Shown: piece by piece, positions 1 through 64,000 of the stretch
How the letters are laid out: every line of letters begins with the position of its first letter
Position numbering within the stretch: position 1 is the stretch's first letter
Origin: Sediminitomix flava
Lineage (GTDB): Bacteria > Bacteroidota > Bacteroidia > Cytophagales > Flammeovirgaceae
DNA length: 64,000 bases
Assembly (NCBI RefSeq): GCF_003149185.1
Contig: NZ_QGDO01000003.1
Span: 248,001 to 312,000 of the forward strand
Direction of reading: 5' to 3'
Position numbers and translations under genes: made by a program
The notes under the pieces: model-generated
The model's input: only the letters and a program-made list of their open reading frames with translations
What the model was told of the DNA's origin: nothing
Database searches by the model: none

Positions 1-281
1 AGTCAATTGAAGACGGAGTTGCTGGATTAGAATCACCAGTATTATACCCTAACCCTGTAGTTGACAGAGCACAAGTGAAGTTTAATTCAGAGGTAGAGGG
101 TGAAGTTACAATTCTACTATATGCTCAAACAGGTGAACTTGTAGGAGAAACGGTAGAACAAGGAATTAAAGGACTTAATGTCTTGAATATTCCAACAGCC
201 CAACTTAGTACAGGAGTTTACATCGTTCAAGTGATTGAAGCTGATGGTAAAACTTCTTACTTAAGAATGTTGAAAAACTAA
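1..281 (+). CDS. C-terminal end of a T9SS-secreted protein (5' end outside window)
   Basis: The reading frame is open from the window edge (codons start at position 3) and stops at 281, so only about 92 C-terminal residues are visible. They form a type A T9SS sorting domain: the YPNP turn, a beta-rich stretch, the GELVGE hairpin, the LSTGVYIVQV strand and a final LRMLKN. Such domains direct cargo through the outer membrane and are cleaved on the surface. The GTG at 75 lies inside the domain and is not a real start. The catalytic or binding part of the protein is not in the window, so its function is unknown. A strong terminator follows 15 bp after the stop. Confidence 0.85.
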   Translation, partial: SIEDGVAGLESPVLYPNPVVDRAQVKFNSEVEGEVTILLYAQTGELVGETVEQGIKGLNVLNIPTAQLSTGVYIVQVIEADGKTSYLRMLKN

Positions 282-296
282 TTCAAATTTAGATAT

Positions 297-332
297 GACC
301 GTAGTGTGGAAACATGCTACGGTCTTTTTTTT
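297..332 (+). terminator. Rho-independent terminator
   Basis: An 8-bp perfect stem (GACCGTAG at 297-304 pairing with CTACGGTC at 317-324) is followed by eight T residues. It ends the upstream T9SS gene. An ATG inside it (314) is in frame with the next gene but is part of the hairpin, which argues against its use as a start. Confidence 0.9.
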
Positions 333-352
333 ACCCTCAATTTACTTATGAA

Positions 353-3300
353 ATGAAACACATTTACTGGAGAGCCCTACTCCTTACGTTGTTCTTTGGG
401 TATCATTCACTTCATGCCCAAGAGATTTTCAAAAACAAATTACAGAATGCATTACGTACCGCTTGGGAAAAAACAAGTATTCCAGGTATAGGTTTAGCCG
501 TTTCAACCCCTGATCAAGGAATGATTTTTACTTCTGTAGGTATCGGGAATATTTACACCAATTCCGCTATTACAGAAGAAAGTCGCTTTCTCATCGCTAG
601 TAACTCAAAGACTTTTACTGCAGCATTGGTACTTCGTTTACAGGATGCTGGATACTTTGATATTGACGATAAATTGTCTGATCACCTGATTGTATCTGGT
701 TTACCCAATAATTATAGCATGACCATTCGTCAATTGCTTAACCATTCGGCAGGTGTATATGACCATTTTAATAACAGTAACTATTGGAGTTTGGCTACAG
801 CTCAACCCTATAAAGTATTTACTGATGCTGAAGTGATGTCTTACTCAAATGCTTTAGGTCCTTCATTTTCACCAGGAAGTTCATATTCATATTCCAATGC
901 TGGTTTTTATCTTTTAGGAATGTTGGTAGAGGCGAAGCTTGGTATTTCAGCAAGAGAAGCAATGGATCAGTGGGTGATACAACCTATGGGCTTAGACCTA
1001 AGCTTTTTAGATGACAGCAGTGATCCATCAAACAAAATTCCATACTTAGCCGAAAATAGTCGAGCTTACGAGTATCATAAAAGTTCAATTACTACGGCAG
1101 GTTCAATGGTGGCTACTCCTCAGAATGTAGCACAATTTGCAAAGGCTGTTTTTAGTGAAGGATTCTTATCTTCTTCATCACTAAATGAAATGATTGCTCC
1201 GTCAACGAGAAATAGCTCATACGGTTTGGGAACAAGAAGATTCTCAGATAATGGCGTTACGCATTATGGTCACACAGGTACTTTGGCAGGCTATAAAAGT
1301 TACATGTACTATATCCCTTCTATGGATGTATCTGTTGCTATGCATGCAAATGCCTACACAGACCCTTCTTCATTATGGTTTGATATTGTAGATGCTGTTT
1401 TTGATGTTGTTACACAAGAATACGGTTCTTATTGTCAGAATAATAACTGTAATGCACCATCTCGTCCAAGACTTTTAACTTCTAAAAATAATGTAGATGG
1501 AAGCTTTACTTTGGAATGGATAGCGAATACTGAAACAGATTTGTCGGGTTACCGAATTTATTATTCTACATCTGATAATTTGAGTAACTGGCAAATAGCC
1601 GCAAATGAAGCTTCTCTTTCACCTTCAACATCTAGTTTTACTTTCTCATCTACTTCAGCTTTTGAAGTTCCTACGGCAGAGTCTACGGTATTTTTAAAAT
1701 TGGTAGCTGTTGGTGATGATGGTCTTGAAAGTGAAAGTAGTGATGTGTATGTTCGCTCCGACAATGCCAATGGAAAGAAAGTATTGATCGTAGATGGTTT
1801 TGATAGAACTGGAGGAAGTGCTTCTTGGGGAAGTGTAACGCATAATTTTGCTGCAGATTACTTAAAAGTATTTAGAGATGCAGAAGGAAGCCAATTATCG
1901 GTTTCATCGATTGCGAATGAAGCTCTAACAAGTGGTTTGACTTATCTGCAAGATTATGACATGGTCATTTGGTTCTTAGGAGATGAGTCAACTATTGCAG
2001 AAACATTCAGTGATGCGGAACAGGCATTGGTTAAGACTTATCTTGAAAACGGAGGTAAGCTTCTAGTGACAGGTTCTGAAATTGGTTGGGATTTATCAGC
2101 GAAAGGAAGTAGCACAGACCAAAACTTCTATAACAATTACCTTAAAGCTAATTATGTAGATGATGGCTCGATTTCTTATACGCCAGCTACAGGAATCACT
2201 TCTACCTTATTTGAAGGTACAGTGTTGAACTTTGGTCAAGTGTATCAAGAAGATTATCCAGATGCAATTTCACCACAATCAGGTGCTGAGGCTATATTCA
2301 ATTATGCAAGTGCAGGAAAACAAGGTGGAGTAGCTTACAAAGGAACATTTGGTAGTTCTCAAGAAGAAGGTGGAGTAGTCTATTTATCTTTCCCTCTCGA
2401 AACGGTATCTGACCAGAGTAGTAAAGTTTCCTTTGCAGGACAGTTATTGGATTACTTTGATCTAATGTTAGAAGATGGGACACCAACAGCGAAGTTTGTT
2501 GTAAGTGGTTTGCCTGCTGGTATTGGAACTTCACTTGATTTTGATGCAAGTACTTCATCAGATTCAGATGGTTCAATTGCACAGTATGCATGGGATTTTG
2601 GTGATGGTAGTTCTGCTACTGGACTTCAAGCTTCTCATTTCTATCAAGCGAATGGTTCTTATACCGTAAAGCTAACAGTTACTGATAATGATGGAAAAAC
2701 ATCTACTAAAACGCAGTTGATCTCCGTTTCTTCGGAAGAAGAATTACGTGGTACATGGTATACTTGGACTGGGAAAACACCACCAACTAATGCTGAAATC
2801 AATACCGCAATGCAACAAATCGCATCAGGAAACTTCAATATCGTATATGTTCCTGTTTGGAAATACGGTATGACTTATTTCCCTAGTGATGTATTGCAAT
2901 CAGAGTTAGGAATTGATCGTTTCCCAGAGCAAGGAAGTAGAGATGTATTGGCTGAAATGATTACAGCCGGTCACAACAACGGTTTGAAAGTTGTCGCTTG
3001 GTTTGAGTGGGGTTTTGCTGGAGGAACAGCTAATGAACCTATCGTCACTCAAAAACCAGAGTGGATTACTGAAAAGCAAGATGGTACAAAAAGCTATGAT
3101 GCCGGTGTACATTGGTTGATTCATGTTCACCCTGAAGTTCAAGCTTTCCTTACGGATTTAGGGGTAGAGGTCGTAAGTAAATATGATATTGATGGTATCC
3201 AAATGGATCGTATTCGTTTCCCTAGTTTGGATTGTAGTTATGATGATTTCACTTCGGGAATGTATTTAACTGAAAAAGGAACATTACCTCCAAGTAATAC

Positions 3301-5974
3301 TTCAGATGCGAATTTCCAACGTTGGAGAGCTGATAAATTGAATGATTTCATGGCTCGTTTCTATGACAGAATGAAAGAGGTTGAACCTAATATTTCGGTA
3401 AGTAATGCACCTATTGTTTATCCGTATGGTTACGACAATTTCTGTCAAGATTGGCCCCAATGGGTGAATTCTGATCATTTGGATTATGCTATTCCACAGG
3501 TTTATCGTAATTCTAATTCGGTTTATTCATCAGACCTAAATGGACAGCTTTCAGAGGTGAATGACAATTCTAAAGTTGTACCTGGTATGACTTCTGTATT
3601 TAATGGACAGACGATTCCTTCTTCAACAATTTCAGCAAAGATCAATACCACAAGATCAAGAGGTTTGGATGGGCAAGTGATCTGGTATCACACAGAATTA
3701 GTAGATGATTATGCTTACTTACAAGCGAATAACTATCAGACTCAGGCATTCTTACCTCCAAAAGCTAGCTATACAGGATTTGTTCACACAGATTGTCCAA
3801 TAGTTTTACCAATGAAAATGGATAGTGAAAGTGCAACATTAGAAGGCGGCTGGAATACAAGTACTTCGCAGATTGGTTATTTAGGCGCAAATTATTTGCA
3901 CGATGGAAATGCAGATAAAGGCAATAAAAAAGTAATCTATACTGCTGTTATTCCTACTTCTGGTACTTATGAAGTATTCACTTTACATACTGCAAATACC
4001 AATAGAGCAACGAATGTACCGTTTGATATTACGCATTATAATGGTGTTTCTACGGTATTGGTAAACCAACAACAGAACCATAGTAAATGGGTTTCTTTAG
4101 GTAGTTATGACTTTGCGGCAGGGCCAAATGCTAAGATTGAATTGAAGACAACAGGAACGAATGGTTATGTAATTGCAGATGCAATTCGTTTAGTTTTCAA
4201 AGAATGTCAGTCTTTGGTTACACCTAGTTCTCCAATTGTGGTTGCTGACAATGCAGTTACAGATGAAGACAATTCTGTAGCGATATCTGTTCTGGCAAAT
4301 GACGATGTAGTTGAAGGAACTTGGGATTTCAACTCAATAGCTTTAACAGCACCACAAAATGGTACTGCAAGTGTCGATAATGCAACAGGAGTAGTTACTT
4401 ATACGCCAAATGCAAATTTCTTTGGAAATGATTCATTATCATATCGAGTAGCAAATAGTGTTGGAGGAGTATCTGAATATCAGAAGATTTATGTAACAGT
4501 AAATCCGATCAACGATCTACCATCTGCTCAAAATGACCAAGCTGAATTACTTATAAATTCAAGTGTAGTTATTGATGTACTTGCCAATGATTCTGATATA
4601 GAAGGTTTAGATGTTTCATCAGTAACAGTGACAAGCAATCCTCAAAATGGTCAAGCTACAGTGAATAGTACTACAGGGGAAATTACTTATACGCCTAATT
4701 CTAACTATTCTGGTGTAGATAACTTAGTGTATCAAGTTGCGGATTCCGATGGTGCTTTAGCTTCAGCTCAAGTTAGTATTACAATAAATGATACGCCTCA
4801 AAATCCTCCAGCACCTTGTGCTAGTGATTCACATAACTCAACGTATGAATGGATAGCCAATGTAAGTGTAGGGTCATATTCTAATACTTCTTCAAATGAT
4901 AATGGTTATGGCGATTACACAGCTAACCCTATTTATGTAGTTACAGGAGAAAGCTATGGATTAAGTCTAACTCCAGGTTTCTTGAGTTCTAGCTATCAAG
5001 AGCATTGGAAAGTATGGATCGACTTCAATGCCGATGGTGATTTTGATGATGCTGGTGAAGAATTATTCGATACTTATGGTACAGGTACTTCAGCTGTAAC
5101 AGGAACAATTACAATTCCTTTTGGTGTGAGTTCTGGTCTTAAAATAATGCGAGTAGGTATGAATGGTACTTCTGCCGATTATACGTTGACTCCTTGTAAT
5201 GCCTTTACTTATGGAGAGGTTGAAGATTATTATGTTGATCTGACTAATAATGGTTGTGTTCCTCCTGCTGTAGTTTCTGAATTGATAGATAATGATGCTC
5301 CAGAATATGCTGAAACTGGTTCATGGATTTCAAGTACATCTACTTCAGGTTATATCGGAGCAGGGTATCGTCATGATGGTGATGCAAATAAAGGAAGTAT
5401 GGCTGTAACTTATTCTCCTAATATTTCAGTAGATGGAGATTATGAAGTATTCGTTTATTACACTGCAGGTTCAAACAGAGCGACAAATGTGCCTATCGAA
5501 ATCAATCATGCTCAAGGTCAGAGTACAGTAACTGTCAATCAGCAAATCAATAATACGACATGGGTATCTTTGGGTACGTATTCGTTTACTACGGGTTCAG
5601 GAAGTGCAGTTATGAAAAATGACGGTACAGATGGAGTTGTGATTGCAGATGCGATGCGATTTGATTTTGTGAACTGTGCAAGTCCGGCAAGTAGACGTCA
5701 AGTTCAAGTTGAAATTCAAGATGAACACACAGATCTTGCTTATCCAAACCCGTTCTCAGATCATCTTTCAATAGCTTGGGAAAGTAATGAAGTAACAGAA
5801 GCTACGATTTCTATTTATGATGCTGTTGGTAATTTAATTACGACTAACAATGTCCAAACAAAAATTGGTAGTAACTCAACTGACTTCAATACAAGTAACT
5901 TGGCTAATGGTTTATACTTTGTAAAGCTAAATTCTGATATTCAGAATCTGACTTTTAAAGTCATCAAGCAATAA
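353..5974 (+). CDS. Secreted modular protein: beta-lactamase-like serine hydrolase fused to GHL10-type glycosidase, golvesin-type domains and T9SS signal
   Basis: Start 353 is chosen because it opens directly into a signal peptide ending at HAQ; the earlier in-frame ATG at 314 is inside a terminator. In 1873-residue numbering, residues 25-360 are a class C beta-lactamase/D-Ala-D-Ala-peptidase-like domain with S83-x-x-K86, Y180-S-N182 and H307-T-G309, so the catalytic set looks complete. Then come a fibronectin III-like stretch (375-470), a Rossmann/ThuA-like domain (475-705), a PKD domain (about 710-795, with WDFGDG), a GHL10/DUF187-type TIM barrel (798-1130, with DGIQMDRIRFP), a golvesin C-terminal-like domain (1150-1283), two Big_9/cadherin-like domains (1296-1480), a GEVED domain (1495-1630), a second golvesin-like domain (1637-1775) and a type A T9SS sorting domain. 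Family assignment of the parts is fairly firm. The substrate is unknown; a role on cell-wall or polysaccharide material is inference. Confidence 0.85.
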   Translation: MKHIYWRALLLTLFFGYHSLHAQEIFKNKLQNALRTAWEKTSIPGIGLAVSTPDQGMIFTSVGIGNIYTNSAITEESRFLIASNSKTFTAALVLRLQDAGYFDIDDKLSDHLIVSGLPNNYSMTIRQLLNHSAGVYDHFNNSNYWSLATAQPYKVFTDAEVMSYSNALGPSFSPGSSYSYSNAGFYLLGMLVEAKLGISAREAMDQWVIQPMGLDLSFLDDSSDPSNKIPYLAENSRAYEYHKSSITTAGSMVATPQNVAQFAKAVFSEGFLSSSSLNEMIAPSTRNSSYGLGTRRFSDNGVTHYGHTGTLAGYKSYMYYIPSMDVSVAMHANAYTDPSSLWFDIVDAVFDVVTQEYGSYCQNNNCNAPSRPRLLTSKNNVDGSFTLEWIANTETDLSGYRIYYSTSDNLSNWQIAANEASLSPSTSSFTFSSTSAFEVPTAESTVFLKLVAVGDDGLESESSDVYVRSDNANGKKVLIVDGFDRTGGSASWGSVTHNFAADYLKVFRDAEGSQLSVSSIANEALTSGLTYLQDYDMVIWFLGDESTIAETFSDAEQALVKTYLENGGKLLVTGSEIGWDLSAKGSSTDQNFYNNYLKANYVDDGSISYTPATGITSTLFEGTVLNFGQVYQEDYPDAISPQSGAEAIFNYASAGKQGGVAYKGTFGSSQEEGGVVYLSFPLETVSDQSSKVSFAGQLLDYFDLMLEDGTPTAKFVVSGLPAGIGTSLDFDASTSSDSDGSIAQYAWDFGDGSSATGLQASHFYQANGSYTVKLTVTDNDGKTSTKTQLISVSSEEELRGTWYTWTGKTPPTNAEINTAMQQIASGNFNIVYVPVWKYGMTYFPSDVLQSELGIDRFPEQGSRDVLAEMITAGHNNGLKVVAWFEWGFAGGTANEPIVTQKPEWITEKQDGTKSYDAGVHWLIHVHPEVQAFLTDLGVEVVSKYDIDGIQMDRIRFPSLDCSYDDFTSGMYLTEKGTLPPSNTSDANFQRWRADKLNDFMARFYDRMKEVEPNISVSNAPIVYPYGYDNFCQDWPQWVNSDHLDYAIPQVYRNSNSVYSSDLNGQLSEVNDNSKVVPGMTSVFNGQTIPSSTISAKINTTRSRGLDGQVIWYHTELVDDYAYLQANNYQTQAFLPPKASYTGFVHTDCPIVLPMKMDSESATLEGGWNTSTSQIGYLGANYLHDGNADKGNKKVIYTAVIPTSGTYEVFTLHTANTNRATNVPFDITHYNGVSTVLVNQQQNHSKWVSLGSYDFAAGPNAKIELKTTGTNGYVIADAIRLVFKECQSLVTPSSPIVVADNAVTDEDNSVAISVLANDDVVEGTWDFNSIALTAPQNGTASVDNATGVVTYTPNANFFGNDSLSYRVANSVGGVSEYQKIYVTVNPINDLPSAQNDQAELLINSSVVIDVLANDSDIEGLDVSSVTVTSNPQNGQATVNSTTGEITYTPNSNYSGVDNLVYQVADSDGALASAQVSITINDTPQNPPAPCASDSHNSTYEWIANVSVGSYSNTSSNDNGYGDYTANPIYVVTGESYGLSLTPGFLSSSYQEHWKVWIDFNADGDFDDAGEELFDTYGTGTSAVTGTITIPFGVSSGLKIMRVGMNGTSADYTLTPCNAFTYGEVEDYYVDLTNNGCVPPAVVSELIDNDAPEYAETGSWISSTSTSGYIGAGYRHDGDANKGSMAVTYSPNISVDGDYEVFVYYTAGSNRATNVPIEINHAQGQSTVTVNQQINNTTWVSLGTYSFTTGSGSAVMKNDGTDGVVIADAMRFDFVNCASPASRRQVQVEIQDEHTDLAYPNPFSDHLSIAWESNEVTEATISIYDAVGNLITTNNVQTKIGSNSTDFNTSNLANGLYFVKLNSDIQNLTFKVIKQ

Positions 5975-5997
5975 TGAAGTTTATATTATAATTTTCA

Positions 5998-6030
5998 GAC
6001 TACCTCATACAAATGGGGTAGTCTTCTTTG
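5998..6030 (+). terminator. Probable terminator after the beta-lactamase/glycosidase gene
   Basis: GACTACC (5998-6004) pairs with GGTAGTC (6017-6023), and a T-rich run TTCTTTG follows. The loop can pair further (TCAT with ATG). It is placed 23 bp after the stop codon. Confidence 0.7.
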
Positions 6031-6144
6031 TATTAGAAATCATAGAAAATGGGGATAAAACTCAATATTAAATCATGTAGTTTTAATAATGAACAGATCA
6101 TCATTTTAGAGTCCCAATTTTTACTCAAACTAACATTAGAAATT

Positions 6145-8049
6145 ATGTTTTTTTCGCATCGAATTATTTTTCTGATTTCATTTATTTTTCTTTCAAACAT
6201 TGCGAATGCCCAATTGATCCCATTCAGAAATGGTGAGATTTGGGGAGCAATTGATCGTGAAGAAAATGAGGTAATTCCTTTTAATTATGATGAAGTTAGC
6301 TTTTTTTCTGAAGGTACTTACCTTGTCCGCATAAAGAACACTTATGGGCTGATGGATGAAAAGGGAAAGTATATTTTACAATGTGAAAATGATGGAATTA
6401 TTCCGTTTTCAGAAAATCATGTTCAAGTCATTAAAGATGGGAAATCAGGACTTTTTACACTGAAAGGCAAAGAAGTCTTACCGATCAGTTATCAAGGTTT
6501 GAGGTACTTGAAAGATGTTGATCTTATAGAAATGAGACAACAGAAAAAATATGGAGTTGTAGACTTTGATGGAAAAGAAATTATCAAACTATATTTTGAT
6601 GGAATTCGAGTAGTAGATGAAGAGCGTTTTATCGTTCGAGAAAGTGGTAAGTATATGTTGATCGATAGGTCTATGCAAAGTATTTCGAAAGAGTATTTCA
6701 ATGACCTTATTCCTCTTGAAGATGATTATTTTTTACTCAGAAATAATCAATTGTGGGGGTGTATAGATAGAGATGGAAATCAAATAATACCGGTAGTATA
6801 TGATCAAATATTGAAGACAGAGGATGGCTTTTTTCAAGTGAGAAAAGAAAATGCTTTTGGATTGTATACAGTAGAAGGTAATGAGTTGCTATTTCCAGAA
6901 TTTGAAACACCTATTTTTGTATTTGACACCGAAAGTATTTGGGCTAAAAGCCGTGGGGAATGGAAAGAAGTACAGAAAGAGACAGCTAAACAACGATCAT
7001 TAGAATTTACAAAAATAGATACACTTCGAACTTATATAAGAGCTTCCGATGAGGAAGGGATGCTTATTTTTGATAAAAATCAAAAGCAGATTTTTGAAAA
7101 AAAATACCATGAAGTAAGACCTTACAATAGTAAAGTATTTGCAGTTCAGATGAATAAGAAATGGGCTTTTGTAAATTTTGAAGGAGAAGAACTCAGTGAT
7201 TTTATTTACGATGAAATCTATCATTTGAAGGATAAAAGATCGTCGAGTTATAGAACATCAGCAGACTTTGATCGCGTTTGGGACAGACCGTTCAATGAAA
7301 AGAAACAGAAAAAGCCTAGCCTAAAAGATCATGAAATGATCGGGAAGGTAAGAATTGGAACAAACTGGGCATTGGTAAATGGAGATGGCGAATTATTGAC
7401 TGATGCAATTTTTGATGAGATAGGTTTAGTGTCAGATCAATCTCCAATTTGGTATAAACAAAATGGAAGATATGGAGCAATGGATTTGCAAGGCTATCGT
7501 CTGTTAGACCCAATTTATGAAAGTGTAGAGTGGAACGTTGAGCGCAAAGTTTTTAAGATTGAGACTTCTAAAAAAATAGGATGGTCGGATAAGAACGGTA
7601 AACAACTTGTAGCTCCTAAATATGAAAATCTTTCTTGGGAAGGTGGCGATCAGCATCTATTGGTTAAACAAGAGGGTAAATGGGGAATGGTAAATTTGGA
7701 AGGAAAAACAGTGATTCCTATTGAGCTAGATCGACTTTTTGGTTGGGAAGATTATGTGATGGGAGTAAAGGAAAACAAGGTGATTTTGTTCAGTAATAAT
7801 GGTGAAACTCTTGTTCCTAGAAAATACGATGGGATTGAATTATTAAAAAATGCACAAGGCAAAGTCATAAAAGACTTTTTAGTGGTTAGAAATGGCTACG
7901 CAAAAGGTGTGATCAATAAGGCAGGAAAGGAAATAGTTCCTGTGCAGTTTGATATCATTTATTATAGTGAAGGAGGTTTAGTTAAAGCAGAAAAAAGTGG
8001 ACAGGCTGGTTATTTAGACACGCTAGGTAATGTCTACTATGTAGAATAG
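6145..8049 (+). CDS. Exported WG-repeat protein
   Basis: Start 6145 gives a clean signal peptide (hydrophobic FFSHRIIFLISFIFLS, cleavage near ANAQ); the upstream in-frame ATG at 6049 would bury it behind 32 residues. The mature protein of about 610 residues is a long series of WG repeats of the type W-G-x-(I/V/L)-(D/N)-x-x-G-(K/N)-x-(I/V)-(I/V)-P-x-x-(F/Y)-D, for example near IWGAIDREENEVIPFNYD, LWGCIDRDGNQIIPVVYD and KWGMVNLEGKTVIPIELD. WG repeats are found in many Bacteroidota and are thought to fold as solenoid-like scaffolds. No catalytic domain and no T9SS sorting domain are visible. The protein stands alone between two terminators. Its function is not predictable beyond a binding or structural role. 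Confidence 0.8.
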   Translation: MFFSHRIIFLISFIFLSNIANAQLIPFRNGEIWGAIDREENEVIPFNYDEVSFFSEGTYLVRIKNTYGLMDEKGKYILQCENDGIIPFSENHVQVIKDGKSGLFTLKGKEVLPISYQGLRYLKDVDLIEMRQQKKYGVVDFDGKEIIKLYFDGIRVVDEERFIVRESGKYMLIDRSMQSISKEYFNDLIPLEDDYFLLRNNQLWGCIDRDGNQIIPVVYDQILKTEDGFFQVRKENAFGLYTVEGNELLFPEFETPIFVFDTESIWAKSRGEWKEVQKETAKQRSLEFTKIDTLRTYIRASDEEGMLIFDKNQKQIFEKKYHEVRPYNSKVFAVQMNKKWAFVNFEGEELSDFIYDEIYHLKDKRSSSYRTSADFDRVWDRPFNEKKQKKPSLKDHEMIGKVRIGTNWALVNGDGELLTDAIFDEIGLVSDQSPIWYKQNGRYGAMDLQGYRLLDPIYESVEWNVERKVFKIETSKKIGWSDKNGKQLVAPKYENLSWEGGDQHLLVKQEGKWGMVNLEGKTVIPIELDRLFGWEDYVMGVKENKVILFSNNGETLVPRKYDGIELLKNAQGKVIKDFLVVRNGYAKGVINKAGKEIVPVQFDIIYYSEGGLVKAEKSGQAGYLDTLGNVYYVE

Positions 8050-8075
8050 AAATTTTAGGTTAGAGGTTATATATA

Positions 8076-8110
8076 AAAAAATGCACCCTACAATGTAGTG
8101 GTGCATTTTT
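8076..8110. terminator. Bidirectional terminator between convergent genes
   Basis: A long near-perfect inverted repeat, AAAAATGCACC (8076-8086) with GGTGCATTTTT (8100-8110) and an inner CTAC/GTAG stem, is flanked by A and T runs. It sits between the WG-repeat gene (+) and the sulfatase gene (-), and can serve both. Confidence 0.9.
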
Positions 8111-8168
8111 AGACTGTTTACTATTTATTATTAATGGATTCTTTTAATTAGGATTGGTAAGGTAGGAA

Positions 8169-9527
8169 CTATTGAGCTGGTCTAGCCCAAGGAGTAGCTC
8201 CTACTTTAACTAGATGCTTTCTCATCTCTTTTTGGAAATTCTTAAATTTCTTAGGCATTTTATCTGTAGGAATCGGATTTGTTTCTTCAGGGTCAGCAAT
8301 CATATCATAAAATACAAAAGGCTCACAAGCTGAATTTTGTACTAACTTCCATTTTCCCTTCTGAATGGCATAACAGATTGTACCATCTACACAAGCTGAA
8401 TTATTGCCTCTTCTCATGTAAAAAACGGTTCTATCACTTATTGTAGGCGTTCCTTCTTTAAAAAGCTCCATTTGATTTATACCATCAATTCCATCAGCCC
8501 AATGTGCTTCAGAAATCTGAGCAGCAGTTGCCAGTGTTGGATAAAGGTCTGTGATTGCAGCATAATGATCAGTCTTCTGATTTGCTTGAATTTGTCCTTC
8601 CCACATCGCAATTAATGGTACTCGAACGCCACCTTCATACATATCTCCTTTTTGTCCTTTAAGGTTTGCATTACTAGCTGCATGTCTTAATGCACCACCG
8701 TTATCAGATAAGAACAGAATTAATGTATTCTTTAATTGACCTGTGTCTTCCAAGGTTGAAATAATATCACCGATAGATTTATCCATATGCTCCACTAATC
8801 CGACATATTTGGCCCTGTCTTCATCTATGTTAGGATTTTCCTTAAGAACTTTATCAAGATAGTCTTGTCTTGGTTGAAGAGGAGAGTGAGGAGCTGTATA
8901 GTTTAAGAATAAGCAGAAAGGCTCATTTCTTTTTTCCTTAATAAAATCAATCGTCCAATCTGTGAAAATATCTGTAACATGCCCTTCTGGTACAATCGGG
9001 GTTTTATTTTCTCTCATCCAATTCTGACCATATCTTTCGTGTTTATAATAGTCAGTCATCCCTACTAACCAACCTTTATAGAACTCAAAACCTCTATCAT
9101 TTGGCAAGTTTGGAGCTTCATCTCCTAAATGCCATTTACCGATCATAGCTGTTTGATATCCCTGATCTTTAAAAAGGTCACCTATCGTTGTTACGTTTTC
9201 AGATAAATATCCAAAGCTATTTGAGCTATTGTGTCTTACTACGCCAGGCACACCTACTTTATCAGGTGATTTACCTGTAAGCATAGATGCTCTAGATGGA
9301 GAGCATACCGATGAAGTTGTATGAAAGTTTGTAAATAAAATACCTTTTTGGGCAATCTGATCAATGTTAGGTGATTTAATGTCTTGTGCTCCATATGAGC
9401 TTAAATCTCCATAGCCCAAGTCATCGGCAGTGATCACAAGAATGTTTGGTCTTTCTTGTCCTTGACTATAGGAGCAGTGTAAAAAAATGAAGTATGTGAG
9501 TATTGTTAAAAACGATATCTTTTTCAT
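8169..9527 (-). CDS. S1-family sulfatase (formylglycine-dependent)
   Basis: This 452-residue protein has an N-terminal signal (hydrophobic segment, then HCSYSQGQ, so type I or lipoprotein processing are both possible). The core is a type I sulfatase: the metal-binding NILVITADDLGYGD with D35-D36, and the C-S-P-S-R-A-S-M-L-T-G signature in which C75 is expected to become formylglycine. IGKWHLG, the TAPHSPLQP block and the SDNGG block follow in normal order. It removes sulfate esters from a carbohydrate, probably in the periplasm or at the surface; the exact S1 subfamily cannot be read by eye. It is transcribed away from the GLUG genes and shares their upstream region. It lacks the lysine-rich tail of two sulfatases further along. 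Confidence 0.92.
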   Translation of the reverse strand: MKKISFLTILTYFIFLHCSYSQGQERPNILVITADDLGYGDLSSYGAQDIKSPNIDQIAQKGILFTNFHTTSSVCSPSRASMLTGKSPDKVGVPGVVRHNSSNSFGYLSENVTTIGDLFKDQGYQTAMIGKWHLGDEAPNLPNDRGFEFYKGWLVGMTDYYKHERYGQNWMRENKTPIVPEGHVTDIFTDWTIDFIKEKRNEPFCLFLNYTAPHSPLQPRQDYLDKVLKENPNIDEDRAKYVGLVEHMDKSIGDIISTLEDTGQLKNTLILFLSDNGGALRHAASNANLKGQKGDMYEGGVRVPLIAMWEGQIQANQKTDHYAAITDLYPTLATAAQISEAHWADGIDGINQMELFKEGTPTISDRTVFYMRRGNNSACVDGTICYAIQKGKWKLVQNSACEPFVFYDMIADPEETNPIPTDKMPKKFKNFQKEMRKHLVKVGATPWARPAQ

Positions 9528-9937
9528 ATCTGAAAAATTAAATGAATGAATACTTCAAGGCGAGCCTTTTCAGTGTGTATTTTTTACGCCAATGAATTTA
9601 TGATCGTAAATATCATACTTCTCTGACTTTATTCTGGATGCCTAAGTTTGAATAAAAGTGGTCATATCTTCAATTCTTGAGAAATATACCCCATAAACAT
9701 TCTTTAGTTGGATTAAAAGAGCGGTAAAGGACAATGATCAGACCGTAATGAAACTACAAGAATCTTTTTCAGATGTTTTCTTTTTGAAGTAAGAATGTAC
9801 TTGATCTACCAATATTAAAATATATACCCTCTGATTTTCGAAATACCTCCCCAAGAGAGAGTGAGTGAGAGACTAATTTTACACTTATAAAATAAGTGTA
9901 TTTCGTACGGATTATTTCTACGCTCAAAATATCTATT
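9528..9937. other. Divergent intergenic region between sulfatase and small GLUG gene
   Basis: A 410-bp gene-free stretch. The right part holds the bipartite CCC site and -7-like element annotated at 9820-9881. A single ATATACCCC half-site occurs at 9684-9692 without a convincing partner or -7 element. No TAnnTTTG-like element for the leftward sulfatase could be identified with confidence. No hairpin or small gene was seen. Confidence 0.6.
9820..9881 (+). promoter_or_regulatory. Bipartite CCC regulatory site plus -7 element upstream of the small GLUG gene
   Basis: ATATATACCC (CCC at 9827-9829) is followed by a second block ATACCTCCCC (CCCC at 9849-9852), 22 bp from first C to first C. The second block ends 22 bp before TAATTTTA (9874-9881), one base from the Bacteroidota -7 consensus TAnnTTTG. 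The start codon is 57 bp further on. The same arrangement occurs at 11642-11704, 25641-25702 and, inverted, at 60954-61015. The second CCC block lies where a -33 element would be, which suits an activator that contacts RNA polymerase. Confidence 0.65.
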
Positions 9938-11605
9938 ATGGTTATCAAAAGAAGTATTTTATTCCTACTCGTATATGTTTTCTTAAATAATGTAGGTCAA
10001 GCTCAGACTAAGCCAAGTGGAGAGGGAACATTTTCAAATCCATTTCAAATAGAAGAACTTGATCATTTACGTTGGTTGGCTGAAGATGATAGTGAGTTTA
10101 CGGATGCTGAGAGGTGGGGGAAATATTACCAATTGATTGCCGATATTGATGCAAGTGCTACTAATGATGGGGGACAAGGTTTTACTCCCATTGGAAATAG
10201 TACAGATCAGTTTACAGGATCATTTGATGGACAGGCATATGTGATTTCAAATCTGTATATCAATAAACCAAGTTCAAATTACATAGGACTCTTTGGTTAT
10301 ATAGCAGCTGCAGGAAGAGTTAAAAACTTTGGATTAACGAATGTATCTATCATAGGGCAAAACTATGTTGGTGCGATAGCAGGTAGAAATGAAGGAACAG
10401 TAAAGAAAGTCTACTCTTCTGGTTCTGTAGAGGGAACAAATAAAACGATTGGGGGAATTGTGGGAGATAATGCGGTAAGTGGATCTTTAAAAAGAACGTA
10501 TTCATCGGCTAGTGTAAAAGGAGTAAAAAATGTAGGAGGACTTATTGGAGGAAATTTTGGTTCTGCAGTTATAGAAGAAAGTTATTCAACAGGAGCTGTA
10601 GATCCTACAGGGACTGATATCGGAGGTTTAGTTGGGAAAAATAATTCTAGTGTAGCTGTCAGTAGTTCATATTGGGATATTGAAACGTCTGGTTTAGGTA
10701 CTTCAGCAGGTTTGGATGAAACGTTATATGGTTTGACAACTTTAGAATTTGCCGATGCTTCTAATTTTTCATCTTGGGATTTTGATAGTAATTGGACATT
10801 GGCTACCTATAACATTGTAGATGGTTCAACTACTCGTCCTCATATTTTCATGTATACCATTACGGTGAGTCAAGGAGAAAATGGAGAAGTTAGTCCTTCT
10901 ACTGTTTCCTTATATAAAAGAGCATCGCAAACTTTTTCAATTATACCTGATACTAATTTTGAGATTTTAGAATTGAAAGTTGATGGCGATGTTGTACCTT
11001 CAGACTTGTCATATACATTCTCAGATATTGAATCAGACCATACTTTAGAGGTTACTTTTTATAATCCTTCAGGAACATTACCTGTACAATTAGTATATTT
11101 CGGGGGGAAAGTAGTCGATGAAAACATAAACTTAAACTGGACTACCGCAACAGAAACCGATAATTTGAGTTTTACGGTAGAGCGCAGTACTGATGGGGTA
11201 AATTTTAAAGCCTTAGGGAAGATCAATGGGCAGGGTAATTCTTTAAATATACATGAGTATACTTATACCGATCAGATGCCTTACATGGGTGATAACTTTT
11301 ACAGATTAAAAACAACAGATTTTAGAAATAGAATTGAATATTCAAGCGTCATATATATTCAACACATATTAGAACAACACACTTTAAAAATAATGCCTAA
11401 TCCAAGTTATGGAAAGTTCAAAATAATACATTCAGGAGTTTCTAATTTACAAATCCTGAATTTGGAAGGGCAGGTTATAGATGAACTAAAAGACAATACT
11501 TCAAACTTTATTCACATAGAATTAGCAGATAAGTACAAGGGACTCTTTTTAATTAGGTATTTTTTTAGAGGTCAATTTTACACGAAGAAGTTGGTCATCA
11601 ATTAA
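9938..11605 (+). CDS. GLUG-motif and InlB-type-repeat protein with T9SS sorting domain (short form)
   Basis: Start 9938 gives a signal peptide ending at GQAQ; the in-frame ATG at 9896 is less likely. The 555-residue protein begins with the module also found in its giant neighbour: DPY/NPF-Q-I-x-x-L-x-x-LRWL, RWGKYY, NIDAS-like, PIG, then a string of GLUG motifs (GLFG, VGAIAGRN, GGIVGDN, GGLIGGN, GGLVGKN) and a YWDIETSG segment (to about residue 310). One InlB B-repeat-like domain follows (about 315-385), then the LPVQLVYFGG...LNWTTATE...ERS domain common in T9SS cargo, and a sorting domain with MPNPSYG. It is likely a surface-exposed, non-enzymatic adhesin or glycan binder. It carries one unit where the neighbour carries ten, and has a similarly built promoter. 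Confidence 0.85.
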   Translation: MVIKRSILFLLVYVFLNNVGQAQTKPSGEGTFSNPFQIEELDHLRWLAEDDSEFTDAERWGKYYQLIADIDASATNDGGQGFTPIGNSTDQFTGSFDGQAYVISNLYINKPSSNYIGLFGYIAAAGRVKNFGLTNVSIIGQNYVGAIAGRNEGTVKKVYSSGSVEGTNKTIGGIVGDNAVSGSLKRTYSSASVKGVKNVGGLIGGNFGSAVIEESYSTGAVDPTGTDIGGLVGKNNSSVAVSSSYWDIETSGLGTSAGLDETLYGLTTLEFADASNFSSWDFDSNWTLATYNIVDGSTTRPHIFMYTITVSQGENGEVSPSTVSLYKRASQTFSIIPDTNFEILELKVDGDVVPSDLSYTFSDIESDHTLEVTFYNPSGTLPVQLVYFGGKVVDENINLNWTTATETDNLSFTVERSTDGVNFKALGKINGQGNSLNIHEYTYTDQMPYMGDNFYRLKTTDFRNRIEYSSVIYIQHILEQHTLKIMPNPSYGKFKIIHSGVSNLQILNLEGQVIDELKDNTSNFIHIELADKYKGLFLIRYFFRGQFYTKKLVIN

Positions 11606-11641
11606 AATATCCTTCAAAATCAATCAGAAATACACTTTTTA

Positions 11642-11704
11642 GATATTTCCCCTCTGAAATTAAAAATATGACCCCTTAGTGCGGTTTAAAGACTCCTAGC
11701 TTTG
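11642..11704 (+). promoter_or_regulatory. Bipartite CCC regulatory site plus perfect -7 element upstream of the giant GLUG gene
   Basis: ATATTTCCCC (CCCC 11649-11652) and ATATGACCCC (CCCC 11672-11675) form a direct repeat of ATATnnCCCC spaced 23 bp. The second copy ends 22 bp before TAGCTTTG (11697-11704), a perfect match to TAnnTTTG. The start codon is 63 bp downstream. This is the copy in which the two halves are most clearly the same word. No terminator hairpin was seen between the short GLUG stop (11605) and this site, so read-through is also possible. Confidence 0.7.
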
Positions 11705-11767
11705 ATTTAGAATTTAAATGTATCGTTTACAATTGTTAAGTCTTAGCGCCTATATAGATTTTTTACC

Positions 11768-14700
11768 ATGAGAAATTTTATACTACTCATATTAATTCTT
11801 CAATTTTCGAGCTTGAACTTGTTTGCTCAACAGCAGCCAAGCTTGGGAAGTGGAACATTAGAAGATCCATATCAGATTGAAAACTTAGCTCATTTAAGAT
11901 GGCTTTCTGAAGGTGGAAGTGATGGAACTAGCGAATCTGAAAGATGGGCATCTCATTATATTCTGACAGCAAATATTGATGCTTCTGAAACAAGTTCATG
12001 GAACTCGGGAGTAGGCTTTAAGCCCATAGGAAACGACACCCAGAATTTTACTGGAACATTTAATGGACAAGAAAATGTGATCAGTGGTCTGACCATTAAA
12101 AGACCTGCTGAAAAATATATCGGTTTGTTCGGCTTCCTTTCCGTGGGTGGTGTGGTAGAGCATTTAGGTTTGATAGATGTCAACACTGAAGGAGCTAATT
12201 TTACGGCTGGTTTAGTCGCAAAAAATAAAGGCGGTACGATATCAAAATGTTATGTGAGTGGCTCTGTAACTTCAACCGCAAAGCATATTGGAGGTTTAGT
12301 TGGAGATAATGCTTCTGATGGTAGTAATATAGGTACTGTGAGTCAATCATATTCTTTTACGAGTGTTACTGGTAATGAAAATGTAGGGGGACTAGTAGGA
12401 AGAAATAATACTAATTCAATCATTCAAGAATCATATGCAGTAGGATTGATCTCTGGGAATGCGAAATTTGGAGGTTTACTTGGTCTTAACTATGGAACTA
12501 TTGAAGATTCATTTTGGGATACTGATGTTTCGGGTATAAGTACTCCTATTGATACAGAAGTAGGTTTAACTACAGCTGAATTTGGGAATGCTTCGAATTT
12601 TTCAACATGGAACTTCACATCCGTATGGACTTTATCTACAGAAATTCTGGATATCAATGTCCGTCCTTATCTGTTTATCGTTCCTACAGTTGTAGAGCAC
12701 GATATTACTGTGAATACTGGTGCAAATGGAAGTATAAGTCCAGAAACTTCGACCGTGCTGGATGGCGAGGATGCAACGTTTTCAATCACTGCAGCAGTAG
12801 GCTATGAGATTTCAGGTGTATTGGTTGATGGTGTAAGTGTAGGGGCTGTGGAAAGTTATACTTTCGAAAATGTAACTACTGATCATACACTTTCAGCAAG
12901 CTTTGTCAAGTCTGTATATACAATCACAGTAACCTCAGGCAATCATGGTCAGATTAGTCCAAGTACAGCGAGTATTTCTTTTGATGAGGAGGTGACGTTT
13001 AGTATCACTGCAGATGTAGAATATGAAGTGTATTCAGTTCTTGTAAATGGAGTAGATCAAGACGCTATAACGACATATAAGTTTAGTGATATTTTCGAAG
13101 ATCAAAGCATTGAAGCTATTTTCATAAAATCGGGTTTGACAGTAGCAACTGTACCAACAGGAACAGGAGATATAGCAGACCCTTATCAGATCAGTACACT
13201 TTCAGAATTGAGGTGGCTTTCTGAGGGAATTGATGGCGGTATGACTGATGCAGATCGTTGGAACAAACATTATGTTTTAACATCAAATATCGATGCTTCA
13301 GAGACTGAGCATTGGAATTTGGAATCGGGCTTTAGGCCAATAGGAAATAATGGGAATGGTCTGAAATTCTTTGGTAGTTTTGATGGTCAAGAACATGTTA
13401 TTTCAAATCTTACGATAGATAGATCAACTGAAAAATATATTGGTTTATTTGGTTACTTGAAGGATGGTGCAGAAGTAAAGAATTTAGGTTTAATCGATGT
13501 TTCCATTTCAGGACAAAATTTTACGGGAGGTCTTATTGGTAAAAATGAGAAATCAACTGTAAGTCAGTGTTATGTGAGTGGTTCAATCACTTCAACAAAT
13601 AAAACTGTAGGAGGACTTGTAGGAGATAATGCAAATGAAGCTTTGGTTTCAAAATCTTATTCTTTTGCAGATGTAAGTGGAGTAACTAATGTAGGAGGAA
13701 TTGTAGGAGGAAATTATAGCTCAAGTAGCATATCTGAATGTTATGCTGTAGGATATGTAACAGGAACTACAGCCCTTGGTGGTTTGATAGGATTGAATAA
13801 TTCTGGCTTATCATTCACTGATTCTTATTGGGATATTGAAACAACGAATCAGTCTATTTCAGCAGGTTCTGATGAAAGTTTATTTGGTTTAACAACGGCT
13901 GAATTTTCAGATGCTACACAATTCATTGATTGGGATTTTACTTCTGACTGGGCAATCTATTCAACAACTTTGGATGCTAATCCACGTCCTTACCTTTTTA
14001 TTGACAGATTTACAGTAAGTGTAACAGAAAATGTAGGTGGAAGTATTTCACCTAGTACTACTGAATTTCTAAAAGGTGAAAATCAAATCTTTACGATAGA
14101 GGCAGCTACAGGTTATGAAGTAGCAGATGTTTTGGTAGATGGAGCAAGTGTTGGGGTAGTAGAGAGTTATACTTTTAATGATATTTCAACGGATCATACA
14201 ATCTCTGCTACTTTTGAGAAAGTACTTTATACGATTACAGCAACTGTAGGTGATCATGGTCAGATAAGCCCAAGTTCTGCAAGTTTATATTTTGATGAAG
14301 AGATAACTTTTACGATAACTCCTGATTTAGAATATGAAGTGTATTCAGTTCTTGTGAATGGAGAAGATCAAGGTGCTATCACAAGCTATACTTTTAGAGA
14401 TATTTATGAAGGTCAGAGTATTGAGGTTACTTTCATAAAGTCTGGTTTGACTGAAGCTACTATTCCAACAGGAACAGGAGACATATCAGACCCTTATCAG
14501 ATTAGTAATCTTTCAGAATTAAGATGGCTGTCTGAGGGAATTGATAGCGGTATGACTGATGCAGATCGTTGGAATAAACATTATGTTTTAACATCAAATA
14601 TCGATGCTTCGGAAACAGTACATTGGAATTCAAATCTAGGTTTTAGACCGATTGGAAATGATACTGATAATTTTAGTGGAAGTTTCGATGGGCAAGAGTT

Positions 14701-17700
14701 TGTGATAGACGGACTTACAATGGTACGAAGTGATGAGAAGTTTGTAGGTCTGTTTGGTGTAATATCGAGTGGAGAAGTCCAAAATCTTGGATTGACTTCT
14801 GTGGATATAGAGGGAAAGAATGCGGTAGGTAGTATTGCAGGGAAACTTGATGGTGCGAATATAGAAAGTTCTTATGCGAGTGGATCAGTTCAGATAACAA
14901 CAAAAAATGGAGGAGGATTAGTCGGTAGTATGACTAATGGCTCTATACTTGAGAAAGCATATTCATTTGTAAATGTTGATGGTCTCACAAATACAGGTGG
15001 TTTGGTTGGTGCCAATTATGGTTCAACAATACGAGAGAGTTATGCAGTAGGAAGTGTGTTGAGCACAGAAGCTTCAGTAGGAGGATTAGCAGGTTTAGCA
15101 GACGGTTCATCGCTAGTAGAAACCTCATATTGGGATGTTGAGACAACAACTCAATCAATTTCATCTGGATCAGATGAAAGTTTATTTGGTTTAACAACGG
15201 CTGAATTTTCAGATGCTACACAATTCATTGATTGGGATTTTACTTCTGACTGGGCAATCTATTCAACAACTTTGGATGCTAATCCACGTCCTTACCTTTT
15301 TATTGACAGATTTACAGTAAGTGTAACAGAAAATGTAGGTGGAAGTATTTCACCTGGTACTACTGAATTTCTAAAAGGTGAAAATCAAATCTTTACGATA
15401 GAGGCAGATGCAGGTTATGAAGTAGCAGATGTTTTAGTAAATGGAGCAAGTATTGGGGTAGTAGAGAGTTATACTTTTAATGATATTTCCTCGGATCATA
15501 CAATCTCAGCTACTTTTGAGAAAGTACTTTATACGATTACAGCAACTGCAGGTGATCATGGTCAGATAAGCCCAAGTTCTGCAAGTTTATATTTTGATGA
15601 AGAGGTAACTTTTACGATAACTCCTGATTTAGAATATGAAGTTTATTCAGTTCTTGTGAATGGAGAAGACCAAGGTGTGAACACGACCTATACTTTTAGA
15701 GATATTTATGAAGGTCAGAGCATTGAGGTTATTTTCATAAAGTCTGGATTGATTGAAGCTACTATTCCAACAGGAGCAGGAGACATATCAGACCCTTATC
15801 AGATTAGTAATCTTTCAGAATTAAGATGGCTGTCTGAGGGAATTGATAGCGGTATGACTGATACAGACCGTTGGAACAAACATTATGTTTTAACATCAAA
15901 TATCGATGCTTCGGAAACAGTACATTGGAATTCAAATCTAGGTTTTAGACCGATTGGAAATGATACTGATAATTTTAGTGGAAGTTTCAATGGACAAGAG
16001 TTTGTGATAGACGGACTTACGCTTGCACGAGGTGATGAGAAGTTTGTAGGTTTGTTTGGTGTAATATCGAGTGGACAAGTCCAAAATCTTGGATTGACTT
16101 CTGTGGATATAGAAGGGAAAAATGCGGTAGGTAGTATTGCAGGAAAACTTGATGGTGCAAATATAGAAAGTTCTTATGCGAGTGGATCAGTTCAGATAAT
16201 AACAAAAAATGGAGGAGGATTAGTCGGTAGTATGACTAATGGCTCTGTACTTGAGAAAGCATATTCATTTGTAAATGTTGATGGTCTCACAAATACAGGT
16301 GGTTTGGTTGGTGCCAATTATGGTTCAACAATACGAGAGAGTTATGCAGTAGGAAGTGTGTTGAGTACAGAAGCTTCAGTAGGAGGATTAGCCGGTTTAG
16401 CAGACGGTTCATCGCTAGTAGAAAATTCGTATTGGGATATTGAGACAACAACTCAATCAAATTCATTTGGATCAGATGAAAGTTTATTTGGTTTAATAAC
16501 AGCTGAGTTTTCAGATGCTACACAATTCATTGATTGGGATTTTACTTCTGACTGGGCAATCTATTCAACAGCATTAGATGCTAATCCACGTCCTTACCTT
16601 TTTATTGATAGATTTACAGTAAGTGTAACAGAAAATGTAGGTGGAAGTATTTCACCTGGTACTACTGAATTTCTAAAAGGTGAGAATCAAATCTTTACGA
16701 TTGAGGCAGATGCAGGTTATGAAGTAGCAGATGTTTTGGTAGATGGAGCAAGTGTTGGCGTAGTAGAGAGTTATACTTTTAATGATATTTCAACGGATCA
16801 TACCATCTCAGCAACTTTTGAGAAAGTACCTTATACGATTACAGCAACTGCAGGTGATCATGGTCAGATAAGCCCAAGTTCTGCAAGTTTATATTTTGAT
16901 GAAGAGGTAACTTTTACGATAACTCCTGATTTAGAATATGAAGTTTATTCAGTTCTTGTGAATGGAGAAGAACAAGGTGCTATCACAAGCTATACTTTTA
17001 GAGATATTTATGAAGATCAGAGTATTGAGGTTATTTTTATAAAGTCTGGATTGGCTGAAGCTACTATTCCAACAGGAACAGGAGATATAACAGACCCTTA
17101 TCATATTAGTAATCTTTCAGAATTAAGATGGCTGTCTGAGGGAATTGATGGCGGTATGACTGATACAGATCGTTGGAGCAAGCACTATATTTTGACATCA
17201 AATATCGATGCTTCGGAAACAGTACATTGGAATTTTGATCTAGGATTTAACCCGATTGGAAATGATACTGATAATTTTAGTGGAAGTTTCAATGGGCAAG
17301 AATTCAAAATTGAAGGTCTATCAATAAACCGTATAGATGATAAATTTGTAGGTTTATTTGGTGTTTTATCAAATGCAGAAGTTCAAAACTTAGGTCTTAC
17401 AGAGGTAAATATTATCGGTAAGAATGCAGTGGGAGCATTAGCAGGTAAAGCAGAATCTACAACTATTTATACTTCTTATGCAAGTGGGGAGTTATTGGCT
17501 ACTACTAAAAATGGAGGTGGTTTAGTCGGAAGTATGACTGCTGGCTCAATTCTGCAAAAATCATATTCTTTTGTAAATGTAGAAGGACTAACAAATACAG
17601 GAGGATTAGTTGGTGCAAACTACGGCTCTACAATTGATGAATGTTATGCAGTAGGTTCTGTCGTGAGTTCTGAGAATTCTAAAGGAGGAATAGTTGGTTT

Positions 17701-20700
17701 GGCTGATGGTTCTTCAATGATCACAAATACATTCTGGGATACAGAAACTTCTAGTATTACATCTGCGAAAAGTACTGAAGTAGGTTTAGCAACAATTGAT
17801 TTTTCTGATTCTTCAAATTTTGTGGATTGGGATTTTTCTTCTGATTGGGCAATTTATACCACAAATTTGAATGCGAACCCTCGTCCTTATTTGTTTATCG
17901 ATAGATACACGGTTAGTGTGAGTTCAGGTTTAGGTGGCCGTATATCACCAACGTCAAGTACTGTGGTAGAAAATGGAAATCAAACTTTTACAATAGTGGC
18001 TGATGCAGGCTACATATTATCTGATGTATTAGTTGATGGTTCAAGTGTTGGTGCTGTAGAAAGTTATACTTTCGAGAATGTAACAGGAGATCATACAATA
18101 TCAGCTAGTTTCGAAAAAGAACTTTATACAATAACTGCATCAGCTGGAAGTAATGGTCAAATTAGTCCAAGTACAGAAAGCATTTATTTTGACGAAGAGA
18201 AAACGTTTACAATATCAGCAGATTTAGGCTTTGAAGTCTATTCAGTGTCTGTCAATGGTGTTGACCAAGGCGCAATTACCGAATATACTTTTAGAGATAT
18301 TTATGAAAATCAGAATATTGAAGCTGTTTTTATCAGATCAGCAGTAGCACCTACAGGAAATGGTACTTTTACTGATCCGTATCTGATTAGTTCACTTGCA
18401 GGCTTACGTTGGTTATCAGAAAATACTGATGATGTCGACCGTTTGACAAAACATTATGTTTTAACAGATACAATAGATGCTTCAGAAACCTTAGATTGGC
18501 ATAATGGGAAAGGTTTTGTTCCAATAGGAGATGGTACTCATGCTTTTACAGGGAGTTTTAATGGGCAGACTAACCTTATTCAAGGGCTTGTAATTAATAG
18601 AGAAAATGAAGAATCTATTGGTTTATTTGGTCATTTAAAAGACGGTGCAAAAGTTAGAAGTATAGGATTAGTAGACTCGAACATCAAAGGGAAAAAGTTT
18701 GTTGGAGGTATTGCCGGTAAAAGTGAGGCATCTAGTATTGAGCAATGTTTTGTGACAGGAAAGGTAGAGGCAACGGATAAAACAGTAGGGAGTTTAGTCG
18801 GAGATAACTTTTCAAATGCATTTATCTATCGCGCTTATTCACTTGCAGGAGTAATAGGTGATAGTAATGTTGGAGGACTTGTTGGAAGAAATACAACAGA
18901 AGCAATGATTAAAGAGTCTTTTGCTGTTGGTCAAGTAATAGCAAACAGCAAAGCTGGAGGACTAATAGGAATTAATTATGCTACAGTCTTAGACTCATAT
19001 TGGGACAAGGAAACAACAGGACAGTTGGTTTCATCGGGTTCTGATGAATCAATTTATGGTTTGAATACAGTAGAGTTTGCAGATTCGAACAATTTTCCAA
19101 CTTGGGATTTTGAACATGCTTGGGAAATCGGAATAGAGGAGTGGGATGTTGTTTCTCGACCATATCTATATACAAATCAAGCACAAGAATTTGTTATAGA
19201 TGTTATTAAAAATACTGAAGGGGTATATACTTATGAAAAAGTATTTCTTTTTAGAGGAGAAAGTTTAGAATTCAGATTAGGGCAGCGTCCTGGTTATGTG
19301 CTATCAAATCTTTTGGTAAATGGCGATAGTTTAGGTCCTTTAGGTAGCTATATTTTCAAAGAGGTAGAAGAGAATCATACAATTGAAGGTGAATTTGAAA
19401 GAGAGCTATATCAAATCACAGTACTTCCTACTGAACATGGAAGTATAGATTTAGGAAATACGGAAATTTATGTTGACGAAGAAAAAAACTTCCAATTTAC
19501 ACCAGAAGTTGGTTATGAGGTTTTTTCAATTTTAGTCAATGGAAAGGTAAAGTCACCAAGTGATTCTTATACTTTTTCAAATGTAACTAAAGATCAGACC
19601 CTTGAGGTGTTATTTACCAAGTCTGGATTAACTTTAGCTTCAGAGCCCGAGAATGGAGATGGATCAGTTGAAAACCCTTATGAGATTGGTACATTAGCAG
19701 AATTGAGATGGTTATCAGAAGGAGGGAATGGTGCACCAAAAAATTCTGTCCGTTGGGCAATGCATTATATTCTTACTGATACAATTAACGCAATAGAAAC
19801 ACGAGAGTGGAATGCAGGTTATGGTTTTACTCCGATAGGTGATGATAATAACAAGTTTAAAGGGACTTTTGACGGTCAAGGTAATTACATTGACAGTCTA
19901 TATATTCAGAGAGAAACGGGTAAAGTAGGACTTTTTGGTCAGATCAAAGAGGCTAAGATTAAACGTGTGAATTTAAGGAATGCCGAAATAGAAGGAAGTA
20001 GTGTTGTTGGAGGTTTAGTAGGAAAGGCATCTTGGTCTATTATCGAAAATGTATCTGTAACTGGAGGTATTTCAGCCGTAAGTAAAAGTGTTGGAGGAGT
20101 TGTCGGGGAGTTAACTGAGAATTCTGTTTTATTAAGAGCTTCATCTTTTGCATCTGTATATAGCCCAAAAAATGTAGGTGGTTTAGTCGGAGCAAATTAT
20201 TCATCAAGTTTAGTGCAAAGTTATGCTGTAGGTTTAGTGAATGGCTCTGACAAAACAGGAGGGCTTATTGGTATTGAAAATACAACAGCGACAGTATTAG
20301 ATTCATATTGGGATCGTGTAACAACAGGACAATTAGTTTCTGCAGGTTCTGATGATACTTCAGGTTTATCGACTGCAGATTTTGAAGTCGCTACAAATTT
20401 TGAGAATTGGAATTTTGTAGATGTTTGGAATATTGAGTTAAAGGACGAATTTAATAATACACCTCGACCATATTTATTATCGGTAGAGCCTTCTAATACT
20501 TATTCGATTACAGTAGTAGAAAGTGATAGTGGACAAATATCTCCAACAACTATTCAGTTGGCAGAAAATGAGCGCATGTCATTTAATATTGTTCCTAATA
20601 AAGGTTTTGAAATTGAGCAACTTAAAATAGATGGAGTAGATCAAGGTGTTTTGACAAAATATACCTTCGATGCAATTCAGTCTAACCATGAAATCGAGGC

Positions 20701-23700
20701 GAAATATAAAGAAGTTGTTTATAATATATCTTTGAGTTACTCTATAAATGGAACAGTAACAGAAAGTGATACAGAAACGCCTTTACAAATTACTTTTGAT
20801 GATTCTAGAACTTTCACTTTTATGCCTGAAGATGGTTATGAAGTTTCTTCTGTCTTAGTTAATGGAAAGGAGAAAGGTGTCGTAACAGAATATACATTTA
20901 CGGATGTTTTTGAAGATCAAACCTTAGAGGTGTTCTTTACAAAATCGGGCCTTACATTAGCTTCTATGCCGGCTAAGGGCTACGGAACAATTGATGATCC
21001 ATACCAAATTGAAACACTTTCAAATTTAAGGTGGCTATCGGAAGGAGGATCATCAACATCAAATGATTTGGCTAGTGGAAGTAGATACTTTTTATTGAGT
21101 AATGAAATTGATGAAAGTCAAAATACAAGTGAGCAACTAACAGGTAGGGATGTAAGTACAAAAGAACGCTGGAATAGCCATTACATTCTTATCGATAATA
21201 TTAATGCTTCGGGTAGCAAAGATTGGAATTCGGAATTAGGTTTTAGTCCGATTGGTACAGAAGACATACCTTTTAAAGGAACTTTCAATGGACAAGGTTT
21301 TACCATCGATTCTTTAGTTATTAATAGACCAAATGATAATAATATTGGACTATTTGGTTTTACTGAAGGAACTTATGTAGAACAAGTTGGTCTAACTAAT
21401 GTAAGTGTTACAGCTAATGCTTTTGTTGGTGGACTGGTAGGAAAAGTATATGGTTCGACGATTGAAAGAACGTATGTCTCAGGTAATATTTCTGTTACAG
21501 ATAAGAATGTCGGAGGATTAGTGGGAGAACTAAATAAAGGTTCTCTGATTCATAAATCGTATTCTTTGACAAATGTATTTGGAGCCAAAAATGTGGGAGG
21601 TCTTGTAGGGGCAGCATATACATCAGATGTTTTAGAAAGTTATGCTGTAGGTCAAGTTTTAGGATCTAGTAATACAGGAGGTTTAGTAGGAACTACAAAT
21701 TCTTCAGCTCAAATTCTAAAGTCATACTGGGACAAAGAGACGAGTAATCAGGCAAGTTCATCAGCTTCTGCAGATGCTTTTGGACTGATAACTTCTGAGT
21801 TTAATACCTCTTTGAGTTTTGAAGACTGGAATTTTGAGAATTCATGGAAGCTTGAGAATATCAGTTCATTAGACAGTGTCGCTCGTCCTCATTTATTCTT
21901 ACATGAGTCATTACCACTCTATACAATAGAAGTATTGGAAAGTGAAGGAGGGCAAATTAGAAGTAGAACTCTACAGATGAATCAGAGTGATTCCGTCAGA
22001 TTCAAAATACAAGCAGATGCAGGTTACCAGATCGCAGATGTATTGGTTGATGATGAAAGTCAAGGAGCTCTGTCTGCGTATACCTTTGTAGATGTAAATT
22101 CATCACAAACGATTTCAGCTACTTTTGATAAAATAGACTACACAATTACGTTTATTACTGATAAATATGGAAGTGTTGATTCAGGTGATACCACTATTCA
22201 ATTTGATGAAGTAAAGACCTTTAATTTTCTTCCTGAAGACGGCTATGAAGTGTATTCAGTTAAACTGAATGGGGAAGAACAATTGGTGTCAGAGTCATAT
22301 ACCTTCAAAAATATATTTGCCAATCAAACGCTAGAGGTCTTCTTTATCAAATCAGGATTGGCCGTTGCAACAGAACCAACAATGGGTACAGGAACAGACT
22401 CTGATCCTTATCAAATCAGTAATCTTTCAGAATTGCGATGGTTGTCTGAAGGTTTGGAAACAGGAATGTCTGATTCAGTCCGTTGGAGCAAGCACTATTT
22501 GGTTACAGAAAATATAGATGCGTCAGAGACATTCCACTGGAATTTGGAAGAAGGATTTTCACCGATCGGTACAGACAAAATACCATTTACAGGTAGTTTG
22601 AATGGTCAAGGTTTTGAGATTGATTCCCTGACAATTAATAGATCAGAAGGTAAACAAGTAGGATTGTTTGGTTTTGTGTCAGATGCTCACATTCATCAAT
22701 TAGGCTTAACAGATGTCTCACTTTTAGGTAAATCATCTATTGGAGGTCTAGCAGGTAAAGCTGTTGGCTCGATCATAGAACGAGTTTATGTAAGTGGAGA
22801 TTTAGAATCTACAGAGAAATCAATTGGTGGACTAATTGGAGAGATTGGTAAAAATACTTTTGTTCACCGAAGCTTTTCACTAGCCAATGTTACAGGAATT
22901 AGAAATGTCGGAGGACTTTTAGGAGCCTGTTACAATTCAAGTGTGCTAGAAAGTTATGCTGTAGGTAAAGTTTTAGGAGAAGAAAATAACGGCGGTTTAG
23001 TAGGGCAAGTAAACTCAACTGCCAAGGTTGAAAAGTCTTATTGGGATACAGAAACTACTCAGCAGACTGTATCAGCAGGTTCAAAAGCGAAGTTTGGATT
23101 GATTAGCGAGAACTTTGCAGCAGACAGTAGTTTCGTGGATTGGAACTTAGATGTAGTTTGGAGTCTAGAAACAGTTTCTGAATTGGATAGTTTGGTCAGG
23201 CCTTATTTATTCCGAGATGGAAATACGAATGTTCACTTTATCAGTGTAGCAGATAGTGTAGGAGGAAGTATAAGTCCGAGAAGCTTGAGTTTAACTGAAG
23301 GAGAAACAAGAGTTTATAAAATTAAAGCAGAAAATGGTTATCAGATTGTAGATGTGTTCGTCGACTCTGTAAGTCAAGGAGCTTTAAGTGAATATACTTT
23401 TGTAGAGGTTTCTTCTGCACATTCGATTTCAGCAAGTTTTGAGAAAATTCCTTATGAGATTACGGTAAATGTAGGAAACCATGGCGAGGTAGATTCGTCA
23501 AGTACGACGATTTTCTATGATGAAGTGAAGACCTTTAAGTTCACCGCAGATGAAGGTTATGAGGTTCATTCAGTCTATGTGAATGGTGAAGATTTGGGAG
23601 TGATTTCGGAATATACTTTCCAAGATATATTTGCTAATCAAACGCTTGAAGTCTTCTTTATCAAATCAGGATTGGCCGTAGCAACAGAGCCAACAATAGG

Positions 23701-25447
23701 TACAGGAACAATCTCTGATCCTTATCAAATCAGTAATCTTTCCGAATTGAGATGGTTATCCGAAGGATTGGAAACAGGAATGTCTGATTCAGTCCGTTGG
23801 AGCAAGCACTATTTGGTTACAGAAAATATAGATGCTTCAGAGACATTCCACTGGAATTTGGAAGAAGGATTTTCACCAATCGGTACAGACAAAATACCAT
23901 TTACAGGAAGTTTGAATGGTCAAGGTTTTGAGATTGATTCTTTGACAATTAATCGACCTGAAGCAAAGTATGTAGGGCTGTTTGGTTTTGCAGAAGAAGC
24001 GGTGATTAAAAAGTTAAAAGTTAAAGACGTAAGTATTGATGGGTTTAATTTTGTAGGAGGAATTGCAGGTAAAGTTAAAGCCACGATTCTAGAAAAGTCT
24101 TGGGTTTCAGGTCTAATAACCTCATCGAATAAATCCGTAGGAGGTATTTTAGGTGAAATTGCTGATGAATCAATCTTAAGTAAAGTTTATTCTTATGCTA
24201 CTGTAATAGGGAATAAAAATGTCGGTGGCTTGGCTGGAGCAAATTATACCTCATTAATACAAGAAAGTTATGCTGTAGGGCATATTGAGGGGGCTCAAGA
24301 TGTTGGAGGCTTGGTTGGTAACTCAAATTCTTCTGCAAGTGTAGTTAATGCTTACTGGGACATAGAAACTACAGGACAGCTTATATCTTCAGCTTCTGAA
24401 AAAGATGCAGGACTAGAAACCTTACAATTTGCAGATACAATAAACTTTAAATCATGGGATTTTGAAAAAGACTGGAAACTAAAAGTACAGACCGAGCTTG
24501 ACAGTGTTGTTCGTCCTCATTTCTTCGATCAGAGCACAGTAGATTCTTATATCATTAGAGTGAAAGGGACAAAAAATGGAGTTATCTCTCCAGGTTCAAT
24601 TGAAGTAAATGAGGGAGAAAGTAAGAACTTTGAGTTTATAGCAGAGCAAGGTTATAAAGTATCAAATGTTTGGGTTGATGGAGATAGTATAGGATCTGTA
24701 GAGAATTATGAATTTAGTAACGTTCAAGATTATCATACTATTGAAGCTACTTTTGAGAAAGCTCTTTATTCAATAGAAGTCCTTTCTGAAGGAAATGGTA
24801 CTTTAAGTCTTCAAGATACCACAATGGTATTCGATGATATAATTGAACTGGTATTTACACCAGAAGTTGGATATACTATTTTAGATGTCTTACAAAATGA
24901 AGTCAGTTTAGGTAGGGTTGAAACTTTAAATCTCACAGACATTTATGAAGATCAAATCATTCGAGTGATTTTTGGAGATTACCCGATCTATACCATACCG
25001 GCTTTAGCAGGGGAAAACGGTAGTATTTATCCAGAAATAGCAGAGGTTGTAGAAGGACAAGATCAATTATTTGAAATCATTCCTGAAGAGGGATATGAAG
25101 TTCAAGAAGTATTTATCGATTCTATGTCTGTTGGAGCTATAACAGAGTACTTGTTTGAAAGTGTCGCAGGAGATAGAACCATATCAGCAATTTTCAAAAA
25201 GATAAAAGTACTAGATGCTCCAGAAGGCATCTCTGTAAATATCTATCCAAATCCTACTTCAAGAATTGTCAATATCCAGAATATAGAGAAGGGTAAATCA
25301 GTGGTTGTTTATTCAGTACTAGGTAAAGAAGTATTGCAGTTGAAGTCTGATGGAACGCTACTAGAAATTGATCTGAAAGGTTTAGATACTGGAGTTTATT
25401 TTATCCAGATAGAAGATGTAGGTGTGACCAAGGTTGTAAAAGAATAA
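11768..25447 (+). CDS. Giant T9SS-secreted GLUG/InlB repeat protein (4559 residues)
   Basis: An uninterrupted 13.7-kb gene. A signal peptide (to LFAQ) is followed by ten tandem units of about 430-440 residues starting near residues 30, 468, 905, 1339, 1773, 2200, 2633, 3074, 3543 and 3981. Each unit has a DPYQI-x-x-L-x-x-LRWLSE opening, an NIDASE segment, F-x-PIG, several GLUG motifs (GLVG-N), a YWD-x-ET segment and RPYLF, then two InlB B-repeat-like domains (motifs G-x-I-S-P, GYEV-x-x-VLV-G, Y-T-F, F-x-K). An extra InlB-like domain precedes the type A sorting domain (IYPNPTSR to the C terminus). No catalytic motif is visible. By family the protein is probably a long surface or released adhesin/glycan-binding fibre. 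The unit order GLUG-InlB-InlB and the size are striking; units 2-5 and 9-10 are almost identical at DNA level. Sharing an operator-like site with the PUL links it to polysaccharide use. Confidence 0.88.
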   Translation: MRNFILLILILQFSSLNLFAQQQPSLGSGTLEDPYQIENLAHLRWLSEGGSDGTSESERWASHYILTANIDASETSSWNSGVGFKPIGNDTQNFTGTFNGQENVISGLTIKRPAEKYIGLFGFLSVGGVVEHLGLIDVNTEGANFTAGLVAKNKGGTISKCYVSGSVTSTAKHIGGLVGDNASDGSNIGTVSQSYSFTSVTGNENVGGLVGRNNTNSIIQESYAVGLISGNAKFGGLLGLNYGTIEDSFWDTDVSGISTPIDTEVGLTTAEFGNASNFSTWNFTSVWTLSTEILDINVRPYLFIVPTVVEHDITVNTGANGSISPETSTVLDGEDATFSITAAVGYEISGVLVDGVSVGAVESYTFENVTTDHTLSASFVKSVYTITVTSGNHGQISPSTASISFDEEVTFSITADVEYEVYSVLVNGVDQDAITTYKFSDIFEDQSIEAIFIKSGLTVATVPTGTGDIADPYQISTLSELRWLSEGIDGGMTDADRWNKHYVLTSNIDASETEHWNLESGFRPIGNNGNGLKFFGSFDGQEHVISNLTIDRSTEKYIGLFGYLKDGAEVKNLGLIDVSISGQNFTGGLIGKNEKSTVSQCYVSGSITSTNKTVGGLVGDNANEALVSKSYSFADVSGVTNVGGIVGGNYSSSSISECYAVGYVTGTTALGGLIGLNNSGLSFTDSYWDIETTNQSISAGSDESLFGLTTAEFSDATQFIDWDFTSDWAIYSTTLDANPRPYLFIDRFTVSVTENVGGSISPSTTEFLKGENQIFTIEAATGYEVADVLVDGASVGVVESYTFNDISTDHTISATFEKVLYTITATVGDHGQISPSSASLYFDEEITFTITPDLEYEVYSVLVNGEDQGAITSYTFRDIYEGQSIEVTFIKSGLTEATIPTGTGDISDPYQISNLSELRWLSEGIDSGMTDADRWNKHYVLTSNIDASETVHWNSNLGFRPIGNDTDNFSGSFDGQEFVIDGLTMVRSDEKFVGLFGVISSGEVQNLGLTSVDIEGKNAVGSIAGKLDGANIESSYASGSVQITTKNGGGLVGSMTNGSILEKAYSFVNVDGLTNTGGLVGANYGSTIRESYAVGSVLSTEASVGGLAGLADGSSLVETSYWDVETTTQSISSGSDESLFGLTTAEFSDATQFIDWDFTSDWAIYSTTLDANPRPYLFIDRFTVSVTENVGGSISPGTTEFLKGENQIFTIEADAGYEVADVLVNGASIGVVESYTFNDISSDHTISATFEKVLYTITATAGDHGQISPSSASLYFDEEVTFTITPDLEYEVYSVLVNGEDQGVNTTYTFRDIYEGQSIEVIFIKSGLIEATIPTGAGDISDPYQISNLSELRWLSEGIDSGMTDTDRWNKHYVLTSNIDASETVHWNSNLGFRPIGNDTDNFSGSFNGQEFVIDGLTLARGDEKFVGLFGVISSGQVQNLGLTSVDIEGKNAVGSIAGKLDGANIESSYASGSVQIITKNGGGLVGSMTNGSVLEKAYSFVNVDGLTNTGGLVGANYGSTIRESYAVGSVLSTEASVGGLAGLADGSSLVENSYWDIETTTQSNSFGSDESLFGLITAEFSDATQFIDWDFTSDWAIYSTALDANPRPYLFIDRFTVSVTENVGGSISPGTTEFLKGENQIFTIEADAGYEVADVLVDGASVGVVESYTFNDISTDHTISATFEKVPYTITATAGDHGQISPSSASLYFDEEVTFTITPDLEYEVYSVLVNGEEQGAITSYTFRDIYEDQSIEVIFIKSGLAEATIPTGTGDITDPYHISNLSELRWLSEGIDGGMTDTDRWSKHYILTSNIDASETVHWNFDLGFNPIGNDTDNFSGSFNGQEFKIEGLSINRIDDKFVGLFGVLSNAEVQNLGLTEVNIIGKNAVGALAGKAESTTIYTSYASGELLATTKNGGGLVGSMTAGSILQKSYSFVNVEGLTNTGGLVGANYGSTIDECYAVGSVVSSENSKGGIVGLADGSSMITNTFWDTETSSITSAKSTEVGLATIDFSDSSNFVDWDFSSDWAIYTTNLNANPRPYLFIDRYTVSVSSGLGGRISPTSSTVVENGNQTFTIVADAGYILSDVLVDGSSVGAVESYTFENVTGDHTISASFEKELYTITASAGSNGQISPSTESIYFDEEKTFTISADLGFEVYSVSVNGVDQGAITEYTFRDIYENQNIEAVFIRSAVAPTGNGTFTDPYLISSLAGLRWLSENTDDVDRLTKHYVLTDTIDASETLDWHNGKGFVPIGDGTHAFTGSFNGQTNLIQGLVINRENEESIGLFGHLKDGAKVRSIGLVDSNIKGKKFVGGIAGKSEASSIEQCFVTGKVEATDKTVGSLVGDNFSNAFIYRAYSLAGVIGDSNVGGLVGRNTTEAMIKESFAVGQVIANSKAGGLIGINYATVLDSYWDKETTGQLVSSGSDESIYGLNTVEFADSNNFPTWDFEHAWEIGIEEWDVVSRPYLYTNQAQEFVIDVIKNTEGVYTYEKVFLFRGESLEFRLGQRPGYVLSNLLVNGDSLGPLGSYIFKEVEENHTIEGEFERELYQITVLPTEHGSIDLGNTEIYVDEEKNFQFTPEVGYEVFSILVNGKVKSPSDSYTFSNVTKDQTLEVLFTKSGLTLASEPENGDGSVENPYEIGTLAELRWLSEGGNGAPKNSVRWAMHYILTDTINAIETREWNAGYGFTPIGDDNNKFKGTFDGQGNYIDSLYIQRETGKVGLFGQIKEAKIKRVNLRNAEIEGSSVVGGLVGKASWSIIENVSVTGGISAVSKSVGGVVGELTENSVLLRASSFASVYSPKNVGGLVGANYSSSLVQSYAVGLVNGSDKTGGLIGIENTTATVLDSYWDRVTTGQLVSAGSDDTSGLSTADFEVATNFENWNFVDVWNIELKDEFNNTPRPYLLSVEPSNTYSITVVESDSGQISPTTIQLAENERMSFNIVPNKGFEIEQLKIDGVDQGVLTKYTFDAIQSNHEIEAKYKEVVYNISLSYSINGTVTESDTETPLQITFDDSRTFTFMPEDGYEVSSVLVNGKEKGVVTEYTFTDVFEDQTLEVFFTKSGLTLASMPAKGYGTIDDPYQIETLSNLRWLSEGGSSTSNDLASGSRYFLLSNEIDESQNTSEQLTGRDVSTKERWNSHYILIDNINASGSKDWNSELGFSPIGTEDIPFKGTFNGQGFTIDSLVINRPNDNNIGLFGFTEGTYVEQVGLTNVSVTANAFVGGLVGKVYGSTIERTYVSGNISVTDKNVGGLVGELNKGSLIHKSYSLTNVFGAKNVGGLVGAAYTSDVLESYAVGQVLGSSNTGGLVGTTNSSAQILKSYWDKETSNQASSSASADAFGLITSEFNTSLSFEDWNFENSWKLENISSLDSVARPHLFLHESLPLYTIEVLESEGGQIRSRTLQMNQSDSVRFKIQADAGYQIADVLVDDESQGALSAYTFVDVNSSQTISATFDKIDYTITFITDKYGSVDSGDTTIQFDEVKTFNFLPEDGYEVYSVKLNGEEQLVSESYTFKNIFANQTLEVFFIKSGLAVATEPTMGTGTDSDPYQISNLSELRWLSEGLETGMSDSVRWSKHYLVTENIDASETFHWNLEEGFSPIGTDKIPFTGSLNGQGFEIDSLTINRSEGKQVGLFGFVSDAHIHQLGLTDVSLLGKSSIGGLAGKAVGSIIERVYVSGDLESTEKSIGGLIGEIGKNTFVHRSFSLANVTGIRNVGGLLGACYNSSVLESYAVGKVLGEENNGGLVGQVNSTAKVEKSYWDTETTQQTVSAGSKAKFGLISENFAADSSFVDWNLDVVWSLETVSELDSLVRPYLFRDGNTNVHFISVADSVGGSISPRSLSLTEGETRVYKIKAENGYQIVDVFVDSVSQGALSEYTFVEVSSAHSISASFEKIPYEITVNVGNHGEVDSSSTTIFYDEVKTFKFTADEGYEVHSVYVNGEDLGVISEYTFQDIFANQTLEVFFIKSGLAVATEPTIGTGTISDPYQISNLSELRWLSEGLETGMSDSVRWSKHYLVTENIDASETFHWNLEEGFSPIGTDKIPFTGSLNGQGFEIDSLTINRPEAKYVGLFGFAEEAVIKKLKVKDVSIDGFNFVGGIAGKVKATILEKSWVSGLITSSNKSVGGILGEIADESILSKVYSYATVIGNKNVGGLAGANYTSLIQESYAVGHIEGAQDVGGLVGNSNSSASVVNAYWDIETTGQLISSASEKDAGLETLQFADTINFKSWDFEKDWKLKVQTELDSVVRPHFFDQSTVDSYIIRVKGTKNGVISPGSIEVNEGESKNFEFIAEQGYKVSNVWVDGDSIGSVENYEFSNVQDYHTIEATFEKALYSIEVLSEGNGTLSLQDTTMVFDDIIELVFTPEVGYTILDVLQNEVSLGRVETLNLTDIYEDQIIRVIFGDYPIYTIPALAGENGSIYPEIAEVVEGQDQLFEIIPEEGYEVQEVFIDSMSVGAITEYLFESVAGDRTISAIFKKIKVLDAPEGISVNIYPNPTSRIVNIQNIEKGKSVVVYSVLGKEVLQLKSDGTLLEIDLKGLDTGVYFIQIEDVGVTKVVKE
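11855..25200 (+). repeat. Ten tandem coding repeat units of about 1.3 kb
   Basis: Matching points of the units fall at 11855, 13169, 14480, 15782, 17084, 18365, 19664, 20987, 22394 and 23708, giving periods of 1314, 1311, 1302, 1302, 1281, 1299, 1323, 1407 and 1314 bp, all multiples of three. Units 3, 4 and 5 keep an exact 1302-bp period with few base changes. Units 6-8 are clearly diverged. Unit 8 is long because of a short internal insertion. Units 9 and 10 again share long almost identical runs. The pattern suggests expansion by unequal recombination or gene conversion after an older duplication series. Confidence 0.9.
13871..14053 (+). repeat. 183-bp block identical to 15173-15355
   Basis: Reading both copies base by base from GATGAAAGTT shows no difference over 183 bp, ending where the first copy has CCTAGT and the second CCTGGT. 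The offset is exactly 1302 bp. The block spans the end of the GLUG region and the start of the first InlB-like domain of units 2 and 3. Identity at third codon positions implies recent duplication or gene conversion. A close but not identical copy lies at about 16475. Confidence 0.9.
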
Positions 25448-25471
25448 GGTAAATAAGTAATCGATTAATTT

Positions 25472-25518
25472 AACTCTGTAAGCTCGTGATAAAGATCATG
25501 AGTTTGCAGAGTTTTTTT
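25472..25518 (+). terminator. Terminator of the giant GLUG gene
   Basis: AACTCTGTAAGCTC (25472-25485) can pair with GAGTTTGCAGAGTT (25500-25513) through a few G-U pairs; an inner TGAT/ATCA stem and a following run of T residues complete the structure. It separates the giant gene from the PUL promoter. Confidence 0.85.
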
Positions 25519-25640
25519 ATGGCTGAATTTTAGAGTTGATACTTTTAACATCTACATATCTTAAAAACAGAAAAGTTATTGGTTTGAAGGTTACTTTTTA
25601 AAAGTAGGGTCTATGATACTTTAAAGGCAGGTAATTAAAG

Positions 25641-25702
25641 ATATATACCCTTCTATTTTTGAGATTTCACCCTTTTTGCAATTTTCTTTAAGTGTACTTT
25701 TG
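25641..25702 (+). promoter_or_regulatory. Bipartite CCC regulatory site plus perfect -7 element upstream of the PUL
   Basis: ATATATACCC (CCC 25648-25650) and GATTTCACCC (CCC 25670-25672) are exactly 22 bp apart. The second block ends 23 bp before TACTTTTG (25695-25702), a perfect TAnnTTTG. The beta-mannosidase start is 77 bp further on. This is the only gene-free stretch of more than 300 bp before the PUL (25448-25779); apart from the terminator at its left end and this site, I see nothing else in it. Confidence 0.7.
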
Positions 25703-25779
25703 AAACGTATTCAAAGTCAAAAAATATTCTATCCGGATTGAGATTTAAAATTGATCGTTCATAGATAATAGATATAGAC

Positions 25780-28389
25780 ATGAGGATGAACTTCAGAAAA
25801 ACATTACAATTAGTATTATGCTTTATCGGGCTTTCGCTCCAAGGTTTTGGACAGTCAAAAGTTCTAGAGATGACAATCGATAAGGATTGGGTGTTTAGCC
25901 AAGCAGAAAAGAAAGAATGGTTAAAGGCATCTGTTCCTGGTTGTGTTCATACTGACCTTTTAAAGCATAATAAAATTGAAGATCCTTTTTTTGGAACCAA
26001 CGAAAAGAAAGTCCAATGGATTGATAAAAAGGATTGGATCTATCAAACAAGCTTCACTGTAGATAAGAATACTTCATCTCACAATCATCAAGAGTTGATT
26101 TTTGAGGGACTAGATACATACGCTGATGTATATCTTAATGAAGAAAAAATTCTTTCTGCAAATAACATGTTCCGTACATGGAAAGTAGATGTGAAAAATA
26201 TCCTTAAAGAAGGAAAAAACACACTGAAAATTTATTTCCATTCTCCAATAAAAGTAGCAGAGCCATTATGGGATGAGGTAGGTTACCCTCTTTATGCGAT
26301 CAATGATGATGCGAAAACTGGAGGTACAGGAGATAAAAAATTGAGTGTGATGACTCGTAAGGCTGGATACCAATATGGATGGGACTGGGGTCCGCGTTTG
26401 GTGAGTTCAGGTATCTACCGTCCAATTACGCTAAAGTCATGGGGTGCTACAACTATCGAAAATGTACATTATACGCAGCACAATATGTCTGAGAAAAATG
26501 TGACAGTAAAAGGAAAGGTAAACCTTACTTCACATGCTAAAAGTAAAGCAAAAGTACAGATTGTGGATGCTAAGAGTGGTGTAGTTTACACTGATACTAA
26601 GGTGAAATTATCAAAAGGACAAAATGCAGTTTCATTCTCCTTTGATATCAAAAATCCGAAACTGTGGTGGTCAAACGGGTTGGGTGAGCAAAACCTTTAT
26701 ACATTAAAAGCTCAGGTTACAATCGATGGTGAAGTACAAGATGAGAAAGTAGAAAACATTGGTATTCGTACCATTGAACTTAATACAGCAAAAGACGAAA
26801 TAGGAGCCGCATTTTCATTCAGACTTAACGGTCAAGATGTATTTATGAAAGGAACAAATTACATTCCTGGAGATATGTTCTTAGACAGAGTTTCGGATGA
26901 AAAATTAGAGGAAACAATTAAAGCTTGTGCTGATGCAAATATGAATATGATTCGTGTTTGGGGTGGCGGAACTTACGAAAGAGATTTATTCTATGACCTT
27001 TGTGATAAATATGGACTTCTAGTTTGGCAAGACTTTATGTTTGCTTGTAGTCTTTACCCAGGAGACGAAGCTTTTGTTGAAAATGTGAAAGCTGAGGTAA
27101 AAGATAACGTGATTCGTTTGAGAAATCACCCATCATTGGCAATGTGGTGTGGAAATAACGAGATTGAGTGGGCTTGGTTTGGATGGGGAATCCAGAAGCA
27201 AATGAAATGGTCTGAAGCAGATTCTACCAAAATCATCAATGATTACTTCAGATTATTTACTGAAGAAATTCCAAACGTTTTAGGTGAGTATGACAACAGA
27301 GATTATTGGGCTTCTTCTCCTTATTTCAGAAAGTATGGCGATCACCTAGAAAATGAAGGAGACAGACACCTTTGGGATGTTTGGAAAGGGCCAAAAGCTT
27401 GGACATACTACAAAGAACATGTACCTCGTTTTATGAGTGAGTATGGTTACCAAGGTTATCCTGAAGTTGCTACGCTTAAAAACTATGTGAAAGAAGAGGA
27501 TATGAATTTGTGGTCTCCGGCTATGAGAAACCATCAGAAAGCTAAGTATGGTAACAAAAGAATTCTTAAGAATGTACAGAAAGAGTTTGATGTAAATGGT
27601 AAAGACGATTTTGAAAAGTTTGTCTATATCTCTCAGATGTACCAAGCATATGATGTGAAATTCGCCGTAGAAACACATCGTAGAAATATGCCACATTGTA
27701 TGGGTACTTTATACTGGCAAGTAAATGATTGTTGGCCAGTAGCGAGTTGGGCAAGTATTGATTATGAAGGACGTTGGAAAGCTGTTCATTATGCCGTAAG
27801 AGATAGTTATAAAAATGTCATTGTATCTATTTCAGAAGAAAATAAAGATTTCCATATCTATACCGTTTCAGATAAACTTGAAGATGAGTCTGCGGACTTA
27901 ACGCTTAAAGTAATGGACTTTGATGGCAAAGTAATTTATGAGAATAAAGAGCTTGTACAAGTTCAAGCGAATTCAAGTAAGTTCCAATTTGTGATTCCGA
28001 GCACACTAGTTCCTTTAAATAGAGCAAATCTTGTAGTAGTAGCAGAGCTGTCTAGAGATGGAAAAGTCATTGATAGAAACGAATACTTCAGTATCAGAAA
28101 TAAAGATTTGGCATTAGTAACGGATTATACACTTGAGCAAGAGATCGTTAAGAATGCAGATAATTCGTATTCAATTACACTTAAAACTGATAAGCTTTTA
28201 AGGGGAGTTAAGCTTGAAAGTCAAGATCATACAGGAAGCTGGTCAGATAATTATTTTGATATGCTACCAGGAGAGTCTGTGGAAGTCGTGTGGTATCCAT
28301 CTTCAGATAGTACTGAAGAAATGAGCTTCAAAGCTATTACCATGAATCAGATGCTTTCAAAGCAGCCAGTACAAAAGATGAGTAAATAA
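25780..28389 (+). CDS. GH2 beta-mannosidase
   Basis: This 869-residue exported enzyme has a signal peptide ending near GFGQ (start 25780; the second ATG at 25786 is equally possible). The order is that of GH2 beta-mannosidases: an N-terminal sugar-binding beta-sandwich (about 30-220, with SVPGCVHTDL and YGWDWGPRL), an immunoglobulin-like domain (220-335), a TIM barrel (about 335-640) and C-terminal sandwich domains. The barrel shows NMIRVWGGGTYE, WQDFMFACSLYP, the acid/base glutamate E461 in WCGNNE, and the nucleophile E554 in MSEYGYQ. It removes terminal beta-mannose from oligosaccharides, probably in the periplasm. It is the first gene after the bipartite regulatory site, and a strong hairpin lies between it and the sulfatases. 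GH2 members with other specificities exist, but the barrel motifs favour beta-mannosidase. Confidence 0.9.
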   Translation: MRMNFRKTLQLVLCFIGLSLQGFGQSKVLEMTIDKDWVFSQAEKKEWLKASVPGCVHTDLLKHNKIEDPFFGTNEKKVQWIDKKDWIYQTSFTVDKNTSSHNHQELIFEGLDTYADVYLNEEKILSANNMFRTWKVDVKNILKEGKNTLKIYFHSPIKVAEPLWDEVGYPLYAINDDAKTGGTGDKKLSVMTRKAGYQYGWDWGPRLVSSGIYRPITLKSWGATTIENVHYTQHNMSEKNVTVKGKVNLTSHAKSKAKVQIVDAKSGVVYTDTKVKLSKGQNAVSFSFDIKNPKLWWSNGLGEQNLYTLKAQVTIDGEVQDEKVENIGIRTIELNTAKDEIGAAFSFRLNGQDVFMKGTNYIPGDMFLDRVSDEKLEETIKACADANMNMIRVWGGGTYERDLFYDLCDKYGLLVWQDFMFACSLYPGDEAFVENVKAEVKDNVIRLRNHPSLAMWCGNNEIEWAWFGWGIQKQMKWSEADSTKIINDYFRLFTEEIPNVLGEYDNRDYWASSPYFRKYGDHLENEGDRHLWDVWKGPKAWTYYKEHVPRFMSEYGYQGYPEVATLKNYVKEEDMNLWSPAMRNHQKAKYGNKRILKNVQKEFDVNGKDDFEKFVYISQMYQAYDVKFAVETHRRNMPHCMGTLYWQVNDCWPVASWASIDYEGRWKAVHYAVRDSYKNVIVSISEENKDFHIYTVSDKLEDESADLTLKVMDFDGKVIYENKELVQVQANSSKFQFVIPSTLVPLNRANLVVVAELSRDGKVIDRNEYFSIRNKDLALVTDYTLEQEIVKNADNSYSITLKTDKLLRGVKLESQDHTGSWSDNYFDMLPGESVEVVWYPSSDSTEEMSFKAITMNQMLSKQPVQKMSK

Positions 28390-28399
28390 ATTTTCTTTC

Positions 28400-28447
28400 A
28401 GAAAGGGTTCTTTAGCAATCAGAACCTAAAGAACCTTTCTACTTTTT
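28400..28447 (+). terminator. Intercistronic hairpin (attenuator or partial terminator)
   Basis: AGAAAGGGTTCTTTAG (28400-28415) pairs with CTAAAGAACCTTTCT (28426-28440) with a single bulged G, followed by ACTTTTTAA. It is strong enough to terminate, yet the next gene starts 25 bp later on the same strand with no obvious promoter. Partial termination or mRNA end protection are both plausible. Confidence 0.65.
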
Positions 28448-28472
28448 AAGTTACACTCAGAAGATAGTAAAG

Positions 28473-30236
28473 ATGTTAAAGCAAAGCTTTTTAAAGAAAA
28501 TCATCCTTGTCGGACTATGCCTAATTGGTGTACAGTCTGTACAAGCGCAAAAGCAAAGACCCAATGTGGTTATTGTAATGGCAGATGATCAAGGGTATGG
28601 TGATCTGGGTATTACTGGTAATGAATATATTTCAACACCTAACATTGATAATTTTGCTGAAGAGAATATTACTTTTGACCGTTTTATGGTCAATGCAGTA
28701 TGTGCTCCTACAAGAGCGAGTTTCTTGACAGGAAGGCACAACTTGGCAACAGGTGTAAATTGGGTGACTCGAAGAAAAGAAGTGATGAATAGCGAGGAAG
28801 TAACAATTGCTGAGCTTTTCAAAACTTATGGGTATAAAACAGGACTTTTTGGGAAATGGCATAATGGTGCTCAATATCCGCATAACCCTGTAGGACAAGG
28901 TTTCGATACTTTTTTAGGTTTTTGCGCAGGTCACTGGAACAATTACTTTGATACAAAATTAGAGAATGAAAAGGGTGAGTTTGTACAAACTAAGGGCTAT
29001 ATTGCAGATGTACTTACAGATCACGCAATTTCATTTATCGAAGAAAATAATAAGGAACCATTTTTGTGTTTTGTTCCTTACAATACACCACATGCACCAT
29101 TTCAAGTTGCAGATGAGTACTTTGATAAGTATAAAAAACAAGGCTTAGATGATCGTACTGCGGCTGTTTATGGTATGGTTGAAAATATCGATGATAATGT
29201 AGGTCGATTGATTCAGTCTTTAAAAGATAACGGACTATGGGAAAATACAATCTTCATTTATACATCAGATAATGGACCAAATGGAGAGCGATACAATGCT
29301 GGAATGAAAGGTAAAAAAGCTACAGTTCATGAAGGTGGAGTAAGAGTACCATTTTTTATGAAAGTGCCAGGATATGGGGAGGGAAATATTAAAGAGTTAA
29401 CAGCGCACATTGATATTTTACCTACTATTTCAACACTATGTAATGTAGAAGTGCCTTCAGAACTTGACATTCACGGTAGTGATTTAAGTCCATTGTTGAA
29501 AGGACAGTCATGGGAGGAACGTACAATTTTTACTCATAACCAACCTTGGAACTTTGAAGAAGCACCAGCAGGAGCCGTAAGAACGGAGCAGTATCGATTG
29601 GTATTCAGTAAAGACAATGATACCACTTTATATGATATGCAGATCGATCCAAATCAAGAGCTTGACATTAGTGCTAAACATCCTCAAGTTGTAGAAGATT
29701 TGGGAAAGGCTTATCATGAGTGGTTTATAGATGTAACTAGCGGTGGTCATGAACCAAAGGTTCCTCGCATTGAAGTAGGTGATACAGAGTATGTATATCT
29801 TCCTGCTGTAGATGGAAAAACAAAGAACAAAGTTCGCTATCAAGGAAAAGGTTGGTCAAACGACTGGGCTAAAAACTTCAAGAATAAAAAAGGCGTGATC
29901 AGTTGGGATCTTAAAGTAGTTGAAGATGGAGAATACACTTTCGATGCACTTTATAGCCTCTCAGAATCTTTTACAGGTTTTAAACTGATCCTTGAACTTG
30001 GAGAGCAACAATTGTCAGCTTCAATGACCGATGCTTTTGTTTCAGAGCTAATCCCAAGTCCAGATAGAGAAGAGAGAACTGAGGTTCACGAATACACTTG
30101 GGGTACTAAATCTGTGGGTAAGCTATTCCTTAAGAAAGGGAAGTACAGCTTGAAAGTGAGAGTAAGTAATGAAATTGATCCTAAAAATGATTTCAGACTA
30201 AAAGAGATCATTATCAAGGGTGTGACACAATCTTAA
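28473..30236 (+). CDS. S1-family sulfatase with C-terminal beta-sandwich-like extension
   Basis: A 587-residue exported arylsulfatase-type enzyme; signal peptide to QAQ. The sulfatase core includes VVIVMADDQGYGD with D38-D39 and the signature C-A-P-T-R-A-S-F-L-T-G with C77 as the expected formylglycine, then FGKWHNG, the NTPHAPF block, SDNGP and GGVRVPFF. Residues from about 430 onwards are beyond the usual catalytic length and look like a beta-rich add-on (WDLKVVEDGEYTFDALYSL, LFLKKGKYSLKVRV), perhaps a carbohydrate-binding module. It lies 83 bp after the beta-mannosidase gene and 4-10 bp before the next sulfatase gene, so translation of the two sulfatases is probably coupled. It has no lysine-rich tail. 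Substrate position specificity is not readable by eye. Confidence 0.92.
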   Translation: MLKQSFLKKIILVGLCLIGVQSVQAQKQRPNVVIVMADDQGYGDLGITGNEYISTPNIDNFAEENITFDRFMVNAVCAPTRASFLTGRHNLATGVNWVTRRKEVMNSEEVTIAELFKTYGYKTGLFGKWHNGAQYPHNPVGQGFDTFLGFCAGHWNNYFDTKLENEKGEFVQTKGYIADVLTDHAISFIEENNKEPFLCFVPYNTPHAPFQVADEYFDKYKKQGLDDRTAAVYGMVENIDDNVGRLIQSLKDNGLWENTIFIYTSDNGPNGERYNAGMKGKKATVHEGGVRVPFFMKVPGYGEGNIKELTAHIDILPTISTLCNVEVPSELDIHGSDLSPLLKGQSWEERTIFTHNQPWNFEEAPAGAVRTEQYRLVFSKDNDTTLYDMQIDPNQELDISAKHPQVVEDLGKAYHEWFIDVTSGGHEPKVPRIEVGDTEYVYLPAVDGKTKNKVRYQGKGWSNDWAKNFKNKKGVISWDLKVVEDGEYTFDALYSLSESFTGFKLILELGEQQLSASMTDAFVSELIPSPDREERTEVHEYTWGTKSVGKLFLKKGKYSLKVRVSNEIDPKNDFRLKEIIIKGVTQS

Positions 30237-30246
30237 TTTTTTGAAA

Positions 30247-31692
30247 ATGAAAAAGGCAATATTTTTTATATCATTCCTTATCCTTTGTCTTCTTGAGCAG
30301 ACACAAGCTCAATCGGCGATCAAAGGAGTAGAAAAACCAAATATTGTGTTCATCTATATGGATGATATGGGCTATGCAGATTTGTCTTGCTATGGTGCGC
30401 CTGAAAACAGTACGCCCCAAATGGATAAAATTGCAGATAAAGGGGTTCGTTTCACGAATTTCTATGCAGGCTCAAATATCTGTTCACCTTCAAGAGCTGC
30501 TCTTCTAACAGGTTGTTATCCTCCTAGAGCTAGTATGCCAAAAGTACTTTTGGATACTCCGAAAGGCTTAAGCTATGACTTGGAAACAATGGCAGAAATG
30601 CTCCAAAAAAGAGATTATGCAACTGCTCTTATCGGAAAATGGCACTTGGGTTATTACGATGAGTATTTACCGCTAAATCACGGCTTCGATTATTTCTATG
30701 GAGTACCTCACTCACATGACCTTAAAGTAAATGGTGAGTTGCCATTTTACAGAAATGAGGAAATCATTGAGAAAAATCCTGACAATAGTACACTTACAAC
30801 CAGATATACTGAAGAAGCTACAAAATATATCAGAGAACATAAGGATGAACCATTTTTCTTATACTTAGCGCATAACATGCCACATACGCCTTTAGCTGTT
30901 TCAGATAAATTTAAAGGGAAATCGGGACATGGCTTGTACGCTGATGTGATGATGGAAATTGATTGGTCAATTGGTGAAGTCGTAAAGGAGTTAAAGAAGC
31001 AAGGTTTAGCTAAAAACACGCTAGTTGTTATTTCATCGGACAATGGGCCTTCAAAAAAACAAGGAACACATTCTGGAAGTGCAGGGCCATTCAGAGAAGG
31101 GAAAGGAACAACCTTTGAAGGCGGTCACAGAGTACCAGGAATCGTTTATATGCCAGGTACAATCAAAGGTGGTCAAGTGATTGATGATATGGTATCTCAG
31201 ATTGATCTTTACCCAACAGTTGCAGCTATTGCTGGTGCTGACCTTCCAGATTATAGCATTGATGGTTATAACATTTGGAATACTTTGACGAGTGGAGAAG
31301 CTTCTCCAAGAAAAGATTTCTATTATTTCAATGCTAAAAATATAGAAGCTTATCGCAAAGGAGATAAGAAAGTCCATAAAGCACACAACTATAGAGGTAT
31401 TGATCCTGATGCCTATAATGACAACAAAGAAAATGGAAAGTTGAAGGTTGTCAGAAAGAAACTAGAGGCATCTGTTTTTGACCTTTCAAAAGATCTTGGA
31501 GAAACAAACAACCTTATTCAAGAAGAGCAAGGAATCTTCGATGAGTTTGTTCAAGAGATGAAAACTTTCCAACAACATGTGTATCAGACGATGTTTAAAC
31601 CTGAAGTAAAAGAAGGCGTAGCAGGAGCTGAAAATACACAGAAGAAAAAAGGAAAGAAAAAGAAGGGAAAGAAGAAAAAAGCTAAAGCATAA
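30247..31692 (+). CDS. S1-family sulfatase with lysine-rich C-terminal tail
   Basis: Start 30247 (MKKAIFF) fits the signal peptide best; an ATG is not present at the earlier in-frame codon 30241. The 481-residue protein shows NIVFIYMDDMGYADLSCYG, the signature C-S-P-S-R-A-A-L-L-T-G (expected formylglycine C79), IGKWHLG, the NMPHTPL block and SSDNGPS. The layout resembles arylsulfatase A/N-acetylgalactosamine-6-sulfatase-like enzymes. The last 16 or so residues are almost only Lys, Gly and Ala (KKKGKKKKGKKKKAKA). No sorting domain or membrane anchor follows in any frame. The tail may bind the polyanionic substrate or the cell surface. The same type of tail ends the next two genes. Confidence 0.9.
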   Translation: MKKAIFFISFLILCLLEQTQAQSAIKGVEKPNIVFIYMDDMGYADLSCYGAPENSTPQMDKIADKGVRFTNFYAGSNICSPSRAALLTGCYPPRASMPKVLLDTPKGLSYDLETMAEMLQKRDYATALIGKWHLGYYDEYLPLNHGFDYFYGVPHSHDLKVNGELPFYRNEEIIEKNPDNSTLTTRYTEEATKYIREHKDEPFFLYLAHNMPHTPLAVSDKFKGKSGHGLYADVMMEIDWSIGEVVKELKKQGLAKNTLVVISSDNGPSKKQGTHSGSAGPFREGKGTTFEGGHRVPGIVYMPGTIKGGQVIDDMVSQIDLYPTVAAIAGADLPDYSIDGYNIWNTLTSGEASPRKDFYYFNAKNIEAYRKGDKKVHKAHNYRGIDPDAYNDNKENGKLKVVRKKLEASVFDLSKDLGETNNLIQEEQGIFDEFVQEMKTFQQHVYQTMFKPEVKEGVAGAENTQKKKGKKKKGKKKKAKA

Positions 31693-31720
31693 TACTACTT
31701 AGCGTTGGTCAAAGTATCTA

Positions 31721-31769
31721 GAAGTGTTTATGACTCTAATCTATTTCAAATTTTTCTCATAACACTTTT
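31721..31769 (+). other. Weak intercistronic inverted repeat
   Basis: GAAGTGTTTATGA (31721-31733) can pair with TCATAACACTTTT (31758-31770) with one unpaired T and a loop of about 24 bases. There is no proper T run, so termination is unlikely. It occupies the 144-bp gap between two sulfatase genes, where nothing else was found. Confidence 0.35.
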
Positions 31770-31836
31770 AGGCTTTGATCTTTAAGAAGCATCAACAATA
31801 AATAGCTATAAACACATTTTTTAATAGCGAAGCATT

Positions 31837-33201
31837 ATGAAAAAAATATCAGCATTCTTTGTATTCCTATACATGTTGAGTACATCAACTTTGGTGTTTT
31901 CTCAACAAAAAGACAAAAAGAATATCATCATGGTATTCATAGATGATATTGGGGTAGAAGCAGTTGGTTGTTATGGCGCAGATGATATCAAAACGCCAAC
32001 AATGGACAAGCTAGCCAATGAAGGAATGAAGTTTGAAAATGCACATGCATCTCCAATCTGTACACCTTCAAGAGTGAAGTTGATGACAGGAAAATACAAT
32101 TCTAGAAACTATAAAAAGTTTGGTCTGTTACCTGCATCGGAAACTACATTTGCCAATACACTTAAGAAAGAAGGTTACGCTACAGCAATTGCAGGTAAAT
32201 GGCAATTGAGCTATGGCGAGTCAGACCCTCTGAATAAGCCTTACTATTTCGGTTTTGACGAGTATTGTCTGTGGAACTTGGTTGAAAAAGGTTTACCTAG
32301 ATTCAAGAATCCTGTTTTACACAAAAATGGAGAAGCACTTGATGGAGAAGGAAAGTACGGTCCAAATGTAGTCAATGATTTTGCCTTAGATTTTATCGAG
32401 AAGAATCAAGACAATCCATTCCTTCTTTATTATCCAATGATACAAACTCATGATCCTTTCCAACCAACACCAGATATGGAAGAGGAGTATGCTGCATTAG
32501 AAGATTTGACATTGAATGATCCTGCATACTTCGGGGCAAATGTTGAGTATATGGATAAAATGCTTGGCAGACTCGTTAATAAATTGGATGATTTAGGCAT
32601 CAGAGAAAATACAGTAATCCTAATCATGGGAGATAATGGTACTTCATCTAAAGTATATACAAGCCAAAATAATAAGCAAGTTAAAGGAGGTAAAGGTAAA
32701 TCTCTGACCACAGGTACTCATGTCCCATTTATTGCCAATTGTCCGAGTTTGGTGAAAAAAGATGTGAATGTAAACCTAATTGACTTGACAGATTTTTATC
32801 CTACAATGTTAGATATTGTTGGAATTGATCGTCCAGAAGGTCTAGATGGAATCAGTTTCTATCCGCAATTAATTGGTAAGAAAAGTAATGAAAGCAGAGA
32901 TTTTGTTTTCATCAGTTATTTCGGAAAGAAAACTTATCCAGTAAAACAATTTGCATTCAATACAGAGTGGAAATATTACGACAATGGGGCATTCTACAAT
33001 ACAAAGCTTGACCCTGAGGAAAAGAATAATTTAGCCGATTCAATTACAGTTTTGTCAGAAGACGAACAAGCACAATACCGTCACTTAAGAGCTAAGGTTG
33101 CAGAATTTAAGCGTGTAGGTGATTTCCCTCCTAAAAAGTCTGGAAAGAAAAAAGGGAAAAAAGGCAAAGGGGGTAAAAAGAAAAAAGCACAAGCCAAGTA
33201 A
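31837..33201 (+). CDS. S1-family sulfatase with lysine-rich C-terminal tail
   Basis: A 454-residue exported sulfatase; signal peptide to VFSQ. The core has NIIMVFIDDIGVEAVGCYG with D36-D37 and the signature C-T-P-S-R-V-K-L-M-T-G (expected formylglycine C75). AGKWQLS replaces the more usual GKWHLG, so a histidine common at that site is a glutamine; this marks it as a different subfamily from its neighbours. QTHDPF and MGDNGTS follow. The C terminus (from about residue 430) is KKSGKKKGKKGKGGKKKKAQAK-like, which is not part of the sulfatase fold. It is probably periplasmic or surface-associated and removes a sulfate position different from those handled by the other three enzymes. Confidence 0.9.
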   Translation: MKKISAFFVFLYMLSTSTLVFSQQKDKKNIIMVFIDDIGVEAVGCYGADDIKTPTMDKLANEGMKFENAHASPICTPSRVKLMTGKYNSRNYKKFGLLPASETTFANTLKKEGYATAIAGKWQLSYGESDPLNKPYYFGFDEYCLWNLVEKGLPRFKNPVLHKNGEALDGEGKYGPNVVNDFALDFIEKNQDNPFLLYYPMIQTHDPFQPTPDMEEEYAALEDLTLNDPAYFGANVEYMDKMLGRLVNKLDDLGIRENTVILIMGDNGTSSKVYTSQNNKQVKGGKGKSLTTGTHVPFIANCPSLVKKDVNVNLIDLTDFYPTMLDIVGIDRPEGLDGISFYPQLIGKKSNESRDFVFISYFGKKTYPVKQFAFNTEWKYYDNGAFYNTKLDPEEKNNLADSITVLSEDEQAQYRHLRAKVAEFKRVGDFPPKKSGKKKGKKGKGGKKKKAQAK

Positions 33202-33213
33202 GTAAATCAATTT

Positions 33214-33262
33214 AAGAAAGGCGAAGAAGGAGTAGTGGTATGTTCCTTCTAGCCTTTCTTCT
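33214..33262 (+). terminator. Intercistronic hairpin (possible attenuator)
   Basis: AGAAAGGC then AGAAGGA (33215-33231) pair with TCCTTCT then GCCTTTCTT (33244-33260), with short mismatches and a loop of about 12 bases. Only a short T-rich run follows, and the next start is 35 bp away. Partial termination or mRNA stabilisation is more likely than full termination. Confidence 0.55.
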
Positions 33263-33296
33263 CTATCATCAACACATTCCGTAGCTAGACGACACA

Positions 33297-35333
33297 ATGA
33301 AAAACCTTAGTTTATTTCTTATACTTTTATTGAATACCCATTTTCTTTTTGGAGGGTTGATACCTACAACGGTGGGAAAGAAAAACGGTAAGCCTGTTGT
33401 CCTTAGAGATGGGAAACCAATTCTGTTTGCAGGAATACAGTATTGGGGCTTAGATCATTGGAATGAGGGACATTGGGAAAATGATATAGAAAAGATTAAA
33501 GATTTAGGTTTTAATGGGGTCAGATTAAATATAGCTTGGGATCACATTGAGCCTAAAGAAGGCGTATTTTCTTTTGACCAACTGGATGAACTCTTTGATC
33601 AACTAGATGATGCTGGTCTTATGGTGATTCTTCAATTCAATCAATCGGCACACGAATGGCATCCTGATTGGTTTTTGGAAAAATACACTGAGAAAGAATT
33701 GCTAGTAAAAGATGAGAAAGGGAACAATCAGTATGATCGAATGACTTTTTCATCTCCCGTTTTAAAAGAGCATTACTACAATTATGTAAAACAAACAATT
33801 AGTCACTTCAAAGAAAGAGCTTCAATAATTGGGTATTCTGTTTACACAGAACCGCACTTTGCAGATAAAGTACAATGGTTAGATTATAACTGGAACAACA
33901 AAAGGGCATTTAAGGAATGGGCTGAAGAGAAATATCAGAACATAACTCTTCTAAATGAAGCTTGGAATACAGATTATAAGAGTTTTTCTAAAGTAAAGCC
34001 TTATACAAATACACCACCAGAAAATTGGCAAGAAATGCCTGATAATGAACGCAAGCATTTCTTGGATTGGAGTACTTGGAATTGTATTGCCAAAGCAAGG
34101 TTTATCGGAGACCTCATCAAAGAGTGTAAAGAAATAGATGATCAACATTTTTACATTCAAAACATGATGTGGAAATGGTCTGGTGCTTTTGCCGCCACTG
34201 TAGCTCTTGATCCTGTTATCAATTATAGCTATGCCGATGTGATCGGAATAAATACTTATCCTTATGAGAAAAATGCATCTAAAGTAGGTACTCAAGTCAA
34301 CTTTATTCGCTCAATTTTTCAGAATGAGAAACCTGTTTTTCTAGGGGAGTTCAACAATAAAAATGGAAATGCTACTGCTCAAGGTTTAAATGACATGGTA
34401 GGAGAAGCATTCCAAGCAGGTTGTACTGGTTTTGTTTATTTCACCTACAATGGCCAAGCAGAAAAGGGGGCGGAAGAATACGGGATTGAACATTATGGAT
34501 TACTCGATAGAAATCGTGTGGAAAAACCATCATGGTATGAAACGAAGAACTTTCTACAAAACTTTATAGTAGGTCAGGAGTCTAACATTCTAAATACACC
34601 AGTGGTTAAAGCTGAAGTGAACTACTTATGGCCGAGTTCAAATATGCGTTTGGCTTATTTAGATGCGGAGTATTGTTATGGGAGTTACGTGACTGCGAGA
34701 CAGTGGTTCTATTACGATAAAGGTTACAATATAGATGTCGTTACAGAGGAGCAATTCAGAAGCGGAAACTTCAATAAAGAGATTCCATTAATAATTCCTT
34801 CAATGCCATTTACTCAAAAATCTACGATAAAGGCATTAGCTGGATACGTTAAAAATGATGAGCTAAAAGCGGTGATCAATGGTCGATTTGCCGAATACAT
34901 TTATGAAGAAAATGCTGAGTTAAAGTATCAAGGTGAGCAACGTAAAATTCCTTACTTAGATATTGAAATTGATCGTTTCAAAGAGGGGAAAGATGCCGCA
35001 ACACTTTATTTCGATCAGAACTTCCATAAACTGAATATGGGAAATACGATTGATGTAGCTAAAGATCAGATCGTATTTTCTAGTGAAGCAGATCAGAACG
35101 TAATTGCCTCTTGGAATGATGGTACACCTGCTTTGATAGAAAGAAGTTTCGGAAAAGGTAAGCTGTTGTTTTATGGAACACATCTCTTCCATGAAAACCC
35201 TAGTAAGAATAGTAAAATGAATGGGAGGTTAGCGAAGTCTTTCCTTTTATGGGCAAAAGGTGAACAGCTAGTTTTATCAAATAAGAATCAACACAAAAAG
35301 AAAAAGAAACATAAAAAAAAAGCCTCATTCTAA
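33297..35333 (+). CDS. GH42-like glycoside hydrolase (beta-galactosidase-type barrel)
   Basis: A 678-residue exported enzyme; the signal peptide is MKNLSLFLILLLNTHFLFGG. The barrel opens with GIQYWGLDHWNEGHWENDI, GFNGVRLNIAWDHIEPKEGVF and HPDWFLEKY, as in GH42 and related clan A families. E185 in YTEPHF is the likely acid/base and E351 in LGEFN the likely nucleophile. A GATase-like trimerisation domain (about 450-650) follows, also as in GH42. Beta-galactosidase is the default call, but related families (GH164-like beta-mannosidases, for example) look similar, so the sugar is uncertain. The protein ends in HKKKKKHKKKASF. This lysine-rich end coincides with a run of nine A bases, after which the -1 frame encodes a T9SS sorting-domain-like segment (next feature). 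Confidence 0.8.
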   Translation: MKNLSLFLILLLNTHFLFGGLIPTTVGKKNGKPVVLRDGKPILFAGIQYWGLDHWNEGHWENDIEKIKDLGFNGVRLNIAWDHIEPKEGVFSFDQLDELFDQLDDAGLMVILQFNQSAHEWHPDWFLEKYTEKELLVKDEKGNNQYDRMTFSSPVLKEHYYNYVKQTISHFKERASIIGYSVYTEPHFADKVQWLDYNWNNKRAFKEWAEEKYQNITLLNEAWNTDYKSFSKVKPYTNTPPENWQEMPDNERKHFLDWSTWNCIAKARFIGDLIKECKEIDDQHFYIQNMMWKWSGAFAATVALDPVINYSYADVIGINTYPYEKNASKVGTQVNFIRSIFQNEKPVFLGEFNNKNGNATAQGLNDMVGEAFQAGCTGFVYFTYNGQAEKGAEEYGIEHYGLLDRNRVEKPSWYETKNFLQNFIVGQESNILNTPVVKAEVNYLWPSSNMRLAYLDAEYCYGSYVTARQWFYYDKGYNIDVVTEEQFRSGNFNKEIPLIIPSMPFTQKSTIKALAGYVKNDELKAVINGRFAEYIYEENAELKYQGEQRKIPYLDIEIDRFKEGKDAATLYFDQNFHKLNMGNTIDVAKDQIVFSSEADQNVIASWNDGTPALIERSFGKGKLLFYGTHLFHENPSKNSKMNGRLAKSFLLWAKGEQLVLSNKNQHKKKKKHKKKASF

Positions 35334-35533
35334 TTCATGATCGAGTGCTTTATCTCAAAGAGGAACACGCTTTTTATTATAAAATTTTTGCTTTAGATGG
35401 TTCTTTAGTTTTTGAAGGATATCATCCAAATCCATCTGAAACAATTAGGTTAGAAAGACTAAATGAAGGAACCTTTCTGTTTAGTCTTTCATCCAAGTAT
35501 TCTGAAGAAGTGTTCCTCATCAAAATTGATTAA
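35315..35533 (+). pseudogene. T9SS sorting-domain-like C-terminal segment in the -1 frame after the GH42-like gene
   Basis: The frame is open from the nine-A run (35313-35321) to a stop at 35531-35533. It encodes about 72 residues including YYKIFALDGSLVFEG, then ETIRLERLNEGTFLFSLSSK and EEVFLIKID, which is the middle and end of a type A sorting domain; a clear YPNP start is missing. It has no convincing start of its own (only GTG at 35345). It is therefore either the old C terminus of the GH42-like enzyme cut off by a frameshift, a product joined by -1 slippage on the A run, or a sequencing error in a homopolymer. The SusC gene starts 71 bp later; no hairpin was seen there. Confidence 0.6.
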
Positions 35534-35604
35534 AAAATTTTGCTTCATAATAAGTTAGCAAACATTCTATAAACTAGAGTGTCCACTTTTTAGAGAGCTA
35601 TACT

Positions 35605-38600
35605 ATGATGAATTATAAGAAACCATTATTTCTGATAATACTCAGTTGTATGCCTATTTTCTTGTTAGGACAAGGTCAACTCACAACAATTGAGGGGATC
35701 GTAAAAGATAGAGAAACAGGAGAAGAGTTAATAGGAGCAAGTGTTTATATTCCTAATACTACAATTGGTTCTACAACCGATTATGATGGACGTTTTAAGT
35801 TTGAATTACCAAAAGACACAACATCTATTTTGGTGAGTTATATTGGGTATCATTCGCTTACCGTTGAATATACAGGACAGAAAAATCTGACATTATACCT
35901 AGAAAGAGCAGCGACAGAAATTGAAGAAATTGTCATTGTTGGTTATGCCACCCAGAAGAAAGAAAGTGTGGTCGGGGCAATTGATGTGGTTAAATCAGAG
36001 GACTTATTAATGTCCAGAGCTGATTTAAGTTTATCGAATGCCTTAGTTGGTTTGGTTCCTGGTATGACAAGTATCCAAGAGTCTGGACAGCCTGGGGAAA
36101 ATGCGGCAAGTATTTTCATTAGGGGGAAATCGTCTTGGGTAGACAATACACCTTTATTTTTAGTAGATGGTATCGAACGAGATTATAATGATATTGACCC
36201 TAATGAAGTAGCAAGTATTTCTGTATTAAAAGATGCTTCTGCAACTGCTGTATTCGGTACAAAAGGAGCAAATGGAGTTATCTTGATCACTACCAAAGAA
36301 GGAGAGAAGGGAAAAGCGAAATTCAACTTTTCACATAACTTATCATTCAAGCAACCGATTTCGAATTTTTCAATGGCTGATAGAGCATCGGTTATGGAAA
36401 TGAAAAATCAAGCATTATTTAATGATCGAGTATTTGACCCGAGTGCTTATTATTCTGATGAAGATATCCGAAAGTATAGAGACCAGCTAGACCCTTACAT
36501 GTATCCTGAAATAGATTGGCACGATGAGTTGGTGAACAATTATGGTGTGACAAAAAATTACAATATCAATGTAAGTGGTGGAACTAAGAAGTCAAACTAT
36601 TTCATTTCATTGAGTTATGCTACTGAAGGTGATATTTTCAATACAATTGAGCACGAATCATACGATCCTGGATTTCTATTTGAAAAGTATAACTACCGAA
36701 CAAATCTCAATTTGGATGTAACTCCGACCACAAATATAAAACTGGGATTGGCAGGTAACATTTCTACAAAGAATCAGCCTGCTTATGGGAATAGCTCTGA
36801 CGATTCGTGGGCGAAATCAGATTTCTTTAAACTGATTTATTATAAAGCCCCAAACTATATTTTCCCGATCCAATATGAGAATGGAGAAATCGGTCATGAT
36901 GGAGGAGGTTCTAATCCTTATTTATTGCTGAATTATAGCGGTGTTCATATCAATAGAACAAATACTTTAGCCGCAGATTTACATCTTGATCAGAAGCTAG
37001 ACTTCTTAGCTAAAGGTTTGTCGCTCACAGGGAAATTTGCTTACAACACAAAGTTCGATTACATCAGAACGATTAGTAATAAGAACAATCGAAACTCTGA
37101 GTTTAATGTCCCATCGTATTTATATACTGAAACAGATACATTGCGTTTTCCAAATGGAAATTACATTCCAGGGCCTGTAAGTGTAGGAGATGAAAAACTC
37201 AATGCCTATAAAAGAAACTTGTATTATGAGGCCGCTGTAAGGTACGCTCAATCTTTCAGAAATTTGCATGACTTTTCTGCCTTAGGTCTTTTCATGCGCT
37301 CGCAGTCAATCAATAAAGTAAAATGGCCTGCTTTTGAAGAAAGTTGGGTTGGTCGTGTGACTTACGCTTATGACTCCAAATACTTCTTGGAAATGAATGG
37401 AGCTTATAATGGTTCTGAAAAATTTGCGCCAGGTCTGAGGTTTGGTTTCTTCCCTTCTTATGCAGTGGGGTGGATGATGTCTGAAGAAAATTTCATTAGA
37501 AATAATTCAGCTCTTGACTTTATTGATGAATTGAAGCTTCGCTTTTCTTATGGTGAAGTTGGTTATGATAAAAGTGCTAGTAGGTGGACATATTTGGAGT
37601 TGTATGAAGGTGGTGGAAATATTTCAATAGGCAATCCTGCAGGAAATAGAGGTACATATAAAGAAGGACAAGCAGCAAACCCTGAAGCTACTTGGGAGGT
37701 CGCAAAAAAGGCAAATCTTGGTTTTGAAGTATTGTTGTTTAATTATTTCTCTGCAATAGTAGACTTCTTCAATGAACATCGTACAGGAATTTTGATGCAG
37801 CGTAGAACAATTCCTGATTGGTTTGGGCTAGAAGCTCCAGAAGCAAACATTGGAGAAACGAAAAGTCAAGGCTATGAAATTTCATTGACTTGGAATAAGC
37901 CTGTGCAAAAGGATTTTTCATACATGCTTCAGCTAAATATGAGTTATGCTGAAAACAGAGTTGTATTTAGAGATGACCCTGTGAAAATGCCAGATTATAT
38001 GAAAGATGCTGGAAAACCAATCGGTTCAAATTATACATTAATCACAGATGGTTTGTATCAAGATTGGGACGATGTTTATAACTCACCAAGTTCAGTTTGG
38101 GGAGCTGAAGATCGAATTCCTGGCGATTTCAAATATATAGACTTTAATGGAGATGGCGTTATTGATGAAAATGATAAAGTAGTATCAGACTATCAGGAAT
38201 ATCCATCTATAAATGTGGCCTTTAATTTTGGCTTAACCTACAAGAGTTTTCAGTTGAATGGTCTTTTTTCGGGTGTCTCAGGAGTATACAAAGTTGTACC
38301 CGATGCTCTGCTTTATGAGTTTACAAATGCAGATTATGAAACAGCAAATCCTCATAATCTGAATGCGTGGTCACCTAACAACTTGGCTACAAATGTTCCA
38401 ATTCTTAGATCAAACAATGGTACTCGATCACACAATCAGCAATTCAGCGATTATGCATATCAGAAAGCAGATTATTTAAGGTTAAAAAGATTGGAGCTTA
38501 GTTATCAACTAAAGTCCGATTACTTACAAAAGCAATTAGGATTTAATTCACTTCGATTGTATGTGGGAGCTAACAATCTTCTAACACTTACAGATATGGA

Positions 38601-38685
38601 TGACCGATTTGATCCAGAGGCTGCAACTTTGGCTTCTTATCCATTAATCAAAAGCTATAACACAGGTTTGACAGTCACTTTTTAA
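35605..38685 (+). CDS. SusC/RagA-type TonB-dependent receptor (first of tandem pair)
   Basis: A 1026-residue outer-membrane transporter; signal peptide to LLGQ (start 35605, or the next ATG at 35608). Residues 25-110 are a carboxypeptidase D-like domain (IEGIVKDRETGEELIGASV, YDGRFKFELP, VSYIGYHSLTVEY). The plug follows (about 120-235) with ALVGLVPGM, FIRGKSS, LFLVDGIERD, SISVLKDASATAVFGTKGANGVILITTK, then a 22-strand barrel ending in LTVTF. It forms a pedal-bin type complex with the SusD encoded 10 bp downstream and imports oligosaccharides using TonB energy. Its place after the sulfatases and glycosidases makes it the main importer of this PUL. Confidence 0.95.
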   Translation: MMNYKKPLFLIILSCMPIFLLGQGQLTTIEGIVKDRETGEELIGASVYIPNTTIGSTTDYDGRFKFELPKDTTSILVSYIGYHSLTVEYTGQKNLTLYLERAATEIEEIVIVGYATQKKESVVGAIDVVKSEDLLMSRADLSLSNALVGLVPGMTSIQESGQPGENAASIFIRGKSSWVDNTPLFLVDGIERDYNDIDPNEVASISVLKDASATAVFGTKGANGVILITTKEGEKGKAKFNFSHNLSFKQPISNFSMADRASVMEMKNQALFNDRVFDPSAYYSDEDIRKYRDQLDPYMYPEIDWHDELVNNYGVTKNYNINVSGGTKKSNYFISLSYATEGDIFNTIEHESYDPGFLFEKYNYRTNLNLDVTPTTNIKLGLAGNISTKNQPAYGNSSDDSWAKSDFFKLIYYKAPNYIFPIQYENGEIGHDGGGSNPYLLLNYSGVHINRTNTLAADLHLDQKLDFLAKGLSLTGKFAYNTKFDYIRTISNKNNRNSEFNVPSYLYTETDTLRFPNGNYIPGPVSVGDEKLNAYKRNLYYEAAVRYAQSFRNLHDFSALGLFMRSQSINKVKWPAFEESWVGRVTYAYDSKYFLEMNGAYNGSEKFAPGLRFGFFPSYAVGWMMSEENFIRNNSALDFIDELKLRFSYGEVGYDKSASRWTYLELYEGGGNISIGNPAGNRGTYKEGQAANPEATWEVAKKANLGFEVLLFNYFSAIVDFFNEHRTGILMQRRTIPDWFGLEAPEANIGETKSQGYEISLTWNKPVQKDFSYMLQLNMSYAENRVVFRDDPVKMPDYMKDAGKPIGSNYTLITDGLYQDWDDVYNSPSSVWGAEDRIPGDFKYIDFNGDGVIDENDKVVSDYQEYPSINVAFNFGLTYKSFQLNGLFSGVSGVYKVVPDALLYEFTNADYETANPHNLNAWSPNNLATNVPILRSNNGTRSHNQQFSDYAYQKADYLRLKRLELSYQLKSDYLQKQLGFNSLRLYVGANNLLTLTDMDDRFDPEAATLASYPLIKSYNTGLTVTF

Positions 38686-38695
38686 TTGAGGAGCT

Positions 38696-40477
38696 ATGAA
38701 ACAGATAAAATTTATATTGATATCACTTTCTTCGATACTAATATTTTCCTGTGAAGCATATTTAGATAAAGTAGAAGACTCAGGAATTACTAAGGATGAA
38801 GTCTTTTCAAACTATACCACTTTTTTGGGGCACCTAGATTATGCATACAAAGGTTTGTTTGATTACCATCTGAGTTCTCAAAATACGGCAATAAGTACAG
38901 TTTCAGACCAATTTCAGTGTCCAAGTACGACTGCTTGGCAAGATTATGCACAATATGTAAATACAGGTTTGTATGATAATAAAGCGGGAGCTTTTGAAGT
39001 AGGATGGTCAAGTGGGAATGGGTATGGACAAGCAGCTACTTTTTACAATGCAATGGCAGCTTTAAGGGTAGTAAACCGATGTATTGAAGAAGCTGAAGTT
39101 TCTCCAATTCTTACGGCAGGACAACAAAAAGAGATTACAGGACAGTCATACTTTTTAAGAGCTTATTATCATTTTGAGCTGATCAAAAGATATGGAGGAA
39201 TGCCTTGGATTGATCGTGTTTTTGAAGCTGATGAAGATTTAGATTTACCGAAAGAATCATATGAGTTCATCACTCAAAAAATAGTAGAAGATTGTGAGCG
39301 AGCTATTGAGTTACTTCCAGCTTCAAGATCGGGATTTACTTTTGGCAGAGCTACTGCTACTGCGGCTTATATGCTGAAAAGTACGGCTTTGTTGTATGAC
39401 ATGAGTCCGACTATGAATGCAGTAAATGGATACAGTCTTTCTTACAATCAAACCAAAGCATTGGAAGTCGCGAAAGCAGCAGCAGAAACGATAGCTTTTG
39501 CGGAAAAGAATGGTTTTTCTCTGCATAATGGAAGTACAATCGACGACTATTCTAACATATTTTACAGTAGAGAAGATATCGTATCTACTGAATCTATCTT
39601 CTTTAGATTGAGTAAAGGATTTGTGGGTTGGGGAGGAACATTGAAGCAGCTCTATGTTCCTAGATCATTTGGAGTGAATAGCAATAGATATACTTTGGCT
39701 ACTCAGAATTTGGTAGATATGTTTGAAACTACAAATGGTTTAGCGATTGAAGATGACCCTTCGTATGATCCTCAGAATCCATATAAAAATAGAGACCCAC
39801 GTTTGACATATTCAGTACTTTATCATGGAGCTGAACATGGTTTAGATGAAAAAGGTAAGAAGCGAATTATCGATTTTTCAATTGATAAAGGTGGAAATCG
39901 AAATGCTAATGGCATCGATTATAATGGAGCAGGAGAAGACCTAAAGTCGGGTTACTACATGCGTAAATTTCTTCCTAAGACGGCGAATAATTGGGCGCAA
40001 GACGGAGACTATTTCATGAATTGGACTTATATGCGTCTTACTCAAGCTTATTTAGATTTTGCAGAAGCAGCAAATGAAGCAGTCGGTCCAACGGGACAAG
40101 TCGAAGGAAGTGACCTAACAGCATTAGAAGCTATAAATATAGTGAGAGCAAGAGTAGGAATGCCTGAAGTAAATGCTGTATATACTTCAGATAAAGAGAT
40201 TTTTAGAACTAGAATTTGGAATGAAAGAAGTGTTGAGTTGAATGGCGAATTTCAGCGTTGGTGGGATATGCGAAGGTGGCATATCGCTCATCTTTCTGCT
40301 CAAAAATCAATAAAAGGGGTAAAAGTAGTAAGGGATAATAATACAGGAGAAGAAACATTTGAAACAATAGATGTAGTTGGAGCTCGTAGAGTTTTTGATG
40401 AAAAGCATTATTGGTACCCTTGGCCACGCGATATGATTTTCATGTTAGAAAACTTCGAACAAAACCCTGGATGGTAA
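38696..40477 (+). CDS. SusD-type surface glycan-binding lipoprotein (first of tandem pair)
   Basis: A 593-residue lipoprotein; the signal ends at LIFSC with lipidated C19. It shows the TPR-rich SusD fold: GQSYFLRAYYHFELIKRYGGMPWIDRV, a middle region with a YMLKSTALLYDMSP helix, and the C-terminal RIWNERSVELNGEFQRWWDMRRW block, then YWYPWPRDMIFMLENFEQNPGW at the end. It binds the glycan at the cell surface as the lid of the adjacent SusC. The two genes are 10 bp apart, and the next SusC starts 18 bp after this stop, so all four genes of the double pair are clearly in one operon. Confidence 0.95.
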   Translation: MKQIKFILISLSSILIFSCEAYLDKVEDSGITKDEVFSNYTTFLGHLDYAYKGLFDYHLSSQNTAISTVSDQFQCPSTTAWQDYAQYVNTGLYDNKAGAFEVGWSSGNGYGQAATFYNAMAALRVVNRCIEEAEVSPILTAGQQKEITGQSYFLRAYYHFELIKRYGGMPWIDRVFEADEDLDLPKESYEFITQKIVEDCERAIELLPASRSGFTFGRATATAAYMLKSTALLYDMSPTMNAVNGYSLSYNQTKALEVAKAAAETIAFAEKNGFSLHNGSTIDDYSNIFYSREDIVSTESIFFRLSKGFVGWGGTLKQLYVPRSFGVNSNRYTLATQNLVDMFETTNGLAIEDDPSYDPQNPYKNRDPRLTYSVLYHGAEHGLDEKGKKRIIDFSIDKGGNRNANGIDYNGAGEDLKSGYYMRKFLPKTANNWAQDGDYFMNWTYMRLTQAYLDFAEAANEAVGPTGQVEGSDLTALEAINIVRARVGMPEVNAVYTSDKEIFRTRIWNERSVELNGEFQRWWDMRRWHIAHLSAQKSIKGVKVVRDNNTGEETFETIDVVGARRVFDEKHYWYPWPRDMIFMLENFEQNPGW

Positions 40478-40495
40478 GGCGCTAAATACTTTATT

Positions 40496-43400
40496 ATGAA
40501 AAAGATTTTTTTAAAACACAATACCCTTATTGTAGCCGCTATTCTCGCTTTAGGATTTTTGTCTCATCCTTTGCAAGCGCAGAGGAAGAAGCTTGACTAT
40601 ACTTTATATACGCTTAAGATTGTAGATAAAGATAAGAAGCCTATTAAGAATGCTAAGGTAACAAGACTTATAAATGCTGGGAGTGATAAGGTTTCAGATC
40701 AAGTTTATCACACCAACAGAAGAGGTATTGTTCATCTAGATGGAGAACCAGGGTTTCAGTATGTTATTGAAGCAGAGGGGAAAAAGAAATTGATTCATCA
40801 TGTGAGTGCATTTATTGATTACAATAAATTAGTACTAAGGGATAGAGTGAAAGAACAAGAGATTGAGTTAGATGATCTACTTTCTTTTACAAATATTTCA
40901 TCTGCTCGAATGACTGAGAATGTAAACTACCATTCCTTTAAGCATTCGTACAGCTTGGATGTCGCACTAGCTTTGAAAGGAAAAGAGCCAAGTTTGCTTA
41001 TTGAACAATTGAATGGGGATTTAGCATGGAATCAGGCAAGCATGACAATTCGTGGTTTGAGTACAACTGGAGATAATCAAGCCGCAGTTTTTATTGATGG
41101 AGTACCTCGTTCTATTTATAATTTGAATGTAGAAGAGATTGAGAGTGTCAAAGTTCTTAAGGGGTCTAAGGCTAAGATTCTATACGGGCCAAGAGCTATA
41201 AATGGTATTATTTCTATTACAACAAAAACACCCGAAATTAGTAAAGGACGTATTTATGCTTCTTATGAACAGGGAGTACAGATGCCTACCTTTACTGCAA
41301 ATTATTTGGGTTCCGATGAATATGCCAAACTTTATAATGAAGCTAGAGCCAATGATGGATTAACTCCTTATTATTCCGAGTCGGCTATTCAAGCTTATCA
41401 GTCAAGTGACAATAGTTTAAGATACCCCAATAATGATTATCAAGACTTGATTTTTAATGAACACTCTGCATTTCAGAAGGCATATTTAAACTTTTCTAAA
41501 GGAGGTTCAAAAACTAGGTACTTTGTTTCTCTTGGTTACACGGGGCAAGAGGGTCTTACGAATGTAGGGCCAGAAAATAGATTGGATAGAATTAATGTTA
41601 GAGGAAATCTAGGAGCAAAGCTGAGCAAATCAATCAATTTATTAGCAAAGATAAATGTAAGAACAGACTTACTGTCTTCGGGCACAGTCTCTGGTGATAA
41701 GTTATTTGGATTGCTTTCTACTCATCGCCCAAATGAATATCCAATTTTTGTAAATACCGAAGATGTAAACGGGATTACAGCAAATGGCTACGGTGTTTCG
41801 AGATTGTATACACAAAATATTTATGCAGAGCTGAATGATAAAGGCTATCAAAAAGAGCAACGAATCATAGGGCAGTCCATGTTGACCTTGGATTATGATC
41901 TTTCAAAATTCTCTAAAGGTTTGAGTGCCAAGACAAGTGTAGCTGTTGATACTCATAACATGGTGAATTATGGGCAGAATAAAAAATACAATGCTTATAC
42001 ACTAGGGTTCTCTGATGATGGAGAAATCAGTTATCAGCAGAGGCAAAGAGAGACAGAGTTGAGCAATCAGTCTAGGAATAGCGATGCTGTATTCAGAAAC
42101 TATAATTTGAGAGCGTCTTTAAATTATAAGAAGTCGATAGCAAAGAAAAGTAAGTTATTATTGGAAGGATTTTTCAACTATAACAGAGAAGAATTTAAGA
42201 CAAGTAGGCAAGAACCAAAACAGCTTATTTTAGCTTTCCTTTCAACTTTAAACTTAAAGAATAAGTATATTTTTGAAGGAACAATCTCTGATTTCGCAAC
42301 GAATAGAATTTCTGATAATCCCCATCAGTTGAATTATGCAGCTTCAGCTTCTTGGATTTTGAGCGAAGAACGTTTTGTGCCTGATGTATTCAAATACCTT
42401 CGTTTGAAAGCTTCTTATGGTTTGGTTTCTACAGATATGAGTTTTGGAAATCATCTGTTAAATCAAAATGTATGGAGCTCGAATGGTAGCGTAGATTTTG
42501 GTAAAAATAATAATAACAGCCATCAAGTTTATCAGTTGGCTCAATATGGTGTATCAAATCTGACTTGGGAAAAGCAGGAAGAGTATGAGTTTAATTTGGA
42601 AGGTTCACTAGGAAAGTCTTTTTCATTCGAAATGTCATATTTTAATCATCACCGATTTGATATTCTTAACCTAATCAATAATAGGTATTTAAATGCATCT
42701 CAAGTTGATTCATATGCAAATTATGGTGTTGTCAATAACCATGGAGTAGAACTAGCCTTAAACCTAAAAAAACACATTAATCATTTTCATTATGAAATAG
42801 GTCTAGGTGGAATGTACTCTCAGTCTGAACTTGTGGCTGGCAATGAATTCAATAATGTAATTGGTTATCCTGTAAATTCAATTCTTGGTCTTCAGGCAAA
42901 TGGATTGTTCCAGTCAGCTCAAGAAATTGAGAATCACTATACACAGCATTATGGAACTGTTCAAGCGGGAGATATCAAGTATCAAGATTTGAACGGTGAT
43001 GGAAAAATCAATGAATATGATCAAGAAATCATAGGTGATTCTTTTCCCGATTTCTTGCTCAACACTACGCTAAAGTTAAACTATAAGCGTTTCTCACTCT
43101 TTGCAGAAGTATCGGGTATTTTTGGAAGAGATGTGATTTTGAATGACAGTTATCACTGGGTAGATGGTGTTCAAAAGTATTCAGAACAGGTTAATGATCG
43201 TTGGACGCCAGAAAATACAGCGGCAAGTTATCCAAGGCTCACCAGTAAATCTGCTGAAAACAACCATCAGAACAGTAGTTTCTGGGTCAGAAATGGAGAT
43301 TATTTGAAACTGAGCAATTTTTTTCTTCGCTATAGATTGCCCTTGAAAAAAGTATCAGACAATCAACTGAGAGAAATGAGCATATGGATGAAAGGTAATA

Positions 43401-43513
43401 ATCTTTTAATCTTTTCTGAGCTAGATGGGATTGATCCAGAAAGTACTTCGGCTGGTATTTCCAATTTCCCACTGATGAAATCCGTTTCTATAGGTTTGAA
43501 TTTAACGATCTAA
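40496..43513 (+). CDS. Divergent SusC-like TonB-dependent receptor (second of tandem pair)
   Basis: A 1005-residue outer-membrane protein; signal peptide to LQAQ. The N-terminal domain (about 35-120) only loosely resembles the carboxypeptidase D-like domain (LKIVDKDKKPIKNAKV, TNRRGIVHLDGEPG). The plug is recognisable but altered: ALALKGKEPSLLIEQ in place of the usual LQGRVAGV, then SMTIRGLSTTGDNQAAVFIDGVPR, SVKVLKGSKAKILYGPRAINGIISITTK. The barrel ends in SIGLNLTI. It pairs with the SusD encoded 4-10 bp downstream. Divergence from the first SusC suggests a different glycan or fragment size rather than a recent duplicate. Confidence 0.92.
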   Translation: MKKIFLKHNTLIVAAILALGFLSHPLQAQRKKLDYTLYTLKIVDKDKKPIKNAKVTRLINAGSDKVSDQVYHTNRRGIVHLDGEPGFQYVIEAEGKKKLIHHVSAFIDYNKLVLRDRVKEQEIELDDLLSFTNISSARMTENVNYHSFKHSYSLDVALALKGKEPSLLIEQLNGDLAWNQASMTIRGLSTTGDNQAAVFIDGVPRSIYNLNVEEIESVKVLKGSKAKILYGPRAINGIISITTKTPEISKGRIYASYEQGVQMPTFTANYLGSDEYAKLYNEARANDGLTPYYSESAIQAYQSSDNSLRYPNNDYQDLIFNEHSAFQKAYLNFSKGGSKTRYFVSLGYTGQEGLTNVGPENRLDRINVRGNLGAKLSKSINLLAKINVRTDLLSSGTVSGDKLFGLLSTHRPNEYPIFVNTEDVNGITANGYGVSRLYTQNIYAELNDKGYQKEQRIIGQSMLTLDYDLSKFSKGLSAKTSVAVDTHNMVNYGQNKKYNAYTLGFSDDGEISYQQRQRETELSNQSRNSDAVFRNYNLRASLNYKKSIAKKSKLLLEGFFNYNREEFKTSRQEPKQLILAFLSTLNLKNKYIFEGTISDFATNRISDNPHQLNYAASASWILSEERFVPDVFKYLRLKASYGLVSTDMSFGNHLLNQNVWSSNGSVDFGKNNNNSHQVYQLAQYGVSNLTWEKQEEYEFNLEGSLGKSFSFEMSYFNHHRFDILNLINNRYLNASQVDSYANYGVVNNHGVELALNLKKHINHFHYEIGLGGMYSQSELVAGNEFNNVIGYPVNSILGLQANGLFQSAQEIENHYTQHYGTVQAGDIKYQDLNGDGKINEYDQEIIGDSFPDFLLNTTLKLNYKRFSLFAEVSGIFGRDVILNDSYHWVDGVQKYSEQVNDRWTPENTAASYPRLTSKSAENNHQNSSFWVRNGDYLKLSNFFLRYRLPLKKVSDNQLREMSIWMKGNNLLIFSELDGIDPESTSAGISNFPLMKSVSIGLNLTI

Positions 43514-43517
43514 TGAT

Positions 43518-45206
43518 ATGACCATGAAAAAACATTTTTTACTTTTTCTTTTTATCATCTGTTTGAGCTCATGTCAAGATTATTTAGAGACAGATTTTGA
43601 TGGTTCTGTAGATGATGAGATGGTATGGAGCAATCCTAAGTATGCTGAAGGAGTACTGCTAAATGCATATCATGCGTTACCAAACAGCTTTGCATTGGAA
43701 GATCATATTTTCATGGATTGTATGACAGATAATGCTGTTACGAATGACTACAGTTCTTCTATCTTTATAAATGGAAATGGGGCTTGGCGAGCCGAAAATA
43801 ATATTCTTGGAGATTGGAATAAGTATTACGCACAGCTTGAAAACATAAACCTTTGGCTAAAATATGGTCAAACTGCACCTTATTATCTATCTGACAAAGG
43901 TTTGAATACTCAAATTGTGATGCGTCTGAAAGGAGAAGCATACTTTCTGAGAGCATGGTACACTTGGCAATTACTTCAAGCTTATGGAGGGAAAGTTGAT
44001 GGCGTTCTGATGGGAATTCCTTTACAAACAAAAGCCTTAGAAAATAACACTGATAAGTATGAAGCGATAGAAAGAGATACTTATGAAGACTGTATTTCAC
44101 AGATTGTTTCTGATTGTAATAAAGCAATTGAATTATTGCCCCCAACTTATGAAGGAACTGATCTGGTATTTGGCGAAGATCAAACAGGTCGAGCTAATTT
44201 AACAGCTGCTTTCGCCTTAAAATCTCGTGTTTTGCTATACGCAGCTAGCCCATTATTTGAAAAAGAATCTTGGTCTGCTGCTGCAAGAGCCGCTTTAGAT
44301 GCTATTAATCAAAAGGGAGAAAGCTTGCCAGGGATCAAATGGGGAAACTTGGATAAGTATTACAATAGTCAAAATCATAATGAGATCATCCTACGAAAGT
44401 TTACGAGAAATAATTCATTCTTTAGAGCGAATTTTCCTCCTTCATCAAATGGTTCAGGAAGAACAAGCCCATCTCAAAATTTAGCCAAGAGCTTTTACAT
44501 GGCCAATGGTTATCCACAAGATCATGAGCTGAGTGGTTTTGATCCTAATAAACCATTTGAGGGACTGTCTAAACGTTATTACGCATCTATTGTGCATAAT
44601 GGGATGAAGTTTAAAAACAAAAGTATTGAGACCTACGAAGGTGGTTTTGATACAGAACAAACTTTTGTACATGCTACTCGCACAGGACATTATTTGAGAA
44701 AGTGGATGGCCGAATCAGCGAGTACGGACGGTCTAGATGAAAGTGTAGCAACACATTATTATGCTTTGTTCCGTCAGGCAGAATTGTGGTTAAATTTTGC
44801 CGAAGCTGCCAACGAATGGGTTGGGCCAGATGTGAAATTAGGCTTTGGAGGTGTGACCTTGAGTGCTAAGGATGCAATTTTAGAAATCCGTAATAGAGCA
44901 GGAATAAAAGATACAGCATACCTAGATGAAGTAGCAGCACAAGGGAAAGATGCTTTCAGAGAATTAATCAGAAATGAAAGAAGAGTAGAGTTGTGTTTTG
45001 AAGGTCATCGTTTTTGGGATTTAAGAAGATGGAAAAGTGATTTGAACTCAGAAGTGAATGGACTCCAAATTACAATGAATGCAGATAGTAGCTTTTCTTA
45101 TCAAGAGGTACTTGTAGAGCAAAGAAACTTTCAAGACTATATGTACTTTGGTCCGATACCTTTTGATGAGGTAAGAAAGGGTTTGAGACAAAATGATGGA
45201 TGGTAA
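43518..45206 (+). CDS. SusD-type surface glycan-binding lipoprotein (second of tandem pair)
   Basis: About 560 residues; a second in-frame ATG at 43524 is the alternative start. The lipobox is CLSSC. Typical SusD blocks are present: AYFLRAWYTWQLLQAYGG with a nearby MGIPLQ, the ALKSRVLLYAASPLF helix, QAELWLNFAEAANEW, AILEIRNRAGI and the C-terminal LIRNERRVELCFEGHRFWDLRRW, ending FGPIPFDEVRKGLRQNDGW. It forms the lid of the second SusC. The SusE-like gene follows 18 bp later. Confidence 0.95.
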   Translation: MTMKKHFLLFLFIICLSSCQDYLETDFDGSVDDEMVWSNPKYAEGVLLNAYHALPNSFALEDHIFMDCMTDNAVTNDYSSSIFINGNGAWRAENNILGDWNKYYAQLENINLWLKYGQTAPYYLSDKGLNTQIVMRLKGEAYFLRAWYTWQLLQAYGGKVDGVLMGIPLQTKALENNTDKYEAIERDTYEDCISQIVSDCNKAIELLPPTYEGTDLVFGEDQTGRANLTAAFALKSRVLLYAASPLFEKESWSAAARAALDAINQKGESLPGIKWGNLDKYYNSQNHNEIILRKFTRNNSFFRANFPPSSNGSGRTSPSQNLAKSFYMANGYPQDHELSGFDPNKPFEGLSKRYYASIVHNGMKFKNKSIETYEGGFDTEQTFVHATRTGHYLRKWMAESASTDGLDESVATHYYALFRQAELWLNFAEAANEWVGPDVKLGFGGVTLSAKDAILEIRNRAGIKDTAYLDEVAAQGKDAFRELIRNERRVELCFEGHRFWDLRRWKSDLNSEVNGLQITMNADSSFSYQEVLVEQRNFQDYMYFGPIPFDEVRKGLRQNDGW

Positions 45207-45224
45207 AATGTAAATACCAATGGC

Positions 45225-46073
45225 ATGAAAAATATATTTTTAGTATTGAGTAGCGTATTCTTTTTATCAAGTTGTGCTTATGAAGACTACTTGAATGATT
45301 TTGATACAACAACTACTTATTTTTCTTATCAGAAACCAGTCAGAACACTGATTTTAGACGAGTATGAATCTATAAAAGTAGGAGTGTCATTTGGAGGGAG
45401 AAGAGAAAATACATCTCAAGAGTGGGCTGATTTCGAGATTGTTCCAGAGTTGTTAGCTGGAACACCTTTTGAAATATTACCTTCTTCAATGTATTCACTC
45501 AGTGATCCTTCTAGAATGGTAATCCCCAAAGGAGAATTTCAAGGTGTGATACAAGTCGATTTTGATCTAGAAGCTATATCAAATGATCGAGATCCGAATA
45601 CTTTATATGCTTTGCCATTTCAATTGACATCTACTTCTTTAGATGTAATTCATGATGAAAAAGACTATACGATAATAGCCTTGAAATATATCCATTTATT
45701 AGATGGACTTTGGTATCATAAGGGTAAGTCTGAAGTAACTGATATAGAAAAAGATTCAACCTTCTGGATAGTTTATTCACAAGAAAGTTTACAGAAAAAT
45801 GAGCATTGGAACTTGAATACTGAAGATGCAAATGCCGTAAAAACTACTGGGATAGCCGATAGGTCAGAAGGAATGGAAATACAATTGGAAGGTGAAGAGT
45901 TGATTTTAACCTCTGATGAAGTTTCCGATTTTCAACAGCATGAATGTAGCTATAATCAAGAAAGTAAAGAGTTATACTTACAGTATTCTTTTGAAAAGGA
46001 TAATATGGCTTATAACGTAACAGATACCTTGATTTTTGCGACTAGAAATATAGAATTCGAACTCTGGGAATAG
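45225..46073 (+). CDS. SusE-like lipoprotein with DUF1735-type domain
   Basis: A 282-residue lipoprotein (lipobox FFLSSC, C17). The N-terminal half has the DUF1735/BT_3987-type beta-domain seen in accessory proteins encoded after susD (TTTYFSYQKPVRTLILDEYESIKVGVSFGG...MVIPKGEFQGVIQVDF...LYALPFQLTS). The C-terminal half (about 160-282) is a separate beta-rich domain with WYHKGKSEV and ends FELWE, perhaps the glycan-binding part. It is the last gene of the PUL operon; a terminator follows 44 bp after the stop. A surface glycan-binding role is inferred from position and domain type. Confidence 0.8.
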   Translation: MKNIFLVLSSVFFLSSCAYEDYLNDFDTTTTYFSYQKPVRTLILDEYESIKVGVSFGGRRENTSQEWADFEIVPELLAGTPFEILPSSMYSLSDPSRMVIPKGEFQGVIQVDFDLEAISNDRDPNTLYALPFQLTSTSLDVIHDEKDYTIIALKYIHLLDGLWYHKGKSEVTDIEKDSTFWIVYSQESLQKNEHWNLNTEDANAVKTTGIADRSEGMEIQLEGEELILTSDEVSDFQQHECSYNQESKELYLQYSFEKDNMAYNVTDTLIFATRNIEFELWE

Positions 46074-46117
46074 TATATATAGACAAAGAAGTTTCTCAAC
46101 AACTTCGTACAACTTAT

Positions 46118-46145
46118 AAACCCCAACATTTTGTTGGGGTTTCTT
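46118..46145 (+). terminator. Terminator of the PUL operon
   Basis: AAACCCCAACA (46118-46128) pairs with TGTTGGGGTTT (46132-46142), followed by a short pyrimidine run. It separates the SusE-like gene from the MFS gene, so the latter probably has its own promoter in 46146-46284, though I found no clear -7 element there. Confidence 0.88.
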
Positions 46146-46284
46146 CCCATAAGAATAGATTTTTACTCAGTAAATACGAGACTGTATTGTTTCAGATGAC
46201 CAAAAGCTGACAAAAGGAACTTACTTCTTATTCATTTTTTAAGAAGTAGAGACATAAAATATCTTATCTATAACTAAAACTATT

Positions 46285-47679
46285 ATGAACAAAAGCTACA
46301 GATCAATTCTGATCATTATTACCGCATTATTTTTTATGTGGGGTTTTCTCACATGTATGAATGACATCCTTATTCCTTATTTAAAAGACTTATTTGATTT
46401 GAAATATTGGCAAGCAATGCTTGTTCAGTTTGCCTTTTTCGGAGCATATTTCATCGGTTCATTACTGTATTTTATTCTTTCATTGAGAATTGGTGATCCA
46501 ATTAATAAAATAGGTTATCAAAATGGAATCGTAATAGGGCTTGTGATGTCTAGTATAGGTTGTTTTTTATTTTATCCTGCGGCACAGTTTGAAATGTACG
46601 GTTTCTTCCTTTCAGCCTTATTTATTTTGGGACTAGGATTTACTATGTTACAGATTGCAGCCAATCCTTATGTCTCTATTTTAGGACCTTCTGAGACGGC
46701 ATCATCACGATTGAATATGTCACAAGCATTTAACTCCTTAGGAACAACGATAGCCCCAATTTTGGGAGGGTATTTGATCTTTGATTTATTCTTTACAGAA
46801 ACCACAACAGGGGATGCTGTGAAGATTCCATATTTGGTTTTTGGAGGGATGTTCCTTGTGATGGCAATCATTTTCAAGCTGATTAAGCTTCCTAATTTTG
46901 TGAATGATTCAGAGATTGTAAAAGGAGTGGGAGCACTTCGATTCCCGAATCTGTCTTTGGGTACTTTTGCGATATTTGCATATGTAGGTGGAGAGGTTGC
47001 CATAGGCAGTTTTCTTATCAACTTTATTGGTTTGGAAGAAATTATGGGATTAGAAGAAGCAACCGCTAAAAATTATCTTGCATATTATTGGGGCGGTTCA
47101 ATGATTGGTCGATTTTCTGGCGCTATTTCCTTGAGTGAAATGAGTAATGGAAAAAAATACCTTTCAATGCTATTCGCAGCTACGTTTTCATTTCTACTGA
47201 TTTTCAGTATTGCAGATATTTCATTTGATATTGTTCTCCCTTATATCGGGATAATCGCACTAAACTTTATTGCATTTGTAATAGGTAAAAGTGTAGCTGG
47301 TAGAACTTTAGCAATCTTTGCTTTTGTAAGCGTTGTGCTTATCAGCGTAGCAATGTTTACTTCAGGCAGCTTTGCGATGTGGGCTTTAATTGGTGTCGGT
47401 ATTTTCAATAGTATCATGTGGCCAAATATTTTTACTTTAGGTATTAAAGGATTAGGTAAGTACACAGGTCAAGGTTCTTCGCTGTTGGTAATGGCTATTT
47501 TAGGAGGAGCACTGATTCCTTTAGTTCAAGGGTTTATCGCAGATATCATTGGAGTACAAATGTCATTTATTGTTCCTGTAGTTTGTTACCTGTATATTTT
47601 ATTTTACGGTTTTTACTGTTCAAGACTCAAGTTTGAAGAGAAAGAGGAGGAGAAACAAGCAGTCGGAGTAATGCACTAA
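46285..47679 (+). CDS. Sugar:proton symporter, FucP/GluP-type MFS (FHS family)
   Basis: A 464-residue inner-membrane protein with about twelve hydrophobic segments. Family hallmarks are the first helix (FFMWGFLTCMNDILIPYLKD), QFAFFGAYFIGSL, and the NPYVSILGP...SSRLNMSQAFNSLGTTIAPILGGYL block typical of the fucose/glucose/galactose:H+ symporters. The second half has GSMIGRF and WPNIFTLGI. It likely brings the monosaccharide released by the PUL enzymes (mannose, galactose or fucose) into the cytoplasm; the sugar cannot be told from sequence. It lies just after the PUL terminator on the same strand. The C terminus is charged (EEKEEEKQ) and cytoplasmic. Confidence 0.9.
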   Translation: MNKSYRSILIIITALFFMWGFLTCMNDILIPYLKDLFDLKYWQAMLVQFAFFGAYFIGSLLYFILSLRIGDPINKIGYQNGIVIGLVMSSIGCFLFYPAAQFEMYGFFLSALFILGLGFTMLQIAANPYVSILGPSETASSRLNMSQAFNSLGTTIAPILGGYLIFDLFFTETTTGDAVKIPYLVFGGMFLVMAIIFKLIKLPNFVNDSEIVKGVGALRFPNLSLGTFAIFAYVGGEVAIGSFLINFIGLEEIMGLEEATAKNYLAYYWGGSMIGRFSGAISLSEMSNGKKYLSMLFAATFSFLLIFSIADISFDIVLPYIGIIALNFIAFVIGKSVAGRTLAIFAFVSVVLISVAMFTSGSFAMWALIGVGIFNSIMWPNIFTLGIKGLGKYTGQGSSLLVMAILGGALIPLVQGFIADIIGVQMSFIVPVVCYLYILFYGFYCSRLKFEEKEEEKQAVGVMH

Positions 47680-47702
47680 TTTTTATAAGTCAGAAATAAT
47701 TT

Positions 47703-47740
47703 AAAGCCTTAATTCATAAAAATGGATTAAGGCTTTTTTA
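47703..47740 (+). terminator. Terminator of the MFS gene
   Basis: AAAGCCTTAAT (47703-47713) pairs with ATTAAGGCTTT (47726-47736), followed by further T residues. Confidence 0.9.
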
Positions 47741-48195
47741 TAAAGAGAAAAGTAGTGATTAGAAGTTTGAAGTATTTATAGTTTTTGTTGTGGAGATAGG
47801 TAAATGTTTAAAATGACGTTAGTAGCTGTTGTTAAATATTTATATATACCAATATCTTGAACAGAAATATTTGCCTAGAGAATTAAGGTGATTTATTTGT
47901 ATGTGTTTGGTTAATAGGTAGTTGTTGGGGTGGTGTTTAGGGTTTACTTTATATTCATTTTGAAATTTTATTGTGGTCTTTATTTTATTTTAATTTTTTT
48001 TAGGTTTATCTTCGCGCGCTTAATTTGATGAGAGTAGTTCAATTAAACTAAACAAGCAACTAGTCCACAGTGTGTTATTAACCCTAAAAAGAGCACATTT
48101 AACGGATAATGAAATACTCTTCTCAAGAAAGCTTCAACGATGTAATTAAAATATTCTGTAATCGCTATGGGGAGACCTAGGGCTTTTAATATTTT
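47741..48195. other. Intergenic region upstream of the peptidase operon
   Basis: A 455-bp AT-rich stretch. TATCTTCG at 48007-48014 is one base from TAnnTTTG and would give a leader of about 180 bases. No bipartite CCC site was found, unlike upstream of the GLUG and PUL genes. No hairpin, RNA gene or small reading frame could be supported. Confidence 0.45.
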
Positions 48196-50997
48196 ATGAA
48201 GATTTCAAACAAGGTACTCAGTGCAATCCTGTTGATTGTAGTGTTTGTACACCTAGCGATGGATTTGAGCGCTCAGAATATTCCGCTCAATAAAGCTTTG
48301 ACGAAAGGCAAATTAGCCAATGGCTTCCAGTACTACATTCAAAAAAATGAAGTGCCTAAAAATGAAGTCCAATTTAGGTTAATTATTGATGCAGGTTCTA
48401 TTCTTGAAGACGATACTCAAAAAGGCTTTGCGCACTTTTTGGAGCATATGGCTTTCAACGGAAGTAAGCATTTTCCTGATAATTCTTTGATTGATTATTT
48501 TCAATCGATAGGTGTAGCTTTTGGTAGCGATATCAATGCATATACTTCTTATGATGAGACCGTGTATATGCTTCCAGTTCCAAATACGGAGAAAACGACT
48601 TTAGATAGTGCATTTCTGTTCTTTCAAGATATTCTTGCAGGTTTAGAATTGAAAGAAGAGGCTATTAACTCAGAGCGAAATATCATTCATGAAGAATGGA
48701 GAACGACAATAGGACTTTCAGAGCGTTTGAAAAAGGAGATGTATCCACTTCTTTATCACAATTCAAAGTACTTAAAGCGTATGCCTATTGGAGAAATGGA
48801 TATCGTTATGGATGAAAGTAATAGCGATGAGCTTCGCCGTTATTACAAAGATTGGTATCGCCCAAATTTGGCTAGTTTAGTTGTAATAGGTGATATTGAT
48901 CAAGAGGAAATCATCAGTCGTATCGAAGAAACTTTCGGGCATTTAGAAAACCCTGTAAACGAAAGAAAACGTGAGCGATTTACAGTACCTTCTCATGAGG
49001 AAACTTTAGTTCGTTTGATTCAAGATCCAGAGATTACAAGTCTTTCGGTAAAGATTGTCGATAAGATTCCTAACCGAAAAATGGAGACACTACAAGACTT
49101 GAAAGAAAGTGTATTGGATTTACTTTATACCTATTTGGTAAACCAACGACTTTCCGATGTTGCTCAAACAGGAACAAAAGATTTTATGTACGCTCAATCT
49201 TATGCTTCGGATGCTTCTGGAAATAAAGACAGATACATTTCTACAGCAACTGTTCGTTCTGGAAAAGTTGTATCGGGTACACAAGACTTACTGAATGAAC
49301 TATACCGAATCAAGAAATATGGATTCAGTGAAGTAGAGTTGGAGCGCAAGCGAACCATTCTTTCAAAAGAACTAAAAACTGCTTTACTAGAGCAAAATAC
49401 ACTTACTTCAGCACAGTTGGCAGGAATGCTTACCAACCATATTTTGTATGATGAGGAGTATGCAGACAATGATTTCAAAAAGGAGTTTGTACAAGAGGTA
49501 ATTGATAAGGTAACACTAGCTGATATTCAAATTCTGATAGATAAGTACATTCACAATTCTGAAGCGAACCGAGTAATTTTGGTAACAGCTCCTAATACAG
49601 AAAACTTACCATCAGAGAAAGAGCTTGTAGATGCGATTCAAGAAATTGAGTATGAAAACTTGAAGCCATTTGAAAGTAAAGAAGTGAATGAACCATTAAT
49701 GGCAACGCTTCCTGAGGCAGGGATATTGGTGAACGAAAAGTACCAAGAAGAAATAGGAGCAACTACTTTAGAGTTTGAAAATGGAGCAAGAGTAGTATTG
49801 AAACCAACAGCGCTAAAAAATGATGAAATCCGATTAACCTCTACAAGAGATGGGGGATATTCTTGGGCTGCAGATTCAATATTTGATGATGCTTCAATGG
49901 CGGCTACTTTAGTGAATTTAGGAGGTCTAGGAAAATTTAGTCAGAAAGAAGTTGATCTGATATTAAGTACAAAGCAGGTTTATCTAGCTCCGTTTATCCA
50001 CCGATATTCGGAAGGTGTTTCTGGTTTTTCCACAAAAGAAGATTTAGAAACGCTGCTACAATTAGCACATTTGACTTTTGAATCTCCGCGTTTGGATAAG
50101 GATAAATGTAGTCAGTTCATCACAAACAAAAAGGAGTACAATCGCAATAGTTTGAATGACCCTGAAACAAGGTTTGCAGATGAAATCAATAAGGTGATGA
50201 TGCAGAATAGCCTACGTACGGCTACTATGCTAACTACTGAGCAGCTCGATGCGCTAAATTTTAAAAACTCATTTGAGTTTTACAAAGAACGATTCTCATC
50301 GGTGAAAGGCATGATTTTTTTTATGGTAGGTAGTTTTGATGTAGAAGAAGTTAAACCACTCATAGCGAAATATATAGGATCACTTTCTGGAGAAAGTTTA
50401 ACTGCTAAATTCAAAGATCATGGTATTAGACCTCCAAAAGGTGGTATCCACGATTTTCAATTAAATAAAGCGAATAAGACAAAAGTCATCATACGCCTAA
50501 CAGGTAAATACCCTGAGGGGCAAGAAGAGAAAATGGCAATTGAGTATTTGAGTGATATTCTGACCATTAAGTTAACGTATCGAATTCGTGAAGAGTTAGG
50601 AGGAGCATATGCTCCATACTCAACTGTAACGGTGATGAAATCACCTTATCAGCATTATCGTTTTGATATCATGTACACTTGTGACCCAGAAAAAGTCGAA
50701 GAATTGAGCAAGGCTACTTTTGAAGAGATTGAAAAATTAAAAGAAGGTATTGATTTTTCAGATTTGGAAAAAGTAAGAAAAGCGGCACTCAATCACAGAA
50801 AAGCATCACTTGAAACGAATGGCTTTTGGATGAAGCTTTTACATGCTATCGAAGAAAGTAAAGAAGGTATTTCAATTTATAATAACTACGAAGATTTTGC
50901 AGAAGGAATTACGATCAAACAACTGCAAAAAATAGCAAAGAAGTATTTGAAAGAGGAAAAAGCGCTTCAGTTTTCGCTTAGTCCACTTGCAGACTAA
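48196..50997 (+). CDS. M16-family zinc metallopeptidase (pitrilysin/insulinase type), exported
   Basis: A 933-residue protein with a signal peptide ending near LSAQ, so periplasmic or beyond. The inverted zinc motif H80-F-L-E-H84 (GFAHFLEHMAFNGS) carries the catalytic E83, and E160 in SERNIIHEEW, about 76 residues on, fits the third ligand. The length allows the two M16 halves: the active half (about 35-260) and the C-terminal half with the REELGGAYAPYS block (about 800) that shapes the substrate site. M16 enzymes cut peptides inside a closed chamber. The gene starts an operon with SusC, SusD and two lipoproteins; the SusC start is 10 bp after this stop. That link suggests trimming of imported peptides. 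Confidence 0.92.
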   Translation: MKISNKVLSAILLIVVFVHLAMDLSAQNIPLNKALTKGKLANGFQYYIQKNEVPKNEVQFRLIIDAGSILEDDTQKGFAHFLEHMAFNGSKHFPDNSLIDYFQSIGVAFGSDINAYTSYDETVYMLPVPNTEKTTLDSAFLFFQDILAGLELKEEAINSERNIIHEEWRTTIGLSERLKKEMYPLLYHNSKYLKRMPIGEMDIVMDESNSDELRRYYKDWYRPNLASLVVIGDIDQEEIISRIEETFGHLENPVNERKRERFTVPSHEETLVRLIQDPEITSLSVKIVDKIPNRKMETLQDLKESVLDLLYTYLVNQRLSDVAQTGTKDFMYAQSYASDASGNKDRYISTATVRSGKVVSGTQDLLNELYRIKKYGFSEVELERKRTILSKELKTALLEQNTLTSAQLAGMLTNHILYDEEYADNDFKKEFVQEVIDKVTLADIQILIDKYIHNSEANRVILVTAPNTENLPSEKELVDAIQEIEYENLKPFESKEVNEPLMATLPEAGILVNEKYQEEIGATTLEFENGARVVLKPTALKNDEIRLTSTRDGGYSWAADSIFDDASMAATLVNLGGLGKFSQKEVDLILSTKQVYLAPFIHRYSEGVSGFSTKEDLETLLQLAHLTFESPRLDKDKCSQFITNKKEYNRNSLNDPETRFADEINKVMMQNSLRTATMLTTEQLDALNFKNSFEFYKERFSSVKGMIFFMVGSFDVEEVKPLIAKYIGSLSGESLTAKFKDHGIRPPKGGIHDFQLNKANKTKVIIRLTGKYPEGQEEKMAIEYLSDILTIKLTYRIREELGGAYAPYSTVTVMKSPYQHYRFDIMYTCDPEKVEELSKATFEEIEKLKEGIDFSDLEKVRKAALNHRKASLETNGFWMKLLHAIEESKEGISIYNNYEDFAEGITIKQLQKIAKKYLKEEKALQFSLSPLAD

Positions 50998-51007
50998 CTA
51001 ATTGAAA

Positions 51008-54000
51008 ATGAAATATATTTCATTGGTGTCAGTGAAACTGCCTTTGTTCATCCTTTTTCTCTTCGGATTAGGGTGGCAAGCTTTCGCTCAAGGCAATACC
51101 ATCAAGGGGGTGGTCACTGACAAGGATAATGGAGATCCTCTCATTGGAGCGAATATTATTGTTGAAGGGACAAGTATGGGAGTGATTACAGATTATAATG
51201 GAGAGTATTTGTTGTATGATGTAGCACTTGATGCAAAACTGATTTTTAGTTATATCGGGTATGAAAGTATTACGGTAGATGCTAAAGGTCGAAGCATAGT
51301 AGATGTGCAATTGAAATCTACAGTAAGCACACTAGAACAAGTAATGGTCTTTGGTGAAAGTCAGAAAGATACACGTACAATTACAAGTTCTGTTAGTAAA
51401 ATTGATAGCAAAGTTTTCTCACAAGGAACACCTTCAGGTTCTTTCGACCAATTACTACAAGGGCAAGTAGCTGGTCTGGCGATTCAAACAAGTGGTGAGC
51501 CTGGTGAAACTTCACAAATTCGTATTCGAGGAAATAACTCTTTGGGTATTCGTACTCAAGATGATACAGAAATGGCATCTTTTAACCTTGCTAATGAACC
51601 TCTTTACATCTTGAATGGAAACCCTATTACTTCTGATGTATTCAATACCATCAACCCAAATGACATTATCGAAATCAATGTCTTGAAAGATGGTTTGTCT
51701 ACAGTAGCTTATGGTACTCGTGGGGCAAATGGAGTTATTGAAATCAAAACAAAGAAAGGTCTGTCAGGCAAAACGCAGTACAATGTGCGTTATCAGCATA
51801 CTGTTCGTCCGATTGGAGGATTAGGAGGTATTAGTTTGATGGATGCTAGAGAAAAAATGGCTTTAGAAAAAGCGCTGAATATAACGAACGGAGCAGGTTA
51901 TATTTATTCTCCACATCCTTTAGATGATGAACTTGTTTTGGCTTACAAAGAAAGAAAGTATAGAGAACTTGAGAACACCAATACAAATTGGTTAAAAGAA
52001 CTTTCTAGAGTTGGGCAGATCAAAGATTTACAAATTAGTATTTCTGGAGGCAGTGACGATAGCCGTTATTTCTTATCTACAAACTACTACAAAGAAGATG
52101 GTGGATATGAAAATTCATGGGCTGAGCGATTCACCACTCGCCTAAATGTAGATAACAACATAACCCATAATCTTACTGTGGGTGTAGATGCTTCGATTGG
52201 TCGTAGCAAGACTTCTAAGTCTAGTACTTCACCCGCTCGTTTGATCTATACTTTACAGCCTTATGAAACCTTGGAAACTACTGATTTTGTAGCAAGAAAA
52301 AATAATAATGGTAGTGTTAATTTTGTAGACCCATTTGATGAATTGTATAATTCGTATGCTGAAAATACAACATGGCGTTTAAGCATTGACCCAAAACTAA
52401 CTTGGACAATGGGTAAAGGTTTTAGCCTCTTTGCAGGTTATGGATTGACTTATAATGATGGGGAAAATGATAATGTAAATCTTCCGAATGCAGATGCGAT
52501 TACGACAAGTGATCAGCTTGGTAGATTTAGTAAAAACCAATCGAAGTTTCTGAGTAATCGCTTAAATGCGAATATGAACTATGTGAAATCATTGGAAAAA
52601 CACTTTTTCTCGGTTTCAGCAGGGACAGAATACATTCACAATCAGAACTGGGGATTTGGTTATTCTAGTGTAGGAATTTCAGATAAAGTTGATCCATCTA
52701 TTGGAGCAAACCCAGATGCAACGGTAAGTAATAGTAAATACATTGATGCTCTTTTGGGCTTCTATGGGAATTTCTCATATAGCTTCAAGAATAAGTATGA
52801 CTTTAATGCTTCTTTACGATATGATGGTTCATCTATTTTACCATCAGACAAACAGTTTGTAACGGCATGGGGAGCAGGGGCTGCATGGGATATGAAGGCT
52901 GAACCTTTTCTTGCAAATAATCAAGTTATAGATAAACTGAACTTACGTTTTTCATACGGATTGAATTATAACTCTGGAGGTATTCGTCAGACACTTGGTA
53001 TGCCATTTTATGACTTCACCAACGATGATATGTATCGAGGGGAGCGAATGATAAACCTTGTGGAATTCTATAATCCTGACCTCAGATTTGAAAAGACAAA
53101 ACAATGGAGTGCAGCCGTAGATTTCGGATTATTTGACAGTAGAGTTTATGGTACGGTAGAAGGTTATATTAAGAATACAAATGATCTATTATCTACCGTG
53201 AGTATTCCTGCAAGTAATGGATATACAGATCTTCTTCAAAACATTGGTGCTTTACAAAACCGAGGAATTGAATTCCAATTGAGTACTGTGAATATTCGTA
53301 CAAGTCATTTCAGATGGACATCACAGTTCAACCTAGCATATAACATCAATGAGATTACAGACTTGTATGGTGCTGATGAAATTAAAGTAGGTACAGAAGG
53401 ATATTTTAAAGTGGGAGAGCCAATAAACTCAGCTTATGTAAAGTATTGGGCAGGGGTTAATCCAGCCAATGGAAGTCCAATGTACTATGATGAAAATCAT
53501 AACTTGGTACTTGGAGGTGTAGCGCCGCAAATGATAGGTTTTGGAACTTATGATCATCCGCTTACAGGAGGTTTTTCTAACATTTTTACGATCAAAAACT
53601 TAGAAATTTCGACCTTATTCACTTTTGCCTTTGGAGGTGTGAATTACAATAACTTGAAAGCCACTATGATCCAAAATGTAAAGAATGGAGAAGTTCCGTT
53701 TGAAGGATTCTTAAATGAAATTTGGTTAGCTCCGGGTGATGTGAAAATGTACCCATATCCTAAGTTTTTCACAGATACTTCGGTAAACTCTCTATTCTTG
53801 GAAGATGCATCGTACATAAGATGGAAAAACTTGATTGTTCGCTATAACCTAAGCGATTATCTTAAGTGGATAGGTACAAAATGTATGATTACGGCTCAGG
53901 TGAATAACGTATTTACTTTCACCAAATACGAAGGTATAGACCCTGAGATTACAGGTATCGGACAACCACTTTTACGTTCTTATACACTTGGTTTTGACCT

Positions 54001-54010
54001 TACTTTCTAA
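51008..54010 (+). CDS. SusC/RagA-type TonB-dependent receptor of the peptidase operon
   Basis: Start 51008 is the first ATG; the earlier in-frame codon at 51002 is TTG. The 1000-residue protein has a signal peptide to AFAQ, a carboxypeptidase D-like domain (IKGVVTDKDNGDPLIGANI, DYNGEYLL, FSYIGYESITV), a plug with LLQGQVAGLAIQTSGEPGE, IRIRGNNSLG, LYILNGNPI, EINVLKDGLSTVAYGTRGANGVIEIKTKKG, and a barrel ending in LGFDLTF. Its linkage to an M16 peptidase and lack of glycosidase neighbours recalls RagAB of Porphyromonas gingivalis, a SusCD-type peptide importer (established knowledge); use of peptides here is inference. Confidence 0.95.
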   Translation: MKYISLVSVKLPLFILFLFGLGWQAFAQGNTIKGVVTDKDNGDPLIGANIIVEGTSMGVITDYNGEYLLYDVALDAKLIFSYIGYESITVDAKGRSIVDVQLKSTVSTLEQVMVFGESQKDTRTITSSVSKIDSKVFSQGTPSGSFDQLLQGQVAGLAIQTSGEPGETSQIRIRGNNSLGIRTQDDTEMASFNLANEPLYILNGNPITSDVFNTINPNDIIEINVLKDGLSTVAYGTRGANGVIEIKTKKGLSGKTQYNVRYQHTVRPIGGLGGISLMDAREKMALEKALNITNGAGYIYSPHPLDDELVLAYKERKYRELENTNTNWLKELSRVGQIKDLQISISGGSDDSRYFLSTNYYKEDGGYENSWAERFTTRLNVDNNITHNLTVGVDASIGRSKTSKSSTSPARLIYTLQPYETLETTDFVARKNNNGSVNFVDPFDELYNSYAENTTWRLSIDPKLTWTMGKGFSLFAGYGLTYNDGENDNVNLPNADAITTSDQLGRFSKNQSKFLSNRLNANMNYVKSLEKHFFSVSAGTEYIHNQNWGFGYSSVGISDKVDPSIGANPDATVSNSKYIDALLGFYGNFSYSFKNKYDFNASLRYDGSSILPSDKQFVTAWGAGAAWDMKAEPFLANNQVIDKLNLRFSYGLNYNSGGIRQTLGMPFYDFTNDDMYRGERMINLVEFYNPDLRFEKTKQWSAAVDFGLFDSRVYGTVEGYIKNTNDLLSTVSIPASNGYTDLLQNIGALQNRGIEFQLSTVNIRTSHFRWTSQFNLAYNINEITDLYGADEIKVGTEGYFKVGEPINSAYVKYWAGVNPANGSPMYYDENHNLVLGGVAPQMIGFGTYDHPLTGGFSNIFTIKNLEISTLFTFAFGGVNYNNLKATMIQNVKNGEVPFEGFLNEIWLAPGDVKMYPYPKFFTDTSVNSLFLEDASYIRWKNLIVRYNLSDYLKWIGTKCMITAQVNNVFTFTKYEGIDPEITGIGQPLLRSYTLGFDLTF

Positions 54011-54017
54011 GTGTCTG

Positions 54018-55370
54018 ATGAAAATGAAAAAAACACTTTGTGCATTCATCGGGAGCTTGATGCTTTCAGGATGCAGTTTGTTAGACATAGACCCTGATAA
54101 TGTCGTTCCATCTGAGTCTGCTTTTGATGATGTAAAATACTATCAACAGGCTTTGAACTACGTTTACAGAAGTCTTGCAGATGCCAATAGCAATATGCAA
54201 ATGACTGATTTTGCATCTGATGATTTTGGTAAAGCATACGAAGGGTATTCTCCAAGTAACTACTACGTATTCAAATGGGATTATTCCTCACAACCGGAAC
54301 CACATATTTGGGCATCTCAGTATAGTTTGATTTCCAAAATGAATGTGTTAAGTGACAACTATTCAATTGTTCCTGTACCTACAGAGGAAGAAAGAGTACA
54401 AAGAGATCAAATTTATGCTCAAGCAATTGCTTTGAGGGCTTGGTCTTTCTTCAACTTGGTTCAATTATATGCCCCTCGTTATGATGGTACAAACGGACAA
54501 GAGTTAGGAATTCCATTAAAACTTAAGTTAGATAGAGAATACTTACCTCAATCACCTTTGGAAACTGTTTATGGGCAAATTATTTCAGATTTGGAGAAGG
54601 CTGAAAGCATATTTGTAGAAACAAGCTTTACACCTTTAGCCGCAGATGAGGAGTTTGTATTTGGACTAGATGCTGTAAGAGCGTTGAAAGCAAGAGTAGC
54701 CTTATTTATGGGTGATTTGGAGATGGCAAAAGAAAGTGCAAAATCTTTCATTGATCGTTCCTTTTTATCCAAAGAAGAATACGAAAAGTTGTGGAAGGAT
54801 ATTGAAAGTAGCGAAAATCAAGAAGTGATTTTCATGACTTATGACTTGAGTGATACAGATGAAGCTCAGTATTTGGATTATCAAGAAATGTATGAATTCA
54901 ATAGTGTGAGTTTAGCTACGGATCTACTGCTTTTGTTTGAAGATAGTGACATCAGAAAATACCCAGAGTATATCAATGATATCAATATGCCTTCAAAGTA
55001 CCGTATTGATTATCAAACTACTCTAGATCAGAACTTGAACTACAAACACTTCCGTTTAGCCGAGCAGTATTTGATTTATGCAGAAGCTGTATTGGATACA
55101 AATCCATCGGAGGCACTAAAAGTAGTGAATACTTTACGAGAAGCTCGTGGAGCTAGTTTGTACGCTACGATTGATCTTAAAAAAATAATGAATGAACGCC
55201 GTTTGGAGTTGTTTTCAGAAGGTTTACGCTTCTATGATTTGAAACGTATTTCTGAACGTCTGAACATAACCGTTGAACGTTCTAGCGGAGAATTGTTAGT
55301 ACCTGGTTCAAAACTTTACAACTGGGATATTCCTTTGGTAGAGACGAATTCAAACCCTTATATAGACTAG
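54018..55370 (+). CDS. SusD/RagB-type lipoprotein of the peptidase operon
   Basis: Start 54018 (or 54024) gives a lipoprotein signal with LMLSGC; the longer in-frame start at 53988 would overlap SusC and spoil the signal. The protein is about 450 residues, short for SusD. It keeps the ALRAWSFFNLVQLYAPRYDG block with LGIPLKLK, ALKARVALFMGD, EQYLIYAEAVL, VVNTLREARGA and the NERRLELFSEGLRFYDLKRI block, ending in NSNPYID. It would be the lid of the neighbouring SusC. The stop is immediately followed by the next ATG, a sign of translational coupling. Confidence 0.93.
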   Translation: MKMKKTLCAFIGSLMLSGCSLLDIDPDNVVPSESAFDDVKYYQQALNYVYRSLADANSNMQMTDFASDDFGKAYEGYSPSNYYVFKWDYSSQPEPHIWASQYSLISKMNVLSDNYSIVPVPTEEERVQRDQIYAQAIALRAWSFFNLVQLYAPRYDGTNGQELGIPLKLKLDREYLPQSPLETVYGQIISDLEKAESIFVETSFTPLAADEEFVFGLDAVRALKARVALFMGDLEMAKESAKSFIDRSFLSKEEYEKLWKDIESSENQEVIFMTYDLSDTDEAQYLDYQEMYEFNSVSLATDLLLLFEDSDIRKYPEYINDINMPSKYRIDYQTTLDQNLNYKHFRLAEQYLIYAEAVLDTNPSEALKVVNTLREARGASLYATIDLKKIMNERRLELFSEGLRFYDLKRISERLNITVERSSGELLVPGSKLYNWDIPLVETNSNPYID

Positions 55371-55856
55371 ATGATGAAGCAGTTTTTATGGATCGTATTG
55401 GGCTTTTTAGCTACTTCATGTAATGATTTAGTATCTGAAGATAAAGAATATACAGGAGACCCAATTGTGTGCTTAAGTTCAGAACAAGCGATAGTACAAC
55501 TTTCAAAAGAAAACCCAACAAGCGGTTTGGTCAAAGTTTTTAAAGATAGTGTACTCATTAGTACTCCAATTACAGAAGACTTGAAGGTTTACATTGCCAT
55601 TGACCAAAAGAAAACAACGGCTAAGCTTGATGAGCACTATAGTATGCAGCAAGAAGTCGTAATTCCTGCAGGTAGTTACTTTGGTTATTTTACTTTTGAA
55701 GGCTTAGAAATTCCAGAGGAAGATGTAAGTAAACTTGATGTAGCGGTTTATATAGATTCTGTAAGTAACCCTAATGTGATACCAGGTTTTTATGGTGTCA
55801 AATATGAGTTAGCCGAAAGAGAAAAACGTACAAAAATATTTTCATTCAATAATTAA
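55371..55856 (+). CDS. Small lipoprotein with DUF1735/Calx-beta-like domain
   Basis: A 161-residue lipoprotein (lipobox FLATSC, C17) starting on the base after the SusD stop. The body is a single beta-domain: KVYIAIDQKKTTAKLDEHYSM, VVIPAGSYFGYFTFEGLEI, KLDVAVYIDSV, a pattern like the DUF1735 domains of SusE-type proteins and Calx-beta folds. Its place directly after susD suggests an accessory surface protein of the same complex. Specific function unknown. Confidence 0.75.
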   Translation: MMKQFLWIVLGFLATSCNDLVSEDKEYTGDPIVCLSSEQAIVQLSKENPTSGLVKVFKDSVLISTPITEDLKVYIAIDQKKTTAKLDEHYSMQQEVVIPAGSYFGYFTFEGLEIPEEDVSKLDVAVYIDSVSNPNVIPGFYGVKYELAEREKRTKIFSFNN

Positions 55857-55878
55857 CTAAACGCAAACAAACATAATC

Positions 55879-56595
55879 ATGAAACTATTCAACAAATTTA
55901 ACCTTATGCTATTGGCTGCATTGTCATTAGCTACAATCTCTTGTGATGAAGATGAAGCAACTTTGACTCAAGGAGAATTAGATGAAATTGCTCGTCAAGA
56001 AATCATTGAGGCAGCAGCAGAAACTTTTGACTTGATCACAGATTCTAAATGGGCACCAGAGAAATTTGAGCCATCAGCAGAAATGGCTTCTGCAGCTCAA
56101 ACAGAAGATGGTTTGCTTGCTTTAACTACAATCACTAGAGCAAATGCTGTTTTGGAGTTTGATATGATCGTAAGCTTCACTGAGGAAAATGATATGTACA
56201 AAGCTTCAGTAGAAGATCCAGCAACTGCTGAAGAGTTGAACGAGAAACTTTTGGCGTATCAATTTGCAATGATGCCAGATTTCGGGGATTTAGGTTTCTT
56301 GATTTTCCCTGTGGAAGAGTATATGGCAGAAATTAGAGGTGCAGTGATTAACGCTTTTGCTTTTGATGATGCTAAAAGTGAAGACATCACAAATGTAGAA
56401 ACAGGTTTACCTACGCTTGTAATTGAAGAAAACAACTTAGAAATGATGAGTTTTGAGGAGTTACTTTTAAACTCAAAAGAGTTGGTAAAAGGAAACTCGG
56501 ATAAAATCTACCTTTCTGAAGATGGAAAATTAGTAGTAGAAGTAACAGATGCTACTTATGGTGTTTCTAAGTGGATTTATACTTCAGTGAAGTAA
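55879..56595 (+). CDS. Lipoprotein of unknown function, last gene of the peptidase operon
   Basis: A 238-residue lipoprotein (signal MKLFNKFNLMLLAALSLA, C22 in TISC). Acidic residues DEDEA follow the cysteine, which fits surface-export signals of Bacteroidota lipoproteins. The body is acidic and mainly helical by eye in its first two thirds, with DLGFLIFPVEEYMAEIRGAV and FAFDDAK, then a strand-rich end (KIYLSEDGKLVVEVTD, WIYTSVK). I do not recognise a family. It lies 22 bp after the preceding lipoprotein gene and just before a strong terminator, so it belongs to the operon. Confidence 0.75.
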   Translation: MKLFNKFNLMLLAALSLATISCDEDEATLTQGELDEIARQEIIEAAAETFDLITDSKWAPEKFEPSAEMASAAQTEDGLLALTTITRANAVLEFDMIVSFTEENDMYKASVEDPATAEELNEKLLAYQFAMMPDFGDLGFLIFPVEEYMAEIRGAVINAFAFDDAKSEDITNVETGLPTLVIEENNLEMMSFEELLLNSKELVKGNSDKIYLSEDGKLVVEVTDATYGVSKWIYTSVK

Positions 56596-56624
56596 TTTCT
56601 AAGGCAATATTCTTATCTAAATTT

Positions 56625-56670
56625 AAAGCCATTTTATCTCAGTGAAACCTGAAATAAAATGGCTTTTTTA
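56625..56670 (+). terminator. Terminator of the peptidase operon
   Basis: AAAGCCATTTTAT (56625-56637) pairs with ATAAAATGGCTTT (56654-56666), with inner CAG/CTG pairing and a following T run. An A-rich left flank makes it usable from the opposite strand as well, which suits the convergent regulator gene. Confidence 0.9.
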
Positions 56671-56710
56671 TTTATGATTATGATAGAATCAAAGAGGGGA
56701 ATTATGGCTA

Positions 56711-59700
56711 TTAACTTTCCGTTTTCTCTATTTTTCTGTATTTCTTCAAATACTCAGAAGGAGTGATATCGAAGTACTTTTTGAAATTGGAACGGAAATA
56801 TTTAGCATCATTAAACCCGACCAAGAATTGAATCTCTTTGATTGAATTATCGGTATTGGCGATTAATTTTGCAGCATGTTTCAATCGAATAAGTCTGATG
56901 TATGCTGTAGGTGATACATTATCATATTTTTTTAGTCGGTTGTAAAGTGTTGCATAGGTCAGTCCCATTTTTTCAGCAAAAATCTGCGTATCAAAGTCGG
57001 TTTCTAATAAATTATCTTCAACTACCTTTTGAGCTTTTACCAAGAATGCTTCTTTTTCTGGGTCAGAAGATTGTAGACTTGCATCTTTTTTAGTCGCAAA
57101 AAACTGTTTTACAGATTTTCGTTCTTCTAACAAATTTGTAATAGTTGCCTTTAAATAGTTATTCTTAAAAGGCTTCGTGATGTAAGCATCAGCACCACTT
57201 TTTATACCTTCTAGTTTATCGACATCATTACTTCTTGCGGTTAGTAAAATGATTGGAATATGATTGAGCATGGCATTGCTTTTAACCTGTTTACAAAGTT
57301 CAATACCATCCATTTCATCCATCATCACATCTGATATAATTAGGTCAGGAATTTCTTTTCTCGTTTTATCCAACCCTATTTTTCCATTAGAAGCTATAGA
57401 AATATTGTAAAGTTGGTCTAATTCGTTTTTCAGATAAGCAGCAATATCTTCATTGTCTTCAACAATCAAAATACTCTGCTTTTTCTCATCTTTGGTTTCC
57501 TCTGTAGTATTGTTGACTTCAAGGACTTTCTTAGGCTTCTCTTTGACTTTCTCCTTAGCTAATTCATCTGGTTTCATGAAGGAATTTCCAGTAGGGAAAG
57601 TCAAGATAAACTTCGTTCCTTTTCCTTTTTCACTTTCAAATTCAATTTTACCATAATGAGCATCAACCAATTCTTTTACTAACGCAAGTCCTATACCTGA
57701 TCCTCTATCCGTTTTGTTTTTGGTCTGATAGAATAGCTTGAACAGATTTTTTTGATCTTCTTTATCAATACCAATTCCTGAGTCACTCACACAAATCTGA
57801 AACTCTTTATCTGTTTTCTGATGAATATCAACCAAGATATTTCCTCCCTTAGATGTGTTTTTGAAAGAATTGGAAACAAGATTGTAGATGATTTTCTCAA
57901 TTGAATCTTTATCAATCCAAGTATTCAGTTTATCGATGTGCGAATGGAAAGAATAGTTGATCTTGTTGTCTTTGGCTATATTCTTAAATGATGAAGTTAC
58001 CATTCGACAGAATTTGATCACCTCAACTTTTTCAAAACTTACTTTGTGATTGCCCGTTTCAATCTTTCTGAAATCAAGCAATTGATCAAAGAGTACCAAT
58101 AAACGATCTGTGTTTTGCTTCATTGTGCTTAAGTATTCCTTTACTGAAGCATTAAGACTTTCATCTTGCAATAGATTTTCTAATGGACTAGAAATAAGTG
58201 TTAGAGGTGTTCTGAGCTCGTGTGAAATATTTACAAAAAAGCGAATTTTCATGAGGGTAAGTTCCTCTGTCTTTTGAGCTTTAAAATGCTCTAATTCTAG
58301 TTGTTGTTTTAACTTATGCCTATTGATAATTAATTCGTTTATTTTCCAAATGATGAGAAACAGAATTACCGCATAAGATAAAAATGCTATCCAAGTAAGC
58401 CACCAAGGAGTTTTAATGATTATCTCTAGCTCTCGAATATGCTCACTTTTGATTCCATCACTACTGACTGCTTGAACTTTAAATGTATATTTTCCATGCT
58501 TAAGGTTTGAGTAAACCACAGAGCTTCTGCTTGTACTCATCCATTGTTGGTCAAATCCTTCTAATTTATATCTAACATGATTTTTTGAAGGATTACCGAA
58601 GTGCAAAGGCATAAAACCTATCTCAATATTATTCTGATTGTGAGCGAGGATGACTTTGTTTGTTTCTCCTAATGTTTTAGGTAAAATAATATCACCATTT
58701 ATGGTATCTCCTTGCGAAATTGGTTTACCGAATAGCGAGAATGATTCCAATACAATCTGTGGAGAGGTAGGATTGCTCTGGTACACGTTTGGCTGTATTT
58801 TGTTCAAGCCTTTATTTGAAACAAAAAGCAGTTCACCTTTGTCGGTATTGATTGCATTTCCAATTCTGAAAAAACTACCTAGAATACCATCATTGGTATC
58901 ATACTTATGGACTTGATGATTCTTGATGTTGATTGTATTCAATCCATTACTTCCAATCCATAGGGTAGAAGATGCTTTGTCGAAGGCTAAAGATTGAATA
59001 GAGTTTGAGCTTAATCCATTAGACTTTCTAAAGACTTCTAGATTTGATTGTTTGAAGTTTAAGCTATCAAAAGTTAGTTTATATAATCCATCTTCTACAG
59101 AACCTACCCAAAGGTGTGACTTGGAAGTTCTGAGCATTTCCCAACAAAAGTTGTTGGGTAGGGGAAAGTTCTTTTTCTCTGTGTTATAATGTGAAAAATA
59201 TGTACGATTAGTTTCATCTTTTATCTTGCAGATACCATCAGGAGAACTCATCCAAAGACAATTTTCGATGGTATCATGATATAAGTGATTTACTGTATTA
59301 CTTATAATTTGGTTTGAAGCTTTTACTTTCTGTCTATACTTCAGTTTTTCTACTTTAGAGATTCTTCCATTAGCCTCAAATGAGACTTTATTCAGTCCGC
59401 GTTTGAATGTACCTATATAAAGTTTGTTGTTATACATCTCTACCGATGTGATGATATTAGAACTTAACAGCTCATTTTTCACATTCTTGAAACGTATATT
59501 TCCTTGCTTTTCTTTAGATAGATCAATCTTCCGAAGACCATTTCCCCAACTTGCAATCCATAAGTTTCCAAAAGGGTCTTCACAAAAATCTTCGATACTT
59601 CCTTCGCCTTGAGTACTTTCTCCAAAAATCTGATGTCTAGAATATCTTTTTACTTTTCCTTCACTCAATTTAATGATAGAACCGCTATTTAAACCAAGCC

Positions 59701-60820
59701 ATGTCTGACCGAATTTATCTTCATAAGTTGAGTTTACTTTTTCTTTTTCAAGTTCGGGTAAGTAGAGATTTTCAAGTGGAAGCGAAAATGAACTTGTGGA
59801 GTTTATCCCAGCTGTAGAAGCTACCCATAAAACATCAAATCTGTCTTTATAAACGGCATTGATTGTATTGCTGAGTAATGAGTTTCGCTTGTTTTGCTCA
59901 CTTCTGTATAAATCGAATTTGTATTTTCTATACTCAGAGGAAGTGATGCATATTTTGAGTAAACCATTTTTTGAACCACACCAAAGTGCTTGTTTGTCGG
60001 GGTAAATAGCACTAAATCCTAGATTTTGAGCATATTTTGGGAGACTTACTTCGTTTAAAACGATCTGTTTTGGGTTTGAAAAGGATTCTGATGAAAGGGT
60101 AAATAATTGAGTAGGTGTGGCCACCCAAATTTGATTATTGAAGGATTGTATTGAACGTATATTTTTATGTTTTAGAAGAGATTGATCGATGGAATGATAA
60201 GTTTGATCTTCCAAATCAAAAATTAATAGTCCTTTCTTTCGTGTACCTATCAGAAGAAAATTCTTATTGAGAGTCCAAACTTGAGAAATTGATATATCTC
60301 CATTTTGGTATGGGAAATGAGTTACTTCTTTTGTTAGAGTATTCAGTTGGAATAATGCATTTCGGAGTGTTCCGATCCATAAATTAGATGAGCTATCTTC
60401 AGAAATACTTAAAATACCAAACTCTTTATCGGTGATTTTATAATGATCAAAAGTCTCACTTTGGGGCAGGTATTTATTTACTACACCATCTCTCGTACCG
60501 ATCCAAAGATTTTCTTGACGGTCTTCAAATAAAGTACTTACTCTACTTGAACTCAAACTACTTGTGTCAGAAGAATTATGAAAGAAAGACTTTATTTCAA
60601 ATCCATTGTATCTGTTTAATCCATGGTTGGAACCAAACCACATATAGCCTTTCTGATCTTGAACCACAGAAGTAATATTGGTATGAGATAAGCCAATATC
60701 GGTTGTGATTTCTCTAAAGTTTAGGGCTTGAGTATTTGAATTGCTTTGGGAAAATACAGATGTATTTATAAAACAATATAGTATAGGTATCAATAAAAAA
60801 TGCTTCAATCTCATCTTCAT
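56711..60820 (-). CDS. Hybrid two-component system regulator (HTCS)
   Basis: A 1369-residue one-protein sensor/regulator (start 60820, or the ATG at 60814). After the signal segment, a long periplasmic sensor of two-component propeller repeats (about 30-700; repeated LWIGT, LWVAS, LWMSS words) and a Y_Y_Y domain (about 730-800) precede one membrane helix (WWLTWIAFLSYAVILFLIIW). The cytoplasmic part has HisKA with H867 in NISHELRTPL, an HATPase with GIGIDKEDQ and GSGIGLALVKEL, a receiver with phospho-acceptor D1164 in ISDVMMDEMDG and TARS/KPFK, and an AraC-type DNA-binding domain. HTCS proteins sense oligosaccharides and switch on PULs. Its own promoter carries the bipartite CCC site shared with the PUL and GLUG genes. 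Confidence 0.95.
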   Translation of the reverse strand: MKMRLKHFLLIPILYCFINTSVFSQSNSNTQALNFREITTDIGLSHTNITSVVQDQKGYMWFGSNHGLNRYNGFEIKSFFHNSSDTSSLSSSRVSTLFEDRQENLWIGTRDGVVNKYLPQSETFDHYKITDKEFGILSISEDSSSNLWIGTLRNALFQLNTLTKEVTHFPYQNGDISISQVWTLNKNFLLIGTRKKGLLIFDLEDQTYHSIDQSLLKHKNIRSIQSFNNQIWVATPTQLFTLSSESFSNPKQIVLNEVSLPKYAQNLGFSAIYPDKQALWCGSKNGLLKICITSSEYRKYKFDLYRSEQNKRNSLLSNTINAVYKDRFDVLWVASTAGINSTSSFSLPLENLYLPELEKEKVNSTYEDKFGQTWLGLNSGSIIKLSEGKVKRYSRHQIFGESTQGEGSIEDFCEDPFGNLWIASWGNGLRKIDLSKEKQGNIRFKNVKNELLSSNIITSVEMYNNKLYIGTFKRGLNKVSFEANGRISKVEKLKYRQKVKASNQIISNTVNHLYHDTIENCLWMSSPDGICKIKDETNRTYFSHYNTEKKNFPLPNNFCWEMLRTSKSHLWVGSVEDGLYKLTFDSLNFKQSNLEVFRKSNGLSSNSIQSLAFDKASSTLWIGSNGLNTINIKNHQVHKYDTNDGILGSFFRIGNAINTDKGELLFVSNKGLNKIQPNVYQSNPTSPQIVLESFSLFGKPISQGDTINGDIILPKTLGETNKVILAHNQNNIEIGFMPLHFGNPSKNHVRYKLEGFDQQWMSTSRSSVVYSNLKHGKYTFKVQAVSSDGIKSEHIRELEIIIKTPWWLTWIAFLSYAVILFLIIWKINELIINRHKLKQQLELEHFKAQKTEELTLMKIRFFVNISHELRTPLTLISSPLENLLQDESLNASVKEYLSTMKQNTDRLLVLFDQLLDFRKIETGNHKVSFEKVEVIKFCRMVTSSFKNIAKDNKINYSFHSHIDKLNTWIDKDSIEKIIYNLVSNSFKNTSKGGNILVDIHQKTDKEFQICVSDSGIGIDKEDQKNLFKLFYQTKNKTDRGSGIGLALVKELVDAHYGKIEFESEKGKGTKFILTFPTGNSFMKPDELAKEKVKEKPKKVLEVNNTTEETKDEKKQSILIVEDNEDIAAYLKNELDQLYNISIASNGKIGLDKTRKEIPDLIISDVMMDEMDGIELCKQVKSNAMLNHIPIILLTARSNDVDKLEGIKSGADAYITKPFKNNYLKATITNLLEERKSVKQFFATKKDASLQSSDPEKEAFLVKAQKVVEDNLLETDFDTQIFAEKMGLTYATLYNRLKKYDNVSPTAYIRLIRLKHAAKLIANTDNSIKEIQFLVGFNDAKYFRSNFKKYFDITPSEYLKKYRKIEKTES

Positions 60821-60953
60821 CTCGGTTCTTTGTTTAGTTATTAAGAAGCTTGTCTGTTGGTCAATTGTAAAAAGTACTCTTGCACAAAAGTAAGATAATT
60901 TCAGGCTTTAATACTTAAAATAGAATTGTACTTTTTTATAATTTTTTATATGC

Positions 60954-61015
60954 TCAAGATATAGCCCTTTCTTTGTTTGGAAGGGGATTTATTTCAAAAG
61001 AGAGGGTGTATATCT
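60954..61015 (-). promoter_or_regulatory. Bipartite CCC regulatory site plus -7-like element upstream of the HTCS gene
   Basis: On the minus strand, AGATATACACCC (61015-61004) and AAATCCCC (60990-60983) form the same two-block site, 20-21 bp apart. The second block ends 22 bp before TATCTTGA (60961-60954), a degenerate TAnnTTTG. The HTCS start is 133 bp further on. The match in spacing with the three plus-strand sites suggests autoregulation. The rest of the 355-bp gap (60821-61175) shows only the palindrome next to the cytochrome gene. Confidence 0.55.
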
Positions 61016-61153
61016 TTAAATATGAGTTTTTATGTTCATTTAGACTATTGTTTTACCCATGCTGAATTGTCTACTTGTCTCTCGTTTTGTAGATTCACAA
61101 GTGAAACCGAAATCTATGAATAGGATTTTTGGAGTATAAGCTAAACTTTTTAG

Positions 61154-61163
61154 TTAGCGCTAA
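61154..61163. promoter_or_regulatory. Perfect 10-bp palindrome just upstream of the cytochrome gene
   Basis: TTAGCGCTAA ends 12 bp before the ATG at 61176. It could be an operator half or a translation-region element, but a single 10-bp palindrome in AT-rich DNA is weak evidence. Confidence 0.25.
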
Positions 61164-61175
61164 AACACTACGACT

Positions 61176-63290
61176 ATGAAAAATAAACTTCACTTATTTT
61201 TACCTTTTTTATTCCTTTATTTAGGAACCTCATTTTTTTTATTGAAATGTAATACTCAAAAAGAGCATGCAGAGGTACAATCTCATGAAGAAGTATTTTC
61301 CGAAGGCTACATAGGGAGTAAGCAGTGTATTTCATGCCACCAAGAAGAGACTCAAAAATGGCAAAACTCTCATCATGATTTAGCAATGCAAAAAGCAACA
61401 CCTAAATACGTAAGAGGTGACTTTAATAATGTAAGATGGGAGCAAGACAGTATGCAGTACCTTTTTTACCAGAATGATTCTAGCTTTTTTGTGAAAATAA
61501 CGGAAGAAGGAAAAACAACTGACTACGAAGTAAAATATACGTTTGGATGGGAGCCTCTACAGCAATATCTAATTGAATTCCCTAATGGAAAATATCAGAC
61601 GCTAAGAGCAACTTGGGATACTGAACTTGAAAAGTGGTTTCATCAATACCCAGATTCAGTCATTCCGTCACACGATTGGTTACACTGGACTGGAAATGCT
61701 CAGAACTGGAATAACATGTGTGCGGCTTGCCATAGTACAAACTTGCATAAAAACTTTGATGAAGAAACAGATTCTTACAATACTACTTTTTCAGAAATAA
61801 ATGTGGCTTGTGAGGCTTGTCATGGACCGGGAGAGGAACATGTAAAAGCTATGAATGCGGGAGAAGAGTATAAAGATGATGTTTGGAGTATTCGTTCTCA
61901 AGAAGCGCAAATCAGTGCTTGTGGAACTTGTCATGCTCGTAAAACCATGATCACAAATGACAATAATCCACACCCAGAATATTTAGACTATTTTTTCCCC
62001 GTATTACTGACGAAAGATAACTATCATCCTGATGGGCAGATTGACAATGAAGATTATGTGCTAAGCTCATTCCTCTCTAGTAAAATGTATGCGGAACATG
62101 TGAGATGTACAAGCTGTCATGATCCGCATACAACGAAGCTGAAGTTTAACGGAGATATGACAAAAGTGTGTTTACAATGTCATAGCCCTAAATATACCTT
62201 AGAAGAACACCATTTCCACGAGATGGGTAGTGAAGGTGCTGAATGTGTAAACTGTCACATGGACGGTAAGGAGTATATGGGAAATGATTATCGTAGAGAC
62301 CATAGTTTCAGAATTCCGAGACCAGACCAAAGTGTAGAGTATGGAACTCCAAATGCTTGTAATAAATGTCATACCGATAAGTCACCTACCTGGGCTAAAG
62401 AAGCTGTTGAGAAGAACTTTGGGAAAGAAAGACCTTATCATTTTTCAGATGACCTTTTACCAGGAAGTAAATTGGATGAGAAGTCAGCTCCTTATTTATT
62501 AAAGCTGATTAAAGACCGTACACAAAATGATATTGTGAGAGCAACAGCATTACAATATTTATATTATGTGTATGAAGATAAACATGCAGATGTGTTCATT
62601 AAAGCTTTAGAAAAGGAAGAAACACCACTTGTGAGACAAGCAGCTTATCTAAATATTCTGCAACTTCCAATATCTAAGGATTTACCTCAAATGTGGGAAG
62701 GTTTGAATGATTCCACTCGAGCTATTCGATTGGCGAGTTTCAGACTGTTGGCAGATCAAAATGTTCCTCAAACTTATCAATCAGCTTATAATACAGCAAA
62801 AGCTGAGTATGAAGAAATGCTATATGCCAATGCCGATATGGTAAATGGACAAGTGCAAAAAGGGGAGTACCATTTAAGAATGGGAGAGCCGCAAAAAGCG
62901 ATTAAAGCCTATCGTTTTTCATTAAAAATGGATAGCCTACAAGTGCCTGTTAGAATAAATCTTGCAATCCTTTTAAGTCAAGAAGGCCAGACTTATGATG
63001 CAATTGAAACTTTAGAGCCTTGTCAATTCATTGAAAAGGAAAATCCATTGCCAATGTATTATTTAGGCTTGCTTTATAGTGAGTTAAATGATTTTGGAAA
63101 AGCGAGTTTTTACATTGAAAAGGCAGCGGAGTTAGATCAAGATAATGACAGTTATATGTATAATCTGATTGTCATTAAAATGAAAGGAAAAGAGCTTGAA
63201 TCTGCTTACAGATTATATAGCGAAGCACTCCAGAAATGGCCTAATTCTCAAAGAATTAATAGTCTAACACCTTATTTTAATCAGCAATAA
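61176..63290 (+). CDS. Octahaem cytochrome c with HEAT-like and TPR segments
   Basis: A 704-residue exported protein. The N-terminal hydrophobic segment ends FFLLKC, so lipidation at C25 is possible but the lysine before it is atypical. Eight CxxCH haem motifs begin at residues 51, 182, 212, 249, 311, 332, 357 and 395. The order resembles cytochrome c554-type multihaem proteins. After about 430 a short HEAT-like helical stretch (VRATALQYLYYV, VRQAAYLNIL, IRLASFRLLAD) leads to three or so TPRs (about 555-700; GEYHLRMGEPQKAIKAYRFSL, AIETLEP, YYLGLLYSELNDFGKAS). It is likely a periplasmic or surface electron carrier. The gene stands alone, with a terminator behind it, so its redox partner is unknown. 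Confidence 0.87.
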   Translation: MKNKLHLFLPFLFLYLGTSFFLLKCNTQKEHAEVQSHEEVFSEGYIGSKQCISCHQEETQKWQNSHHDLAMQKATPKYVRGDFNNVRWEQDSMQYLFYQNDSSFFVKITEEGKTTDYEVKYTFGWEPLQQYLIEFPNGKYQTLRATWDTELEKWFHQYPDSVIPSHDWLHWTGNAQNWNNMCAACHSTNLHKNFDEETDSYNTTFSEINVACEACHGPGEEHVKAMNAGEEYKDDVWSIRSQEAQISACGTCHARKTMITNDNNPHPEYLDYFFPVLLTKDNYHPDGQIDNEDYVLSSFLSSKMYAEHVRCTSCHDPHTTKLKFNGDMTKVCLQCHSPKYTLEEHHFHEMGSEGAECVNCHMDGKEYMGNDYRRDHSFRIPRPDQSVEYGTPNACNKCHTDKSPTWAKEAVEKNFGKERPYHFSDDLLPGSKLDEKSAPYLLKLIKDRTQNDIVRATALQYLYYVYEDKHADVFIKALEKEETPLVRQAAYLNILQLPISKDLPQMWEGLNDSTRAIRLASFRLLADQNVPQTYQSAYNTAKAEYEEMLYANADMVNGQVQKGEYHLRMGEPQKAIKAYRFSLKMDSLQVPVRINLAILLSQEGQTYDAIETLEPCQFIEKENPLPMYYLGLLYSELNDFGKASFYIEKAAELDQDNDSYMYNLIVIKMKGKELESAYRLYSEALQKWPNSQRINSLTPYFNQQ

Positions 63291-63312
63291 GAATTTAAAA
63301 AATAGCTGTTTA

Positions 63313-63362
63313 AAAGCCTTTCAGTCAGAAATAATTAACCTCTGATTGAAAGGCTTTTTTAT
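63313..63362. terminator. Terminator between convergent genes
   Basis: AAAGCCTTTCAGTCAGA (63313-63329) pairs with TCTGATTGAAAGGCTTT (63341-63357) with one mismatch, followed by more T residues. It ends the cytochrome gene and, by its A-rich left flank, could also serve the minus-strand gene. Confidence 0.88.
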
Positions 63363-63378
63363 ATATCGGTATGTAATA

Positions 63379-64000
63379 CTAGTGAATTACAATTTTTTGA
63401 TGATTAACTCCTTCTTCCGATTCAGACATAATCAGATAAATTCCCTTTTTTATATGGCTGAGGTCTAGGACTTCGGCACTTTCACCTTCAATTTTATGCT
63501 GATACACTTTTTTAGAGTCAGGAGCTATGATTTCAACTTTGATCGGGAATTTGAAGTTATTTTTTAGAGTAAAAGTCCCCTTATTTGGGTTTGGGTAGAC
63601 TGTTACGGTTGTATGTTTTGCTTGAAGAATGGGTAGCGAATGATCCCAATCAAAATCATGTAAGCTAATTGTTTCTTGTTCTGTACAATTCTGATTTCCA
63701 TGAATGTAATTGTGCGAGTGTGTTTCTATTTGATCATTTTTCAGAATATTTATTTCTGATGATTTCGTGTAAACACTTAATTTCTCACCTACACCAATCT
63801 GAAATTTCCGTCCGAGAGCATTAATGACTTCAATGGATTGGAATGCATTATTATTTTGAATCTCCCAAAAATAGAATCCTTTCATTTTTGCGCATTCGAT
63901 AGCCGTAGCGGAGTAATCTTCAAACTCTTTTTCGGTTTTTAAATGTAATTCTTCAGACCCATGCTGAGTTTGATATTTCCAATCGAATTTTAAATTCAAA
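63379..64000 (-). CDS. C-terminal part of a T9SS-secreted protein (5' end outside window)
   Basis: About 207 residues are visible; the frame stays open to the window edge and the TTG at 63999 is not a credible start. The last 75 or so residues are a type A sorting domain: VTVYPNPNKGTF, KVEIIAPDSKKVY, LDLSHIKKGIYLIM, NHQKIVIH. Upstream, residues up to about 130 contain FYFWEIQNNN and GRKFQIGVGEKLSVYTKS, which I do not recognise. The main domain is not in the window. Confidence 0.8.
   Translation of the reverse strand, partial: LNLKFDWKYQTQHGSEELHLKTEKEFEDYSATAIECAKMKGFYFWEIQNNNAFQSIEVINALGRKFQIGVGEKLSVYTKSSEINILKNDQIETHSHNYIHGNQNCTEQETISLHDFDWDHSLPILQAKHTTVTVYPNPNKGTFTLKNNFKFPIKVEIIAPDSKKVYQHKIEGESAEVLDLSHIKKGIYLIMSESEEGVNHQKIVIH

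Follow-up and report, generated by a model that had tools for sequence, protein, structure and literature searches.

Four promoters in the window, by which we mean the whole stretch of 64,000 nucleotides analysed here, share a direct repeat of two CCC-containing blocks. They belong to a short GLUG gene, a giant GLUG gene, a beta-mannosidase operon and an HTCS gene. We consider it likely, with good confidence, that these repeats are operators, namely tandem sites of the HTCS encoded in the locus, and that this HTCS activates the locus. The consensus of the repeat is AAGATATAnACCCYTYT for block 1 and AAATnnnACCCCTT for block 2, with 20-23 bp between the blocks. The motif ATATnnnCCC starts at positions 9820, 11643 and 25641 on the forward strand and at 61013 on the minus strand; an earlier note on this DNA had described a two-block CCC site in four upstream regions, and all of them were found where it had placed them.

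Operator 1 (9817..9857, + strand) consists of two half-sites upstream of the short GLUG gene, with C-runs from 9827 and 9849, 22 bp from start to start. Operator 2 (11640..11680, +) precedes the giant GLUG gene; its C-runs start at 11649 and 11672 and are 23 bp apart, the aligned half-sites 22 bp. Operator 3 (25638..25678, +; C-runs from 25648 and 25670, 22 bp) lies upstream of the beta-mannosidase operon, and operator 4 (60978..61016, -; C-runs from 61006 and 60986, 20 bp), the weakest of the four, upstream of the HTCS gene. Comparison of the half-sites gave a correlation of r up to 0.76 as a direct repeat and r <=0.17 as an inverted repeat.

In three of the four sites a -7-like element matching TAnnTTTG with at most one mismatch begins 25 nt downstream of the start of the second C-run. 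It was found at 9874..9881 for operator 1 (+; TAATTTTA, one mismatch), at 11697..11704 for operator 2 (+; TAGCTTTG) and at 25695..25702 for operator 3 (+; TACTTTTG), the last two being perfect, as the earlier note had reported. The best element at the HTCS site (60954..60961, -; TATCTTGA) has two mismatches; its offset is also 25 nt, tied with another at +23. A perfect TAnnTTTG (TACTTTTG, read by eye) at 60885..60892 on the minus strand, closer to the HTCS start, is possibly a separate basal promoter of this gene. What stays constant is the distance from block 2 to the -7 element, as the earlier note had claimed; the distance from block to block differs by 3 bp. Block 2 is located approximately where a -33 element would be, in line with the earlier proposal that it replaces this element.

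The short GLUG gene (9938..11605, +) encodes a 555 aa protein with a signal-peptide-like N-terminus, recognised by eye, and a T9SS sorting tail; its start is probably the ATG at 9938 and not the listed GTG at 9896. The adjacent giant GLUG repeat protein gene (11768..25447, +) encodes 4559 aa, also with a T9SS sorting tail. The beta-mannosidase gene run (25780..46073, +), probably an operon with a single transcript, comprises a GH2 beta-mannosidase, three sulfatases, a GH42-like enzyme, two SusC/SusD-like pairs, which places operator 3 upstream of both pairs, and a BT_3987-like protein. For a further sulfatase gene (8169..9527, -) no operator of its own was found; its homologue in three relatives follows the GLUG genes in the same direction, and it is inverted in the window. 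The HTCS gene (56711..60820, -) encodes a single chain of 1369 aa with matches to Reg_prop (the propeller of the sensor), Y_Y_Y, HisKA, HATPase_c, Response_reg and HTH_18 domains, the last being an AraC-type HTH and the proposed binder of the operators. Its sensor is predicted to be periplasmic.

In the window the two-block grammar occurs at four places, compared with a mean of 0.18 and a maximum of 2 in 300 order-3 Markov sequences, which bears out the earlier view that such agreement is unlikely by chance. A near-identical pattern gave five rows (four places) against a mean of 0.32 and a maximum of 3 in 100 dinucleotide shuffles. The GLUG genes are neighbours and the short protein shares 48% identity with the initial part of the giant protein, and they might simply have kept a common promoter after duplication, the other two sites being coincidental. 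This explanation is very improbable, since the best conserved site belongs to the non-paralogous beta-mannosidase promoter and is present, at an almost unchanged -7 offset, in four relatives, and coincidence is countered by the expected number of 0.18.

Searching the whole genome with the minimal grammar revealed 16 rows, corresponding to 14 places, 10 of them beyond the window, and a reversed control pattern gave 17 rows. The minimal grammar alone is non-specific; four places within 64 kb clearly form a cluster. When a fuller pattern of 33 bases was searched with up to three mismatches, only the four operator places matched in 6.6 Mb, and its control matched none. These patterns were composed after the sites had been seen, a bias from which the cross-validated profiles are free. 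One profile was trained on six sites from three relatives, and its matches at those sites in genomes G010, G014 and G016 are in-sample; the other was trained on three of the four window sites, the HTCS site being omitted since the initial alignment had missed its 2-bp gap.

The earlier note had named hits at many unrelated promoters as the observation that would speak against a regulon. Instead, the relatives-trained profile placed the four operators at ranks 1 (operator 2), 2 (operator 3), 3 (operator 4, based on model positions 3-50 only, with the -7 part excluded) and 6 (operator 1) of 27 matches in the whole genome. Operator 1 was outscored by two non-members of the same genome, C2:771748 and C2:976830. 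Only two of the four window sites scored higher than matches from genomes without this HTCS: the E values were 0.0069 for the HTCS site and 0.024 for the short GLUG site, and the best ones in genomes without it were 0.0032 (G003), 0.0037 (G007) and 0.0079 (G001). With the window-trained profile the HTCS-gene site was at noise level (13.2 bits, E 0.71). Inspection of the top matches in the own genome revealed no convincing fifth promoter of the regulon: C3:964743, C4:315060 and C2:976830 are each inside a reading frame, and the match at C2:771748 covers only model positions 23-59 of 77.

A scan of related genomes, as proposed before, showed that the top match of the window-trained profile is the beta-mannosidase promoter in G014, G010, G017 and G016 (E 2.2e-7 to 4.7e-5), so that operator 3 is kept in four relatives; at the operator sites G017 hardly differs from G010. 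These four are exactly the relatives with an orthologous HTCS. In 13 other genomes of the family, two of which (G009 and G011) are less than 90% complete, the same profile found nothing above noise, with a best E per genome of 0.0101 or weaker. Orthologues of the HTCS, with 48-50% identity, were found in only these four of 57 other genomes searched (threshold E <= 1e-150, with up to 10 candidates per genome scored). The gene order of the beta-mannosidase run is the same in three relatives. The HTCS and the gene cluster co-occur in the same genomes, and the phyletic pattern therefore cannot separate the HTCS from the other cluster genes.

Further sites were sought with a matrix of half-sites. 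It was trained on the beta-mannosidase sites of three relatives together with the four sites of the window, and its matches were ranked without the -7 element. Its second half-site was anchored 25 nt before the TA, which is the start of the C-run in six of the seven training sites; the exception is the G016 beta-mannosidase site, where the 25 nt are counted from the fourth C of six and the distance is 28 nt from the first. Seven further forward sites were detected in G010, G016 and G014, chosen from the ranked lists because of their location before locus genes: they precede six of the eight GLUG genes between the HTCS and the sulfatase and one gene for a 611-aa protein of unknown family. Two scored clearly above the best in-frame background row (24 vs 16.2), four between 15.7 and 18.9 and one 11.6. 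At +25, six of the seven show a -7 element with no more than one mismatch; in the remaining site a perfect element lies at +26. This level of match is reached by 1.4% of intergenic positions. The same matrix found no site before the other two GLUG genes (G010:55662 and G016:170763), and none directly before the SusC gene. Second half-sites in several relatives lack CCC and show CC, CAC or CTC instead. Taken over all 14 forward sites in the window and the relatives, the half-sites are 20-23 bp apart, and in 12 the -7 element with at most one mismatch is 25 nt from the second half-site.

This near-constant offset, seen in three of the four window sites and in the 12 of 14, together with an occurrence of the minimal grammar beyond the window similar to that of the reversed control, might also reflect a promoter feature general to this lineage and not an operator, for example a site of an ECF sigma factor or an alternative form of the -33 box. 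We regard this as very unlikely: these promoters have a TAnnTTTG -7 element of the ordinary primary-sigma type, a sigma site would not be expected to have a repeat two turns upstream, and gene-upstream CCC pairs 19-25 bp apart with a -7 element at 24-27 nt are rare, with three found in 435 kb around other Y_Y_Y-type sensors and none in the control DNA (400 kb). When the -7 element was ignored, there were eight intergenic pairs upstream of genes in the sensor neighbourhoods vs three in the control. The sensor set covers part of the Y_Y_Y-type sensors and included C2:987716, which is actually of the SpoIIE type. A CCC pair with a -7 element as a general grammar of HTCS loci was rejected, the cases being too few and two of the three lying in one mannan-type locus.

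The assignment of the operators to the locus HTCS draws on synteny and conservation. No other regulator was recognised in the block of genes common to the loci, and the HTH of the HTCS is 79-82% identical across four orthologues, compared with 24-44% in 15 other HTCS-like proteins, whereas its sensor is only 35-38% identical across those orthologues. It is also conceivable that the operators are real and conserved and that another regulator encoded elsewhere binds them, be it a paralogue of the HTCS or a separate protein of the AraC type, the locus HTCS being a mere neighbour. Candidates for such a role exist: Y_Y_Y matched 20 times in the genome, and 12 of these matches fall in frames of 1265-1418 aa, within the range of HTCS sizes (at least one of the 12 is no HTCS). 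In addition, G016 encodes a stand-alone 320-aa AraC-like protein, identified by eye, at the end of the cluster. We consider this unlikely in view of the lone regulator in the shared block, the far better conservation of the HTH than of the sensor among operator-sharing genomes, and direct repeats two turns apart, which are the HTCS pattern.

With the locus HTCS as the binder, the following mechanism is suggested. The HTCS would sense a glycan, upon which its receiver domain would be phosphorylated. A dimer of the AraC-type domain would then bind the two half-sites on the same face of the DNA, two helical turns apart, with the proximal half-site covering approximately -33, 25 nt upstream of the -7 element. 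The activator may thereby replace the absent -33 contact and recruit RNA polymerase, and the HTCS would turn on the beta-mannosidase/sulfatase/SusCD operon and both T9SS-exported GLUG proteins as one small regulon. The regulon proposed earlier, consisting of the GLUG genes, the polysaccharide genes and the HTCS, is supported by these data, with the HTCS gene as its weakest member. Activation of its own gene by the HTCS is doubtful and the weakest part of the model, because the HTCS site is at noise level in the window profile and has a poor -7 element, and because the relatives' upstream sites are reversed or absent. Upstream of the HTCS, G014 and G016 have the site on the opposite strand and none was found in G010 with the matrix; the one in G014 is the highest-scoring untrained site (31.9) and lacks a -7 element. 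According to the accessible text of PMC6874557, constitutive expression at a low level is typical of regulators such as HTCSs, which also counts against autoregulation.

The type of operator is already known: such sites were predicted in Bacteroides in 2013. In the accessible text of Ravcheev et al. 2013 (PMC3878776), phylogenetic footprinting served to predict the operators and regulons of HTCSs in Bacteroides thetaiotaomicron, and the HTCS motifs are direct repeats, on average 21 bp apart. The sites described here share with them the two-site direct repeat of about 21 bp, the position upstream of SusC/SusD polysaccharide-utilisation operons and the adjacent HTCS; their spacing of 20-23 bp also agrees with the earlier suggestion of an AraC-type dimer. 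In contrast to that study, the genomes here are other ones, and its text alone precludes a comparison with ATATnACCC. The GLUG proteins in the regulon and the fixed spacing to the -7 element are the newer parts and are not mentioned in that text. The HTCSs BT4663 and BT4124 (PMC11253607, as far as its accessible text describes them) likewise combine sensor kinase, receiver and DNA-binding domain in a single chain acting on a susCD promoter; their binding was measured by gel shift, whereas that of the window HTCS is proposed from sequence. Primary-sigma promoters of Bacteroidota have -7 TAnnTTTG and -33 TTTG in the accessible text of PMC7366714; the -7 element here is the same, without mismatch in two of the four promoters, and unlike the promoters of that paper the window has a CCC-rich half-site near -33 and not TTTG. 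For an HTCS in genomes not covered by the 2013 Bacteroides study the repeat provides a candidate operator, and the promoter geometry is sufficiently precise for reporter tests.

Through the shared promoter sites, surface proteins of the giant GLUG type are also linked to a polysaccharide locus, in the window and, with varying strength, in relatives. More tentatively, we propose that giant T9SS-exported GLUG repeat proteins may be working parts of mannoside-type polysaccharide loci; these proteins would hold or present the glycan at the surface and be induced with the enzymes by the same HTCS. This type of HTCS would also use a rigid geometry, in which 25 nt separate the proximal half-site and the -7 element and the half-site distance may vary by 3 bp. 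This combined reading is quite possible and well short of established. A search of the accessible literature for GLUG together with 'type IX secretion' gave no match; among the records retrieved, GLUG with 'polysaccharide utilization loc' returned only a DUF1735 study, and 'GLUG motif' with 'adhesin' only two archaeal genome papers. Five GLUG-type reading frames are present in the own genome, three of them within two HTCS loci and one near a beta-mannosidase homologue. The fifth, on C2, has a SpoIIE-type sensor nearby, and a scan of seven neighbours revealed no polysaccharide genes; a constant position of GLUG genes beside HTCSs was rejected on this ground, and the association is common, not universal.

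The earlier note had described an ATATnn(C)CCC block followed by a second CCC block upstream of four genes, and both elements, as ATATnnnCCC and a second C-run, were present in all four regions: before the short GLUG gene (operator 1, 9817..9857, plus strand), the giant GLUG gene (operator 2, 11640..11680, plus), the beta-mannosidase operon (operator 3, 25638..25678, plus) and the HTCS gene (operator 4, 60978..61016, minus). The spacing, which had been called fixed, is so between the second block and the -7 element, which starts 25 nt past the first C of the second run in three of the four sites, but not between the two C-runs (22, 23, 22 and 20 bp, range 20-23). Two -7 elements match the consensus TAnnTTTG perfectly, as had been noted (TAGCTTTG in operator 2, TACTTTTG in operator 3), and operator 1 has one mismatch (TAATTTTA). 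For the HTCS site, the best candidates carry two mismatches, TATCTTGA at +25 and another at +23 (counted from the first C of the second block).

Chance is indeed an unlikely source of this arrangement, as the two-block grammar occurs four times in the window, compared with a mean of 0.18 and a maximum of 2 in 300 order-3 Markov sequences of the same length. Genome-wide, the minimal grammar was found at 14 places (16 rows), 10 of them beyond the window, and a reversed control pattern gave 17 rows; the minimal grammar alone is therefore not specific. Four places in 64 kb nevertheless form a strong cluster, versus about 0.1 expected from the rest-of-genome rate (by arithmetic on the genome-wide count). 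Matches to a fuller pattern with up to three mismatches were confined to the four window sites in 6.6 Mb (control: 0); this pattern was written after the sites had been seen, so that the decisive tests are cross-validations with profiles from relatives' sites (R1) and from three window sites, leaving out operator 4 (R2).

A search of 57 other genomes revealed HTCS orthologues with 48-50% identity in four (G010, G014, G016 and G017). The same four genomes contain beta-mannosidase orthologues with 65-67% identity, whereas homologues elsewhere show 41-46%. In three of these relatives the locus consists of co-directional genes in the order HTCS, GLUG genes, sulfatase, beta-mannosidase, three sulfatases, a GH42-like enzyme, two SusC/SusD-like pairs and a BT_3987-like protein; in G017 it is spread over two contigs. 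Compared with the relatives, the HTCS gene and one sulfatase gene are inverted in the window. In all four relatives the top R2 match was the beta-mannosidase promoter (E 2.2e-7, 9.2e-6, 9.9e-6 and 4.7e-5 across the four), and the best E in the 13 other family genomes was 0.0101 or weaker. R1, which combines six sites from three relatives and excludes those of the window, ranked the window sites 1, 2, 3 and 6 of 27 across their own genome (32.8, 31.8, 19.1 and 17.4 bits). Two intruders (18.3 and 17.9 bits) were not convincing promoters of the operator type. In family genomes lacking an HTCS orthologue R1 noise reached E 0.0032, as good as the third- and fourth-ranked window sites (0.0069, 0.024), leaving only operators 2 and 3 clear of it. 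The regulon is real, small and conserved, and its regulator is most likely the HTCS.

A matrix of half-sites was trained on the four window operators plus the beta-mannosidase sites of three relatives. Ranking without the -7 element, it yielded seven further forward candidate sites in G010, G016 and G014, chosen from the ranking for their position before locus genes. These genomes have eight GLUG genes between HTCS and sulfatase, six of them preceded by such a site; for the GLUG genes at G010:55662 and G016:170763 the matrix found none upstream. Two of the seven sites scored 24, four 15.7-18.9 and one 11.6, with the best in-reading-frame row at 16.2. The -7 element, left out of the ranking, provides an independent check: six of the seven sites have it at +25 with no more than one mismatch (in one, CACCTTTG, the first T is missing), and the seventh has a perfect one at +26, a level matched by 1.4% of intergenic positions. 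Across all 14 forward sites, a -7 element of this quality lies at +25 in 12 and at +26 in one, and the window HTCS site has none that good. The seven training sites had been anchored with the 25-nt offset. In six of them this coincides with the C-run start; in the beta-mannosidase site of G016 the offset is measured from the fourth of six Cs. Second half-sites of several relatives show CC, CAC or CTC in place of CCC. The one site of the seven that is not before a GLUG gene, at G016:C9:195822-195891, precedes the gene of a 611-aa protein without Pfam match at the cluster end, possibly an extra regulon member.

Compared as direct repeats, the half-sites correlate with r 0.76 (lag -1), 0.45 (lag 0) and 0.67 (lag +1); as inverted repeats, r is at most 0.17. 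For B. thetaiotaomicron, Ravcheev et al. 2013 (PMC3878776) predicted 16 HTCS motifs, every one a direct repeat, with a mean spacing of 21 bp, and proposed HTCS dimers on one DNA face; the window operators, direct repeats at 20-23 bp, fit that kind. AraC-type domains would likely bind as a tandem dimer on one DNA face, with the proximal unit at about the -33 position contacting polymerase bound at the -7 element, and the CCC half-site would take the place of the -33 TTTG. According to PMC7366714, B. fragilis promoters have a -33 TTTG, and no -33 motif was identified in Flavobacterium johnsoniae; its absence alone therefore says little.

The HTCS (56711-60820, minus strand) has the domain set expected for its type. 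Its HTH is 79-82% identical among operator-sharing genomes versus 24-44% for 15 other HTCS-like proteins, and its sensor is 35-38% identical to the four orthologues. Divergence is far stronger in the ligand part than in the DNA-binding part, as expected if the DNA target is retained while the ligand part drifts. As HTCS and cluster co-occur, their distribution alone is no proof of a link between HTCS and operators; no other regulator was recognised in the shared gene block, and we infer that the HTCS binds the operators.

Of the genes that the earlier note had tied together, the beta-mannosidase operon and the GLUG genes would be the targets; the case for the HTCS gene itself is weak, with R2 on operator 4 at noise level (E 0.71) and a poor -7 element. 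A perfect TAnnTTTG, read by eye, lies nearer the gene at 60892-60885. Inspection of the HTCS upstream regions of three relatives revealed an opposite-strand operator-like site in two (G014:C2:517337, minus, in stretch L100; G016:C9:161691, minus) and none in one; neither site has a -7 element behind it, and the G014 site is strong (score 31.9). A cytochrome-c-like protein (61176-63290; CXXCH, TPR and HEAT matches) is encoded divergently from the HTCS gene, with an upstream region common to both.

The operator kind is already known, and a 2024 paper describes gel-shift binding tests on two HTCSs (PMC11253607); the newer points are the GLUG proteins and the promoter geometry. Our literature search found no report joining GLUG with type IX secretion; in the texts available, GLUG and polysaccharide utilisation loci are co-mentioned, and HTCS and Flammeovirga appear together for xylan use (PMC12125979).

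In a second locus of the same genome (G000:C1:1217849-1244454, stretches L191 and L192), another HTCS lies beside a GLUG gene of 3376 aa, SusC/SusD and the genes of two GH26 enzymes and a sulfatase. Its HTCS, SusC and sulfatase genes are preceded by CCC pairs spaced 22-25 bp, with -7-like elements of one mismatch at +25 and +26 (HTCS, SusC) and two mismatches (sulfatase); no such pair was seen before the 3376-aa GLUG gene. This hints at a sister operator, in one genome, and a wider test for a general CCC-pair rule at sensor loci did not establish one. Elsewhere in the genome, a 1390-aa GLUG-type protein (G000:C3:643539-647711; L231:11539-15711) is encoded one reading frame from a beta-mannosidase homologue (L231:5638-8223), with no Y_Y_Y match near it among the matches listed.

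Between operon and HTCS, the window (46285-56595) encodes an MFS transporter, an M16 peptidase, a TonB receptor, a SusD-like protein and two unknown proteins, and no close homologue of these was seen at the equivalent position in the G010, G016 and G014 stretches analysed. A 1886-aa reading frame at 314-5974 combines beta-lactamase-like, PKD, GHL10 glycosidase-like, golvesin-type and T9SS sorting domains, an odd fusion.
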